From: Bugula neritina
Lineage: Eukaryota; Bryozoa; Gymnolaemata; Cheilostomatida; Bugulidae
NCBI GenBank assembly: GCA_964035545.1
Contig: OZ037767.1
Span: 1,430,680-1,494,679 of the forward strand
Length of the DNA stretch: 64,000 nucleotides
Direction: 5' to 3'
Part shown: positions 1 to 64,000 of the stretch, one piece after another
Layout: the number at the start of each line of letters is the position of its first letter
Numbering within the stretch: the stretch's first letter is position 1
Position numbers and translations under genes: made by a program
Notes under the pieces: generated by a model
What the model was told of the DNA's origin: nothing
What the model saw: only the letters and a program-made list of their open reading frames with translations
Databases searched by the model: none

Positions 1-381
1 TTATCAAATTATCTTATGTACTTTTCTGTGTTTAATTTGCTCTTATTCTGTCATATTTTAATCTTCTTGTAAAAAAAATTGTAGAACTTCACTGTGTAAA
101 CGGTGTGAATAAATAGACTGCCTACACTAAAACACACAGCCGTATGAAACTTTCATATCAACTTAGGAGGGCAGCTACAATAATTTCGAAAGATCTGATA
201 TGCACCATGCATAACTATCACTTAATCGATGGACTCTAATGGATTCTTGCATATATAAACGTATCAGTTCTGCTTAACTTTTGCTTCAAATGCTAAATTC
301 TTTGCCTAACTTTGAAAAACCTCTACTCAAATGATTTTCCACATGATTCATAAAAGCACAGTTACAAGTTTGTCATTACAG
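1..381. other. Upstream flank of the zinc-finger gene, no gene called
   Basis: AT-rich sequence without a convincing coding region. An ATG at 331 opens a frame that runs directly into the exon starting at 382, so translation could start here if no splicing occurs; however a good 3' splice site (TTGTCATTACAG, ending at 381) favours an upstream exon that lies outside the window. I cannot decide between the two. Confidence 0.5.
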
Positions 382-2565
382 AATGCAGATGCTGACACTA
401 ATGGGAAATTAGACAGCAGTTTTGAATCTGAAGCTCTGGATTGGTTAGAGAACTGTTACTCTTCTGGAGACTCTGATGATGAATACAACGAGGAGAATAT
501 TCCAGTAAATAAGAGAATTCTGAAACCAAAAGGTAGTATGAGAGAATAACTATACATTGCTATACTTGTGAATACTATATGAGCTATTTAGTTTACTTGT
601 AGAGTTGTGTAAATAGTCATATATAGGAATTCACAAGGCAAAGATCCCATGCATATACACAGTTGGCTAATGTTAAGTTACGTTTATACCTCTGCTGAAA
701 AAAATACTGAGTTTCAGTTAATAGCGCTTGTCCAGGTACCCTTTTATAGTCAAACTGAAATCGTTGAAATCATATTTATGCCGAAACTTACTTTCTAAAA
801 GTAAACTCTGACTCGCCTAATGGCCATTTGATGCCCTTTATAGACGTCGTGAATTAGTGAAATTGTCAGCATAAAAGTGATATTTGTGAAGGCGTAGGCG
901 ATATAATTATTACCATATAAGTATGTCATCTTATAATCGCCAAAGTCATAACTAAATAACGATGTTTACAAGGAGTTGTTACTCCTTTTGAGTATTATTC
1001 TGAAATCGGCCGATTAAGTTATCACAGTACAAAAATTTTTACTAGTGGCTTTTACAATGCAACGCAACTCGAAGAACTTTCAACCCAGCCAAATTGAATT
1101 TTGAACTGAAAATCGTGAAAGTCTAAACGCAACTAAAACTTAATTGATGTTATGTTCTTGCCATATTTGACAGTTTATTAGCCTACACGACTGTGTGAAA
1201 GCTGCAATTTTTGTTTATTTGCTAAAAGTTAATACAACTAGACTAATTATTTCGAGTTTGTTAATCTGATAATACATCTTCCAAGTGATATGTGAATATG
1301 TATTTTCTAGCACATTTTGGGACAAAAAAATTATCCTGGTTATTACTTTGTGTTCAGCCTTTTCAGTAAAGTATTACATATTATTACATGAATCCTCATA
1401 ATAATTTGTTGCAGCTGAAGAAAATAGTTCTTCCCCAGTTGAACTAGAAGCTCCCAGAACTATAAAATGTGGAGACTGTGACTTTAGATGCAGTTATCCT
1501 GACGAACTCAAGAAACATATGAAATGTCACCGGAAAGGAAGTGAGAAGAAATACAAGTGTACTCTGTGTGAGTATAGAAGTGCAGACCGCCGTAACCTAC
1601 AGACACACCTCAGGACACACAGTGGAGAGAAGCCATACAAGTGTACTCTGTGTGAGTATAGAAGTGCATACAGTGGTGCTCTACAGAGACACCTCAGGAC
1701 ACACAGTGGAGAGAAGCCATACAAGTGTACTCTGTGTGAGTATAGATGTACAACCAGTAGTACCCTACAGAACCACCTCGGGACACACAGTGGAGAGAAG
1801 CCATACAAGTGTACTCTGTGTGAGTATAGAAGTGCATACAGCAGTGCTCTACAGAGACACCTCAGGACACACAGTGGGAAGAAGCCGTACAAGTGTACTC
1901 TGTGTGAGTATAGATGTACAACCAATGGTAACCTACAGACACACCTCAGGACACACAGTGGAGAGAAGCCATACAAGTGTACTCTGTGTGAGTATAGATG
2001 TGCACAGAGCAGTCACCTACAAACACACCTCAGGACACACAGTGGAGAGAAGCCATACAAGTGTACTCTGTGTGAGTATAGAAGTGCATACAGTGGTGCT
2101 CTACAGAGACACCTCAGGACACACAGTGGAGAGAAGCCATACAAGTGTACTCTGTGTGAGTATAGATGTACAACCAGTAGTACCCTACAGAACCACCTCA
2201 GGACACACAGTGGAGAGAAACCATACAAGTGTACTCTGTGTGAGTATAGAAGTGCACAGAGCAGTCACCTACAGAGACACCTCAGGAAACACAGTGGAGA
2301 GAAGCCATACAAGTGTACTCTGTGTGAGTATAGATGTACAACCAATGGTAACCTACAGACACACCTCAGAACACACAGTGGAGAGAAGCCATACAAGTGT
2401 ACTCTGTGTGAGTATAGATGTACAACCAGTAGTACCCTACAGGACCACCTCAGGACACACAGTGGAGAAAAACCATACAAGTGTACTCAGTGTGAGTATA
2501 GATGTGCAGTCAACAGTAACCTACAGAGACACCTCAGGACACAACATGCTGGTGAGAAACCTTAG
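382..2565 (+). CDS. C2H2 zinc-finger protein (13 fingers), at least two exons, 5' end uncertain
   Basis: Probable sequence-specific DNA-binding nuclear protein. Exon A (382-532) follows the acceptor TCATTACAG and ends at AAAG|GTAGTA; it encodes an acidic, Ser/Asp-rich segment (SSGDSDDEYNEEN). Exon B (1415-2565) follows TTGTTGCAG; G+CT joins in frame to AEENSSSPVE, then a divergent first finger (CGDCDFRCSYPDELKKHMKCH), then twelve fingers of the form CTLCEYR-x7-LQ-x-HLRTH linked by SGEKPYK, ending in a stop at 2563-2565. The last finger has H-x4-H spacing (HLRTQH). The usual core Phe is replaced by Ser or Cys, with Tyr two residues earlier, a variant seen in CTCF-like and Hunchback-like fingers. 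No KRAB, BTB, SCAN or PRDM domain is visible, so the target and effect are unknown. The gene is convergent with the RyR gene. If the ATG at 331 is the true start the protein has a short extra N terminus. Confidence 0.85.
533..1414 (+). other. Intron of the zinc-finger gene
   Basis: Bounded by GT at 533 and AG at 1414, with phases that join exactly (G|CT). AT-rich with no coding signal that I can see. Confidence 0.75.
1540..2555 (+). repeat. 84-bp coding tandem repeat (zinc-finger array) with a 420-bp higher-order duplication
   Basis: Twelve units of 84 bp, one finger each. Units differ mainly at the DNA-contact positions of the helix: SADRRN, SAYSGA, CTTSST, SAYSSA, CTTNGN, CAQSSH, SAYSGA, CTTSST, SAQSSH, CTTNGN, CTTSST, CAVNSN. 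Fingers 2-3-5 recur as fingers 7-8-10, an offset of five units (420 bp), so a five-finger block was duplicated and then partly edited. Long open frames on the other frames and strand here are by-products of the repeat. Confidence 0.9.
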
Positions 2566-3359
2566 TTGAGTGATAACCTGTCACCTCTATAACATTGTGA
2601 CATGTACTGTATAGTATAGCGCATTGCAGTGCAGCACTAGATGTTTATATCTCATGAGTTGCAATTGTATAATTGTTGACTATGAGCTACACATTGTACA
2701 GGCTTTATATATCTTATATTTATAGGTTTATGCATTCATCTTATAATTTTGTGATATACTCTAATATGTGATTAACATGCATGTATTGTTATACCTTTAC
2801 GCTAGTAGATAATGGGCTAGTACACTATTATATATAATAATATATTATAATATAATATATGTGGCAAGAGATACTTGGACAGAATTTGTTGTTGACTGTT
2901 TTCCTTAGAATCTGGTAAATAGCTAGGCAGCTTCTGATTGGTGTGTGGAATAATGATCATACCGTGAAGTAGAGAGGGCCACTGTGTAGTTTATTGAATA
3001 ATAACAAAAGAGGGTAGGACTGAGGGCGAACTGCTCAATATTTCAGTCAAAAATATATTATTTATTTACGCTATATATTATGGGTATAATTTCATACAGT
3101 CGGTTCACGCAATCCATTACATATGCTAAACATAATCATACAAAAAATATGAAATATTCAATGTAGTTTGAACTAAGTATTAAATACTAAACAATGCTGC
3201 AAAATGCAATCATCAAATATGGGAGACTTGGCTAATTCAATCAATATAAAACACTACAAAAAATATTAGCCAATGCATTGCCATGATCAACATGGCACTG
3301 TTTAAATTTGTTAACCTATATCTACTACCATAGCCTAAATCTCTTAAACCAAGTTAAGG
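2566..3359. other. Convergent intergenic region holding both 3' UTRs
   Basis: Space between the stop of the zinc-finger gene (+) and the stop of the RyR gene (-). Candidate poly(A) signals for RyR on the minus strand (AATAAA, read as tttatt on plus) lie at 3061-3066 and 2990-2995. An AT dinucleotide-rich tract at about 2830-2865 is partly self-complementary. I see no gene. Confidence 0.5.
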
Positions 3360-4313
3360 TTAGCTTGTGGTCTCATCTGAGTCGTACTGTTTTCGGAAAC
3401 AATCGCCAACAGGAAAGAAATCCCAGCATCTATTATTATACATTTCCCAAACGTATGTTTCCTGGCCTGTGTACTCCGTATCCGGTTTATTTATCAAATG
3501 CATCAAAAAGAACCTAAAAAGTTACCAATAAAAATGTTAAAAATTCCATAAATGCATATAGAGTGCTAACTATAGCAATAATATTCACTTAAATTAAAAG
3601 ACTGGTGTGTAGCTGCAAAATGTTTACCATAACTCGACTAGATTACGCAATAATAAAAATGATAAAAATATATCATGTTTTTCCAATAAGGAAAGAGTAA
3701 AATAATGACATGGAAATAAGTAGTTTCTTACATGTAGTTTGCAAAGTTGTGTTCTTTCATAACATGCCTTTCAAACCCGTGTGGATGTTCGTCAAAATAG
3801 TCCTTACCAATGCCGCATATGAAGCAGCTTGACTGTAGTATAAATAAAACAATAGGAGTTCAATAAATAAACAAAATATACAGCACAGAGCATACTTCAA
3901 GCTGAAGACAAATCACACGTATTAGTAGGGAAATACATTTATTACTTGAATAAAGTTACAAACATACCTCCATATCTTCCTTTACTTGTTCTAATTGACT
4001 TCTTAATTCTCCAAAAGCATCGATAATTAAACCTAAAACATGGTGACAATGTTTTCTGTTAACTCACTGCAAGAATTGAACCCAAGTACAATGAAGTTTG
4101 TACTTAATCAAGCTATGTACTTTCCAAGATATAAAATACAATCAAAACTCAATTACCTTGAATGATGGCAAGGAGGATAACGATGACAAAGAAGAAGAAA
4201 GAAATATCAAAGATATTCCTGAAGACCTCTGAAGGATCTCCATCTGCTGATTCAATCTCATCTCCGATTCCTCCCCCAGCCCTGACACCAGTGTGCAGGT
4301 GGAACACAAAACA
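3360..4313 (-). CDS. RyR: RyR exons 97-100: pore, selectivity filter, S6 and zinc-binding C-terminal domain (about residues 4924-5081)
   Basis: Exons: 4157-4313, 3968-4032, 3732-3832, 3360-3513. Exon 97: [20 protein letters not shown], the selectivity filter GGGIGD being invariant in RyRs, then S6 ([20 protein letters not shown]). Exon 98: [20 protein letters not shown], the S6 extension that carries the cytosolic gate. Exon 99: [20 protein letters not shown] then ERHVMKEH, giving the Cys-Cys-His-His zinc site of the C-terminal domain. Exon 100: [43 protein letters not shown], ending DSDETTS and stop. The last few residues are less conserved, as in other RyRs. Confidence 0.97.
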
Positions 4314-7300
4314 CTAAAACATGTCATGAGAAGCTTTGACTGACCAGTGCTAGTGTCGTTAGTAAATAGTTTTGATGTTTTACAATTCAGTGTAGTGAAG
4401 TTGAGAGAATTCATTAAACTCACCGTAAGTAAATCATTGCATTTATACTGAGGGCCATCTCCCTCCTCCCCCTCCTGTGCGTAGAACTTTCTGAAGAAGT
4501 TGAAGGCTATGACTGAGTAGATGTAGACCACCACTGAGGTCAGCATGACTGTGAGAATCAGCTGCTTCCCATTGTGAGTAACAGACTGTGGCAAACAGAG
4601 AACTCTACTGAAATCTCACTATATGCTTATATTTATTCATCAGAGCAATGAATTTTATTTTACATCACAGTTTGAAAAATACTATGTTTAACAGAAAAGT
4701 TAAGACGAATAACTTTATGAAAGCCCATGCTTACAATAAACCTATGCATTATATTATGGCTATGGTAATGCATGAATGTTTAGTTTTTCAGATTTTCAGT
4801 TTAAAAGTCAAGAAAAAACATATTCTGTAATATTTACAATAATTCCACATTGGCTAGCATTGTTAGAATATCTAAAAAGTTTCATAAAGTTACCTGCAAA
4901 ATGGTGCCAAGGGTTTTAATACTGAAAGCCACATCCATTAAATGTGCTGCATAAAAGAAGTGATTATAGTTTCCTATGATACTGAAGAGAAGGTACGAGG
5001 AGAGATAGAGGAAATTCTACAATCAAACAAAAATCTTTTTAAAATTCCTTTTCCTAGATAAATGAAAACAAAAAGTAGACAACTCATACTTGATGTACAT
5101 AATGTGATTTGCGATCTCAAATTTAGCAGCAGAAAATACGAATGTGTATATGCAGAAGCACAACTACTTCTGTCTAGAACTAATCAATACCCTAAGGCTC
5201 AAACCATAGATAAAGTTGATAAGAGGAACAATTTAAGACATCAAGTAAGCTTGATATTTGAGTATAAAAACGGCCACCTCAGATGAAATACTTCAAATGA
5301 TGGTCAGGTTTTAGCAAAAAGAGATCTTACAGTTCAAGAAATATGATAGCATCATGTTCAGCTGCAATTAACTTGGTAAAGTTAGTTAATGTGTTACCAG
5401 GTAAAGTTAGTTGATGTGTTACCAGGTAAAGTTAGTTGATGTGTTACCAAGTAAAGTTAGCTGATGTGTTACCAGGTAATATTCTCCACTCACATTATCA
5501 GATAAAATAACTCCCCACTTCCAAATTTCATATTTCCAGTCCACATCGGAGAGAAAAGTTGGAAGTAGACCCCCTGATGTTTTCTTAACTTCTGGTGCAA
5601 ATCTGGCTTTTCCCGCGTCAGATTTCTCTATGGCGAGCAGTGCGTTGATTTCCTCCGGGTCAAACTGTTCAGAGTATTTGGCCTTGACCTAAAGGTAAGA
5701 GTGAAAAGTTGGTTGAGTAACCACAGAGTCAAGGGATACTAAAAAATGCAGTTCAATTTAGCGCTAGATATTGCACACTATGGAACATATATTAAAAATA
5801 CTGTTACTAAACAACGTGCAGAAATCTTAATCTAAAGACACAATTATCTGATACAAATTACAATTTCTTTATCAACTGCTTCAGATTACTCAACAGCTCT
5901 ATTAAAAAAGTCGTCACAATAAAAATTTCAAACCCCAACCTGTATAGCTAAACACTTGAATTGTTTTGTGATTAATAAACACCCTGAACTACCATTTAAA
6001 TTTCTAATTATGATTTCCATACCTTCTTCTTGACAAACTTGTCCCAGTAGTAAGCAGGGAAAGACCGAGTACTCAGCACAAGTCTGTCCCACTGTAGCTT
6101 CAGTTCATCACTTCCCGGTTCCTCCGCAATCCACATACCTTCAAACTCTAGTTTTCGGGCTATTGACTTCTCCCGTTTGAAGATCACTAAAGGCACCTAA
6201 CAAACAGCATTTTCTTTCAGCTTAAACACAAATTTATAAGACAGAACTAAAAAGTTAAACTTTTTATCTCCTGAAGTGTTAATTGTATTTATTATTGCTT
6301 TGTATAAGAAATCTTAATAATTTGTATTTTATGGTTATGTTTCCATAGTAACAGCCACTACGAAATAGTGACTAACCTTGAGACAGTAGTATGCAATGAG
6401 CATGCTCAGGGATGTGAGAGTGTGGACGAGAGCAAGTAACTGTAGACTATACTCTAAGTATGAGTCGGACTCCTTCATGGCAATTGTCTCCTCGACTTCA
6501 CATTCACTATTCTCTTCAGCTTCCATTAAGGCAGCTTCTTCGTCAGATACTTCCACCATCATAGTTGTTACCTTGGATATCAGCAACAGTTGTAATAGTG
6601 GTAGTTGCAAGAACAGTAGAAAGTGCAGTTTACAAAGAGGCGTTTGAGGGTTCTCCCCAGGACAAATCTGTGTTGAGTTGGTAAAACATTGGGAGGCAAT
6701 TGCTTTTAACAATACTAAATTGGATGGTGAGCGATTTCAAAGGAAATTTTGATATATTTTTGATTACAATTTCTATATATAAAATTTAGAAGATATGAAT
6801 AGTAACTAGGATAAGTTTGACTTCTTAAAAACATGACCGTCATTTCACCAACAAATGTTTTCAACTCACCCGATAGAATAAGAGTAGAAAATTGATAGCA
6901 AAGGCCATTGTCAAAGCAGCCATCTTGAAGTTGTAGAAATTTCTAGCAAAGAAGCTAATGGCATATTTTCCCCAGTCAAAGCCAACTGTGTCATAGCTAG
7001 GCTGTTCATCACCCTTAGGTCCTCCGGGCTCCCTGGTAACATCATCTGGAGTCTGGTTTGGAGAGGAGAGAGGCTGAAATGGTGGCGACTAAAACATACA
7101 GGAAATAGTAAAATTAAGTTATTCAAAACACAAAACTAAAGTACAAAAAACACCTTTATTATAACGTGACTCGCCTGGTGATTCATTGTAGAGTTTGGCA
7201 AATCATGCGTCTGCTGAGACAAACTAGCTCCGTCTGCAACTTCAATAGCCTCATCTGCATTAGCAGACGTCTGCTCAGACTGAGAAAATGTTCCGGAAAC

Positions 7301-10300
7301 ATCCTCCAAACTGGTAGGTTCACCAAGGCCAGACGGGGTTGTATAAGACTCAGGAGGGGGTAGGCAGTGGATTCTTTCATCCACCACTTGGGTTTGGGGT
7401 TCTCCCATCATCATAGCCAATATCCATTTGAAGAATGTGCTGATGAAAATTGAAATTTATAAAACTAATAACTAATTGACTGTAATTTAATAATAGTAAG
7501 GCTTTTAGATTCAAGAGATACCTTTATAAATAGAGCACTTTCAAGTTACTAACCAATCAATACAGCGGATAATAAAAATATAAAATAAAAACTTACCAAA
7601 TTATAGTGAAGATGAGTTTCAATATAAACACAGTTGATTTTTTCACAACTTGAAGTAGGGCCATCAACAACTGCGTGAATGTCATGGAGCGTAGAGTTGA
7701 AACACCGTGTTTAATATTGGTGACGGTTAGTAAGCCAAGGGCAAACCATAGGCCCGCCCACATGGTAGAGATGCAAGTTTTTGTGCCTTCCCACACAAGG
7801 CCGCTGAAATGCACAGGAAATCTGAATTAGTAAAAGTTGAGAGAAATATGTGAGATAACTTTGAGTAGGCTGTTGGGTAGAATAGTGAAAACTAGTTACG
7901 AAGATGTCAAAATATATGCAAAAAGAAACAGTTACGGGAAGAAAAGAAAACTATGTGGTGCAATGAAGTCTGTTGACCAATCAGAATGAGAGAATCAAAA
8001 GTTGTCTTTTCAACAACTGAATTAGTGTATAATCAAAGCTTTTTATAGGTGAAGGTAAATTTGGTTTAATAAAAATCAGAGAGTTGAGAAATTATAACAG
8101 TTAAATGTATTGAAATAGAAGCAAGGTGTGTATAATCATCATAAATACCTGTTATTTTTAAAGCTGAAAAACACAAATAACTGCATTACCAAGTAATCAT
8201 CAATACTGCCATTTTCAACAGGTGCAAAAGTTACGAAATCAAAAAAACCTACATGACAAAATAAGTGTTTTAAAGCCTGTAGGCTAGCTTACATATGCTG
8301 CTTTTATCCGGCAACCCACAATAAACATAAAGTACAACATAATATAACATACACAGTAGATATTTGTTCCGTATATCCAGCCTGAGCTCTCAATGCTTTA
8401 GCATGTGCCATACGCAGATCTTGTTCCTCAGCACTGATACTAGTAGCGTGCTGCATCTATCAGAATAACACAAGTGGGTAACTATCAGATACACTGTTAT
8501 ATTCAATGTAATACGTCATGTCAAATAAATTTGTCATTTCAAAAAGATTTAAATAAACTACACAACCAAGCCGTAGCAAATGGCTGATAAAACAAGCAAT
8601 AAATTAAGTTTTGCAAATTCCAACCTCAAATATTGTGTCTTCACAGAAACCAACAAATGATTCAATCTTCTCGTTATCTCCCTCTTCGTTGACGATGTTG
8701 TGAAGGAAGTAACGTTTAGATTCCTGTATAACACAACATATACAATGTAGAGAGTAACATATACATATACAATGTAGAGAGTAACATATACATATACAAT
8801 GTAGAGTGTAACATATACATATACAATGTAGAGAGTAACATATACATATACAATGTAGAGAGTAACATATACATATACAATGTAGAGTGTAACATATACA
8901 ATGTAGAGAGTAACATATACATATACAATACTGAGCGTACACTAGTTTATACTCACTTTGATTTGTGGTTTCTCCCACTGATTGATATGGCTCTGTGTAA
9001 TCTCAAAATAAACTCTTTCTATTCTCCCGGCTGACCCCATAATTTCTATTCTACCCAAATATGGCTCAAAGTAGTCCAGCACTGACTTGGCTTTCTCCAA
9101 GAACCTTTCCAGCCTACAGAATGAGTGACACTCAAGTCTAAACAATTTCTCTACCACCAATGTAATAATAGCTCACCTGGGGTCACCAGCTGGGTTTAAT
9201 AACAGCTCACCTGGGGCTACTAGCTGGGTATAGCAACAGCTCACCTGGGGCCACCAGCTGGGTTTAGTAATAGCTCACCTGGGGTCACCAGCTGGGTATA
9301 GCAACAGCTCACCTGGGGTCATTGGGCATATGCTCGGCCAGATTTGTGAGAAGCAGAGCGACGTTGAATCCAATGTCTTTGGCCGGATTGTGGAAACGCT
9401 CCGTGAACTCAAGGAAGTCTACTTTACCGTCTTTATTGGCGTCAACACACATCATGATGTAGTCAATTTCCTCTCTGTTGATAATTATATAATATAATAA
9501 ATTACTTTGGAACTTTCATTATATTACATTTTAGACAAAGTTTAATTTAGCCAAAGCATTTGATGTTGACATTATTATAAACAACTATTATTATTACATT
9601 TGTAACATTAAATGAGAAGTAGAGAATAGAGAAAAATATCCAAATCAATAAAAAAACAATCAGTACATTACAATATATCACCTAGTAATGTTGTCATTTC
9701 TGTGTTAAAATAAAGTGCAAAAAGTATAATAGACTATACAGTTGAAAAGTAATAGTATATACTAGATATACATAAACTACTGACAATATCGATATCTGTT
9801 GTACAGAACATGCAGTAGTAAAGCGACGTGAATTACAATATCCAAGAAGTAGACATCTTAAAAGATATATTTTGTTCAAGAGTTGGTGAGATTAAAACTC
9901 CTTCACAAAAGAAAGATGCTAATTCGAGAAAAGTCATCAAATATTCGCATATATAATCTAAATTCCAAATGACACTCCACATTAATTGTGGAAAGACAAC
10001 TTCTAAACCAAACAAAACATTCTATAAAATGTTTGAACAGATTTTACAGCCAACTCGAGAAAGGTGCCCAGAAAAGTATGAGCTACACAACGTCGTGGTT
10101 ATAAAATAAAAACACTGATTTCAAATAAAAGTTGCTTTGCACGTACAAGTAATATGCTTGCCCATGCAGTAGTGAAGCGTGATAGCACTGTGGCTGTGCT
10201 AAGAGATGAGAAGAGAGAACAGAAGAGATAAAAAGTGTAGAGTGTAGAGACAACCTTCAATGTACTGGTTTAGAAAAACATTCAAAACATCTGACTTTTT

Positions 10301-13300
10301 AAATTTGGTAATCATTCAGCATGTAGTCTTGAATAAGATGAATCGAACTGTAGCTAGCAATAAATGGAGTTACAGAATTACATTAAATAAAATATATTTG
10401 AATATCAACATCACAATAATATATATTTATGTATGGGGGCAAAGCAGATTGGGGACTCCTTGGAGCACACTGTAACCAGGGAGGTATGCACAGGTATCAC
10501 TCTAACCTTATGTTCAAAGTGATTACAAATTAACTTTTTACTTAATGACACGGAGAAAACTCTAATATTGTGGAGACAACAAGAGAGGTGAAGGGATGAA
10601 ATTAGGGAAAGGAAAGCTTAGGGGATGTAAGCTGACAGACATGGTGAATAGCCCCACGTGCAGTGCTTTCTTACTCTGAGTAAACTTTCATGGAGGCCAT
10701 AGCCTCACGGAATTCCTTGTGCGAGACGTTACCGTCGCCATTTTGGTCGATGGCCTGTGATAAATACAATGAAAGACATTATTTAGACTGTACAAACCGT
10801 GCATACAACTTCTGGTGATACATGGCAATGCGGAATTCCTTGGGGGAAATGTATCCATCTTTGTTTAAATCATACTCCTGAAACACGGTGAACAAGAGGG
10901 AACGATTCTCAATGCTGAATAAACGCGTATTTTATTTTATGTCAACACAAAACCAAAAATACATTTCAACAATGAATAAAGCTCCAATGACAGAAAGGGG
11001 AAACAACTCCAAGTTGGTGGACATGTTGTATAATATGACTACAATTACCAGGAAAGCTTCAGAAGTTGTCATATCCTTCATTTTAAGGAATATATCAAAG
11101 AACTTGAGGATCATCTCAAAGTTAGCAGACGACTCTACCAGCGTGTCAACCATCTGTTTGCCGATGGGACCATTCATCACATTTCCTGTAAAACAACCAG
11201 AATCAACTTGAAATGCTGAACATCTATATAGGATTGCTTAAAATGATGATTTAAAATACAGAGAGCAAAGCATGTTTCAACACAGACACTGTTATTTTCC
11301 TACCTTCCAGCATAGAGAGCAGCATTATCATCATTTCCTTCTGCAGATTCATGAATTCTCTCAACAGCTCCAACTGCTCGGGATCTCTCGACAGTTTGTC
11401 TTGCATGTGTGCGAAGATGAACAGAAAACCTCCGACAGCGTCCCAGAGACGGCTGTGCGCCAGAGTCAGCTGATTTCCTTGACACGGGCCCTGTAACAGA
11501 CAGAGATGTTCGCAAATAATTATTATTGTACTACAAATGTTTGTAAAAAAAGTTCAAAAGTTAGTAGCCGATATTTGAATGAATTCATAACAAAATGAAA
11601 TGCACGTTGGTGTAAACATAGCATTACAAACCCAAATTGGTAAAACACACACCTGGATGTAGAATACACACCTGGATGTAGAACACACACCTGGATGTAC
11701 TCAGTGAGGGCAGCAAACAGCTGTTTGCCGACTTTAATAGCTCTGATGAAGTTTGCTTTGCCCGCCTCGTCGATGGTGTCTTTGCCGGAGTAGTGCCAGT
11801 AGAAGTCCATCATGGACTCCTGAATACGGAGGAGATAATCCACTGTGCTGATGATAAGGTTGACTGTTGTGTTATTCCCTACTTGTGTTCGCAGATAGTT
11901 CTGCCAGTCTAGAGAATACAGAAATAGACTTGGAGATAGAAAATTAATATAATGTGATTTGACAGAAAGTAAAAGTAAAACATAAAAAGTAAAATATGGA
12001 AATGAAATATGAAAATATAAAAATAGAATATAGAAAAAACATGCAATGTTAAAAATAACCTGAAAAATTATAAAGATGTAATTTTTAATTACAATAAAAA
12101 TCTCACATTTTATTGATGCATAACTTTTCATGGGATTAACTTTAAAATAACAGAAATACAAAAAATCTTTTTTCTAAAAACAGATCAAGTGAAAATAAAA
12201 GTCAACAACAATGCTGTAACAGATGCTCCTAAGCAACGGCCTTCAACTTACTAGCATTATGACCTTCACACAGCAGCTGTAGAAACCTGAACAATTTACA
12301 CGTGAAGTCAGCATCTTGGAGGTTTTCCCCGGAGTTGCTAGATGACCCGTCAACACTGACTACACCAAGACTTTCCGCTTTGTTTGTTCTTTCAAATGCA
12401 TCAAGGTCAAGGACACTGTAACAACGTATTTAGGTCAACGACTTTCATGTTGTATAACCTAACCTTCATACTGTGTAACCTAACCTTCATACTGTGCAAC
12501 CTAACATTCATACTGTACAACCTAACCTGCGTACTGTATAACCTAACCTGAATACTGTGTAACCTAACCTGCACTGTTGCATGAAGCCAGACATGGCAAT
12601 GAAGAAGCCTACGTCTTTCTTTTCCTGCAAATGTTCCAGCATGTTCTGTTGGACATCAGCGTTACCTCCCAACAGCAAGGCTATGCCACAGTCAATAGTG
12701 TGAGACACCATAGGACCAGGCACTCCCTGCAACCCACACCAACACATTATATAAGACTCTACGGAGTGAAGTGAACAGCATTTAGAGCATCACAAGAGAA
12801 AGGTCAAAGGTTAAAGGTAGAGTAACGATACCTTAGACGCACTGATGTAGAGCAGCAGCATCTCAGAGGCAGCGCGGTTTGCCAGTCTACCTTGCTCAAA
12901 CAGCAGCTTCTGTTTTTGCATTTCTTGCTCCTAGAGAAGAAACCACAACAACCAACTATACATCCTCGTTAAAGTTACAAGGCTAGGTAAACTGTGCACA
13001 CAACTACGAGCTATCAACACACATTTACCTGCAGATTAACAGACATTTTACCTGCGTATCAACTCTCATTTCACCTTTGTACCAATAAATTTTTTACCTG
13101 GATTATATGTTTACTAATAGCAATGCTATACAAGCACAAGGTTTTGGGGTGGAATAAATTATATTATGTAAAGTTTGCTAGTTTTTTTAAAAATAATATA
13201 ACAGTTGTCTTTTACTTGAGAAAAAATATGTGAATAGAAAATTATCAAAAATAAAATAATTATTCAGGTATAGGCGTAAAAATAATATTGAGTAGAGACA

Positions 13301-16300
13301 GTTATAGGCCTAGTTATAGTACTAGTTAATTTAGTCATACAAAATTACAATATGATTACAAATACGAAAAGTGCTAAATTCAACAGCAGAAAATATGCCA
13401 AGTGATTTGTGATCCTCAACAACAAAACCATGGCATGAAGTAACTAACATTTATTAGCCGACTTGTAGCAGTAAACAATTATACATTTTATAGTATATTA
13501 GCAACTATGCTCAATATTACAGTGAATGCCTGAAGTTATGCTCAATATTACAGTGAACAACTGGAACTACAGCTTTTAAAATATAAATTTGAAAGTGTAC
13601 TCTTTACAGCATTACAGTGAACATTCAAAACAACACTCAATAGTACAGTGAACATCTGAAACAACATTCACAGTGATTATCTGATGCTAACAGCAAGGGC
13701 TTACCTTTATATTTGTGAGGTGCATCTAAGATGTATGACATAGATTTATCAATATAATAAAGCGTAGCAAACAATTACAAAAACTATAAAATTCTTAAGG
13801 TTGCATGTGAAAGTAAAAGATTTCTGGAAGTTAACAATGAATAAAAAAAATCAAAACTAACAAAATGGTCTGTTAAATACATAATCAGTAGGCTAACAAA
13901 AAAGCTCTCTCATTTTTCGCACTCCAGTGTAAGAGCAACAGAATTTTTATTCTAAGAAAGTGACGGCTAAAATGGCCAAAATTTGTGCCAGTAGTTAGAA
14001 TTATGCATTATGTTAATGAAAGTAAATAGTTGCGTCTCAAATAGCCGTAATATTTATAAACATTTACCTGGAAGGAGAGGGTCTCCTCTCCCCCACCCCC
14101 ATCATCGTCTTCGTCGTCCTCATCTTCCCCGCTACAACTTTTACCCATTATATTGGTGAACTCTGCAACGTGAAATATCAAAATCGTTAACAAAGACTTA
14201 TAGCTTCTTTTTTATAAAGATAAACGTCTGCACTAACCTAGGACAGTATAACACCAGTCACTCACGTATGTACAGCTGGTCGTCTGCACTAACCTAGGAC
14301 AGTATAACACCAGTTACTCACGTATATACAGCTGGTCGTCTGCAATGGCGCCTGCACTCTGATCCGCCTGCGCCTGTCTGCTGAGCGCCTGAACGAGCTG
14401 CCGAAGTGGATCTGGAGAAAGAGGAGCTCCCTCTGGTGGCTGTTCGCCTTCTTCAGCTTCATCTTCCCCGTCATCAGCCTAAAAATATATGGTAGTGCTT
14501 TGAATAAAATATCTAACTCGATTGAACTGTAAAATCTTCAACACCAGCTCCCATGAAATTAGGCTGCCAAAATTAAAACCTTGTTTAATAAAATAAAATA
14601 ATATTTAATAAATTGATTTTAAAACAAACTTTGACAGCTTAGCAAAGTGTGAGCTACACAGCTGAATGACCAGATCATACCGTGAGGTCTTCAATAAGCT
14701 TATTCTGATTCCAGTCTACTTTATCGAGCCAGAGGTCTGAGTACGCCGCCAGGAACAAGTTTATAGCTCTGTGGCGGTGCAGGTTGTGTAGAGGCACCAT
14801 TCTGAAGCAGGCCATGACTGCTTTTTTACGCTGAGTAGATATCACCTTCTTCCAGTTAGAGCCCAGCGCAGTGAGCGGGTGCTCAACCTGCAAACCCGCC
14901 AATTTTGTTCAACAATCAACAAGATTAATGGTTATTACAGCTCAGGAGAAGTATTCAAGTTATCATCTCATAAAACTATGAAATTCTGTTTTAAAAGTTT
15001 TTGTTGCTTTGTTTTTTTTATAAAAATTACACAAAAAGCAACTAGTCAACTTTCTATTGTGAAAGTATTGCTGAAAGAGAATTGTGCAGATAGAAAGATA
15101 TTGGACTCGCTGTATACGTGTGATATACATGCATGCTTGAGTAAGCGCGGGTGTGTGGAGCTCATGCACGACGCTATCTGCTGTGTGGGACAGGAAAGCC
15201 TGATAGAAAGAGAGATTATTGACGCAGTGAAATGCCGCAAGTACGAGTAGGAAGTGATGTAATATCCTATTCATCATGCCGAGTTCTACATATATTGTAC
15301 ACATGAATACACAGCATACAGTAGTAGTAGGTGACGTTTGAGCTTTACTATATTGGCAGCCAAAGTGCATTTACAGCAGAGCATTTCCCTACCACGAGCA
15401 CACAACTTCTGTTATACAGAGAGAGGGAAACGCTCTGATGTAAATGCGGTGATAGTGTAGAGAGATACTATGTTTAGAACAACTACCTTTCCCTGATAGA
15501 TTTTTCCTTTCATAATCTTAACACAAAATAACACAACTAAGGTCAACATATACTGATATAACATAGGCTTACAACCTAAACTAAAAATATAAACATGGGC
15601 TGAGTTACTACAACAATATATAAATGAAAAAGCATGAGAAGTAATTACTGGGTACATACCAGATGTAAACCGTAGAGCACTTTAGCGGTGGTCATAATCT
15701 TCTCAATCAACTTCTCCTGAGAAATGAGATTGGTAACCAGGTCTGCCAAGTTGGGCTTAGTTTTCCCCATCTTTAGGTAGAGTGCTTTCTGCCATCTGTT
15801 CTTTGGATCAAACCCCTAACAAACACACAACATCAGCATAGAATAACAAAGATACATGGATTTCAAATTTAAATTCTAAAAATATGCCATTTTGTTAGTA
15901 ATTTACATTTATTGAGTGAAATTATATTATCAAAGTTAAATTTTGTAAAGAAAATTTTTAATTTGTGCCAAGATGAAAAATTACATAGAATAAGAAAGTT
16001 ATACTAAATCAATATTTATGAATCATAATATAACAATACATTCATCAGAGGAAAGGAACCAGTTACATAGAGGTATTGAAGGAACTTTAACGGAAGAGGT
16101 GAAAATCATAACATAACAAAAAGCATACCAATTTTACTCGCCAGAACTTAAAGTACTGATACAAGTAAAACCACACAGTGTATAAGAATTTATTAGTATG
16201 CATTCATGTTGTCACAGAAATGGCTTATAAGATTAAACTGAAACGATGTCAAACTTCTTGATAACATCAACATGGTAGAAGAAAGTTATGTAAATGTAAA

Positions 16301-19300
16301 TATCACGTACTAAAAAGTTTATGGAAATTGAATAACATTGAAATATTTCGCATGCAAATATGCAAGGAGTATAAAAAGATCAAAATGGACTGTTTTCATG
16401 CCATCAAACACCTACCATTGAGTACTTCTGTAACACACAAACAATTATTACCATCGTAAATATTTAGTTTATCCGAGTTTTTATACAAATTTAGTAAAAA
16501 ATAAGCATAACGATTTATAGAATATAATTTATGCAAAAAGGAATGCGAGTGTTTAAAACTTGAAATAATAATTTCAACAAAATTTGCTAGAAATTATTAT
16601 GGAATTGCTTTACCTTGTTGTCAGCTGCAACTGTAGTTCTAAGCAGCTCTTCAATGTCTATTTCTGGCTCCTTCTAAAATTAGTATTTAAAACTCACATA
16701 GAATATCAACATATTTTCCAAGCAAAATCCAATCATTTTGCATTTTCCAAAGATTATGATAATTAAGGAATACTTTACCAATCATCTTGCTAGGTTAAAC
16801 AATCAATAATGGTAGTAGCAAAAGCAATAATCATTTGGTATAAAAAATCTTAAAATTATAATTTGTACCGCAGGATCATACTCACCTAAAAGCAATCAAT
16901 AATTGATAATCAGCAAATAGCAATATTGTTTTTTGAATCAAACATGCACAAAGAATATTTACACATCCAGTAGATAGAAACCAAGAACTCAAAAGCTAAC
17001 TAGAAACAATATATAAACTATACTAGCAACTAGATACAAACCCCACAACACAGACGCATGACCTTCAGCTAACGGCGTTCAATGCAATACCAAAACACCA
17101 GTTGGTTTCCAAAACAAAGAAGGATAAAATAATATCACTGTGAATATAACAAACAAGATAGCTTGAGAGCGTCACAACACACTATCTACTCGAGCTCCAA
17201 CTACGGGGCGTACCAACACACCCCCATCAATACAAAACAATTCGAGCTAACAAGCAGCACTTTGTGAACATGCTCATTGCCATATGAATTATTATACAAG
17301 TTACAACTCAAAGTGACAGAGAGAGAGAGAGAACGATAGTCAAATGAGAGAACATAACTCCAAAGCAGAGTAAATACTAAACCTATCTGTCTCAAATAAC
17401 CAAAATATGTTTAATATTGTGGCAATAAGAGATGACACAAAGAGTAGAGCAGCAGTGATGTAGTAATAAATCATAAAAAGCATGCTCAAGGACAAATATT
17501 ATGAGTATGTAATACTTGTATGCTGACTCATCAACATCAACATTGTTCTATTAATAAGGTTCACAAATTTTCAGCCTTTCGTAACAATTTTCATTTTAAT
17601 TCCAAGCTGTTGTCAATGAGATAGTGATTTGCAAATTAAAAAAATTCCATGAATAATAAATGAAGAATTATATTAAATTTAAACCCAAATACAACTTGAT
17701 GAGTCAACATAATCATAATGTTAAGGGGGGATAATTTGGTAGAGCAAAACTCTGTTATGGTGAGTTGATATGAATCTTCCAGGGAATGGTTATAGCAAAT
17801 GTTGCTCCACAATTTTGACATTACCTGTATAGCATACACATCCAAGGTTTGAGCTTGGTGCTCAATTACCTATAAACAACATTGGTTAATAGAGCACAAC
17901 GCAAGTAATACGTTAGTAATACATGAATGCAGTGATAAAATAATAGGTCTACGACCAACACTTCAAAAGAAACATAAGGGAAAGTTGTTCACCATCTCAC
18001 ACACATTTCAAACAGTGTAGAAAAGTAAATATATAAACAAAACACATGTGAGGGAATTTCATAAGTTCAAATTGAAAACTTTATGCTTTTTGACCAGCCA
18101 TTTGCTAGTAAAGGATACAGAAAGGAGAATTCAAAGAAAAAAATTTAAACAAATAATAAAAACATCACACAACAAAGGAGTAAGAGAGGAAGATGTAAGA
18201 TCTTTCCAGTCTAAGAAGTTAAGTGATAACCAATAAATTGGGTTTACAGGAATGAGTGAAATAGATAACCAATAAGAAATGAGTTTATAAACAAAAAAGT
18301 GTGAGTAACCAATAAGAGATGAGTTTATAGACAAACCAATGAGAGAAGTGTATACAATGTCTGAGTTTAAAGTTTAGAGAAACATCCATTCATAGAATTG
18401 TATTCAACCAATAAGAAAGGAGCTTGTAAAATATCGAGTAACCAATAATAGATTAGAAGAAATAATATAATTTGAAGAGAGTTGTCAAGTCAAATGAGAT
18501 CTTACGCCTTCAATTCGTGCCAGCTATAACAAAAGTCACATGTTATGTACACGGATACTGATAGAAAATTCTAGAACCTAACAGTTGTTGCGCCAACAAG
18601 TAATATTCATGTATAAACCAAGAAAGTCTACATACAATATGGCTATTGAGTGGAACATTCTAGAATATACTCACTTCAATCATCTTCTCCTTGGCTAACT
18701 GAACCAGTTCCTGTTCCGGACCACCGAACACATTCAATCCAATCGGCAGCAAACGCTTGATGGCAGCAACAACCAGACTGGTGAAACCTTCTATAATAAA
18801 CAACAGCAGCTTATAGTAGCAGGTAAGCTTTCTAGCTCTTTGCTCAAAGAAATTGCCAGCATCTCTGTCTTCAAGACACTAAACTCCATCAACTGATGAA
18901 ACACTTAAAAACTCACCCCTCCTTCGAGATTTCTTTTTCCCTCTCTTTTCCCCACCAGAAACTTCTTTCTGTACCGCCACAGCAGATGTGCTGCTACTGG
19001 GCATTATCAAGGTCATGTTGTTGATCTCATTGATGTTGACAAATGTAGTCTCCGCCCTCCGGAATGTCTAAACCAATAGATTGATGAAATAAAATATATA
19101 ACAATAGTGATTTAATTGATCATTCTACTACGAAACTTCAAACATAATCCAGTAAAACCATACAAAGAACTTTTTGTTGGCCAAATAAAAAAAACTTCAA
19201 TCAATTCACGGTCAACTGATGAAGACAGAAGAAGGAAAATGTTAGTCTCAGCTCCTAGTTGAAGAACTCACGTTAGAGGCAGACCAGAAGTTAAAAACTT

Positions 19301-22300
19301 TAGCCACATGTTCAAACAAGATCTCAGCATCAGGATGGGGCTCTTTGATCCACCCCGACCTGTACAGGTCCACGTATCTGATGAGCACTGGGTAAGAGGC
19401 ATACAGGTCTCTCACCATGATCTGGAAATCCTGCAATACGCAAGTCCTTGAGTAACATAAGAGATCATTGAATAACATAAGAGATCATTGAATAACATAA
19501 GAGATCATTGAATAACATAAGAGATCATTGAATAACATAAGAGATCATTGAATAACATAAGAGATCATTGAATAACATAAGAGATCATTGAATAACATAA
19601 GAGATCATTGAATAACATAAGAGATCATTGAATAACATAAGAGATCATTGAATAACATAAGAGATCATTGAATAACATAAGAGATCATTGAATAACATAA
19701 GAGATCATTGAATAACATAAGAGATCATTGAATAACATAAGAGATCATTGAATAACATAAGAGATCATTGAATAACATAAGAGATCATTAAATAACATAA
19801 GGAGAGGTCAACCAAGTATGTAAAAATCAATGTCTCAGTATATCAACTTCTAAAACCCGTCTCACCCAATCATATTTTGTCATACCGACATCACACAAAT
19901 GTATACTACAACAAGGAGACAACTCTAAAAGATGTTTCTATAAAATGTCTTCAATACTGAACCTGAAATATATACATTTTGAAATGCTACAACCGCACTT
20001 TATCATAATATAAAAGGCAAGCTTGATCTCTTCTCTATCTAAACCAACCTCTGTCAGCTGTTCCTCCAGATCTGATGCATTCTCGGAGTTGTTTCTCTTT
20101 TCTGAGCAGTACTCTTCCTCCGCCTTCCGCACCTCCACGGCTCTGTCTCGCAGCTTCTGCGCCATCGGAATGATGTACTCTGTGAGCATGCTCTCCGTGG
20201 CATTGAACAGAATAGCCTGAGTTCTCACTATGTGTAACAATTACAATATATAACAGTATACCATAGTTTCAGCTTGTAGGTTCCTATGCTAATTAAACTT
20301 TTGAACCAACTCAGTGATTAAGCTGTGTGCTGTAGCAGTTAAGAATAGCAGCAATGAAAGTCAGCAATAATTAGTATTAGTTTCATAACACCACAGACTT
20401 CAGAGCCAACTAGAAATGTCATCAGCATGAGCACAAAAGTTTATTATATATATTAAACAACATTATTTGAGCACACAACCTCCAAACAGTATGTAAATGA
20501 CAGCCAAGACATATATGATTATTTTTATACTGCATAAAATAGTGTCAGGGAAACAAACCTTTGTCCAATTCAAAGACCAGAAACTAAAAATATTTTGTCT
20601 GACCTAGATAAAAGTTAGAATTGTCAACTCACTGGCAATTCTGTTCATCCACGGAGCTTCGGCCATTCCGATGTGTTTCTGAATGAGTTTGAGGACATCC
20701 CCGAGGACGGAGTTCATTAGAGCAGACGTCACTGCTGTCACCTGAGTCGTCTGCGAGGAGGAACTGTCTGGGCCAACAGACCACCATTTTGGAAGATAGC
20801 TACAGAATATCACACCAGGGTACACCCACTTTCATTTGGACTGAATTGTATTTGTTTATGACAGAAGACAACTGCTTATTCTAAAATAATTGAATACATT
20901 TAAAGAAAATATGACGCAGGAAGTGTAATATGCAGAAAGACAAACCTGCAGAGCATGGGCAGAGTGACCTCTATTATATGCAGATTATCTTTGTTGTCTT
21001 CCTGCCTCTCTTGTAGCGCGAGATCCTTGATTATATCAGCTATAGTCTCTAGCTCGGGCACACTCTCACCCAACTGTGTCATGATTTCTGTAACATAAAA
21101 TGTGTGAAATGTAATAGCTGTTTGTAAAACAACACTGCACAATATCGTGTTATTTCATGCTTTTCAAAATCAATCATTCTTCAACTCTTTACATATTATT
21201 CAAAGCAAGTATAGAATATAGAAGGTACAGTATAGAGCATAAAGCATAGAGTATAAAGAGTATAGAATATAGAAGGTACAGTAAAGAGTGTAGAATACAG
21301 AGTGTAAAGGGTATAGAGTATAGAGTGTACAATGTAGACTACAACAGGTATGGTGCCAAGTAAAGAATATATAAGTCACAGCATGTATAAAACATGATGT
21401 TGAGATTATAGATAATAAATAATAAAGTTTAGAATACAAGACATATAATATCAAGTAGCTGAAAAGTATAACTAGAAATATCAGGCCAAACCAACCATGT
21501 GCTTCTAGTGAGTGCTCCTGCACCTGATCCATAGGCACCTGGTAGACTATAGAGTGTTTGTTAGCTATGTTATACTTCGGCTCCAAGAACGCCACAGGGA
21601 AACAGGCCGCAAACCCTGCCACACACTCCCCAAGAGCCGGGCGGTGCCTAAAATTTAGAGCACTCAACTATCAACAGTAGAGTGTATTTACTGAGGAATA
21701 TCAGGGTGTTTAGCCAAAGAGGTTAAATTATTAACTCTCTACTGCAGATAAATTAGTTTTCTTGCACAACACAATTGTGGGGAATATAAAACACACACCA
21801 ATTTTTGACTAGGCCTATGCTATAAGAAAATGCACAGAAATCTCGCATATCAAACTTCTATACTATAAGAACTATAATGAGAGTCGGAGAAATTACATAA
21901 TATTCAACTTTCAAGCCTGTAAAGTTAGACATACTTAGTGAATTTCCAAAGATTACAGCATGGAATTTTATATGATTTGCACAGCGCATTTTTCAAAGCA
22001 TTGAGTTCTGGATTTTCCCAAGTATTGAATATGTGATCTTTGAATATTACACACATTTGTTGCAACGATTTGTAAAAGAATAAATGTTAGAAATAGAATT
22101 ATAATGCAACATTATCCATAAAAGCAATAAAATAAGAGAAAGGTATAAAAAATATGATAATATTTTACGAAAGCAGACCCACAACCCTGCAAAGAAAGCA
22201 TTAATTAGGAAAGTTGTCAGAAAAATATACACAGTTAGGTTGAAGCTACTCCTTTTAATTGTAACAATGTTAGTTCACTTTCAGTAGTTCTACTATTAGC

Positions 22301-25300
22301 GTACATAAATCCATAAGCAAACGGATATCTGCAATATTACTAAAACCCACAAAAAGGCAAAGAATATGGTCAGGCAAACACAAATGGCAGCTGGTGGGTC
22401 TATCGGTACAAATGTCTATACGTGTTAAGTAGATCTACTTATTAGCTACAATAGGAACGATATTGACAAAATATTGTACACAATGCTTGTTAGGGATGGG
22501 TAACTCTCAAACTGGTCTACAAAATGGTATATCAAGTGGCCAACACATCTCTGTAATATATACTACAGCAAGGGGCTACGGTGTAAGTAGTTAAAAATCA
22601 GAGCGGCAAAACCAAACACCTTGTCTACCTCAGTAGCTCTTTGCTGAACTGTTCACTGTAATCAAAAGAATATTAGTTTAGCTTGAAGAACCAAAATCTA
22701 TGTTATGGTGTACCAACTGAAATTAGTAATACAGCTACAACTATTATGTAGAGGTGCAAGATGTTAGTATAAATAAGTGCTAGACGTGAAGAAAGATTAG
22801 AGGTAAGAAGTCCAGTTCTAGTTGTTATACTGTATAGTGTCTATAGAGAAATCTAACAAATCAAATACAAAACATTTTACAATATCAGAGAGACATTATA
22901 AAAGATTATACATAGAGCATTAAAAAGAGGCCAGTGACTATGAGATTAGAGACCGGCTTTCATTTAAACAAGATCTCTAAAAAAAATATTAGCCAACAAT
23001 TTCTAATTAGTTAGAATCTATCACAAATCTATTGTTTTGAGCAAATTATACCATTCTCTGAAGAGTTCTGAACTGCCATGACTCATCGCAAGCAATATCT
23101 GACAGCAGCATTGGGAGATACATATGGTAATGAAGACACCAGCAGCATATGGTAATGAAGAGAGAATACTTACCGTTGAACAAAGGAGTCACTGTGCGCT
23201 CCCATGGTGTACAGCGAATGTAAGATTCTATAGCAAGCCAGTTGAATATCATTCACTAAAAGTTAACAGTAATAATTGATACCAAAACTATCATAGCACG
23301 TTATTTACAATAAATCTGATATATAGATGCATGCAGTGTTAGTTTGAGAGCACAAAATTCATTAAACAGTCTGAGAGCCATTCAAATACAGCTGAAAAAT
23401 GCTGGTTTTAATGTTGTTGTATTTCAAACAGCAAACAACTGCATTTCAATACTTTATAAATCTCGACCACAACTATAACATTAATCACAATGATTCAGAG
23501 GCGAAGTACCACCTGGACTATCTGAAATACATCACTTAAACAACTCGGAACTAAACTTGGTACTGTTTAAGTCCAGGAGTTCTGTTGATAGACAGAGAGA
23601 TGGATAGAAGAGAGACAAGAGAAAGAACATGCAGAGTAGAGCAGCACCTACCACAGTGACCTCTGTCTAAATATTACAAAAAGTCTTTTAACAAACAGGA
23701 AGATAAAAAGCTGGAGCACATATTATAATAGCAGACAGTAAAGGTGTTCGGGTAGAAAGAGTTTAACCTCCAACATACTCTGGTAATGAAGGGTTGTCTA
23801 CGACAATTACTCTCTTTTCTACTAGCACACAATGATCAAAAAAAGCATTACAGGTGAGCTATTGTTGAGAAACAAAAATGAGTTAACCAAATCTCATCAT
23901 TTATAAACCGAACCAAGTTCACTGAGGTCTTGAGAGTATACTGTAAACTACACTCAACACTTACCAAGAAGTTCGGCTCCAAAGTTGTGGTACGCGAGAT
24001 GATTAAAGAGTGATGACATCACAGGAAGTACCACCATATGGATGTAGTCTAAGCTCTGATTCCCTTTAGCCAGAGTACCTTTGATGTGGCTGAATCTGCC
24101 CGCCTTTAAATTTTCCACCATGGTGGTAAGATCCTCGGCAGCGTTCATAAACAGCGGGGTCATTTGAGTGCGAACTATGTCGGTGCTGTTCTTCACCACA
24201 GACCTAGGAGCAGCGTTATGTAAGTAACTAGGAGCAGCGTACTGGTTCACTAGTGTGAATCATATCAAATTGACAAACACTTTTAACAGGTTTACTTGAA
24301 TCAATACTAACAGCTATAACTGTAAACCAGTTAATCCTAATAAAATTGTAAATAATTTAGTTCTAATCAAACTGTTGAAATAGTTGAACACTAAGATAAC
24401 TGGTTCAACACGTCTTCATTTAAAAAAATTAATTAGATACAAAAACATGATCAACGAATAATGATGACATTTTTAAGTACTTTGGACGCAACTTATTTGA
24501 CTAGAAAATATAAACAGTGAAAAGAGACAAAAGGTGGCCTTAAGGTGGCCTTAAGATACCCTCAGTCCCTCACCTGGCGTCTATAGCCTGGCAAATGCAC
24601 ACCAGACACTGCACAGTAATGTGAATGTCAGAACCAAAGGCATAGAGCTTCTGTCGTAGCAGGGAGGATAACTTACAGAACAATCTAAAAGAGAATACAG
24701 AGAGCTGTGAGCAGCAACCAAGTATTGAAGTTTAGGTTTAATACTATTATCAAATGTTCACATCTGTCATAACAACTAATTTATACTACATACTCCTTGG
24801 CTTATGCATGGATCTGCTAAATAAATGAGTTGGGAATAAAGTTTAAACAGCAGCTAATGAAAAGATGTATTTCTATATTTTCTATATTTTGGAAGTTTGG
24901 AGTGTATGAAAACTGATATTAATCTACAATTTCATCGTCTACAGTTTATCGTCTACAGTTCATAGTCAACAGTTCATAATCTTCAGTTCATAATCTACAG
25001 TGTATAGTCTACATTTAGTTGCGTAGAAACTCACGATGCGACCATTTCCTTTTCTTTGATAGAAGCCGAGGTGGAGCCAACTCCCATGAAGTAAGCTTGA
25101 TGAGCGACAAAGTACTTGTTCATTAGCAACAGTACCACCTGCAAGAGATAACATTAAAGTGAAACCACCTACAAGAGATAACATTAAAGTAAAACTACCT
25201 ACAAAAGATAACATTAAAGTGAAACCACCTACAAAAGATGACATTAAAGTGAAACCACCTGCAAGAGATAACATTAAAGTGAAACCACCTACAAGAGATA

Positions 25301-28300
25301 AAATTAAAGTGAAACCACCTGCAAGAGATAACATTAAAGTGAAACCACCTGCAAGAGATAACATTAAAGTGAAACCACCTGCAAGAGATAACATTAAAGT
25401 GAAACCACCTACAAGAGATAACATTAAAGTGAAACCACCTGCAAGAGATAACATTAAAGTGAAACCACCTGCAAGAGATAACATTAAAGTGAAACCACCT
25501 GCAAGAGATAACATTAAAGTGAAACCACCTACAAGAGATAACATCAAAGTGAAACCACCTGCAAGAGATAACATTAAAGTGAAACCACCTACAAGAGATA
25601 ACATTAAAGTGAAACTACCTACAGAGGGTATTATTATTAAAGTGAAACCACACCTACAAGAAATAATTATTGCTATTTAATACATTTAAATACAGATAAA
25701 TATTACAATATAAAAAACTAAAATGTGTTGACATGAAATATGGTATGTTTAACTGAAGTGTAAAAAAACTTCTCTTTCAAATCTTCAGCTTCAAATAAAC
25801 AATTACACAACACATTAAAACCCGTTAGATAACTACACGCAGGTCACCTTTCCAAAGAACTTGATCTCCTCGTTCTGGTCGTTGAAACTATCAGTCTTGG
25901 TGAAGTGTTTGCTGGACTGGATGACAACCATGTTGTGTGCCGCCTTGTCTACGTATTCTAGAAGCTTCTCCAACAAGCTGTAGGCAAATCTCTTCTCGGT
26001 GTTAGGAGGTCCCAAATCTTCTTCTTCAGCTCTGGCAGCCCTACAGCACAACCATACCCTCAGACTAACTGACTACAACACAACAATACCCTCAAACTAG
26101 CTGACTAACGCTGCCCTACATCACAATACCCTCTCAGATTAGCTGATTAAACTTGTGCCCAGGATTCTCAATCTGCATAATAATTTTCAATAATGAAAAA
26201 TTCAAGACTTCTAATTTCAGTGAAACAGATTAAATCATAAGCATTATTCAAAAATAAATAAATAAACAAATAATTATTTAAAAGTTCTGATTTTTGATAA
26301 AATTTTCTTTTCTAGAGAAAAAACCAGTAAAAATGTCACAGAAAACTACAAGAATGAGTTGAAATACCAAAGTGTGGCAATGAACTAGATATAAAAGCTA
26401 TTTCAAAATTTATATGTAAAAAATATCTTACGATTTGCAAAAACTAAATAAAAACTGCTATTTGCTGTTAATGGGACAAATTTTTGAATATAAACTACTG
26501 ATTTACTGTTATATGTATTGTTATAGTTCAATTCCACTCACCTGGAAGCATTACTAGTTTCACTGTTTTGTCTTGGTGATTGGAACGACTGACGTTTTCT
26601 GGTAGGAGAGGATGGTCTCACGCCCCCAACACTATTGTGGAAAACATCAAAACACTTAAACTTACAATAAATCTAAAAAAACATATTAATAAAGATGGCA
26701 GAAATCAACAAGGGAAAATAAGGGTCTACCATAACAACTACAACACCTACAAGAAATAAATCTTTGAAAGAAAGGTGAAAATTCAAGCAGAAAATATCTA
26801 GTAAAAGCTTACAAAAAGCAACTCAGTTACATAACTTACGTTCAGAAGCTTCACACAAATTCTAATAATCATTATATGAAATATATGTTAATGCCATTAG
26901 TTATCTAACGAAAAATTTAGTAGCATAAAATTTAGTTAGCAATGTAGTGCAACTAGCAATGTGCTATAATTAGTAAGGTGATGTAGTAAGTGATTATTAA
27001 TGTTATATTTGCCTTGAAATGTTTAAGCGTGAATGAATACCAAAACCGGTTAGAAAGCTTTGTATACAAATCATGTGCAAAAATACTGTTTCCAGCTAGC
27101 CAGAGTTTCTAGAGACTTAGCTTTAGTTCCGAGAAAGCAACATTGCATACTACAATCATAATTGGGAACTCAAACTTTGTCCAAAAACAGTATTTTTACA
27201 CTTTCCTAATGTTAATCAAGGTCTTTCTTACTTACATGATATTAAATAGCTGATGCTCATTGGAGGGCCAATTACAAACCATCCAATCGGGTAACCAGTA
27301 ACAAACCAGTAGTTCCAATCATCAACACCATTGGTACAACACACACAATTTGCTCACCAGATGCAAATACCACAATTACCAAATCAGCTATTACATAACA
27401 TTTCAGTGGCAGCAATAGTTAAACGACCAATAATGGTTTGTGCTGAGAGGGAAAAGAGAACAAAATGGGTTCAAACAGTGAAAAGTGAAAAAAAGCAAAG
27501 CTACAACAGAAAACTGTAGATTAAGAAAAATAACAACATTGACAAGTGCAAGAAATAGAAAAGTGTTTAAACAGAATATTAGAAATTGTGTTCGCAGATG
27601 CTAGTTTGATAAGGCAGCAAGCCATCATAAAGTCAGCCTCAATGGAAAAAGTGAAGCACCATGTTTATTAGTTATGATTATAGCATCGAAGTTACTAAGA
27701 TTTACTAATTAGTATAATTTTTAAACAACATTATAAATTAGCACCATTTACAATATTAAGCTTTTTCTTATAATTTTTAAACCAGAAGTTATTTTGAAAA
27801 CATTTAGTATATAGTTAAGGCTGGCTGGGTTTTGTCATTAGTTAGAAGCAGTTATAACCGACTTAATTCTTTTAGTACAACATTAAGTCTGTTAGAAAAA
27901 CCATGTAAACATATTTAGCACAAACCCAAGTTACATACTTAGCAATTCTAAAGCCGTTGGTTTGAAGAAACTTGAAGAGCTCCGATACGTGTTTTCTGTA
28001 GTTGTCTTTCTCCGTCTCCGTCAGCATGTCATAAGGTACAAGGAGCGGATGAATACCCCCTCCTATTGCATCTAACTGCTGCTTCTTCTTCTTGCACCAG
28101 ACTGCGTGTTGGTGGGAGGAGACCTTCTCCACCAGAGACTACAGAGAGTGGCAGCATACAAGTATGAGTCATAGTAACATAGAGATATGAGTCATAGTAT
28201 CATACATATATGAGTCATAATATACAAGTATGAGTCATAGTAACATAGAGATATGAGTCATAGTATCATACAAGTATGAGTCATGCATGATATTATAAAG

Positions 28301-31300
28301 GCAATGAGTACACTCAAACTTTACACACAAAAAAGTAAGTAAAAGTAAAACTTCCGCTGCTCATGTGGGCCATAGAAGTAAAATATCTCAGCCAACATAC
28401 CAACATGTCTCGGCTAAGAGCAACATTTTTCAAGTCCAGAGGAGAGGGGCAATAACTCCCAATGCTGTGTCCCATGTTAGCTATGCTAGGCTTAGAGACT
28501 GGCTGAGTTCTGTTGCTCGGGTTGGAGTAGCTGACTTGCCACCCCCAAGCCACGACTGCCTTGATAGCCTCCTCAGCTGGCTCTACCAGCTTCTTCTGCT
28601 CCTTATTCCGGAGACTTCTGAACTCCACCAGACTGGGGTGAAGCTTATCATCTTCATCGTAGTATTCTCCGTACAGCCAGCTGTCGTTCATCTATTAGTG
28701 AATGTGACACATGTGTGTAGAACACAGGCTAGTACAATACATAACATATTGAAATAATATCAAAGAGTTTGGTGGAAAGATAATATTTTGCAGCATTTTA
28801 AGAATCAATGGAACAAATTGGCGAAGACCTGCAGCTAAGCATCATTTATACCTGAAAAATTCTAACTCAGAAACAACAAATCTGACTCAAAAGTAACAAA
28901 TAGCTTTGAATACATGAAGTTCTTAGAAGGTAGGGATTGAGTATCTCACCATTTGAGCACACCACAGGTCGTGATAGTGTTCAGCAAAACGCTGTAGAAC
29001 AGGGGCTATGTTAGCAGGTAGCGGAACTTTCTTAGTCTCGATGGGGTGAGGGATGTATGCGTCGTCTGAGCTAACGTGTGGCAGATCCTCCATGTTATTG
29101 GCTACCGAGCAGTCAGGTGACAGGGCACAGCCAATAGCGGCCAGGCAAGGTAGAGCACGGGAGAACAACTCCGGTTCGTATGACTAAAATATTGCATCAT
29201 TTGTGTAACTAAAATAACTATATGATAGACACACATCTATTCGTGTACTTACAGTGACTATATGATAGACACGCATCTATTTGTGTATTTACAGTAACTA
29301 TATGATAGACACGCATCTATTTGTGTATTTACAGTAGCTATATGATAGACACACATCTATTTGTGTATTTACAGTAACTATATGATAGACACGCATTTAT
29401 TGGTGTATTTACAGTAACTATATGATAGACACGCATCTATTTGTGTATTTACAGTAACTATATGATAGACACGCATCTATTTGTGTATTTACAGTAACTA
29501 TATGATACTCATCTTTTGCTGAGGTTAATTATAAAATTTAGTATGACAGTGCACCACACAAAATATCATAATTCATGGTGCAAGTGCGTTTTCCTGTGTG
29601 TTTGTGGTGTTAAACATGCCATTTGTACTGCTTTATACACTAATATAATTATAATTGTTATATATTATATAAAATATCTAATATATATCACAAATGTTAT
29701 ATAACATATAGATTATACCAACTATATAATATATACTGTTATATTATCATTGCTGTCACACATACGTACTGTTACACACGTACCCGCTGAGCTAGAGCGT
29801 CAAACAGACGAGTGAAAAGAATCATAGTAAGTTTTTTCTCGTCATCGCCAGCCATACCGTAGTCAGCGTGTCCCATACTGTAGTACGTCGTACATTTTTC
29901 ATAGTGATGAGTCAGCATGCGGAGGGAGATAACTGTGTTCTCCGTCAGAACAGGAAGATCCACTGTGAGCATGCCCAGCAGTTTCAACATCATGATTGGT
30001 CGCATGTTGCTGTGAACACGCGAGGAAATAAAATTTTAACATCAAGTACGCAATCTGTGTTTCAAGGTGTCTATTTATGATGCATACGTAATGCATAAAA
30101 TTCTATATATAAAAATATTCAGTGCTCTTTAAAGCATATGATGTATATGGTACAAGAAAGCACCTTAACAACCTGTATTATAAGGCAAAGAGGCAGCTGA
30201 CACTTGCAGTCATACTAACACACAATTATAATAAGAATGCCCTTCACCTTACAGAGTGAAACTATCAGTGTGATGTCAGATATAGCAGTGCGAATTCATC
30301 AGTGCACGAGATTATGTGTTTACGGCGTTCATTATGCAGCAACTAAACTAGAGCACTTCACATTGATATAGAAATCTTCAAGTTTAGATGGCAATCATTG
30401 AGAAGAAAATAATTTATAATTATATAAATTGAGATTATACAAGTTTTAAAAGAACACTGTTACCTGGTGTGTGCCACCAGGAAATCCGTGACTGTCCTGA
30501 ATTGGCCGGCGGTGAGACTCCTGCATTTACTCAGCCGGTAGACGGTGTGGAGCAGCGAGTCCATCAACTGGGACTTGTGCTCCGCATTCTCAAAGAACTT
30601 GGCATGCTTAGTCAGCAACGGCAGCACTGCGCCACACAAGTACCGGTTAAGGGCCAGCGCGAAGTCACTCTCCGCTATTCCACTCTGCAAGATATTACCT
30701 TTCTTAGAATATACTCAGGTCATACTCAGTCTTACTCAAGTACATCAAGTCCCACTCAGTATGACAAAGTTGCACTTGTTTAAATCATTTCTTTGGAATT
30801 TCTACTCAGAAATATAAAAGCTCTTCAAACTTATTCATAGACGAAGCACACTTTTCACCAAATTCTGGTCTAGGGCGCAACAAAGCTATTTATCAAGTAT
30901 ACTACAGATATCACAAGTATACTACAGATATCACAAGTATTACTTGAGTACATCACAAGTATTACTTGAGTACATAACTACTCACTGTGTCCAGAGTAGT
31001 AGAAGTTCTCAAGTCTGCCAGGAATCCATTCTCAATGAGTCTGAAGAATGTCTCCTGATTGTCGATGCCGTAGACTCTCTCTAGGAACATCACCATCGCT
31101 GCCTTGTGCTCCGGTGTGAGTCCAGGAGGCACAGAGTCCGGCTTAGAAGCTTCCGGAAGGAGGAAGTGGAGGGAGAGAATTCCCTCCAAGTCTGCCATAC
31201 TGACCAGTGAGCGCAGGATTGATCTTGCTCTCACAGAATCACTGCGGCCAGCCTGCGTGCAGATAGAATGTTACTAGTACTAGTTCTACTCTACTAGTAT

Positions 31301-34300
31301 TACTCTACTACTACTAGTTGACTACTACTAGTAGTACTATGACTCTACAGTACTACTCTACAGTACAAACTTGTAGATTAATTTTAAAATACAATATTTT
31401 TCAGATATTAGTTTTCATGAGCACAAAGCTGCCTATTGTGGATGTGATGTCACTGTATATTAGGATGTGATGTCACTGTACATCAGGATGTGATGTCACT
31501 GTATATCAGGATGTGATGTCACTGTACATCAGGATGTGATGTCACTCACCTTGATAGTCTCCTCACTGGGAGCGCATCTACCCAGAAGGTCAACAAGAGT
31601 TGAGTAGAAGCTGAGAATAGCTGACCCCATGTCTATGTAGTCCTCGTTATCCTCGGAGGGCAGCGAGGAGAAGTCATACTTGCAGTTGGCCAGGTAGGGT
31701 TTACCTTGACTGTCAGCCATTGCTAACAGGAAGTTGCAGCTTGCAGAGTCTCTGGCAGCTGCAATCTGCAGAAACAACACAAAATCAACATATTCCATAT
31801 GAAAATCAGGTAATTGAAAACTTTAGTGAGAATCTTGTTCAACCTCGACAAAACAAAACATATCGTTTACTGTACAGTAGGCGTAATTATATTGCCAACA
31901 CTGTTCACTCATGACAATGTGTCATTTAATATAAAAAGTACCTGTTCACTCATGACAATGTGTCATTCAATATAAAAAGTACCTGTACACTCATGACAAT
32001 GTGTCATTTAATGTACCAAGTACCTGTTCACTCATGACAATGTGTCATTCAATATTACAAGTACCTGTTCACTCATGACAATGCCATACTTCATAGCCTT
32101 AAGTAACCCTCCTCCACCACTTTCGCCACGCAGTGCAGGTCCTAGACATTCTGGTCTTCTGATCAGAAGTCTAACAACTAGATTTGCATTCTCTTCCACT
32201 GATTCTCCTTCAAACATTAGTCAACATTCAGAGTCAGGTGAGTGGATGAGTCAGAGGGTAGAAGTTGATTGAAATATGCATCATATTCAGAGCTAGGAAA
32301 TTTTTGATTAATATACACACATTTACACACATTTACATCTACACACATTTACATCTAACCACATTTACATCTACACACATTTACATCTAACCACATTTAC
32401 ATCTACACACATTTACATTTACACACATTCACATCTACACACATTTACACATGTTAAAAACATCCTAAATTTTGCTATTCCATTTTCTAAGTTACTACTG
32501 ATTGTAAACTTTTATTAGTTTTCCAGTTATAGGAGTCAATGTTATACTATATAAAAATGGAGAAACATTCACATGCATTGCGTGGTATTCCACAAGCCTT
32601 ATAGTTTCCATAGCTACAGCATAAGTTATTCTATTGGTTGAGGAGTTTCTAAATTAGTCCTCATTGGCCGCATGTACTTTCTAATGTTAAAAAGTTGTGC
32701 ACCAAAATGTAACACTACTGCAAGGCTCTTACATAATATTTTACGTTGACCCAACCAGAATAATTATTAAAATCTGAGCTAGGATTTTTTAGAAGATATC
32801 AAAATGCTAACATCTAAAAGGCATGCATGAAATACATTACTAGGACTTCTAAGATTTAATTAAATTGTGTTATGATTATATGTAATCACTTTGAATTTAC
32901 ATTGTATAGAGTTCGCAACAATAACACAGACAAAAGAAGAATAAAAACCAAAATTATCCACTTGGTAAGAAGGTAAACATTAGCTGTACACGTAAATCCT
33001 GCTGCCCATATAATACTGCTGCCAGACAGCGTATGACTAACCAGCTGTAGTCATACTAACACACATTTATAATAAGAATGCCCTTCATCTTCCACAGTAA
33101 AACTATCAGTGTGATGTCAGATATAGCAGTGCAAATTCATCAGTGCACGAGATTATGTGTTTACGGCGTTTATTATGCAGCGACTAAACTAGAGCACTTT
33201 ACATTGATCTAGAAATCTTCAAGTTTGGATGACAATCATTGAGAAGAAAGTAAATTGTATTGATATTAATTGAAAAACCGCATGCAAGTTTTAAATTAAA
33301 ATTGGTGGCGCAGATAATTGTTGTCTGATAATGTTTAGACAGCGTGAAGTGCTCTAATTCAGTAGACAGAGAGAACACATCACAGGAGTAATAAATGCTG
33401 CCAATCAGGATGCTGCCTACCTTCCTCGCCGCTGCAATCACCTAAAGGGGTCACAAAACACAGTCAGCAATGAAACACACAACAGGTTGTGGTAGGTGGA
33501 TGACATTTATTTATAGCATATATTACTGATTGATTGGAGAACGGCTAATGGAAAGGAAACCACCAGAAAGGAACTACATCCGAGTGAACCGTATGGAAAG
33601 GGGAAGTAAGATGGTGGAGCAGGAAAACACTAGACATCATTGAACACGGACTAAAGCGTGTGGCTAAACACGGGCAGGTCAGATTGAGTAACAATCACTC
33701 AGAACTGTACTGGAGATGCTCCATTTATACTGTTATGTAATATCTTCATAACTCTTACCATTCACCCAAACACAAAACCTCAGGAAGTCTAAGAATCTCT
33801 CTCCTTCCACAGGATCCCAGCCGATATCAGGATATCCAGCAGCAAGTAGTTCCGGGTTAGACTAAAACAAGCAGCTCTCTTTTATGATGTATTGTTTATC
33901 AGCTTCAAGGATTTACTATTCCATACGTAGGAAACACCCGGAAAGTGATTATACTATAGCAAACACCGTAACTATTGTATAGAAAAGCCATAGTCTAGAG
34001 AGGGGCTATTCGATGACATATAGTACGCCAGACGTAAATAAAACAAAATTTAAAAGTATATCTGAGACAAACTTAAAAAATGCAAGTTCCAAATTTCAAC
34101 AGAAAAATAAAATACCTGGGTATACATAATTTATAGATCAGAAATTATTAGTAATATTGAAAACTCCGAGTATTTGATGGCGATGCAACTATTTAATATA
34201 ATTCATACCAAGCCTGGGATAAACTGGTTACTACTAACATATAATTAGATGTCATAGCCACTGATCTAGCGTACCTGTACACCCGCTCTGGACAGGTATG

Positions 34301-37300
34301 CCACAATCCTCTCCAAATGAGACTCTCGTAGAGCTAAGGCTAACTCATTGTTGTCCATGAGGGAGGAGTAGGCTACGTCTAGCGGGCAAGAGCCCCGCAG
34401 TGAAGGACGCACTGTGTAACAGGAAACACAATATAGATGATATCCACAAATATACTATACGTAAGATGATATCTACAGAATATACTATACATAAGATGAT
34501 ATCCACAGAATATACTATACATAGGATGATATCTACAGAGTATACTATACATGAGATGATATCTACAGAGTATACTATACATAAGGTGATATCCACAGAA
34601 TATACTATACATAAGATGATATCTACAGAATATACTATACATAAGATGATATTCACAGAGTATACTATATATAAGGTGATATCCACAGAATACACTATAC
34701 ATAAGATGATATCTACAGAATACACTATATATAAGATGATATCTACAGAGTATACTATACATAAGGTGATATCCACAGAATACACTATACATAAGATGAT
34801 ATCCACAGAATACACTATACATAAGATGATATCTACAGAATATACTACACATAAGATGATATCCACAGAATATACTATACATAAGATGATATCCACAGAA
34901 TATACTACACATAAGATGATATCCACAGAATATACTATACGTAAGATGATATCTACAGAATATACTATACATAAGATGATATCCACAGAATATACTATAC
35001 ATAGGATGATATCTACAGAGTATACTATACATGAGATGATATCTACAGAGTATACTATACATAAGGTGATATCCACAGAATACACTATACATAAGATGAT
35101 ATCCACAGAATACACTATACATAAGATGATATCTACAGAATATACTACACATAAGATGATATCCACAGAATATACTATACATAAGATGATATCCACAGAA
35201 TATACTACACATAAGATGATATCCACAGAATATACTATACATAAGATGATATCCACAGAATATACTACACATAAGATGATATCCACAGAATATACTATAC
35301 ATAAGATGATATCTACAGAGTATACTATACATAAGATGATATCTACAGAATACACTATACGTAAGATGATATCTACAGAGTATACTATACATAAGATGAT
35401 ATCTACAGAATATACTATACATAAGATGATATCTACAGAGTATACTATACATAAGATGATATCCACAGAATATACTATACATAAGATGATATCCACAGAA
35501 TATACTACACATAAGATGATATCCACAGAATACACTGCTGACCTAGCAACATGCTGCTATTCTCCAACAGGTACCCCAGGTGCTCAAACATGGCTTGTTG
35601 GTTCTTCCTGCTGATTCGGCAGAAATAGCAAAGAAATTTACAGCACATGACGACCATCTCGGAGCTGTCTGTCTCACTTCTCCTGTGGCAGCAAACAATG
35701 TAAAGGTAGCCGGCAGCACAACATATCTAATGTTATTCACATTAGTTCTAGTGGCATACAATATGAACACAGCTAGGAAAAAATAGAACATTTGAAATTT
35801 CATTTAACAGAAATTTTCCAGTTTCCCAGTGTTACAGGTAAGGTTAGAATAACTCACTCCTGTTGACTCTTGTTAAGAGTGGCCACCATCAGCTGCATGG
35901 TTGTCTCATGGACACAGAAGAGTCTCATCAGGTCAGGGTGCTGGAAGAATATCTTGTTGTCCATAATCTCACTGCAAGATGGAACTAGGTATTAAACCGA
36001 GACATTCTTATTGGTCAACAATAGAAACTATTACAATGGGTTAGGAGTTGCTTTCACCATACAAAAGAGGGTGAGAACAAGACAGCGTCAGAACAAATAT
36101 ATATATAAGTACAATGTACTAACTAATACAATACAGTGGGAGCCAGGGCATAACAAACAATATTGTAGTTTGACCAATTAGAAAAACTTAAACTTGTTGA
36201 AAAATTTAGCCAATGAAGTAGTTGAATCAGACCATCAAGGAAAAAAGAAGAAATATGAACAGATATACCCTCAGAGATATATTCCCCCCCACTTGGAAGG
36301 GGGGGAATATATGTAGTTCTCCAAGACCATTCATTATACAGAACTAAACACAAAGCAGTTACACAATTAGCTGACAACTGAGTAAAAACATTAGTTTCTC
36401 CTAATGTGTAGGTGATATAATGATTTATTCTGATGGGGGAGAATAAATCTTACAACAGTAACTGTAATCCAATATGAAAGGCTAAAGAACCGCTAACACT
36501 GTGATGACTTACGCGAGACTATGTTTGAGTATTTCCTCTTCGTGTGGAGATCCTTGCACGCTCAGCAGAGACCTGATGTTGCAGAGTGGCTTCATCAGAT
36601 GGTACAGGTCTTCTATACTCTTCTCACCAATAGCATATGTCTTAGAGAGAGCCGTTATTACCTGGTAACACAGCATTTAGAGTTTATAGAAAAATGTAGA
36701 ACTACTATTATCTGGTAACACAGAATTTAGAGTTTACAGAAAGATGTAGAATTGTTTTTATACATGGAAGATGAACTGCAGCAAAAATTAACTTTTACTA
36801 CATTCACTGATAGTAGAGAAACGAAAGTGCCACATTTGATTCCACACTAAATCTTCCAGCACCTGAGAAAATTTTATCATTAAAAAGTACACAATTCCAA
36901 ACAGCTATCACACGAGACATATAGCAACAGTTAATTATAGTGTCTACATCTTTATGTCTCCAATGACAGAGCTAGCTGGAAACTACAACACACTGCTGGA
37001 TATGAAAGGGAAAATACAATTGATATATATTTACTAACGTATACAATATTGCTTATGTGTATGTAAGTCACTATGCATGTAGCTTTTATAGCATTGTACT
37101 GTCTGTATAGCATTAACGTACCTCTCCTAGAGCCATCGTACTGTCTATACTTACCTCTCCTAGAGCATCATACTGTATATACTTACCTCTCCTAGAGCAT
37201 CATACTGTATATACTTACCTCTCCTAGAGCATCATACTGTCTATACTTACCTCTCCTAGAGCATCATACTGTATATACTTACCTCTCCTAGAGCATCATA

Positions 37301-40300
37301 CTGTCTATACTTACCTCCCCTAACGCATCATACTGTCTGTACAGCAGAGAAAACATCTGCCTGACAAGCTCTTGACTCTGTATCAGACTACACTTGGACC
37401 ACTTGATCATTGTTGAAGCTATGAGCTTCTGCAGAGTGTCTATAAGAGAATCAGTTTATAGATGCAGACCCGTTTACATATCAGAAAATACCACACCTAA
37501 AACCTTAGTAATATAGAAGTGAATTCTCATGTTCATTGCATCCATTTACTTTATATATACATTTGTGTCACATGTTGAGTTAAAATGTTTATAAATGTCA
37601 AGACTGTCGAGAGTGTATGTTCTAAATTATGTTAAAATACAATTAAAAGCAATGAAAGTTGTTTTACAGCTTTTAAATCATAGTGACAATAAATTAAAAT
37701 TTTACCTGAAAAATAATAAAAATTAAAATAAAAATCAAAGGTGTTAATATGAAAAGAGGAATCAGATTGGTGAAGCTTGTACCAGTTGATAATTTCACTA
37801 ACAGAGCTTCAGAAGGAGCTTACAGGAAACACTCAAAGTTCCTACCACATGGTTCTTCTGTTGTCTCGCTGGCTCCATCTCCTTCCTTCCCGCTACCACT
37901 CAACCCAAACAGCCTGCTCAGTACCCCGGGGGACTCCCCTTCTGTATCCACCTCCTCCACTTCCTCCTCAAACAGACGGCAATGACTCATCAGTTGGTCA
38001 TGGAACTCACCAAGACTGGCCTGCAGCTCCGGGTTGGGGAGAGACTTTGTCTGGTCCTCGGTCTCTTCCTCATCTGGACTGAAGTTTATGGCACTCCTCA
38101 TCTGCAGACAGGAAATGACATCAATTTAGTTAACGTAACTAATGCCCTTCGGAGTAGTGTAGATATTTTACGCTAGACCCCCCTTTCCCCCCCCCCAATC
38201 ACAAAAGTTGTATCCAGTAGCATGTCTAGCAAAGCTGTGGAAATACTCAGATTTAATCCACTTCCAGCTCAAGCTATTTTTTTAGTAATGGTTTTATGTT
38301 ATATTAATATTAGTAGCCTATGTGATATTAGGGTTAAAATTTAGCTGTAGTAGTGAAGAAATTCCAATAGCCCCTGCTCCTTAAATTTTAATATTTAGTC
38401 CACATTAAAAATCTAATGAGAAGCCTAATAAAAATACAAGCTTTTCCGAAATCTAGCTAAACTTAGAGTCAGTATCAAAATCAAAAGCAAAATCTCTTCA
38501 AAAAAATGGGATACCTTTTAATATTGCACTTTGTATCACTTTGAAAAATTTACTCAATACAAATGTTGAATAAGTTTAGAAATTCCTTATAATAGACTTG
38601 TCTAGTTCTAAAACATCCTGAGGTTTCAATCACCTGCTCTCTAGGAGATGAGCGGAACTCTTTAGTCTTCTTGGCAGCTATGGCAGGTGACATGACACTT
38701 GACGTAATCTGTCTATATCTATCCAGCTGCTCCTTCTGTATCTTCTGCACGTATTCAGCTGAGTAGGTGAACAGAGCTTCTATCCTGTGTCTACAAACAT
38801 TTTATTTATTCAGAGACTGGTGCTGTAGAGAGCTGACATTACATCAATATATGCTGCCAAAGATTTAATTTATTCCGATAGTTGTAAACTTTAGCACAAT
38901 ATTTTACTCTTTCTTCCAATACATAAATCTAATACTGTTATTACTTTAGCAGATTTCAATTGCTTCATATCATTCAAACTAGTTGCTAATGCTATCTTCT
39001 ATTTTATGCCACTTCAAATATAATTTTCCTTATATTTAATGCTATGGCGGGTCAATGTTTGAACAGCCACATTCTTGAGCAGCAACATTGAGCACTTTCA
39101 GAACATGTCAGGGTTAAAAATAACTCATGCTAGAACTGAGTTGAGTTACTAATGAGTTGTCTTGAACATCACTCACCTGCCTAACTAGTAACCTTAATGA
39201 CACGTTTGACAGAGTGTCACAAGTGCTACACGACTCACTGACAGGTGTCACTAACCTGACTTGTGCATCACAAAGATGGTGGAATATAGCGCAGAGCTGT
39301 ATCTTTACATCCTCTTCCAGGTCCATTTGGAGGAGTCCTTGACCATCTGGGATATCGCTGAAGGTCACGGGGTCAGTCAGCCTGAGTAGCTGCTTTATCT
39401 CAGAGTCGCTGACTAAACCCATTACTAGTAGGTTATCAATTGTCTTCAGAATTGGCCTATAATATATTCATTTTTCCTTAGTATAATTTTCACCAGCATA
39501 CGTTGCGTAGCTTCAGTTTATTCCATCTTAATGCATCAAGTCATTTAGTTATTCACTTGGCAATAGAGCATAAAGATTTAACTGAATAAACACTAATAGT
39601 TTTGCCCAAACAACAATTAACCTCAGCAAAAACAATGTAAACATTGAACATGGAAACTAAAAGAAAAAAACCTTTAGTTACAAGATTTATAAATCTTAAA
39701 CATGCCCACCAAAATCACTTAATACCCACAATCCCAATTGGAAATTAGTAAAAACATATGTTGATTGCTAGCACTAGAGGACCTACACAAACAGGTGGGT
39801 ACAACTTCCACCAATAGGATCTCGGATATGACCGGCGCCATTGTTCACAGCATCCATCAGAGCCTTCATCATGAACTGCTTTAGCTTGTCTAGCGGTATG
39901 AGGGGGCTGGAGAGTTGGGGAACAGAGGCTAGCCTTAAAAACTCTAACTCCTGCATTAAATAGGACAACAAAAATCACTAAAACAAATAATAATGCTGGG
40001 AGAATGAAATCAGTAACAACGATTTGAAAGGGGGTAAAACAAAAGTTCTACTTTAGACCTAAGGAGACAGTTAAGAAGGCAATTCTGTACGAGGGCTAGA
40101 GACGCCTGCCCTACCTGCTCACTGAGTGCCAGCTTCGGTCTTATGGTTAGGAATGACTGGCCGTCTGGTACTGTTTTCATAATAGGCTTTTCATTCTCTC
40201 CAATATCATCTCTGTACACCGGCACCTAGGATAACAGAAGTTTGCTGACAATTAGAGATCAATGAGTGCAGACGTAGGTTACATTGATCTCAACTACAGC

Positions 40301-43300
40301 TGCTAGGGGAGTGCGTAGCTAGCTTGAAAAGCAGGACTAGTGCATAAAAATTAACAGTAAAAAGCCAAAAATTGAAAGGATATGAAATGACACATATCGG
40401 CTACAACTCATTTATCAGTCATGACTGACACATCAGCTATGACTCATACATCAGTAATGATTCATACATCAAGCTATGACTCGCACATTATTTACGACTC
40501 ACACACTAGTTATGACTCATACTAGAAACTTGCAGCTGAACACATGCGTTTAGTAAGCCAAGCTGTATAATAACCCAAGAACAAACATTTGGCAATAACT
40601 TAGTCCATGTGTATCAGACAGTAACATGTACACGAAACATGTACCAAACCTCAACATAAATGGGTCTTCTGAAAACCAACAGAATGTTACAACAACAGAA
40701 AACTAACAGAGGAGATAAACCCAAGTGTTTTAGTAGAGAGCATACATGTACAACTACATGAGTCTGACTACGGCAGGTCAGGTTATTTACCCGTGGTACA
40801 ACAGTATCTCGATCATCGTAGTCTGAGGGAGGCTAAACATGTTACAGAGACGGTCAGCAAATCACATAGTACATGCTATCAGTACATGTTAAGATTACAG
40901 ACTAAAATGTTACATTCCTAGCAGACACATGTAAGGAAACGACGAGAAATTATAGTTCCCTTCTAGTACCGATTGCGGATTATTAGCAATGCAGAAATAA
41001 TGACAGTCTACCACAAAAAGCCGATGCTAAAAGAGCCAAAACAAGGAAACAGTGAAAAAATATTATTCAGCTCGTACATATTAATGTAAAAAAGCATTAA
41101 TTAAGGTGATGATTCTATAGCAGTACTAAGTTAATTATGATATAATCAAATCATAAACTCAATAATTCAAATCAACGTAGTAATTATGTGTGATTAGGAA
41201 TAACATAGGAAATATGAATATACTGTAATAAAGTAAACATTGAAATCATATGATGAACCAACATACAGGCTGGTCAGGTGATGTAATCCTCAGAGGAAAG
41301 ACGTATTCACTTTCAGTAAGCAGACGAATCTTGCTGTGGGCATTCAAGTGGATGGCATTGAGAAGGTCATGAAAACCCATCCTGAGAGCTCCGGACAGGT
41401 CTATGAAGGTCAGGTTTCATTAGTACCACTTGTTACTACTTACAGTTACTGGTTACTAGTTACTAGTTACTGTTACTAGTTACCACTTATAGTTACTTGT
41501 AACTATTTATAGTTACTAGTAAATATCCAGTAACTGGAGTGATATAGTACCTAATAACTTTTTTACCAACTAATAACAATCAATAGTTTATAGGGCTAAT
41601 TGACAACAAACCAACAAAGTGATGAATGCTATTTCACAAAAGACCAGTTATTCTGTACATCACCAGTTCAAAGGTCAGCTGTTAGAACTACTCACATGGA
41701 TCTTGTATTGCATGCATCAGTTGCCTCTCATCCACGTGTTTTATGAGCTCATGGGCGGCGTGGAAGTTTCCGTGGCTACAGATGGCGCAATACAGCTGCA
41801 ACGTTTTAGCGTGGAAGTTAAGAACGTCGGGAATCTCGGGGAGCTCCAAAGCATCCATACATCTCTCTTCCTCGGGAATATGCACGGCCAGCATACCAAC
41901 AGAGTCTTCAGTGAGCATGCTCCAACCTTTTGTGTCGGACATCTTCATTCTGTGCACTTTGACGGTGCGATTGGGGGCTCTAGACCAAGTGCTTGGCGTC
42001 AAGACTTGAACATCGAGACGGGACGGGCACTGGGGCTCCGTCTGTTTGCCACCCCGGAACATGCCAGAAGATATCGGCAGAGCAACCTGAAGCAAATAGT
42101 AGTGTGCAACTCAAAACACATAACAAAAAGTAAGCTACAACACACACTGTTCAAACACATGTATATATGTCTCATACATATCATATAATTGGCGAATACA
42201 GTTGCATATTGTGTGACATTCACTCCACACAATCATACACTCTACACTTACCCGAGTGCGGCCGATCTCAAAGTGTAGATTATCAACAGAGGTTGGCTCG
42301 TAAATAACTCCAGGAAATAGCTTTGTGCCAGGTTCAACCTGAAATGTGACATTTCACTATTTTCACATAAAAGATGTCACTTCGACAGTTAAAGCTGTCA
42401 CAGATTCACATACAGGTTAAAGCAAACTTCAATAGAAAATTTCAACTTGAAACTATAACCAGAGTTCTTAGGTTACCTGAAACTTGTTGGGAAGTTCACG
42501 GCCATTCAGAGTAAAGGTAAGAAAGCCATTCGAGACATTGATAAGGCAGCCAATGAGAGTGCCCGCACTATCACGGCCAGTAGCAGAACTGGAAATTAGG
42601 TCATGGCTACCATACTTGTGTGCTACTTCCCCTGCGTGTACCATGTACATCTCTCTTCTGCTGATACTAAAGGAAGGCCAAAGAGAAGGAATTATATATA
42701 CAGAGAGAGTCTTAGAAGCTAAAGTAGAAGCTTGATTTCAAGTTATAAACAATGCATGTATTCTATTCTATGCCATACCTAGTTTTCATGTTCGCACCGT
42801 CTAGAGCACCAAGGTTTACATGTCGCACACATTTGGGAGAGAAGTCCAGAGATGGTCTGTTGAAGTTACTGGTGAACCAGCCAACATACACACTATTGGG
42901 GTCCTGTCCAGGAAGCAGTCGTAAGCCGTAGTAGTAGGTGTCTATGCTTTCAGCGTTGGTCTCCAGGTCCTTAAGAAAACTCAATTAGTTGGCAAGTTGT
43001 AAGATTGAAGATATCAGAGCGGCAGCATTTCTAAACAGCAGCTAATGTCACCCCAAATATCACAATGGTTAAAATGACATGAATGGCTCAACACTGAATT
43101 GCTGTTAACAGTAATTATTTAGTGAATATACGGACTATAGTACTCTTACTAAGTACTACTAGTAATGTTCACTGCCACCGTACACAACTATGGCAACAAT
43201 AGTATTTAGTACTAATTACAAATGGTGTATACTATTACTAGTTTCATACCCTTAACTGTTATCACTGCATAGTGAGTACTACTATGACTGAGCAATTGTA

Positions 43301-46300
43301 CCAACTACTCTAATGTAACTGGCTACTACTACTAAGTAATAAAGTAACTGACTACTCACACTACCACTACTCTACTACCACTAAGTACTAATAGAACTAC
43401 TACTCACACTACTACTACTAACCTGCAACTCTCCAGCCGTCAGGTCAATGCTGTCGCTGCCGTAGCTCGTCTCACTCATTCCCTGAGACAGAGGTGGGTG
43501 TGGCCTTCCACTCGTCGGCACCACATCTGGTGGTGCAGCAATGAAACCATCAGTGAATGCACTGCAGACAGACAATACAACTTACTTCTCCTTTTTTTAA
43601 ATCAAGCAAAAATCATTTTTACATTTCAGCGAAACTTTAGATATATCTGATTTACCTCTCACTCTTACATGCATAGACTCTAGTTATCAATATGATTATC
43701 ACTTAACTCTCAATCTCACATGCGAGAAGTCGGGTTGTCAATATTAACATAATTCACCTCTTATGCCACAGAGTCTAGTTATTGATATAATACTCACCTC
43801 TCCTTCTCTCGTATGCTAGATCTAGTTATTGATATAATACTCACCTCTCCTTCTCTCGTATGCTAGATCTAGTTATCGATATAATACTCACCTCTCCTTC
43901 TCTCGTATGCTAGATCTAGTTATCGATATCGGAGAAGGATCTCTGGACTTTCCCTTCTTTTTCAGAAAATGGAATTTTGACTTCTGGTGTTTGCTACTAA
44001 AAAACATAGAGTACTGGTGCATCATTGCTCTGGCATATGAGGCTAGTCTCTCCTCCAAAAGCATTACTACGTCATCGATTCATCATAACCAGAAACACTG
44101 AGCAGAGAGAGAACTTACTCCAGAGTGGCCGACTTCGCATGACCGTTCAGCATGTCACTGGACGCTGAGATGGTAGGCTCATCTGCTGAGCTTCCCCTTG
44201 TCAACTTCCCTCTTTGAGTCTTCTTATCATCATCTAAGATGTCTGCGTTAAAGCTTCTATTCAGAGCTAAATAATCAATAATTTCACACTTGGGTTATGG
44301 AGATAAGAAGTGGAGTGGCTTAAAATTTTATTCATTTATTCAAAGAAAGGTATTTAAATTCATGTTGGTTAAATTTATGTTGCATTACGAGCATCTACTA
44401 TAAAGATGTAGAGGCTTCTAGAACTAATGAAGTGTCATATGCAGAGATTACAGAAGTTTATCTACAACACTATAAAGTCGAGCTAGAGCCACACGCAGAA
44501 CTGGGAGAGATACACATACATCTTTACTATACTAGAGTCATACAAGCTGTAATCACTTGACAGGGAGTATGTAGTTGAATACAGCTGATAATATTTTACT
44601 AACATGCAGAAAACAGGCTACAGTGATCTAATAGAAAGGTTCAATTTGATTGATATCACTGAGATGAGTACGTCTGCATGGATAATGAGAGAGATGACTA
44701 CATTTGCACTGACAAGGAGAGAGATAAGTACGTCTGCACTGGCAATGAAAGAGATGAGTACGTCTGTACTGGCAATGAGAGAGATGAGTACGTCTGTACT
44801 GGCAATGAGAGAGATGAGTACGTCTGCATTGGCAATGAGAAATATGAGTATGTCTGCACTGGCAAAGAGAGAGGTGAGTACGTCTGCACTAACAACAAGA
44901 GAGATGAGTACGTCTGTACTGGCAATGAGAGAGATGAGTATGTTAGCACTAACAATGAGAGAGATGAGTACGTCTGCACTGGCAAAGAGAGAGGCGAGTA
45001 CGTCTGCACTAACAACAAGAGAGATGAGTACGTCTGTACTGAAAATGAATATCTGAGCAGAGCCTATAACAAAATAATGAAAAAAGGATAGAGACAGCAG
45101 AAATATAGTAGAAAGAAAATTAGGAAGATACACAGATAGAATAGAATAGAGCAATTATTACCAGGAAACACACAAGAAAAAAAAGAAGAGACACAAAGTG
45201 GTTGAAGAAGTAACGACACACCCATAAGAGTTCAAACAGGATTGGCAGGCGAGACAGGCAGGCTAAGAAGCTGGGATGAGCCGGGTGCATTCATACGGCA
45301 CACAATACTTACATTTAGACGAAGCAGACAAGGATCTGCCTCCTAGAGATTGTATCAAAAGAAAGGTACACATCAATGGGAGAACACTGGAAAGGATTGT
45401 ACACAAAAACACTAGAGGGGAGTGGAGGTAAGACCCACTAATTTAGCATCCTAAACTGTATAGGGTCTCCACATATGTATATAGCACAGGTTATACAGTC
45501 TGGGAGGGTAGGAAATTGGACTGACAACAATTACAACACAATAAAATAAAATATATGACTGAACAACAATAGAACAGCACATTATATGGCTAAACCTCTG
45601 GGAGATTACATCTACACCACAATCAGAGCTAAATGAACATTAATGTCATGCATACACAAGTGAAGGTCAAATGTCTATGTATATATAGGTCAAGGTAAAT
45701 CACATGATGTCGAGTATCTCAAGGTCACAATAGTGTCAAGGTCACTTGTAGGACATACATAAAACTGCCTATTTAAGAAAGAAAAATTAGGCAGCGTCAC
45801 TTACTCTTGCGGAAGGAAATTTGCCTAAGTTTCTGAGTTATATTTGAAGAGCTGTTAGAGGAGCTGTGTCTATCAGCCCGTTTCAGTAAGAGCTTCATGC
45901 TTTCTGGAGGAGGCGAACATGCAATCATACAAACAATGTGTGACGGAACATGATGCAACCTATCAGAGCGCAAGCGCGGCAGCAGTGGCAGCAAAAGCTA
46001 GCCAATAGTAAAACTGACAAAAGTTGGGTTTAGTGCATAGAAAGTTGTCACATCTCGTGCTAAAGTGCATGCATGATGCATTTCAAGACATAAGAGAGGA
46101 AAATTAACTAGGCTCATTCCTTTAACAATACTAAACAGGGTTAAGTAAAAGTCAACAAATAATCTTACAAATAGAAAGTCATCCACAGAGTAACACAAGA
46201 CATGCTGCTTACTTAGACCTAACCTGAAATATAGTCTGAATATACTCTGAGCAGGTAAACTGCAACAGAGTATGACTCACCTGCAGTAGTTCGATCTTCA

Positions 46301-49300
46301 GTCTCAGAAGCTGTGAGAGAGTGAAAACCGTTTAAAGTTGGTACGTACGACTGAGTGTCGGATTGAGTAACAGATGAAGATCTAGAAAATGTTTAGAATA
46401 TTAATTGGTAACTAGCAATTGGCAAAATAAAAAAACTCAAAATTAGTCAAAATAACAACTCACAAAAAGGGTACTTATTTACATTTCCAACAGAAATTAA
46501 AAATAGAGGAAAAAATAAAATGCATAAATTCCAAGCTGCTGTTTTCCTCTCTAATATCATGTTATATAACAATTTCAAGTTTCAATACTAAATATCAAGT
46601 ACCTACACATTTATATTTGCGGTAATAAGATCTAAGGTTTTTTAACTACAGAAAACACAACTTACGGTTTGTTAGCTAAATATTTGTCGTTGCATTTGAT
46701 GGGCAAACTTAGTCTGAGGAATTGAGTTTTAGTCTTAGCTCCTAGAGTACCGTAACTTCTGGAGCCTATCTTTATAGCGGGACAGTTGCTAGAGCTATAA
46801 TTAAACATGAAAACCATCTGATAATCTGATAAATCAGTGATTAGTTAAAGTTTGCTGGCTGCAACTTTGTTCAACACACTTCAAGTTTGCTTCATTCAAA
46901 ATTTTTGTTGACAAAAATCCTACCTTTTCTGCACTCTCGTTACGCTAACGTCAAATAATTCATCACTGGACGGATCAACGAACCGACCTTCACTCCTCAC
47001 GTACCAAAGAGGCATTGGGCGTGTCATGTTTCTGCAAACAATGCAAGTACAGAGAATTAACAATAATCAACTGATTACCAGCAACTAGCTATTAGCAACT
47101 ATTAAGTATAAAGTAAACTATTAACTTGTCAGCATCAACTGGAAAGAAACCAACAAAAAACAACCAAGTAGACATTTTTAGTTTAAACGTTAAACCAAGG
47201 TAAACGCTTGCACGTCAAACATCATTTCCTTGCATCAATCTACAGACGAACACTTGCGTACATCTGCAGATAAACACTTACATACATCTACAGATAAACA
47301 CTTACATACATCTACAGATGAACACTTACATGCAGAATGGCTCATAGCCCTCCTGGAGCCCACAGCAGGTGTAGTATTTAAGGCTATGAGGATCCTGTCC
47401 GTAGTTGATTCTAGCTCTCTGATCAGGACCAAGCATCACTATGGGAACGTATCTATCAGCTGAGATGTCCTTGAACGCTATTTCCTGTCCCGTCATGTCC
47501 ATCATCAGCTCTCCATTCATTGAGAATGTTAAGGTGTGATTGGATAGATCCAGCATGCAGCCGACTATATCTCCCACCTGCCAGGTCTTGCCATATCCTA
47601 TGGCACCACCATGCCACTTTCTAGCCTGAAGTATTGTCATGTCATGTCATTATGACAGATGATGTGTCGCATGTCAGATGAGTCACAAGTAATGATGTAA
47701 TGACGACAGAACAGGTAAATCTGACAAGACCACCAAGCTGCGAGTACATATACAAGTTGGTGTTGATGTAGTACTGGCTTTATAAAAAATTTAAGGCAAA
47801 CCACACTTGAAATCACATTTGACTAACTCTCTTATCTTATAGGTAGAAAAATTATAAAATAACAAACACTAAACCAACGCCATTCACCCGATACTCACCA
47901 CAAACCCGTCAAATACGTAGGCTTCGTTAGACTCTCCAATAGTGTTAACTGGACTACATGACTCTTTAGCCCAGCCCACCCTCATCAGTCCAGCAGTTAA
48001 TATCTCAAACTCAAAGTACCTGTGCATAAAAATAAAACGCTAGAACTACAAATTATGTCATACAAAAATATATTTGGAGACATATTTTAAGACATTAACT
48101 TCAACTATTTCATAAGAAGTATTACTTTTCGTGCATCAACTAACCATTTTCCCGAATTGACAGAGTAGCTTTTGGGGGGTCTTAGAACACGGCATTGTGT
48201 TTTGGCGTCTGCTATTTGCCGCGAAAGGCCTGCAAACATTAAAGGGGGTTAGAAATCATCTCGCAGTAATTAAATATGTAGTAACAGCAGCTAGGGCAAC
48301 GGTAGCAAACCAGAGGGACACGAGTTGTTACTCTCACAAAGTAAATATGTCAGTTTATTCTACGTTAATTATAGAATATATAATTTCAATAGGCCGGGTT
48401 GCTCCTATGTAAAATTTATGGTGGGGTTTAGATTAGAAATTTTCATGAGAAATGTTAGTGTAGAGCTCAAACTGTTTATCAATTTCTTTGACGACTCACT
48501 CACATAAAACACGTGACAGAAAGAAATCTTGGGCTTAACTTAAAGATTTTTATACACCAAGCAAATTTTTATTTGTAGAAACTTATTAACTATTATTAGA
48601 TATTTGTAATGTAAGTTAATGACTAGAACTAAATAAATAAATAGAGCACCATATTGCTGCAAAACAGGTTAAAATACTTGTGCAATTAAAGAGAAACTCA
48701 ACAAATGCAAGAACTTTGATAATTAAGGTGTTAGCATTTTGAAAATAGTGTGAAATGAAAAGAAGTTAGCTACATGATCAGAGACTAAGCTAGAAGCTTT
48801 GTATTTGTTTAAAATGTTTCAACATTGAAAATTAATTAATTATTTTCACTGAAATTTTGACTATTGCAATAATTATTACTAATTACTTAATTCTAAAATT
48901 TGCTTCAACAGAAAACGGGTGTAAAAGAGAAAAACTAAGACCGGTAGAGATTAGTATAAATCTAGTTTTCTACAGACTACATTATTAACAGGACGCTAGT
49001 AAGCTGTGAAAGGTTTCTGTATAAATAGCCTGAGTTAGATAGTCAGAGGCTACTACTGTTAGAAAGAAAGGGTAAGCGGCACACCTCTCGTACCACCTTG
49101 AGCTTCGGGGTTTGGAGGCTCTACATTGTACCCGTAGGCTAGTAGAGTTCTTATGGTCTCACTCGCTGTTTCTCTGTAAAATAATAAATAACTGTTTGTA
49201 CAGATATTTACTCACAGCATACAACACTACTGTACGACTTGATCACTGTCAGTACAACTCACTGACTATGTGACGGACTGAGTAACTGCATGACTAACTA

Positions 49301-52300
49301 AGTACGACTCACTGCCAGTACAACTTACTAATGGCCAGTATGACTCACTGACTATGTGACTGACTGAGTAACTGCATGACTAACTAAGTATGACTCACTG
49401 CCAGTACAACTTACTAATTGCCAGTATGACTCACTGACTATGTGACTGACTGAGTATGACTCTTTTATAGTACAACTCACTGAGTAACTCTATGACTCAC
49501 TGCCAGTATGACTAATTGATTATATGACTGAGTGACTAAATGACTCCGTGAGTGACTCACTGAGTAAGCAGTTGAGTGACAAACTGATTCACTCACTGAT
49601 TCACTCACCTATTCGCCTTCTTGATAGAGGCATCAACCTTAGAGTACGGCACAAGATGGCAGCTTCTCTTATTCTCCGTATCATCACACTGACCGTATGT
49701 CCACCCTTGTCGTATGCGATCCCTGGCCCACACATTGTGTGTGTTCTCTGCTAGCTGATCTACCAGCTCCTCCAGTCTGTCATTCAGTGAGACTCCTGAC
49801 AGGTCTAGAGGCATTGGCTTGTAACCATTGGTCTGCAAATAGCTACAACAACCAATAAGATAGCATCACTGTCTGCAACAACCAATAAGATAGCATTACT
49901 GTCTGCAACAACCAATAAGATAGCATTACTGTCTGCAACAACCAATAAGATAGCATTACTGTCTGCCTAATAGCCAATAAAATAACATTGCTGTTTGCAT
50001 ACAGAAAGTGAAATACAAATTAACTTCATTATAAATATATAAAACAAAGCAATTTTCTCTCTCGAATTTATAACACAAAAAATGCTCAGCACAGTTTTTA
50101 CAAAAATTTAAAAAACACATATAAAAACACACCAACTATACTGTGTGTACATGTATGTATATGTAGAACAGCTATACTGACAGTATGGTATATCACAGTG
50201 ATGAAGGAATAGAATGTAGAACACACAATGTTCAGGTTATATAAAATATAATACCAGAGAAATATTCTATAATACAGCAGGTAGAGTATATAACACAGTA
50301 GGTAGAGTATATAATACAGCAGGTAGAGTACATAATACAGCAGGTAGAGTATATAATACAGCAGGTAGAGTATATAATACAGCAGGTAGAGTATATAATA
50401 CAGTAGGTAGAGTATATAATACAGCAGGTAGAGTATATAATACAGCAGGTAGAGTATATAATACAGCAGGTAGAGTATATAATACAGCAAGTAGAGTTTA
50501 TAAATAATACAGCAGGTAGAGTATATAATACAGCAGGTAGAGTATATAATACAGCAGGTAGAGTATATAATACAGCAGGTAGAGTATATAATACAGCAGG
50601 TAAAGTATATAACACAGCAAACACACACCTGGAAGGTAACTTCTGGTATTTCATTCTGCGAGCTGGGTCAAGGTTATCTACGCTGATGTGATAGCCGAGT
50701 GCTAGAAGAGTTCGGAGAGTCTCAAATGCCAGAGTGATGTCATACTGGCGCTCACTTCCGGGTAACCTCTCAAATGTGGTGAGACAAGGGTGTTTCTTCT
50801 GAATATCGTCTCGGTGCTGCGTGACACAACAGAGATCACAACTCCAAACATTGAATAGCAATAGTATTACATAACTATATTATATGTACATTTAAATTTA
50901 TACAATATATATACTGTACTAATGCAAAGTAGAAAACCACACATGTATAGCACAGTATTGTACAGTAGACAACTCCTAATTTACAAGCATGATAATATCC
51001 AATGTAAATTTAAGTGCATAGCTACAGTGACACAAAGCAAGTATAAACCAAATAAAATGTTAGAAACAAACCTCTTTAAAGGTCCAGCCCTGCTCTATTT
51101 TACCCAAAGCCCAGAGTTCGTGAATATTCTCGGCCAGTTTGTCTCTCACTGACTCAATGTATGACGGCAGTTGAACCTGTTGCAAGTCAAAACTTGTGAA
51201 ATACATGTATGGAGAGTGTGTCTGTGTGTATTATTGGTCAATGAATTAATTGATTTATATATTGATGGGTCATTTGGATAATTACTGGGTCAATCTGTTG
51301 CTATATAAAAATATATTCATTTTATTAAATGAAAAAAATGATCATACGTTTCTTTTTCAGTTTCACTTTACCATGGTATAAGCAGAATACATTGCTGTAA
51401 CTTGATTATAAGTAGTGAGACTAACACAGCTAAGAAAACAAGGCTAATAACTCAAGCCACACAATGTCTAGTAGTGAGTCCATTAATAATAAACATAGCC
51501 TACAGAACTTACATGAGAAGTGTCAATAGGGTTTGGGACGAACACTTGATGCTCCCCAACATACGACGGGCCAAACAGCACGCCTCTATTTACATCTCCC
51601 AAGTTAAAGCATGGCTCAATCTTCAGCTTCTCTTTTGGCAGGAGTGATTCGAAAGTGGGAGCGTAACCCTCGGGTGGACCATGTTTCAATTTGCCGTGTT
51701 CCCCGCCCAACATGAACCGGCAACTTTACAAGTAAAATATATAATATTATACCACTGAAACCATACAACATGTCACATGTATAACATTCAAGTATCTATA
51801 TACAAAAATATTAGCTTAGGAACTGGCAAAAGTCAAGTAGGGACAAAGTCTTTAGCCTGTTTAATAAAAACCCTTTTCATCAGGGGTTCTCACAGGGATG
51901 ACGACTATAAACCGACACACTTTTACTGCATTTCCCATAGAATAAAATGAACAAGGAAACTATAGCGTGTTTTAATACAATAAAACATGCCGCTCACATA
52001 ACACAGAGACTCAGGTACCTGACTTTAGCCGACATGGACACCACAGGGAAAAACATTCCCGTCATGTTGAAGTCTTTCATAACCGCCTTGAGTCTAAATC
52101 CGTTAAGAGAGAAGCTGATGGCCGGAATACTGAGGTCAAGGCAGCAGCCCACTACATCTCCCTGAAGGAATATCAACAAGTGTGCTGTTACAACACTGTA
52201 CTTAGCCAGCCAATCAGCATCCAGTCTATTTATGTACATTTAATTCAATTCGACTGAATGAATAAGGAAATTGGCTAAAACCCATTTCAACTCAGCAAAC

Positions 52301-55300
52301 CAACCTTCTGGAGAATATGAGTTTCTGCGGATCTCACTTGCTTCCTTTTGCCACCTGTCCACAATGCAACGCCGTCAAATGCATACGAATACAAGTCGTC
52401 ACCGAGTCCATTACAACCCCATTTGCTGCCAGTAGCTGGATAAGCCCTGTAACCTTCTATGTTAGCCCAGCCCACTCTGACGTGAGGCGGGGACACGCCC
52501 ACTGCCTCTGTGTGGTCTATCACCACCTCATAATACCACTTCTTGTACATGGCGGCCCCCTCATTGAGACCAATAAATATGTTGGGCCTCATGCTACAAG
52601 GGAAATTCAAATATAGAAACAGGAAAATAATTGTATCTACAAGATTATTCACAGATATTTGAATAAAGGTTATTTACACCTACAAACATAACATTCTTAT
52701 TTTGTTCTAATTACAGTACAAGGTCAACGCATTATAATAACTGTTTTGCGTACATTTGGGGTTATCTAACCTTTTCATCCTATTGTAGACAAGTTCATAA
52801 AAAAATTTTATCACACAACAATCGGGAGTTATCTACCTTCATACTCTCACAAGCTATCCTAAGTTACTACATTACCAAGCAAGTGTATAAAGCTAGTCAT
52901 TTAGCCCCGACTATAAACGTTAGGAGTTGTCCAGCTTTATCGTTGAGCATAAATGCTTTGCCTAAATTGGAGTTATCTAACCTCATCACAGTTCTAATGA
53001 TTTAAGTGAGGAGTTGTCTAACCTTATCACTTTTTGAATAACTAAGTGAGGGGTTGTCTAACCTTATAACTGTATCCACCACTTTAGTCTGCAGCAGGAG
53101 ATCTCTGGAGGGGAGTAAGTTGTTACAGATGAGATTCTGATTGGTCCTCACAGCAATGTCATTCCCAACACAGAGAGAACACAACACCTCAAGCACCTAA
53201 TAAATGCAGGCAAAATGAGGGTAAATATCAATAGTACATATACATGTGTAACTTTACTGGCCGTATCTAATTTATACTACAGCTGGTATACATTACAAAT
53301 TATATATTACATAGTATATATTAAATCTAATATACATATTACATCAAGTACATTTAGTATATAGTATATAATATTTAGCAGTAATTAAAATAAAGTTAAC
53401 GCATCCAGAATATACATCAAGACGAAAAAGTCTGCATTTGTAGCTTTTCTCTAACATTCCAGAAAGCGTCTCATAAATGCAAGTATTTGTATATATTTTA
53501 TTGGATCATACTATTACTATAGTATACAGAAGACTTGATAAGATTAAATTATACTACATAATTAGAGTCTAAAATGTTATCGGTATTCTGTTATATTCTA
53601 TATTAATTTTATATTAGACACAGGGAGTTGCCCCACCTTTGGGTCTCTGCCGTGCTTGTCCAGCAGAGCTATAATACTCTGAATGTGAGGCTCCTTTATC
53701 ATAGTGAGGGCCTCGGGGGAGTCGATGAGTACGCAGTGCAGTACCTTCAGCACCCCCTTACTCGCCTGCTGACTCTGCAGCCTGTCTACCAGCCAATCAA
53801 GTCGCGACACCTGGGCAAACTGAGCACAGTTGGCTCTGTTACCCTGAATCATGGAGGCTGAAACAAACAACATAATCGTTACTCAATTATTCTGATAGAA
53901 AATATGTCCAACACACAGTAAGAAGGAGTTGAGATTTAAGAGACGTTTTTATCAGTTTATTTTTAGAACCACGGGTTGTCTAAAAACACACTTTACTCTG
54001 TTGACACCACTTTACTTCTGGAGCACCTGTATCATGCTGTCACATCTCTCACTATGGCAGCACACAGCAGACATTGCTGTTTAATTAAAAACAACAAAAT
54101 TGAATAACCTAATAAAATCCTACAGTTCAGACTGGCTTTACAAACTTTTGGCTTATATTATAAATATTTCATTCTAAAAATCTAGCATGATGAAACAAAT
54201 AGAAGTATCAAGTTTATAACATTTTCTAGTTTGTGGGCCATGAAACCCACCCAGAAGTAAGTAAAGATAGCTTGAGATCTCTTCATACAGTGTAGCTGCA
54301 TCCTCTCCAGCATAGTTGGCGAAATGACGGGGCGACTTGTACATGCTGAACTGGTCTATGGTATCTAGAACTAGGGCTATCATTCCTTCTTCCTGGAACA
54401 GGTTCTGCCGATTTCTCAGGGCGTGAAGTTTTTTCTGGACATCTTCATAGCCAACTACAATAGAGATTCAGTAAATGAAACTCCCTTGAAGAGAGCACAA
54501 CTTCTAAATTTACTAAGTGCAGTGATGATCAGCACACAGTCAAAGATGTCTATAGAAAGGAAACGTACTGTCAGGGTCAGGTTGAGCAAAGAACTCAATG
54601 AGATCTTGAAGACAGTGAAGTACTTCCTCTAGACTGGCCTTACTCCACGTGTCGGTAGCTCTTTGGTGAGTTCCGCCATCCAACGAGTCTTTGAGACTAG
54701 ACAGGCCTGTAGAGAGTACATAGTACTAGTACTGTATCACCACACTAGTGTATATATAATATAGTATAGTACAAATAATACTAGTTGTATACACTAAAAG
54801 TAGTACTGTGTTGCCACGGTGGTAAATGTGGTGTATGCCAGCGCTAGCAGCGCTGTTACATCGCCACATTAGTAAATATTAGTAGAAGTGTTTCAAAAGT
54901 TAATAAACACAAATTTTAAAACTAACACCTTTTAAGATTGTAAAATTAATTTAAATTATTTAAATGGGAAGAAGCCTTAAATAACCCATACATACTTTAC
55001 TGGAAATGTTGAAGACATCCAATAGAATTATAACCACAACAAATTAAGACGTAATCTAAATTAATCCAGTGAACCTTTGAGCTGTGCACCAAGTCTAACT
55101 AATGTATACCAGAGTAGAGGGTGAAATGAAACCTAGGGAGTCACAGAAAACCTGTCCAGTACAGTAATACTACAGACTAGTGCAGAAGAGTGAAAGAACC
55201 GCCCATCTACTTTACCCATACATAAACTTTACCTGCTGTTGATTTCTTAAGTACTTGGGCTACAAATTATATTATAGAGCAGCTCAGCTGTGTGCCTCAT

Positions 55301-58300
55301 TGTACATTTCACGCTACTTAGTCTATTACCAAACAGAGCCTATCAGATTGAAGGTGACATAACCAGTAACTGTGGGAAGGTACAATAGCATGCATTTCAT
55401 GAGACTAACGTTATTTAGATCTGGTGAATATAGCTAGTGGTTTAGCCAATCCAGTGTATATGTACACATGAATTTGTTAGTTCTACTCCATACATAATCT
55501 AAGTTGAAACTGTTGGATTCATGATATGACATGCTATAAACGTCCAACACAAACTTAAAATTTTTTTCTCTTCCCCCTCTCCTTTTCTCTTTTTTTCTCT
55601 GCTTCTAAACAGAACTGTAAGTGGCTAGCATACAACATTTTCTCGTAAACTTTGAATCAGGTAAGTAAATCTGGTTTGCAGAATCATCAAAAAAGCGCTG
55701 CTTCAACATGAATCAAACTATATTATTATAGGGTAGACAACTCTATATTAATAGAATGATTCCATAAAGAAGATAAATCTTGTAACCCTCAACTATTCAC
55801 CTCAAATAATTAGAGCCTGATTAGTAGCTTCCCATAATGCAATAGTTGCAGACTACCGATTGAATAAACTTATAAAGAAATAATAACAAAATATAAGCAG
55901 AGAGAATTTAGTTTTAAAGAGCCACTTTTATCTTACAATATAATATAATATAATAAGATAATATAATATTAATCCAACAAACAAACCTTCCGTTTTGTAT
56001 AATTTTATACAACTCAACATTTAATATAAAAACGGTACGATGTGTTAGCAATTGGAATGAGCTATTCAGCAACATGCACAGTAATAATATAAATATTAAG
56101 AATACATAGTATAGAGTTGTAGCAACATGTAACAGAATTGTGAGCATGAGCGAGCAAATATTAATTTCCTTAACCAAAAGTATAGCGACTTACACCCACA
56201 ATATAGTGGCAATATGCTTTTGAGATAAACTGTACTATATAGCTCACACATCTCTACAATGTTCATATAAATACATCACATCACTACAAAACTTCTACCA
56301 GTTCACCACTGTGAAATATATAGCTGATTATTTAGTATTAAAAATAATGCTGATAGATTCAGTAGTCTTAGGTTAGATAAGATGTTGGATATACCTCTAG
56401 CAATAAAACATCGGCCTATGATGCATAAAACTCAACTTGTTTTTGACATAAAACACTAAACTTACCTTTAATAAATTTATTGAAAAGGGAAGTACATTTA
56501 CGGATCACAAGTGCCGATCTGGACTCCTCATCCTGAGCTCTCGTAAGTGTCAGTCCGTCATCCATGTGACCTTCCTCTAGCATCACCGACTGCTTCACTT
56601 CAACTTTACCAATACCTAATAAATGGAAAATTACCAATACCTAATAAATGAAAAATAACTACTACCTAATGAATTAGTAAACACCAATACCTAATAAATG
56701 AGTAAACACAAATCTTAAAAAAATTCAGTAAATATTTACTGTATATAGAATAAATATATACATACCACTACTAAAAAATAAGCAAATATTAAAACTTAAT
56801 TAACGAGTAATCACAATACCGAATAACCGATTCAACACTGAAGACTAACCACAAACTCTAAAAATAAAAGGATTATGAGGCAAAATCTACATAAATGTAT
56901 AAACTTCTTGAAAACAAGCCATGTATATTTGCAATAATAAATTAAAATAGAATGAGTAAACGTAACACCTCAAAAATACTATTTACAATAACTAGCCTAC
57001 CTCTCTTTTTGGTCTCGTATGTTTGATAAGATAGCCAGTACCCAGTTGCAGCATGCTGTACAACTACGACTGAGTCACCATATTTAATCTCAGGCTGCCC
57101 CATGCCTTCTTCATCTTCTTCGTGACTTCTCTTATCATCCTAGACACCAAATTAATTGACTAAACCATCAGAATGATGCAACACAAGATTTATTTACAGA
57201 CAAACCATGATAAATTTTATAGAATTGCTAAATAGGAGAGAGTATATCAAATATCACTGCATTTCACCCACCTTACTGTCTCGTAAAATAAAGATAGTAT
57301 CATCATTATTAGATTCTAGTCTGTAGTGAGTCACAAGCCTATGGTCTGAAGTCACACCTAAGAACCTTCCGGAAGTCACGTGTCTAATCCGTACTGGCCG
57401 CCCATAGCCCATAAACCCACCGTACCATTTCACCTTGACATGTTGCATTCTCCACAGAGATCTAGCTTGTGAGCAGACGCCTCCAGTCTCATACATCACA
57501 GATCTATTGTAGAGATCATGCAGCATGTAGCATAGCCTAGTATACAGTATTATTACAGGAGAGAATTTCTGTCTATTTTAAGAAAATATGAATAAGAAAA
57601 AGTTATAATTAATATCATATTCTAATAAGCTATAAAAAACATAACCGTCCCTTAGTCTCTATTTAAACATAATTTCAAGAAATATCTAGTCACCCAAGTA
57701 GTGGTTAAAAGAAAAATATGTAAACCACCATATGATTGGCCAACTATCATTTCAATATGAAAACTATAAAATTATTGGTTGATTTTCAACTCAAACATGT
57801 GAACAGCTCAACGATTGGTTAGAATTTAGATACTAACTCAAACAGATTATCACTGCCAGCCTCAGGCAGAGCAAGGCACTCATCCCCGTGGAAGAAACGG
57901 AGCACGTCTCCTCCAAACACTTGGCCTGCAAAAGTATTTTTGGTTATTAATAATTTTTCACCAAGTTAATGAGTTGCTTCATACTAAATCCTGAATATGC
58001 AACATAACTTAGCCTGCAAACGAACCGAGAGATTTCTGTCTAAGTGCACCGGATGAGACGGGTACCATAGTCCACAGAGTCTGTTGAAATGAGGCTATGA
58101 CACAAGTTCCATTGCCGATGTGCTACAAAGAATTACCAAGTGTAAAGTATTGTATAACTTTCCACAAAGGGAGCTTGCATCAACACCTCTAGATGTATTC
58201 TTATATAGCACATACATCTTACACACATACATGTGTGCATTATCTCTTGAGTGTTAATATATGTTAAAATTGCCAACTAGGTATGACATGGGAAATTAAA

Positions 58301-61300
58301 ATTGCTTTAAATTTCTAGAAAAATTTAAAGCCTTAACTGACAATAAAAAAACAAATTAATAAAAATTGACATTCAAATCTGTTAAAAATGATTGGACATA
58401 ACTTACTAGATATCTCTCAGAGGAAACGCTGACAAGGATGAAGTCATCGCCAACTCTGACCTTCTCACCCTCTGACCTCTGTTTGGATGCCGGGTGTATC
58501 GTCCACCAACATGTCTCCCCTTCGGCTAGAGCTGTCAGCCCGACGTCAAACGCCAACTTGTCATTAGAGGATGAGGTGGTGAGGCAGGATAAGTACTAAA
58601 GAGATCAATACTCGAGTTCAACACCATAGTAACAGTAACCATAGTAACAGTAACAATAGATAATAGCAACAGTATAACAGAAATATAGTGAGACAAATTG
58701 GCCACCTTGCTCTACTTCATTTAGAATAGCAACTTTCTTCAGTTCAGCATATCACTATATTTTAATTATTTTTATTTAAAATTCATAAGTTATCAATTTA
58801 ATATAGCAATACTTTGAATGTATGCATATATTTGGAATAATAGAGGGTAATAGAAAAATAGGCATGTGATATAGGTAAGTAACACAGGTAAGCAGATGCA
58901 GGTAGAGTGTAAATACAGATAAGTAGTACACAGGTAAGTGGTATACAGGTAAGTGGTATACAGGTAATTGGTTCACAGGTAAACATACCATGTCACTGTG
59001 ACAGTGTCTTAATAACACAGCGTGTCCATACAGCAGGGTCCTGCTTCCAGCCTGTGCAGTCTTCAAGAGAAAACATTGTAATTTCATTAGATTTAGTATT
59101 ATTACTGTATTATAATATAATACAGTAAAATATAATGTAATACAGTATAGTATCATACAGTATAATACAATACAGCATAATATAATATAATACAGTATAA
59201 TATAATATAGTATAATACAGTATAATATAATATAATATACTATAGTATTATATATTATAGTATAACATAGTATAATATAATATAATACAGTATAATACAA
59301 TATAGTATAATATAATATAATACAGTATAATACAATATAGTACAATATAATATAATACAGTATAATATAATATAATATAATATAGTATAGTATTATATAT
59401 TATAGTATAACATAGTAACACTCACTGCGTCTGCTTGTGGTGCATTTATCATCTCTTGCAAAGCCCTCACTGACAAAGCTTGTTCCAACATAAAAGAGCA
59501 TATTGAAAGGTCGGGAGGTTCAGGACTCTACAAGTACCAAAAAACCATGACTCTACTTAATAAAGAAGAACTGAGGCTATCTAGTTCATTGGCTAGTCTT
59601 ACCAACAGCTGAAGAACTGGAATTCACATGCTGACTTTAAACAAGTTCTATTATTTTAAAACAGATATGAGCTCGAAAGATGGTAACAGAAAGCTATAGA
59701 GTATATTTAGAAGAATTTAATATCAAAACTACTGCTTTGATTGAAAGATTCTGTGATGAAAATATGTAATAAAATGCCAAGCAAGCAGGTAGCTACTGGA
59801 TACTATAAGAAATCTGCAATCAGCAAACATAACTTAATGTAAATATTTATCCAATTTAATTGAAGTGCAGCTTGCCCTAATATTTCAATATTTGGCTTGC
59901 GGAAAAGTTGCATAAGTTTTAGAATTTATCTCCCTTGCTGTTGGGAACCGTAGCTTATAGCCTTAGTTACTGGAACTGCAACTATTTCATGAAATAGGGG
60001 AGATAACACCACCCTTTCTGTGTTACATATAGATAGTAGATATTACAGAAAGCATAGGTAGTATATGACACAGATGAGTATAACAACTAATCAATTCCAC
60101 TTGGCAAGGCAATGTACATGTAGAGTTGTACAAATAATCTATCGGACAACAAAGTTCACAATGATCTAGTTAAGTGGTAGAGATATAATATTACACAGTA
60201 TACAATAGTGTACTCAGTGTGTACAGAATGCAGCGTATATACTACCTGTTCCTTTCTAACATGAGAAAACAGGTTCCAATGTTATTAAAACGCTGAAAGC
60301 ACCTCAATTTATTAATTTTCATATAAATAAATCAGTGATTCAATGTGCATCAATGTGATAACAACCAGATAAAGTTTCACCACAAATGCCAAATCAAAGC
60401 CAACACACAGCATATGAAAACTGTTAAAATTTTTACTATCAGACGATTAGAATGTGGTAGATTTGATATTGCTGCATCACACTGAGCTGCTTTGCTCTGC
60501 ACTACTAATAATAACTTAACTCAACAAGGATGCTAATTACAGGTAATTACGTAACATTCTGATTACAGTTAATGCTTCATGATTTTTCATACTAAATGAA
60601 AACCCATTTAGTTCCACTGTAATTGAAGCAGCAGGTACTTTAAGCCGGCTGCCGGTCTCACCACCCTTCAAATGCTGCCAACCTTCTATTTTAAGACTAA
60701 TTTTGAATTAGCAATAAGTGACCCTTCTAATTGCTGACCAATGAAACACCAAACTAGTGACAGACTGTTTACACAGTTGTCATGTAAACAGTCACCGTTT
60801 CCATGGCGATAACATAAACAAACTGACCTCTGCCTGCAGAGGTTCTGTGAAGCACTTCCTGTTGCCGAATCCCTCGGCAGCCAGAGCCACTCGTGTGCTG
60901 CCATCTTGAGTGTTTATGTTGCAGCTCAGACAGATGTAGTCGTTCTGAAAGTACAAGTCAGATTACTTACAGTGACATACTTACAGTGACACACTTACAG
61001 CGACATACTTACAGTGACATACTTACAGTGACATACTTACAGTGACATACTTACAGTGACATACTTACAGTGACACACTTACAGTGACACACAGTGACAT
61101 ACTTACAGTGACATACTTACAGTGACATACTTACAGTGACATACTTACAGTGACATACTTACAGTGACACACTTACAGTGACACACTTACAGTGACACAC
61201 TTACAGTGACACACTTAAAGTGACAAACTAGTACAGAGTATGCATGCAAAAACATTTATATTATAAAACTGCAGGTAGAAAAAGAACTTTGTTAGAATAT

Positions 61301-62665
61301 TAGAAGAAAACAATAATAAACTACAAGATAACACTTGGTAGCTTTTTTTATTCCAATTCCCAGCATGTTTTATGAAATGTCAACCTTTCTTTTCATCACC
61401 CAGTTTTGTATTTTAATAGTTCAACCACTCCACCATGTTACACGAATTAGAAGTTATGTTTGTTGGCTTTTTGAGCTGAAAGAAGCAACTGAAAAGCCAG
61501 CACATGCTAAAAGTTGATGTGAATCAGTTTCAACAACTACTCACTCAGCTTTATTGTTAATGCAGAAATTTCTAAAAGTTAGTTTTTAGTACATCTGCCC
61601 TCCCCCAACTGTCCTATTTTCCTCCATAGTAATTTAGGTTTAAAATGTAGTGCTCCTACGATCAAAGAAGGACATTCAACAGCTAGCTGGGAGGGGGAAT
61701 CAATGGCCAAAACATAAATTTAACAGTTTTTCAAGCAATTTAAACTAATTACTAGCAGCTCAGTATAAACATGCCTTTCCAGTCTGTGGAATATTTAGTA
61801 CTTAGCTATCTCTCTACATGATACTAAAACTGCTGCCTTAAAGTGTTGTCTCTTAATGCTGCCATGTGATATTTCCTCTTAATGCTGCCTCAGATTACAT
61901 GAATTGTTGCCTACATCTTGGTTTTTACCATCATTATTTCATCCTCAACACATTATTTTCTGTTTGCATCCAATCTGGGGATAATTAATGCCATATACAC
62001 CCAATTATGTTGAATAGAGTTAGCTATAATTAGCATTCAGCCAGCCATGTGGCTTCCCATCATGCCTACTAGAACTACTTCTTGCTAATACCGAGTCAGC
62101 ATGCCATGTAATACTAAATAGAACACAAATAACAAGTTTAAATTCTTAAAATATCAGATTTTGTTCAATTTTTAGTTTCCTTTGTTTTATTTTTCCAACA
62201 AAAAGTTAATTTTTTCAAGTGTAACAATGCAAGTTACCACAATACACTATAAAGTTTTAAGAAGCAACAAAATTCCTTAAAAGCCATCAAAAAGATTATA
62301 TAGATTACATATTTGCATTTTTTGGAACTAAATCTGGAACATGTGTTCAAAGACAAGACATGCACAAAATACCATGCGGAAAGGCGAAATACATTTCTAG
62401 CCCTCATAAATTCCCCTAAACAAGTTTCAACTTATAGAATAGTTCTGTAACCTGAAATTACATCAACAAAACATGGAACCCAGGCCGCCATAGCAAACCA
62501 GCACTGGCAGTGATGTATAGGAGGCAGACAAAGGAGAACTCATACACGACAGCAAAGACGCTGCACACTCATACAAAATTCAGATGTGTTTACTTTTCAA
62601 GTTCAAAAAAATGTAAAGTCTCAACTAACCTGTTCAAGGCAGTCTGAATACGGACTGTCGGCCAT
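3360..62665 (-). CDS. RyR: Ryanodine receptor calcium-release channel, complete gene of about 100 coding exons
   Basis: Forms the homotetrameric Ca2+-activated Ca2+-release channel of the endoplasmic/sarcoplasmic reticulum. Start: ATG at 62665-62663 opening [12 protein letters not shown], the short exon 1 typical of RyR. Stop: TAA at 3362-3360 after ...DSDETTS. Between them every family landmark is present and in order: [27 protein letters not shown], three SPRY domains, four RyR repeats ([36 protein letters not shown] and two more), [20 protein letters not shown], the calmodulin site ([11 protein letters not shown]), EF-hands, [13 protein letters not shown] and [12 protein letters not shown]. 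Introns are GT-AG with one possible GC-AG. All exon joins tested are phase-consistent and the summed coding length is a multiple of three (about 5,080 codons). Exons are itemised in the block entries that follow. It is probably the only RyR of this genome, as is usual for invertebrates, though that cannot be seen here. Confidence 0.98.
4424..6196 (-). CDS. RyR: RyR exons 93-96: pseudo voltage-sensor S2-S4, S4-S5 linker and S5 (about residues 4706-4923)
   Basis: Exons: 6023-6196, 5494-5688, 4894-5016, 4424-4585. Diagnostic strings: [82 protein letters not shown] (S3), [19 protein letters not shown] (S4 and linker), [20 protein letters not shown] (S5), [14 protein letters not shown]. Each join is phase-consistent (CLK|VPL, DN|NFLYL, LQ|SVTHNG). 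The luminal loop [18 protein letters not shown] follows. Confidence 0.96.
5375..5480 (-). repeat. 27-bp tandem repeat, about 4 copies
   Basis: Four near-identical units in the intron between exons 94 and 95, each containing GTGTTACCAGGTAAAGTTAG on the plus strand. It does not include the authentic splice site at 5492-5493. Confidence 0.85.
6377..7803 (-). CDS. RyR: RyR exons 89-92: auxiliary helices, variable linker, S1 and S2 (about residues 4403-4705)
   Basis: Exons: 7597-7803, 7154-7439, 6870-7088, 6377-6571. Exon 89 is hydrophobic ([40 protein letters not shown]) and corresponds to the region before the channel core. Exon 90 begins [19 protein letters not shown] and continues as a Pro/Ser/Thr/Glu-rich linker, as in divergent region 1. 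Exon 91: [20 protein letters not shown] then LLFYR, the S1 helix. Exon 92: acidic loop ([20 protein letters not shown]), then S2 ([23 protein letters not shown]). The exon 92 acceptor (ATCCAAG|GTAACA) is weak and chosen by phase and homology; a longer version of that exon remains open. Confidence 0.88.
8353..9474 (-). CDS. RyR: RyR exons 85-88: EF-hand 2 and U-motif region (about residues 4229-4403)
   Basis: Exons: 9313-9474, 8957-9113, 8625-8723, 8353-8456. Exon 85 carries EF-hand 2, [20 protein letters not shown], a canonical loop (vertebrate RyR1/2 have degenerate ones), followed by [20 protein letters not shown]. Exons 86-87: [62 protein letters not shown], which belong to the central domain and U-motif and touch the ATP/caffeine/Ca2+ sites in vertebrate structures. 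Exon 88 begins the variable cytosolic segment ([20 protein letters not shown]). The exon 85 donor is copied four more times downstream. Confidence 0.95.
8728..8940 (-). repeat. Tandem repeat of about 27 bp next to the exon 87 acceptor
   Basis: Units built on ATACAATGTAGAGAGTAACA. On the coding strand this supplies TACTCTCTACATTGTATATG tracts immediately before the acceptor TTATACAG of exon 87. The acceptor itself is not part of the unit. Confidence 0.85.
9172..9322 (-). repeat. 34-bp repeat carrying copies of the exon 85 5' splice site (about 5 copies)
   Basis: On the coding strand each unit holds CCCCAG|GTGAGCT or a near match, the same 9 to 13 bases as the real exon 85 end (ATGACCCCAG|GTGAGCTG). 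The real donor is at 9311-9312; copies lie at 34-bp steps downstream. The unit is not a multiple of three. Confidence 0.93.
9475..10674 (-). other. Intron between exon 84a and exon 85
   Basis: 1.2 kb, AT-rich. I looked here for a third EF-hand exon and found none. Nothing else recognised. Confidence 0.6.
10675..10754 (-). CDS. RyR: RyR exon 84a: EF-hand 1, version a (mutually exclusive)
   Basis: 80 nt, phase 0 in and phase 2 out, exactly as in exon 84b. Acceptor TTATCACAG|GCC, donor CTCAGA|GTAAGA. It encodes [15 protein letters not shown] followed by [11 protein letters not shown]. The loop [12 protein letters not shown] is also fully canonical. When joined to exon 85 it gives [14 protein letters not shown], which aligns well with the vertebrate HYTQSETEFLLSC stretch. 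Both the loop side chains and the exiting helix differ from exon 84b, so the two isoforms should differ in Ca2+ affinity or in contacts with the neighbouring subunit; this is inference. Confidence 0.93.
10798..10877 (-). CDS. RyR: RyR exon 84b: EF-hand 1, version b (mutually exclusive)
   Basis: 80 nt, phase 0 in and phase 2 out. Acceptor GTGTTTCAG|GAG, donor GCACG|GTTTGT. It encodes [15 protein letters not shown] followed by [11 protein letters not shown]. The loop [12 protein letters not shown] has all canonical Ca2+-ligand positions (1, 3, 5, 9, 12) and Gly at 6. It aligns residue for residue with vertebrate EYDPDGKGVISKRDF. It shares neighbours and phase with exon 84a, and the two cannot both be included: 80+80 nt would break the frame, and only 43 nt separate them. 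Confidence 0.93.
11049..12930 (-). CDS. RyR: RyR exons 78-83: RIH-associated domain (about residues 3882-4202)
   Basis: Exons: 12832-12930, 12569-12726, 12252-12415, 11691-11908, 11304-11490, 11049-11185. Core of the central domain that couples the cytosolic shell to the channel. Diagnostic strings: [167 protein letters not shown] and [20 protein letters not shown]. The donors of exons 79 and 81 are each embedded in arrays of copies of themselves. Confidence 0.96.
11643..11705 (-). repeat. 19-bp repeat with three copies of the exon 81 5' splice site
   Basis: Coding-strand TACATCCAG|GTGTG occurs three times at 19-bp spacing (GT at 11689-11690, 11670-11671 and 11651-11652). The first in transcript order is the authentic exon 81 end (LTEYIQ). 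Confidence 0.9.
12440..12580 (-). repeat. 21-bp repeat with copies of the exon 79 5' splice site (about 6 copies)
   Basis: Coding-strand CAG|GTTAGGTT recurs at 21-bp intervals after the real exon 79 donor (GT at 12567-12568). Because 21 is a multiple of three and the frame stays open, using a downstream copy would add a heptad such as RLGYTVF. The more distal copies have lost the CAG. Confidence 0.92.
12931..14067 (-). other. Intron between exons 77 and 78, with a candidate 21-nt microexon at 13705-13725
   Basis: Mostly AT-rich, with degenerate repeats around 13505-13680 (TACAGTGAACA-type). At 13705-13725 an AG-flanked, GT-flanked 21-nt segment (acceptor ACATCTTAG, donor AAAG|GTAAGC) would encode MHLTNIK and is phase 0 on both sides, matching its neighbours. 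It is unsupported by homology. Confidence 0.35.
14068..15815 (-). CDS. RyR: RyR exons 74-77: calmodulin-binding region (about residues 3677-3881)
   Basis: Exons: 15660-15815, 14681-14887, 14322-14478, 14068-14162. Exon 74 ([19 protein letters not shown]...) leads to exon 75, which holds the calmodulin helix: [20 protein letters not shown] followed by FRMVPLHN. The anchoring Trp, the basic cluster and ACFRM match the vertebrate CaM1 site (residues 3614-3643 of RyR1). The rest of the block is an acidic linker ([17 protein letters not shown]) and the [12 protein letters not shown] helix, then [15 protein letters not shown] and a run of Asp/Glu/Gly ([16 protein letters not shown]). The exon 76 donor and its last roughly 25 exonic bases are duplicated at 56 bp distance. 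Confidence 0.94.
14225..14347 (-). repeat. 56-bp duplication spanning the exon 76 end and donor
   Basis: Two copies at 14225 and 14281. Each contains the last part of exon 76 (coding strand GACGACCAGCTGTA-like) and the donor GTGAGT. In the downstream copy, CAGCTGTACATACGTGAGTG retains an intact donor. Confidence 0.9.
16614..18523 (-). CDS. RyR: RyR exons 71-73: candidate microexons LARIEG and VIEHQ..., then [11 protein letters not shown] exon (about residues 3636-3676)
   Basis: Exon 71 (18506-18523, 18 nt, LARIEG), exon 72 (17825-17869, 45 nt, [15 protein letters not shown]) and exon 73 (16614-16673, 60 nt, [20 protein letters not shown]). All have clean AG/GT flanks and phase 0 on both sides. 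Aligning to vertebrate RyR (LAK, five residues, KDTDEEVREFL) shows that LAKEKMIE joined straight to [11 protein letters not shown] has exactly the family spacing, so exons 71 and 72 are extra and probably alternative, while exon 73 is constitutive. A further possible microexon of 12 nt lies at 16416-16427. Confidence 0.65.
16674..17824 (-). other. Intron between exons 72 and 73, with a zero-length exon-like site at 16885/16886
   Basis: AT-rich intron. On the coding strand, GATTGCTTTTAG|GTGAGTAT places a 3' splice site directly against a 5' splice site, the layout of a recursive splicing site. Nothing else recognised. Confidence 0.35.
18226..18440 (-). repeat. Degenerate repeats built on AACCAATAAGA.ATGAGTTTATA
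   Basis: Four or five diverged copies of about 35-45 bp in the intron between exons 71 and 72. Confidence 0.6.
18675..21647 (-). CDS. RyR: RyR exons 64-70: helical domain, second part (about residues 3277-3635)
   Basis: Exons: 21496-21647, 20946-21087, 20633-20809, 20049-20227, 19272-19430, 18917-19067, 18675-18790. Diagnostic strings: [147 protein letters not shown] and [17 protein letters not shown]. The join LPMLC-AG|C-YLPKWW reproduces a motif invariant in RyRs. A 20-bp satellite of about 18 copies sits in the intron between exons 67 and 68. Confidence 0.95.
19440..19800 (-). repeat. 20-bp satellite, about 18 copies
   Basis: Nearly perfect copies of GAGATCATTGAATAACATAA in the intron between exons 67 and 68, starting about ten bases from the exon 68 acceptor. 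The units carry no splice-site copy; the array is highly homogeneous, so it is recent or actively homogenised. Confidence 0.95.
21648..23173 (-). other. Intron between exons 63 and 64, with a candidate 27-nt microexon at 22629-22655
   Basis: The candidate has acceptor TGATTACAG, donor GAG|GTAGAC and phase 2 on both sides, matching CG| of exon 63 and |G of exon 64. It would insert EQFSKELLR between VQR and HRPALG. The remainder is AT-rich. A weaker 18-nt candidate lies at 22169-22186. Confidence 0.35.
23174..26040 (-). CDS. RyR: RyR exons 59-63: helical domain, first part (about residues 3034-3276)
   Basis: Exons: 25848-26040, 25035-25138, 24574-24684, 23965-24203, 23174-23255. Diagnostic strings: [116 protein letters not shown] and [17 protein letters not shown]. 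The exon 60 acceptor (CTCTTGCAG|GTGGTAC) is the last of about 16 copies of that acceptor. The exon 59 and exon 62 acceptors are each duplicated once. A candidate 27-nt microexon (22629-22655) lies in the intron after exon 63. Confidence 0.95.
24200..24245 (-). repeat. Duplicated exon 62 3' splice site
   Basis: Coding-strand ACGCTGCTCCTAG occurs at the real acceptor (AG at 24204-24205) and again about 26 bp upstream. Confidence 0.8.
25139..25645 (-). repeat. 30-bp repeat with about 16 copies of the exon 60 3' splice site
   Basis: Coding-strand ATCTCTTGCAG|GTGG or the TAG variant occurs once per 30-bp unit, and the authentic acceptor (AG at 25139-25140) is the last. Each unit also carries TTTAATGTTATCTCTTGCAG, so polypyrimidine tract and AG are copied together. 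In the exon's own reading frame an extension by one unit meets a TAA (GTG GTT TCA CTT TAA), so only the terminal copy makes protein. The long open frames in other frames are artefacts of the period. Confidence 0.95.
26030..26160 (-). repeat. Duplicated exon 59 3' splice site, period about 75 bp
   Basis: Coding-strand TGTAGGGC(T/A)GC preceded by GAGGGTAT occurs at the authentic acceptor (AG 26041-26042) and again near 26110-26118, with a further partial copy between. Confidence 0.7.
26542..26631 (-). CDS. RyR: RyR exon 58: 90-nt cassette exon, basic and serine-rich
   Basis: Acceptor CCAATAG|TGTTGG, donor CTTCCAG|GTGAGT, 90 nt with phase 2 at both ends. It encodes about 30 residues ([20 protein letters not shown] followed by QNSETSNAS). 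Vertebrate RyRs have no such segment at this point, and skipping it still joins AA|G to give [14 protein letters not shown] in frame. It contains a basophilic kinase-type motif RKRQS and two SP sites, so it looks like an optional regulatory insertion in the loop after RyR repeat 4. Inclusion rate cannot be judged here. Confidence 0.75.
26632..27938 (-). other. Intron between exons 57 and 58
   Basis: 1.3 kb of AT-rich sequence, no gene or repeat that I can name. Confidence 0.6.
27939..29183 (-). CDS. RyR: RyR exons 55-57: RyR repeats 3 and 4, the phosphorylation domain (about residues 2762-3003)
   Basis: Exons: 28950-29183, 28401-28691, 27939-28138. Third and fourth RyR repeats (P2 domain, which holds the PKA/CaMKII site Ser2808/2843 in vertebrates). 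Diagnostic strings: [111 protein letters not shown] and [14 protein letters not shown]. The vertebrate R-R-I-S phosphosite is not conserved: the equivalent loop reads [15 protein letters not shown]. Exon 55 ends at ATG|GTGAGA; the eight residues between the two conserved Trp confirm that join. Confidence 0.95.
28145..28290 (-). repeat. Tandem repeats of TATGAGTCATAGTA type
   Basis: Interleaved 26-50 bp units with TATGAGTCATAG in the intron next to exon 57. They do not contain the acceptor. Confidence 0.75.
29195..29505 (-). repeat. 40-bp repeat, about 7 copies
   Basis: Units of TTGTGTATTTACAGTAACTA followed by TATGATAGACACGCATCTAT in the intron between exons 54 and 55. Confidence 0.95.
29784..31765 (-). 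CDS. RyR: RyR exons 51-54: solenoid (about residues 2452-2762)
   Basis: Exons: 31550-31765, 30986-31252, 30464-30684, 29784-30009. Diagnostic strings: [137 protein letters not shown] and [15 protein letters not shown]. Joins are phase 0 or AG|C. Repeat arrays touch the ends of exons 50 and 51 on the intron side. Confidence 0.96.
30205..30415 (+). repeat. Dispersed repeat, copy 1 (about 205 bp)
   Basis: Same orientation and closely matching sequence as 33047-33255. It runs from CATACTAACACACA to TCATTGAGAAGAAA. No terminal inverted repeat, poly(A) tail or coding capacity is visible, so the class (SINE-like, MITE-like or segmental copy) is open. Confidence 0.85.
31437..31550 (-). repeat. 23-bp repeat abutting the exon 51 donor, about 5 copies
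   Basis: Units of AGGATGTGATGTCACTGTA plus 4 bases. The last copy runs into the exon 51 donor (TCAAG|GTGAGTGACATC). The GTGAGT itself is not repeated but GTGACATCACATCC is. Confidence 0.85.
31900..32095 (-). repeat. 41-bp repeat with four copies of the exon 50 5' splice site
   Basis: Coding-strand GTCATGAGTGAACAG|GTAC occurs four times at about 41-bp steps. The authentic one (GT 32063-32064) ends exon 50 (IVMSEQ). Each unit therefore includes 18 or more exonic bases. Confidence 0.95.
32065..35971 (-). CDS. RyR: RyR exons 46-50: bridging solenoid with second RIH domain (about residues 2240-2452)
   Basis: Exons: 35858-35971, 35543-35682, 34275-34411, 33759-33861, 32065-32207. Diagnostic strings: [97 protein letters not shown] and [29 protein letters not shown]. 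Vertebrate malignant-hyperthermia and CPVT mutations cluster in this region (family knowledge). The exon 50 acceptor is TTTGAAG|GA, weak but the only one that restores GGA at the join. The exon 47 donor GTCAGC is also weak. A 21-nt candidate microexon (33421-33441) lies between exons 49 and 50. Confidence 0.95.
32208..33758 (-). other. Intron between exons 49 and 50
   Basis: Contains a short TACACACATTTACATC-type repeat (32300-32455), the second dispersed repeat copy (33047-33255), and a candidate 21-nt microexon at 33421-33441 with a strong acceptor (TGACCCCTTTAG) and donor (GAAG|GTAGGC) that is phase-compatible with exons 49 and 50 and would insert DCSGEEG. Confidence 0.5.
33047..33255 (+). 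repeat. Dispersed repeat, copy 2 (about 205 bp)
   Basis: Partner of 30205-30415, lying in the intron between exons 49 and 50 and ending about 165 bp before the candidate 21-nt microexon. Differences are scattered single bases and one or two short gaps. Confidence 0.85.
34428..35540 (-). repeat. 30-bp minisatellite, about 37 copies
   Basis: Units of about 30 bp such as GATGATATCCACAGAATATA with ATCC/ATCT, AGAA/AGAG and TATAC/TACAC variants arranged in longer repeating patterns. It fills nearly the whole intron between exons 47 and 48. Because 30 is divisible by three and several frames lack stops, long spurious open frames exist on both strands. Confidence 0.97.
36276..36313. repeat. Perfect 14-bp inverted repeat (hairpin)
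   Basis: Arms ATATATTCCCCCCC (36277-36290) and GGGGGGGAATATAT (36299-36312) around an 8-base loop ACTTGGAA, in the intron between exons 45 and 46. Confidence 0.95.
36513..38790 (-). CDS. RyR: RyR exons 42-45: bridging solenoid, proximal part (about residues 2011-2239)
   Basis: Exons: 38634-38790, 37846-38101, 37315-37439, 36513-36661. Diagnostic strings: [35 protein letters not shown] (the TKEFRSPP motif of RyRs), [52 protein letters not shown] and IRSLLSVQ. Exon 43 carries an acidic loop followed by a short linker, corresponding to EDGSLDGNSD in vertebrates. The last 22 exonic bases of exon 44 and its donor are copied several times downstream. The exon 45 acceptor is duplicated once upstream. 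Confidence 0.95.
36655..36760 (-). repeat. Duplication of the exon 45 3' splice site, period about 57 bp
   Basis: Coding-strand CTGTGTTACCAG occurs at the authentic acceptor (AG 36662-36663) and once more upstream, within a longer diverged duplicate. Confidence 0.85.
37108..37335 (-). repeat. 32-bp repeat with about 6 copies of the exon 44 end and donor
   Basis: Coding-strand CAGTATGATGC(G/T)(T/C)TAGG.GAG|GTAAGTATA is repeated. The exonic 22 bases (encoding QYDALGE) and the donor are both inside the unit. The period is not a multiple of three. Confidence 0.95.
39256..41400 (-). CDS. RyR: RyR exons 37-41: junctional solenoid (about residues 1797-2010)
   Basis: Exons: 41277-41400, 40791-40832, 40115-40225, 39787-39950, 39256-39456. 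Diagnostic strings: [92 protein letters not shown] and [11 protein letters not shown]. The vertebrate Glu-rich insertion after the ILxLIEP helix is missing and replaced by a short loop ([13 protein letters not shown]). Exon 38 (42 nt, [14 protein letters not shown]) has no clear counterpart in vertebrate RyR and is phase-neutral, so it may be optional. Confidence 0.92.
41430..41540 (-). repeat. Short TTACTAGTTAC repeats
   Basis: Irregular 6-18 bp repeats in the intron between exons 36 and 37. Confidence 0.7.
41696..42969 (-). CDS. RyR: RyR exons 33-36: SPRY3 and start of the junctional solenoid (about residues 1510-1796)
   Basis: Exons: 42779-42969, 42477-42666, 42252-42338, 41696-42086. Diagnostic strings: [123 protein letters not shown] and [10 protein letters not shown]. 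At 391 nt, exon 36 is the longest coding exon in the gene. The exon 33 acceptor is TTCTTAAG, a non-consensus AAG, supported by phase and homology. Confidence 0.95.
43423..46381 (-). CDS. RyR: RyR exons 27-32: serine-rich linker between SPRY2 and SPRY3 (about residues 1303-1510)
   Basis: Exons: 46281-46381, 45805-45903, 45313-45342, 44119-44266, 43892-43996, 43423-43561. The fastest-evolving part of the gene and probably disordered, equivalent to divergent region 2 of vertebrate RyRs. Visible content: [94 protein letters not shown], ending in [11 protein letters not shown] before SPRY3. Family identity rests on position, phase and short matches (FHFLKKKGK to the vertebrate basic FL-motif, PPDVVP). 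Exon 29 is a 30-nt microexon that can be skipped in frame. The exon 31 donor is embedded in a 47-bp repeat. Confidence 0.8.
43640..43935 (-). repeat. 47-bp repeat with copies of the exon 31 end and donor
   Basis: Three good copies (donors near 43797, 43844 and the authentic 43890-43891) plus two or three decayed ones further downstream. Each good copy holds CTAGATCTAGCATACGAGAG, AAGGAGAG|GTGAGTATTATA, thus more than 30 exonic bases (SSIREKER) and the donor. Confidence 0.93.
44267..45312 (-). other. Intron between exons 29 and 30, mostly a 30-bp repeat (44640-45050)
   Basis: About 13 copies of a 30-bp unit (GAGATGAGTACGTCTGCACT plus 10 bases). Open frames occur on both strands (for example [11 protein letters not shown] repeats) for the same reason as in other 30-bp arrays; I do not consider them genes. 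Confidence 0.9.
46666..48211 (-). CDS. RyR: RyR exons 22-26: SPRY2 domain (about residues 1063-1303)
   Basis: Exons: 48145-48211, 47899-48019, 47330-47625, 46924-47031, 46666-46794. Diagnostic strings: [18 protein letters not shown] across exons 22-23, [65 protein letters not shown] and [13 protein letters not shown]. In vertebrate RyR1, SPRY2 is the one linked to DHPR coupling in muscle (family knowledge). The exon 24 donor (GCAT|GTAAGTGT) lies at the edge of a 24-bp repeat that copies it. Confidence 0.94.
47228..47335 (-). repeat. 24-bp repeat with about 5 copies of the exon 24 5' splice site
   Basis: Coding-strand AT|GTAAGTGTTCATCTGTAG or close variants every 24 bp after the authentic donor (GT 47328-47329). 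The most distal copies have lost the GT (ACGCAAGTG). Confidence 0.93.
48212..49084 (-). other. Intron between exons 21 and 22
   Basis: AT-rich, nothing recognised. Confidence 0.6.
49085..51176 (-). CDS. RyR: RyR exons 18-21: RyR repeats 1 and 2 (about residues 858-1062)
   Basis: Exons: 51072-51176, 50629-50816, 49609-49842, 49085-49173. Two tandem RyR repeats forming the P1 clamp domain. Repeat 1: [21 protein letters not shown], then [19 protein letters not shown] and [13 protein letters not shown]-like helices. Repeat 2: [37 protein letters not shown], then [14 protein letters not shown]. The start of exon 20 is set at TTGTTGTAG|CTATTTG (end 49842), because only this acceptor completes AG|C and yields [10 protein letters not shown] as in other RyRs; the nearer TTTGCAG would break the frame. 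Sequence downstream and upstream of these exons is crowded with repeats (49195-49608, 49843-49990, 50267-50622). Confidence 0.93.
49195..49610 (-). repeat. Complex repeats of ACTCACTGACTATGTGACTGAC type up to the exon 20 donor
   Basis: Interleaved TGACT/GAGTAACT units with a longer period of about 100 bp. The last stretch, coding-strand GTGAGTGAATCA repeated, includes the exon 20 donor AATAG|GTGAGTGAAT. Many AGTGAGT motifs result on the coding strand. Confidence 0.8.
49843..49990 (-). repeat. 30-bp repeat with about 4 copies of the exon 20 3' splice site
   Basis: Coding-strand CTTATTGGTTGTTGCAG|AC recurs every 30 bp; the authentic version is CTTATTGGTTGTTGTAG|CTAT (AG 49843-49844). Confidence 0.9.
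50267..50622 (-). repeat. 21-bp satellite, about 16 copies
   Basis: Units of AATACAGCAGGTAGAGTATAT in the intron between exons 19 and 20, just downstream of the exon 19 donor. They do not contain that donor; the open frame continuing from exon 19 into the array is intronic. Confidence 0.95.
51513..52593 (-). CDS. RyR: RyR exons 15-17: SPRY1 domain (about residues 644-857)
   Basis: Exons: 52305-52593, 52019-52158, 51513-51723. SPRY1 is a beta-sandwich on the cytosolic shell; in vertebrate RyR1 it lies in the FKBP-binding neighbourhood (family knowledge). Diagnostic strings: [83 protein letters not shown] and [18 protein letters not shown]. The exon 17 acceptor is TTGTAAAG|TTGCCGG, a weak AAAG site; it is chosen because it keeps phase and gives RFMLGGEHG, which matches the family. 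Confidence 0.93.
52740..53075 (-). repeat. Degenerate copies of the exon 14 donor
   Basis: Coding-strand AAGGTTAGA(C/T)AAC and relatives appear at the authentic donor (GT 53061-53062) and at about four irregularly spaced sites downstream, decaying with distance (for example GAGGTTAGATAACTCC, AAGGTAGATAACTCCC). Confidence 0.75.
53063..56615 (-). CDS. RyR: RyR exons 10-14: NTD-C and first RIH solenoid (about residues 362-644)
   Basis: Exons: 56466-56615, 54569-54706, 54251-54454, 53637-53857, 53063-53196. Alpha-helical solenoid that carries the RIH (RyR and IP3R homology) domain. Diagnostic strings: [74 protein letters not shown] and [16 protein letters not shown]. Joins are exact: FIK-G|GC, CCTGACA|TT, CTTCTGG|CC, AAG|GTG. 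Exon 14 ends ATAAG|GTTAGAC, and this donor is copied in a degenerate way downstream. The exon 10 acceptor is also duplicated upstream in its intron. Confidence 0.95.
54707..56465 (-). other. Intron between exons 10 and 11
   Basis: 1.76 kb, AT-rich, with a pyrimidine-rich tract on the plus strand near 55560-55600. No gene recognised. Confidence 0.6.
56605..56710 (-). repeat. Repeat with 3-4 copies of the exon 10 3' splice site
   Basis: Coding-strand CATTTATTAG|GTATTGGT occurs at the authentic acceptor (AG 56616-56617) and again at about 25 and 75 bp upstream, plus a decayed copy between. Confidence 0.88.
57001..62665 (-). CDS. RyR: RyR exons 1-9: N-terminal beta-trefoil / MIR region (about residues 1-361)
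   Basis: Exons: 62630-62665, 60828-60944, 59426-59527, 58989-59060, 58407-58595, 58014-58122, 57838-57925, 57272-57503, 57001-57139. This is the cytosolic N-terminal region (Ins145_P3_rec plus MIR folds) that gates the channel through inter-subunit contacts. Diagnostic strings: [15 protein letters not shown] in exon 2, [16 protein letters not shown] in exon 3, [13 protein letters not shown] in exon 4, [17 protein letters not shown] and [15 protein letters not shown] in exon 5, [12 protein letters not shown] in exon 7, [13 protein letters not shown] in exon 8 and [13 protein letters not shown] in exon 9. Exon 6 has two in-frame 5' splice choices 12 nt apart (GC donor giving start 58014, or GT donor giving 58026). 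Exon 4 has two in-frame acceptors (end 59060 or 59051). The N-terminal methionine is well supported because exon 1 joins in phase to NDYICLSCN. Confidence 0.95.
58886..58982 (-). repeat. Short ACAGGTAAGTGGTAT repeat
   Basis: About six 15-bp units in the intron just after exon 4. They read as donors only on the plus strand, that is antisense to RyR. Confidence 0.8.
59102..59415 (-). repeat. TATAATACAG / TATAATATAG AT-rich satellite
   Basis: Irregular 5-15 bp units filling the intron between exons 3 and 4. Confidence 0.9.
59528..60827 (-). other. Intron between exons 2 and 3
   Basis: 1.3 kb with no recognised feature. Confidence 0.6.
60963..61215 (-). repeat. 14-bp repeat, about 17 copies, carrying a donor consensus on the RyR strand
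   Basis: Plus-strand ACTTACAGTGACAT; on the coding strand each unit reads ATGTCACTGTAAGT, and across units CT|GTAAGTATG is a near-ideal 5' splice site. The array ends about 20 bp before the exon 2 acceptor (TACTTTCAG). Confidence 0.92.
61216..62629 (-). other. Intron 1 of RyR, remainder
   Basis: AT-rich, no recognised feature. A first-intron regulatory role is possible but not visible. Confidence 0.55.
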
Positions 62666-64000
62666 GTTGTATCGGAATAACAGCTCGAATGAGCTTCAAG
62701 AAGGTTACAAGATCGAAACAAATTTGCTGCTAAGTTTCATGGTGTTTGCTAACGAAATAAATATGACTAGATAAAATCCTGCTGTCTAGTTTAACCTATC
62801 GTGTAGCGCAACGTGTATATCATGAGTTTGTAGAATATTACACCATTAATAAGTTCAAGAGCTATCTGTAAGTTCAAGGTTTCTATACTAAGGATAGTAA
62901 CTGAAGAACTTGCTGCGTGCCTGTATCATTAGATGAAAGTGGTTATTGGATGTGCACGCGTTGTGTAGACTATACTGTATATACTAGGTATTACACACTG
63001 GAGGTGCAGTAAATGCAGTAGGCAAGTCCGTTTGTTTATAAGATCAATGTTAATAATCTGTGTGTAAGAAGTTAGTATGTTCAGTGGTATGTAAATACAC
63101 TGGAGGCCAGAATATATAATATTGTATAAGTTAGGATACTTTGCGTGGCCTGACATGCAATTATACCAACACAGTACATTTTGTAAACTAGATATAAACA
63201 CGATATTTTGTGGTTAGCTTCAAGAAAATGTAAAGAAAACGTTTGCTAAATTTCTTGCAGTTCTTCTACATTTCAAAACAATTTTTTATTTAACTATATC
63301 TTATTAGGTGTGCTACTGTGTGTCATGCTACTGTGTGTCACATGCTACTCTGTGTCACATGCTACTGTGTGTCACATGCTACTCTGTGTCACATGCTACT
63401 GTGTCGCATGCTACTGTGTGTCACATGCTGCTACTGTATACTGCACTAGTGAATAGTAATTTTCCACCCAACAATCCTGTAATACTGCTCTCTCAATACA
63501 AACAGCCAACTACAGGTAGAAATTTCTTCAAGTTGCCATGCCAACCATAACACTTTCGAATGTACTTATACATGTGTACTGGTTAAAATTTCAGCTACAC
63601 CTTTAAGTTAATTGCAAATTAATTATAATATTTCCAAGGAGACAGTTGACATCATGCTATATTATAGACAGCCAGTTAAACTATAGCTGTAATAGCTTGC
63701 TATATGTGCTTTTATATTTTATATAGATGAAAACAATAATTAGAACATGAAGATTTTAATATACCTATCTATAATATCAGTACATGATTTGGGTAGCATG
63801 CTATTACCAAATGCCACCAACTCACATAGTAGTGGAGAGAGGGGCGCACTATTCCTCATACTATTATAGACCAAACCCCTAAAAGGTAAAAGCTAACTAC
63901 ACCCCTTGATGTGTACGATCTAACATGTACTTTTAGCTTAAGGAGTTTAGAATTAATTGTATTATAGCAGTTTTTATTCTAGCAGTAGTTATTCTACCAG
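62666..64000. other. Upstream flank of RyR (5' UTR and promoter region unresolved)
   Basis: No TATA box or transcription start can be assigned. A 17-bp repeat of ATGCTACTGTGTGTCAC (63308-63430, about 7 copies) is the only structured element. No further gene is recognised up to the window end. Confidence 0.5.

Follow-up and report, generated by a model that had tools for sequence, protein, structure and literature searches.

The ryanodine receptor (RyR) gene of the bryozoan Bugula neritina harbours minisatellites whose units contain the splice site of the neighbouring exon, and these are best read (with a probability of roughly 0.6) as 'mirages', that is, arrays arising from local tandem duplication across exon–intron junctions, with duplication occurring throughout the introns, junction-crossing arrays being kept, and splicing favouring those at AG|GT. 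Within the window, the 64,000 nt stretch analysed here, TRF detects 46 non-redundant arrays with a period of at least 10 in this gene, and 37 of its 98 introns hold an array. Copy-by-copy comparison demonstrates that 15 of 196 junctions (10 donors and 5 acceptors, affecting 14 of the 98 introns) adjoin an array whose unit holds the splice site, with units of 12–56 bp present in 2 to 17 copies (Table 1). An earlier note on this DNA, made from the sequence alone, had placed such arrays at about 15 of roughly 100 junctions; their recurrence is upheld, but that share is not. Its suggestion that AGGT is involved is borne out, as AG|GT junctions host 11 of the 15 arrays. Exon numbering in the present model differs from that of the earlier note, and the two lists are not paired individually.

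Splice dinucleotides are largely retained within the arrays. Across the 15 donor arrays examined, 27 of 35 further copies keep GT; six of nine acceptor arrays could be scored, and here AG persists in 23 of 26 further copies. Arrays also lie near donors 19, 33, 50, 55 and 101, and near acceptors 59, 61, 74 and 94, but in these the splice site is absent from the further copies. At the donor of exon 45 the inner copies appear homogenised and the edge copy stands apart (0.86 for edge to rest versus 0.98 amongst the rest), a pattern not displayed by the other six of the seven donor arrays that have enough copies.

Table 1. The modelled RyR gene and its arrays, all on the minus strand. Exon numbers are those of the present model. 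The gene row is based on the home-made gene model and RyR identity; all other rows are based on TRF and copy comparison, and every array except the last has its splice site confirmed within the unit.
Position in window	Feature	Unit (bp) x copies	Exon edge	Remarks
3732..58595	RyR gene, modelled part			99 exons kept; 98 introns with a median length of 304.5 bp
56608..56713	acceptor, exon 8	25 x 4.2	56615	AG|GT in unit
52969..53071	donor, exon 14	40 x 2.5	53063	AG|GT in unit
49846..49999	acceptor, exon 20	30 x 5.1	49842	TRF end 3 bases short; AG in unit by copy comparison
49583..49608	donor, exon 20	12 x 2.2	49609
47238..47331	donor, exon 24	24 x 3.9	47330	exon ends in CAT
43774..43929	donor, exon 31	47 x 3.3	43892	36 to 38 exonic bases in unit; junction without ortholog confirmation
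37119..37342	donor, exon 45	32 x 7	37315	28 exonic bases in unit
36656..36751	acceptor, exon 48	50 x 1.9	36661	authentic AG|GT; sole further copy AG|AT
31901..32083	donor, exon 54	41 x 4.5	32065
26041..26107	acceptor, exon 63	32 x 2.1	26040	array ends at acceptor; junction without ortholog confirmation
25134..25651	acceptor, exon 64	30 x 17.2	25138	AG|GT in unit
14225..14344	donor, exon 82	56 x 2.1	14322	exon ends in TAC
12444..12570	donor, exon 85	21 x 6	12569
11640..11699	donor, exon 87	19 x 3.2	11691
9170..9321	donor, exon 91	34 (TRF also gives 68)	9313
34435..35536	intron after exon 50	30 x 36.8		97% of intron; starts 6 bases into intron; splice site not copied

The home-made gene model comprises 106 exons, of which 99 were kept and seven dropped (two uncertain 5′ exons and five lying inside arrays), and it supersedes an earlier, more lenient model of 211 exons. 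Translation of exons 15–26 aligns over its full length with residues 654–1311 of the solved RyR2, with a few small gaps. Junctions were compared with up to seven orthologs and accepted if one or more of these aligned without a gap across 16 residues. This holds for 68 of the 98 junctions of the gene and for 22 of the 24 array-associated splice sites checked, which include both ends of two introns; the two exceptions are donor 31 and acceptor 63. A published Bugula RyR was not found among the best 120 of 249 protein-search matches, and no Rfam match to a structured RNA occurs in the window at gathering thresholds. The assembly matches B. neritina, and COX1 rules out amphioxus as the origin of the DNA. 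That the arrays are an artefact of assembly or gene modelling is very improbable: the gene models are indeed home-made, and five of their exons had to be removed for lying within arrays, but the array-associated sites checked are for the most part ortholog-supported, and the public assembly is described as PacBio HiFi of approximately 132-fold coverage and QV 53.7 (PMC11480708). Collapse or expansion errors, which the earlier note had named as grounds for rejecting the copies, are unlikely given the quality of that assembly. The alternate haplotype assembly is given in the same report as GCA_964035465.1 (PMC11480708).

Whether dense arrays within short introns would come to lie across junctions by chance depends upon the null model employed. 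When single units are placed at random, 6.6–7.3 of the 46 arrays are expected to span a junction, versus 14 observed (p = 0.003–0.008), and 3.3–3.75 donor arrays are expected versus 10. Placement of whole arrays yields 0.27 expected when these are confined to introns and 2.9 when up to 10 exonic bases are allowed, but 9.8 when up to 40 are permitted, at which point the excess is no longer significant (p = 0.09). Acceptors show no clear excess, their counts (5 of 98 in RyR and 2 of 81 in a second region) being within single-unit expectation. The overlap with junctions proposed in the earlier note thus survives comparison with random placement, save under this most permissive null. Chance alone nonetheless appears a poor account of the arrays, given the single-unit results and an AG|GT bias that is present in two regions. 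The second of these is an independent 200-kb region on another scaffold, with exons that are predictions unchecked by orthologs, where 8 of the 78 donors and 2 of the 81 acceptors bear junction arrays, such that the occurrence beyond one gene anticipated by the earlier note is observed. At one of these eight donors the model picked a later copy, the array starting 75 bases upstream with a unit of 30. A 50-kb stretch of C2 that is poor in strong exons has nine arrays, none of which lies at a junction of its 12 strong exons.

The excess of arrays sits at donors with AG before GT. With both regions pooled, junction arrays are found at 16 of 96 AG|GT donors versus 2 of 80 others (p = 0.0014). For AG|GT donors this amounts to 8 of 49 in RyR and 8 of 47 in the second region, versus approximately 1.4 and 1.3 expected from RyR interior arrays, with the other donors (2 of 49 and 0 of 31) within expectation. 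The hypothesis was derived from the RyR data themselves, for which p = 0.046; the independent region alone gives p = 0.013. Amongst ortholog-checked RyR donors alone the bias is not significant (7 of 38 versus 2 of 30, p = 0.14). A test independent of TRF returns a similar picture, as 16-base words across the donor recur nearby at 14 of 96 AG|GT donors versus 1 of 80 others (p = 0.001), with matches in other introns averaging at most about 0.5 of 175–179. For AG|GT junctions of either kind the figures are 17 of 128 versus 5 of 227 (p = 5.8 × 10−5). Sense AGGT is found in 10 of 14 junction arrays versus 1 of 32 interior arrays, and antisense ACCT in none of the former versus 6 of the latter. 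Donors bearing arrays are also stronger than others (pooled p = 5 × 10−5; RyR alone p = 0.03), but the RyR difference drops to p = 0.10 with a matrix trained without array donors.

With regard to how such arrays arise, the earlier note had envisaged introns growing outward from their own splice sites, and of this proposal the junction overlap above random stands, but its generality does not, since 32 of the 46 arrays are without a junction, no density peak occurs there, and the decay of copies with distance, clear at exon 24, is not a general rule. Both coverage and word-recurrence profiles reveal a lower repeat density at the junction than inside introns, and the idea that intron growth proceeds chiefly from splice sites is not supported. 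A seeding role for splice sites, AG|GT above all, with introns growing outward from there, and with the sequence, transcription or splicing as the cause, is a possibility to which we lend limited credence. It would account for the single-unit excess and the AG|GT specificity, and also for array edges that cluster at donor positions −10 to +20 (18 in 30 bases versus 15 over the 150-base interval between +50 and +200) and donor-side coverage that is mildly higher at 40–100 bases (approximately 0.18) than at 150–300 (approximately 0.12). Set against it, beyond profiles that do not peak at the junction and the many arrays without one, are the lack of sense AGGT enrichment in interior arrays and the lack of a clear excess at acceptors.

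Under the favoured reading of mirages arising from duplication throughout introns, tandem duplication acts throughout the introns of the RyR gene, as the spread of arrays over them shows. Segments crossing a junction would be kept, since the exon-edge copy would go on providing the splice site while the additional copies turned into intron. Arrays are nearly absent beyond about 40 bases into kept exons (coverage of 0.005 at 60–100 bases, with the five exons lying in arrays dropped), which is consistent with such a scheme, and arrays straddling AG|GT donors are approximately sixfold commoner than random single-unit duplication predicts (176 donors). The likeliest reason for this excess is splicing itself, in that a unit with AG|GT makes a strong donor: its copies may be spliced, or skipped in steps, with the message unchanged, allowing arrays to survive and grow, and those bearing stray donors inside introns would not survive. 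Survival alone cannot lift the rate above that of full tolerance; either more frequent birth of arrays or their slower loss would have to contribute. Selection might instead keep the arrays because extra strong 5′ splice sites help the gene, for example through U1 recruitment or regulated alternative donors, and of the 10 RyR donor arrays, 8 do contain one or more further copies scoring as high as the authentic donor, with every scored copy doing so in 7. Yet the unit is divisible by 3 in only 3 of the 10, so that splicing at later copies would in most cases alter the reading frame, and copy-by-copy comparison reveals no common design in units or copy numbers; such a benefit seems improbable.

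Intron lengthening and origin are long-standing questions, and tandem duplication of AGGT is a proposed route for which few recent examples are described as proven (PMC4974935). Tentatively, and with rather more doubt than belief, one may envisage continuing duplication coupled to AG|GT junctions across this genome, in which about 1 in 6 AG|GT donors would possess near-identical, equally strong copies and splicing would nearly always take the copy at the exon edge. If true, AGGT duplication, an old model for how introns evolve, would be directly observable in one living species, and, were such arrays common in it, a 216-Mb genome would offer a countable, testable system. It would also pose a puzzle for splicing, namely how the exon-edge donor is chosen when equally strong copies follow at intervals of a few dozen bases.

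Introner elements are intron sequences that carry their own splice signals and occur as related copies across many introns. An introner-like origin is rejected for the bryozoan arrays, as their units are local and words spanning the junction are scarcely ever found again in the other introns sampled. A likeness also exists to intron gain as described by Rogers, in which AGGT-bearing sequence is tandemly duplicated, the potato case crossing an intron–exon boundary (PMC4974935). Both share AGGT within the duplicated unit, but that process creates a new intron, whereas the bryozoan arrays sit in existing ones; amongst TRF arrays and kept exons, no single array spans the donor and acceptor of one intron, and intron gain by AGGT duplication, as raised in the earlier note, is not supported. 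Among the matches listed in a literature search, none reports mirages from a bryozoan, which is not proof of absence, and a term search of two B. neritina genome papers returned no occurrence of 'intron'. The closest counterpart is found in amphioxus, where mirages are described as minisatellite-like tandem duplications over intron–exon boundaries, on both 5′ and 3′ sides and with AG/GT in many units, in Adh3 (units of 10–72 bp; PMC3087553), the globins BflGb6 and BflGb9, troponin C and PGBD5 (PMC3087553, PMC3902484). The bryozoan arrays similarly overlap authentic boundaries, retain splice dinucleotides in their copies and affect both 5′ and 3′ sides. For amphioxus, RT-PCR is reported to show regular splicing, and one globin differs in copy number between two haplotypes; the bryozoan arrays are known from one genome sequence. 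The amphioxus examples come from a few lancelet genes, whilst those described here involve many junctions in one gene and a second region, and are accompanied by null models. The phenomenon is already known from amphioxus mirages; what is new is its occurrence in this phylum, together with the counts and the AG|GT bias, the last of these subject to the non-significant result in the ortholog-checked subset.

The minus-strand gene of the window, judged by its predicted protein, is a ryanodine receptor (RyR) gene: a typed translation of the exon 15–26 residues aligns over its full length with solved RyR2, and many named ryanodine receptors are among the best 120 of 249 matches in a protein search. 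A model of codons and splice sites, for which the window served as its own training sequence, returned 106 exons; of these, 1, 2, 29, 32, 46, 47 and 92, being uncertain or inside arrays, were removed, leaving 99 exons and 98 introns (median 304.5 bases). Across a 16-residue span, 68 of the 98 junctions are gap-free in at least one orthologue, as are 22 of the 24 array-associated splice sites checked.

TRF yields 46 non-redundant arrays in this gene; 37 of the 98 introns hold one, and five are more than 70 % array (97 % in one case). By copy comparison, the splice site of the adjoining exon lies inside the repeat unit (a junction array) at 10 donors and five acceptors, amounting to 15 of 196 junctions and 14 of 98 introns; TRF itself finds four of these acceptors, the fifth (exon 20) being added from the copy comparison. 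At exon 31, a stretch of 36 exonic plus 11 intronic bases recurs in the second copy with no mismatch. Eight of the 10 donor arrays contain at least one further copy scoring as high as the authentic donor, and in seven every scored copy does so. Decay of copies with distance, as the earlier note had it, is not general: at exon 24 the copies grow steadily less identical to the edge copy, but this does not hold for the other arrays with at least three further copies.

Whether this overlap exceeds chance depends upon the null model chosen. Against 14 junction-containing arrays observed, 0.27 are expected when whole arrays are confined to introns, and 2.9 when up to 10 exonic bases are permitted. 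As array growth itself lengthens introns, the fairest null places a single unit at random in the array-collapsed gene; here, an excess over random placement, which the earlier note had put up for testing, is upheld (6.6 to 7.3 expected with at least 40 exonic bases permitted, p = 0.003 to 0.008), but it lapses for whole arrays with up to 40 exonic bases (9.8 expected, p = 0.09). Under the single-unit null 3.3 to 3.75 donor arrays are expected and 10 observed, with 3.4 to 3.75 expected and four observed (TRF count) for acceptors; the excess is therefore approximately twofold, and located at donors.

By array density, junctions are not a hot spot. Across 355 junctions, coverage is 0.07 at intron bases 1–3, about 0.17 at 60–100 and 0.13 to 0.15 farther in; for donors only, it is about 0.18 at 40–100, about 0.12 at 150–300 and 0.14 to 0.18 deeper in the intron. 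Nor is there a junction peak in a word test made independently of TRF, so that intron growth mainly outward from splice sites, as previously proposed, is only partly borne out. Array edges do cluster at −10 to +20 of donors, and the two profiles are compatible if arrays reach up to and slightly over donors and not deep into exons.

At most of the donors concerned the exon ends in AG before the intronic GT (AG|GT), a pattern noticed first in RyR and then tested in a 200-kb stretch of another scaffold (C1), whose predicted gene models, used without an orthologue check, have junction arrays at 8/78 donors and 2/81 acceptors. Over both regions, AG precedes GT at 16/18 donors with junction arrays vs 80/158 without (p = 0.0014; RyR alone, p = 0.046; second region alone, p = 0.013). 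The word test gives 14/96 AG|GT vs 1/80 other donors (p = 0.001; 0.0004 to 0.007 across nine settings), whilst orthologue-checked RyR donors alone give 7/38 vs 2/30 (p = 0.14). AG|GT donors lie about sixfold above the rate predicted from interior RyR arrays (those without a junction); neither the remaining donors nor the acceptors show a significant excess over it. Acceptors before GT-starting exons lean the same way (5/32 vs 4/147, p = 0.01, in one setting; 3/32 vs 4/147, p = 0.11, in another). Interior arrays in window introns carry sense AGGT in 1/32 cases and ACCT in 6/32; sense AGGT is not favoured, which argues against it as a general duplication hot spot, and these small numbers hint at selection against stray donors within introns. 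A 50-kb stretch of C2 has nine arrays, none at the junctions of its 12 strong exons.

The assembly searched (G000) comprises 215.8 Mb in 295 contigs, with the window at C3:1430680-1494679; its mitochondrial COX1 matches that of Bugula neritina with 100 % identity across 447 residues. The published B. neritina assembly is described as spanning 216.00 Mb in 320 scaffolds (longest 35.64 Mb), from HiFi reads at about 132-fold with QV 53.7 (PMC11480708). The split COX1 match is suggestive of a mitochondrial intron, on a contig that is not C295; mitochondrial introns are reported from cheilostome bryozoans (PMC9240083). The further COX1 matches may stem from other organisms present in the sample and from nuclear copies.

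Coordinates of individual features
Feature	Location	Remarks
30-bp unit, about 37 copies	window 34435-35536	97 % of one intron; clear of both splice sites
386-codon open frame (+)	window 1405-2562	series of C2H2-type zinc-finger repeats, recognised by eye in the translation
84-bp tandem repeat	window 1543-2543	coding repeat of the zinc-finger frame
COX1 match, two pieces	G000:C196:13159-14235 and 17014-17283	about 2.8 kb apart; internal TGA codons
COX1 match	G000:C6:11174072-11175412	large scaffold; almost as strong as mitochondrial copy; TGA codons
COX1 match	G000:C4:5169166	TGA codons
COX1 match	G000:C65	TGA codons
COX1 match	G000:C17	without TGA codons

The junction arrays have the same structure as the mirages of amphioxus, minisatellites over exon–intron boundaries that are described as leaving regular splicing undisturbed (PMC3087553, PMC3902484). 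Intron gain of the Rogers type, in which tandem duplication of AGGT-bearing sequence creates an intron (as outlined in PMC4974935), differs, and is rejected here on present evidence because, given the exons kept, none of the arrays supplies both ends of one intron. The bryozoan arrays belong with known mirages; their quantitative pattern is new and could link mirages with Rogers-type intron gain.
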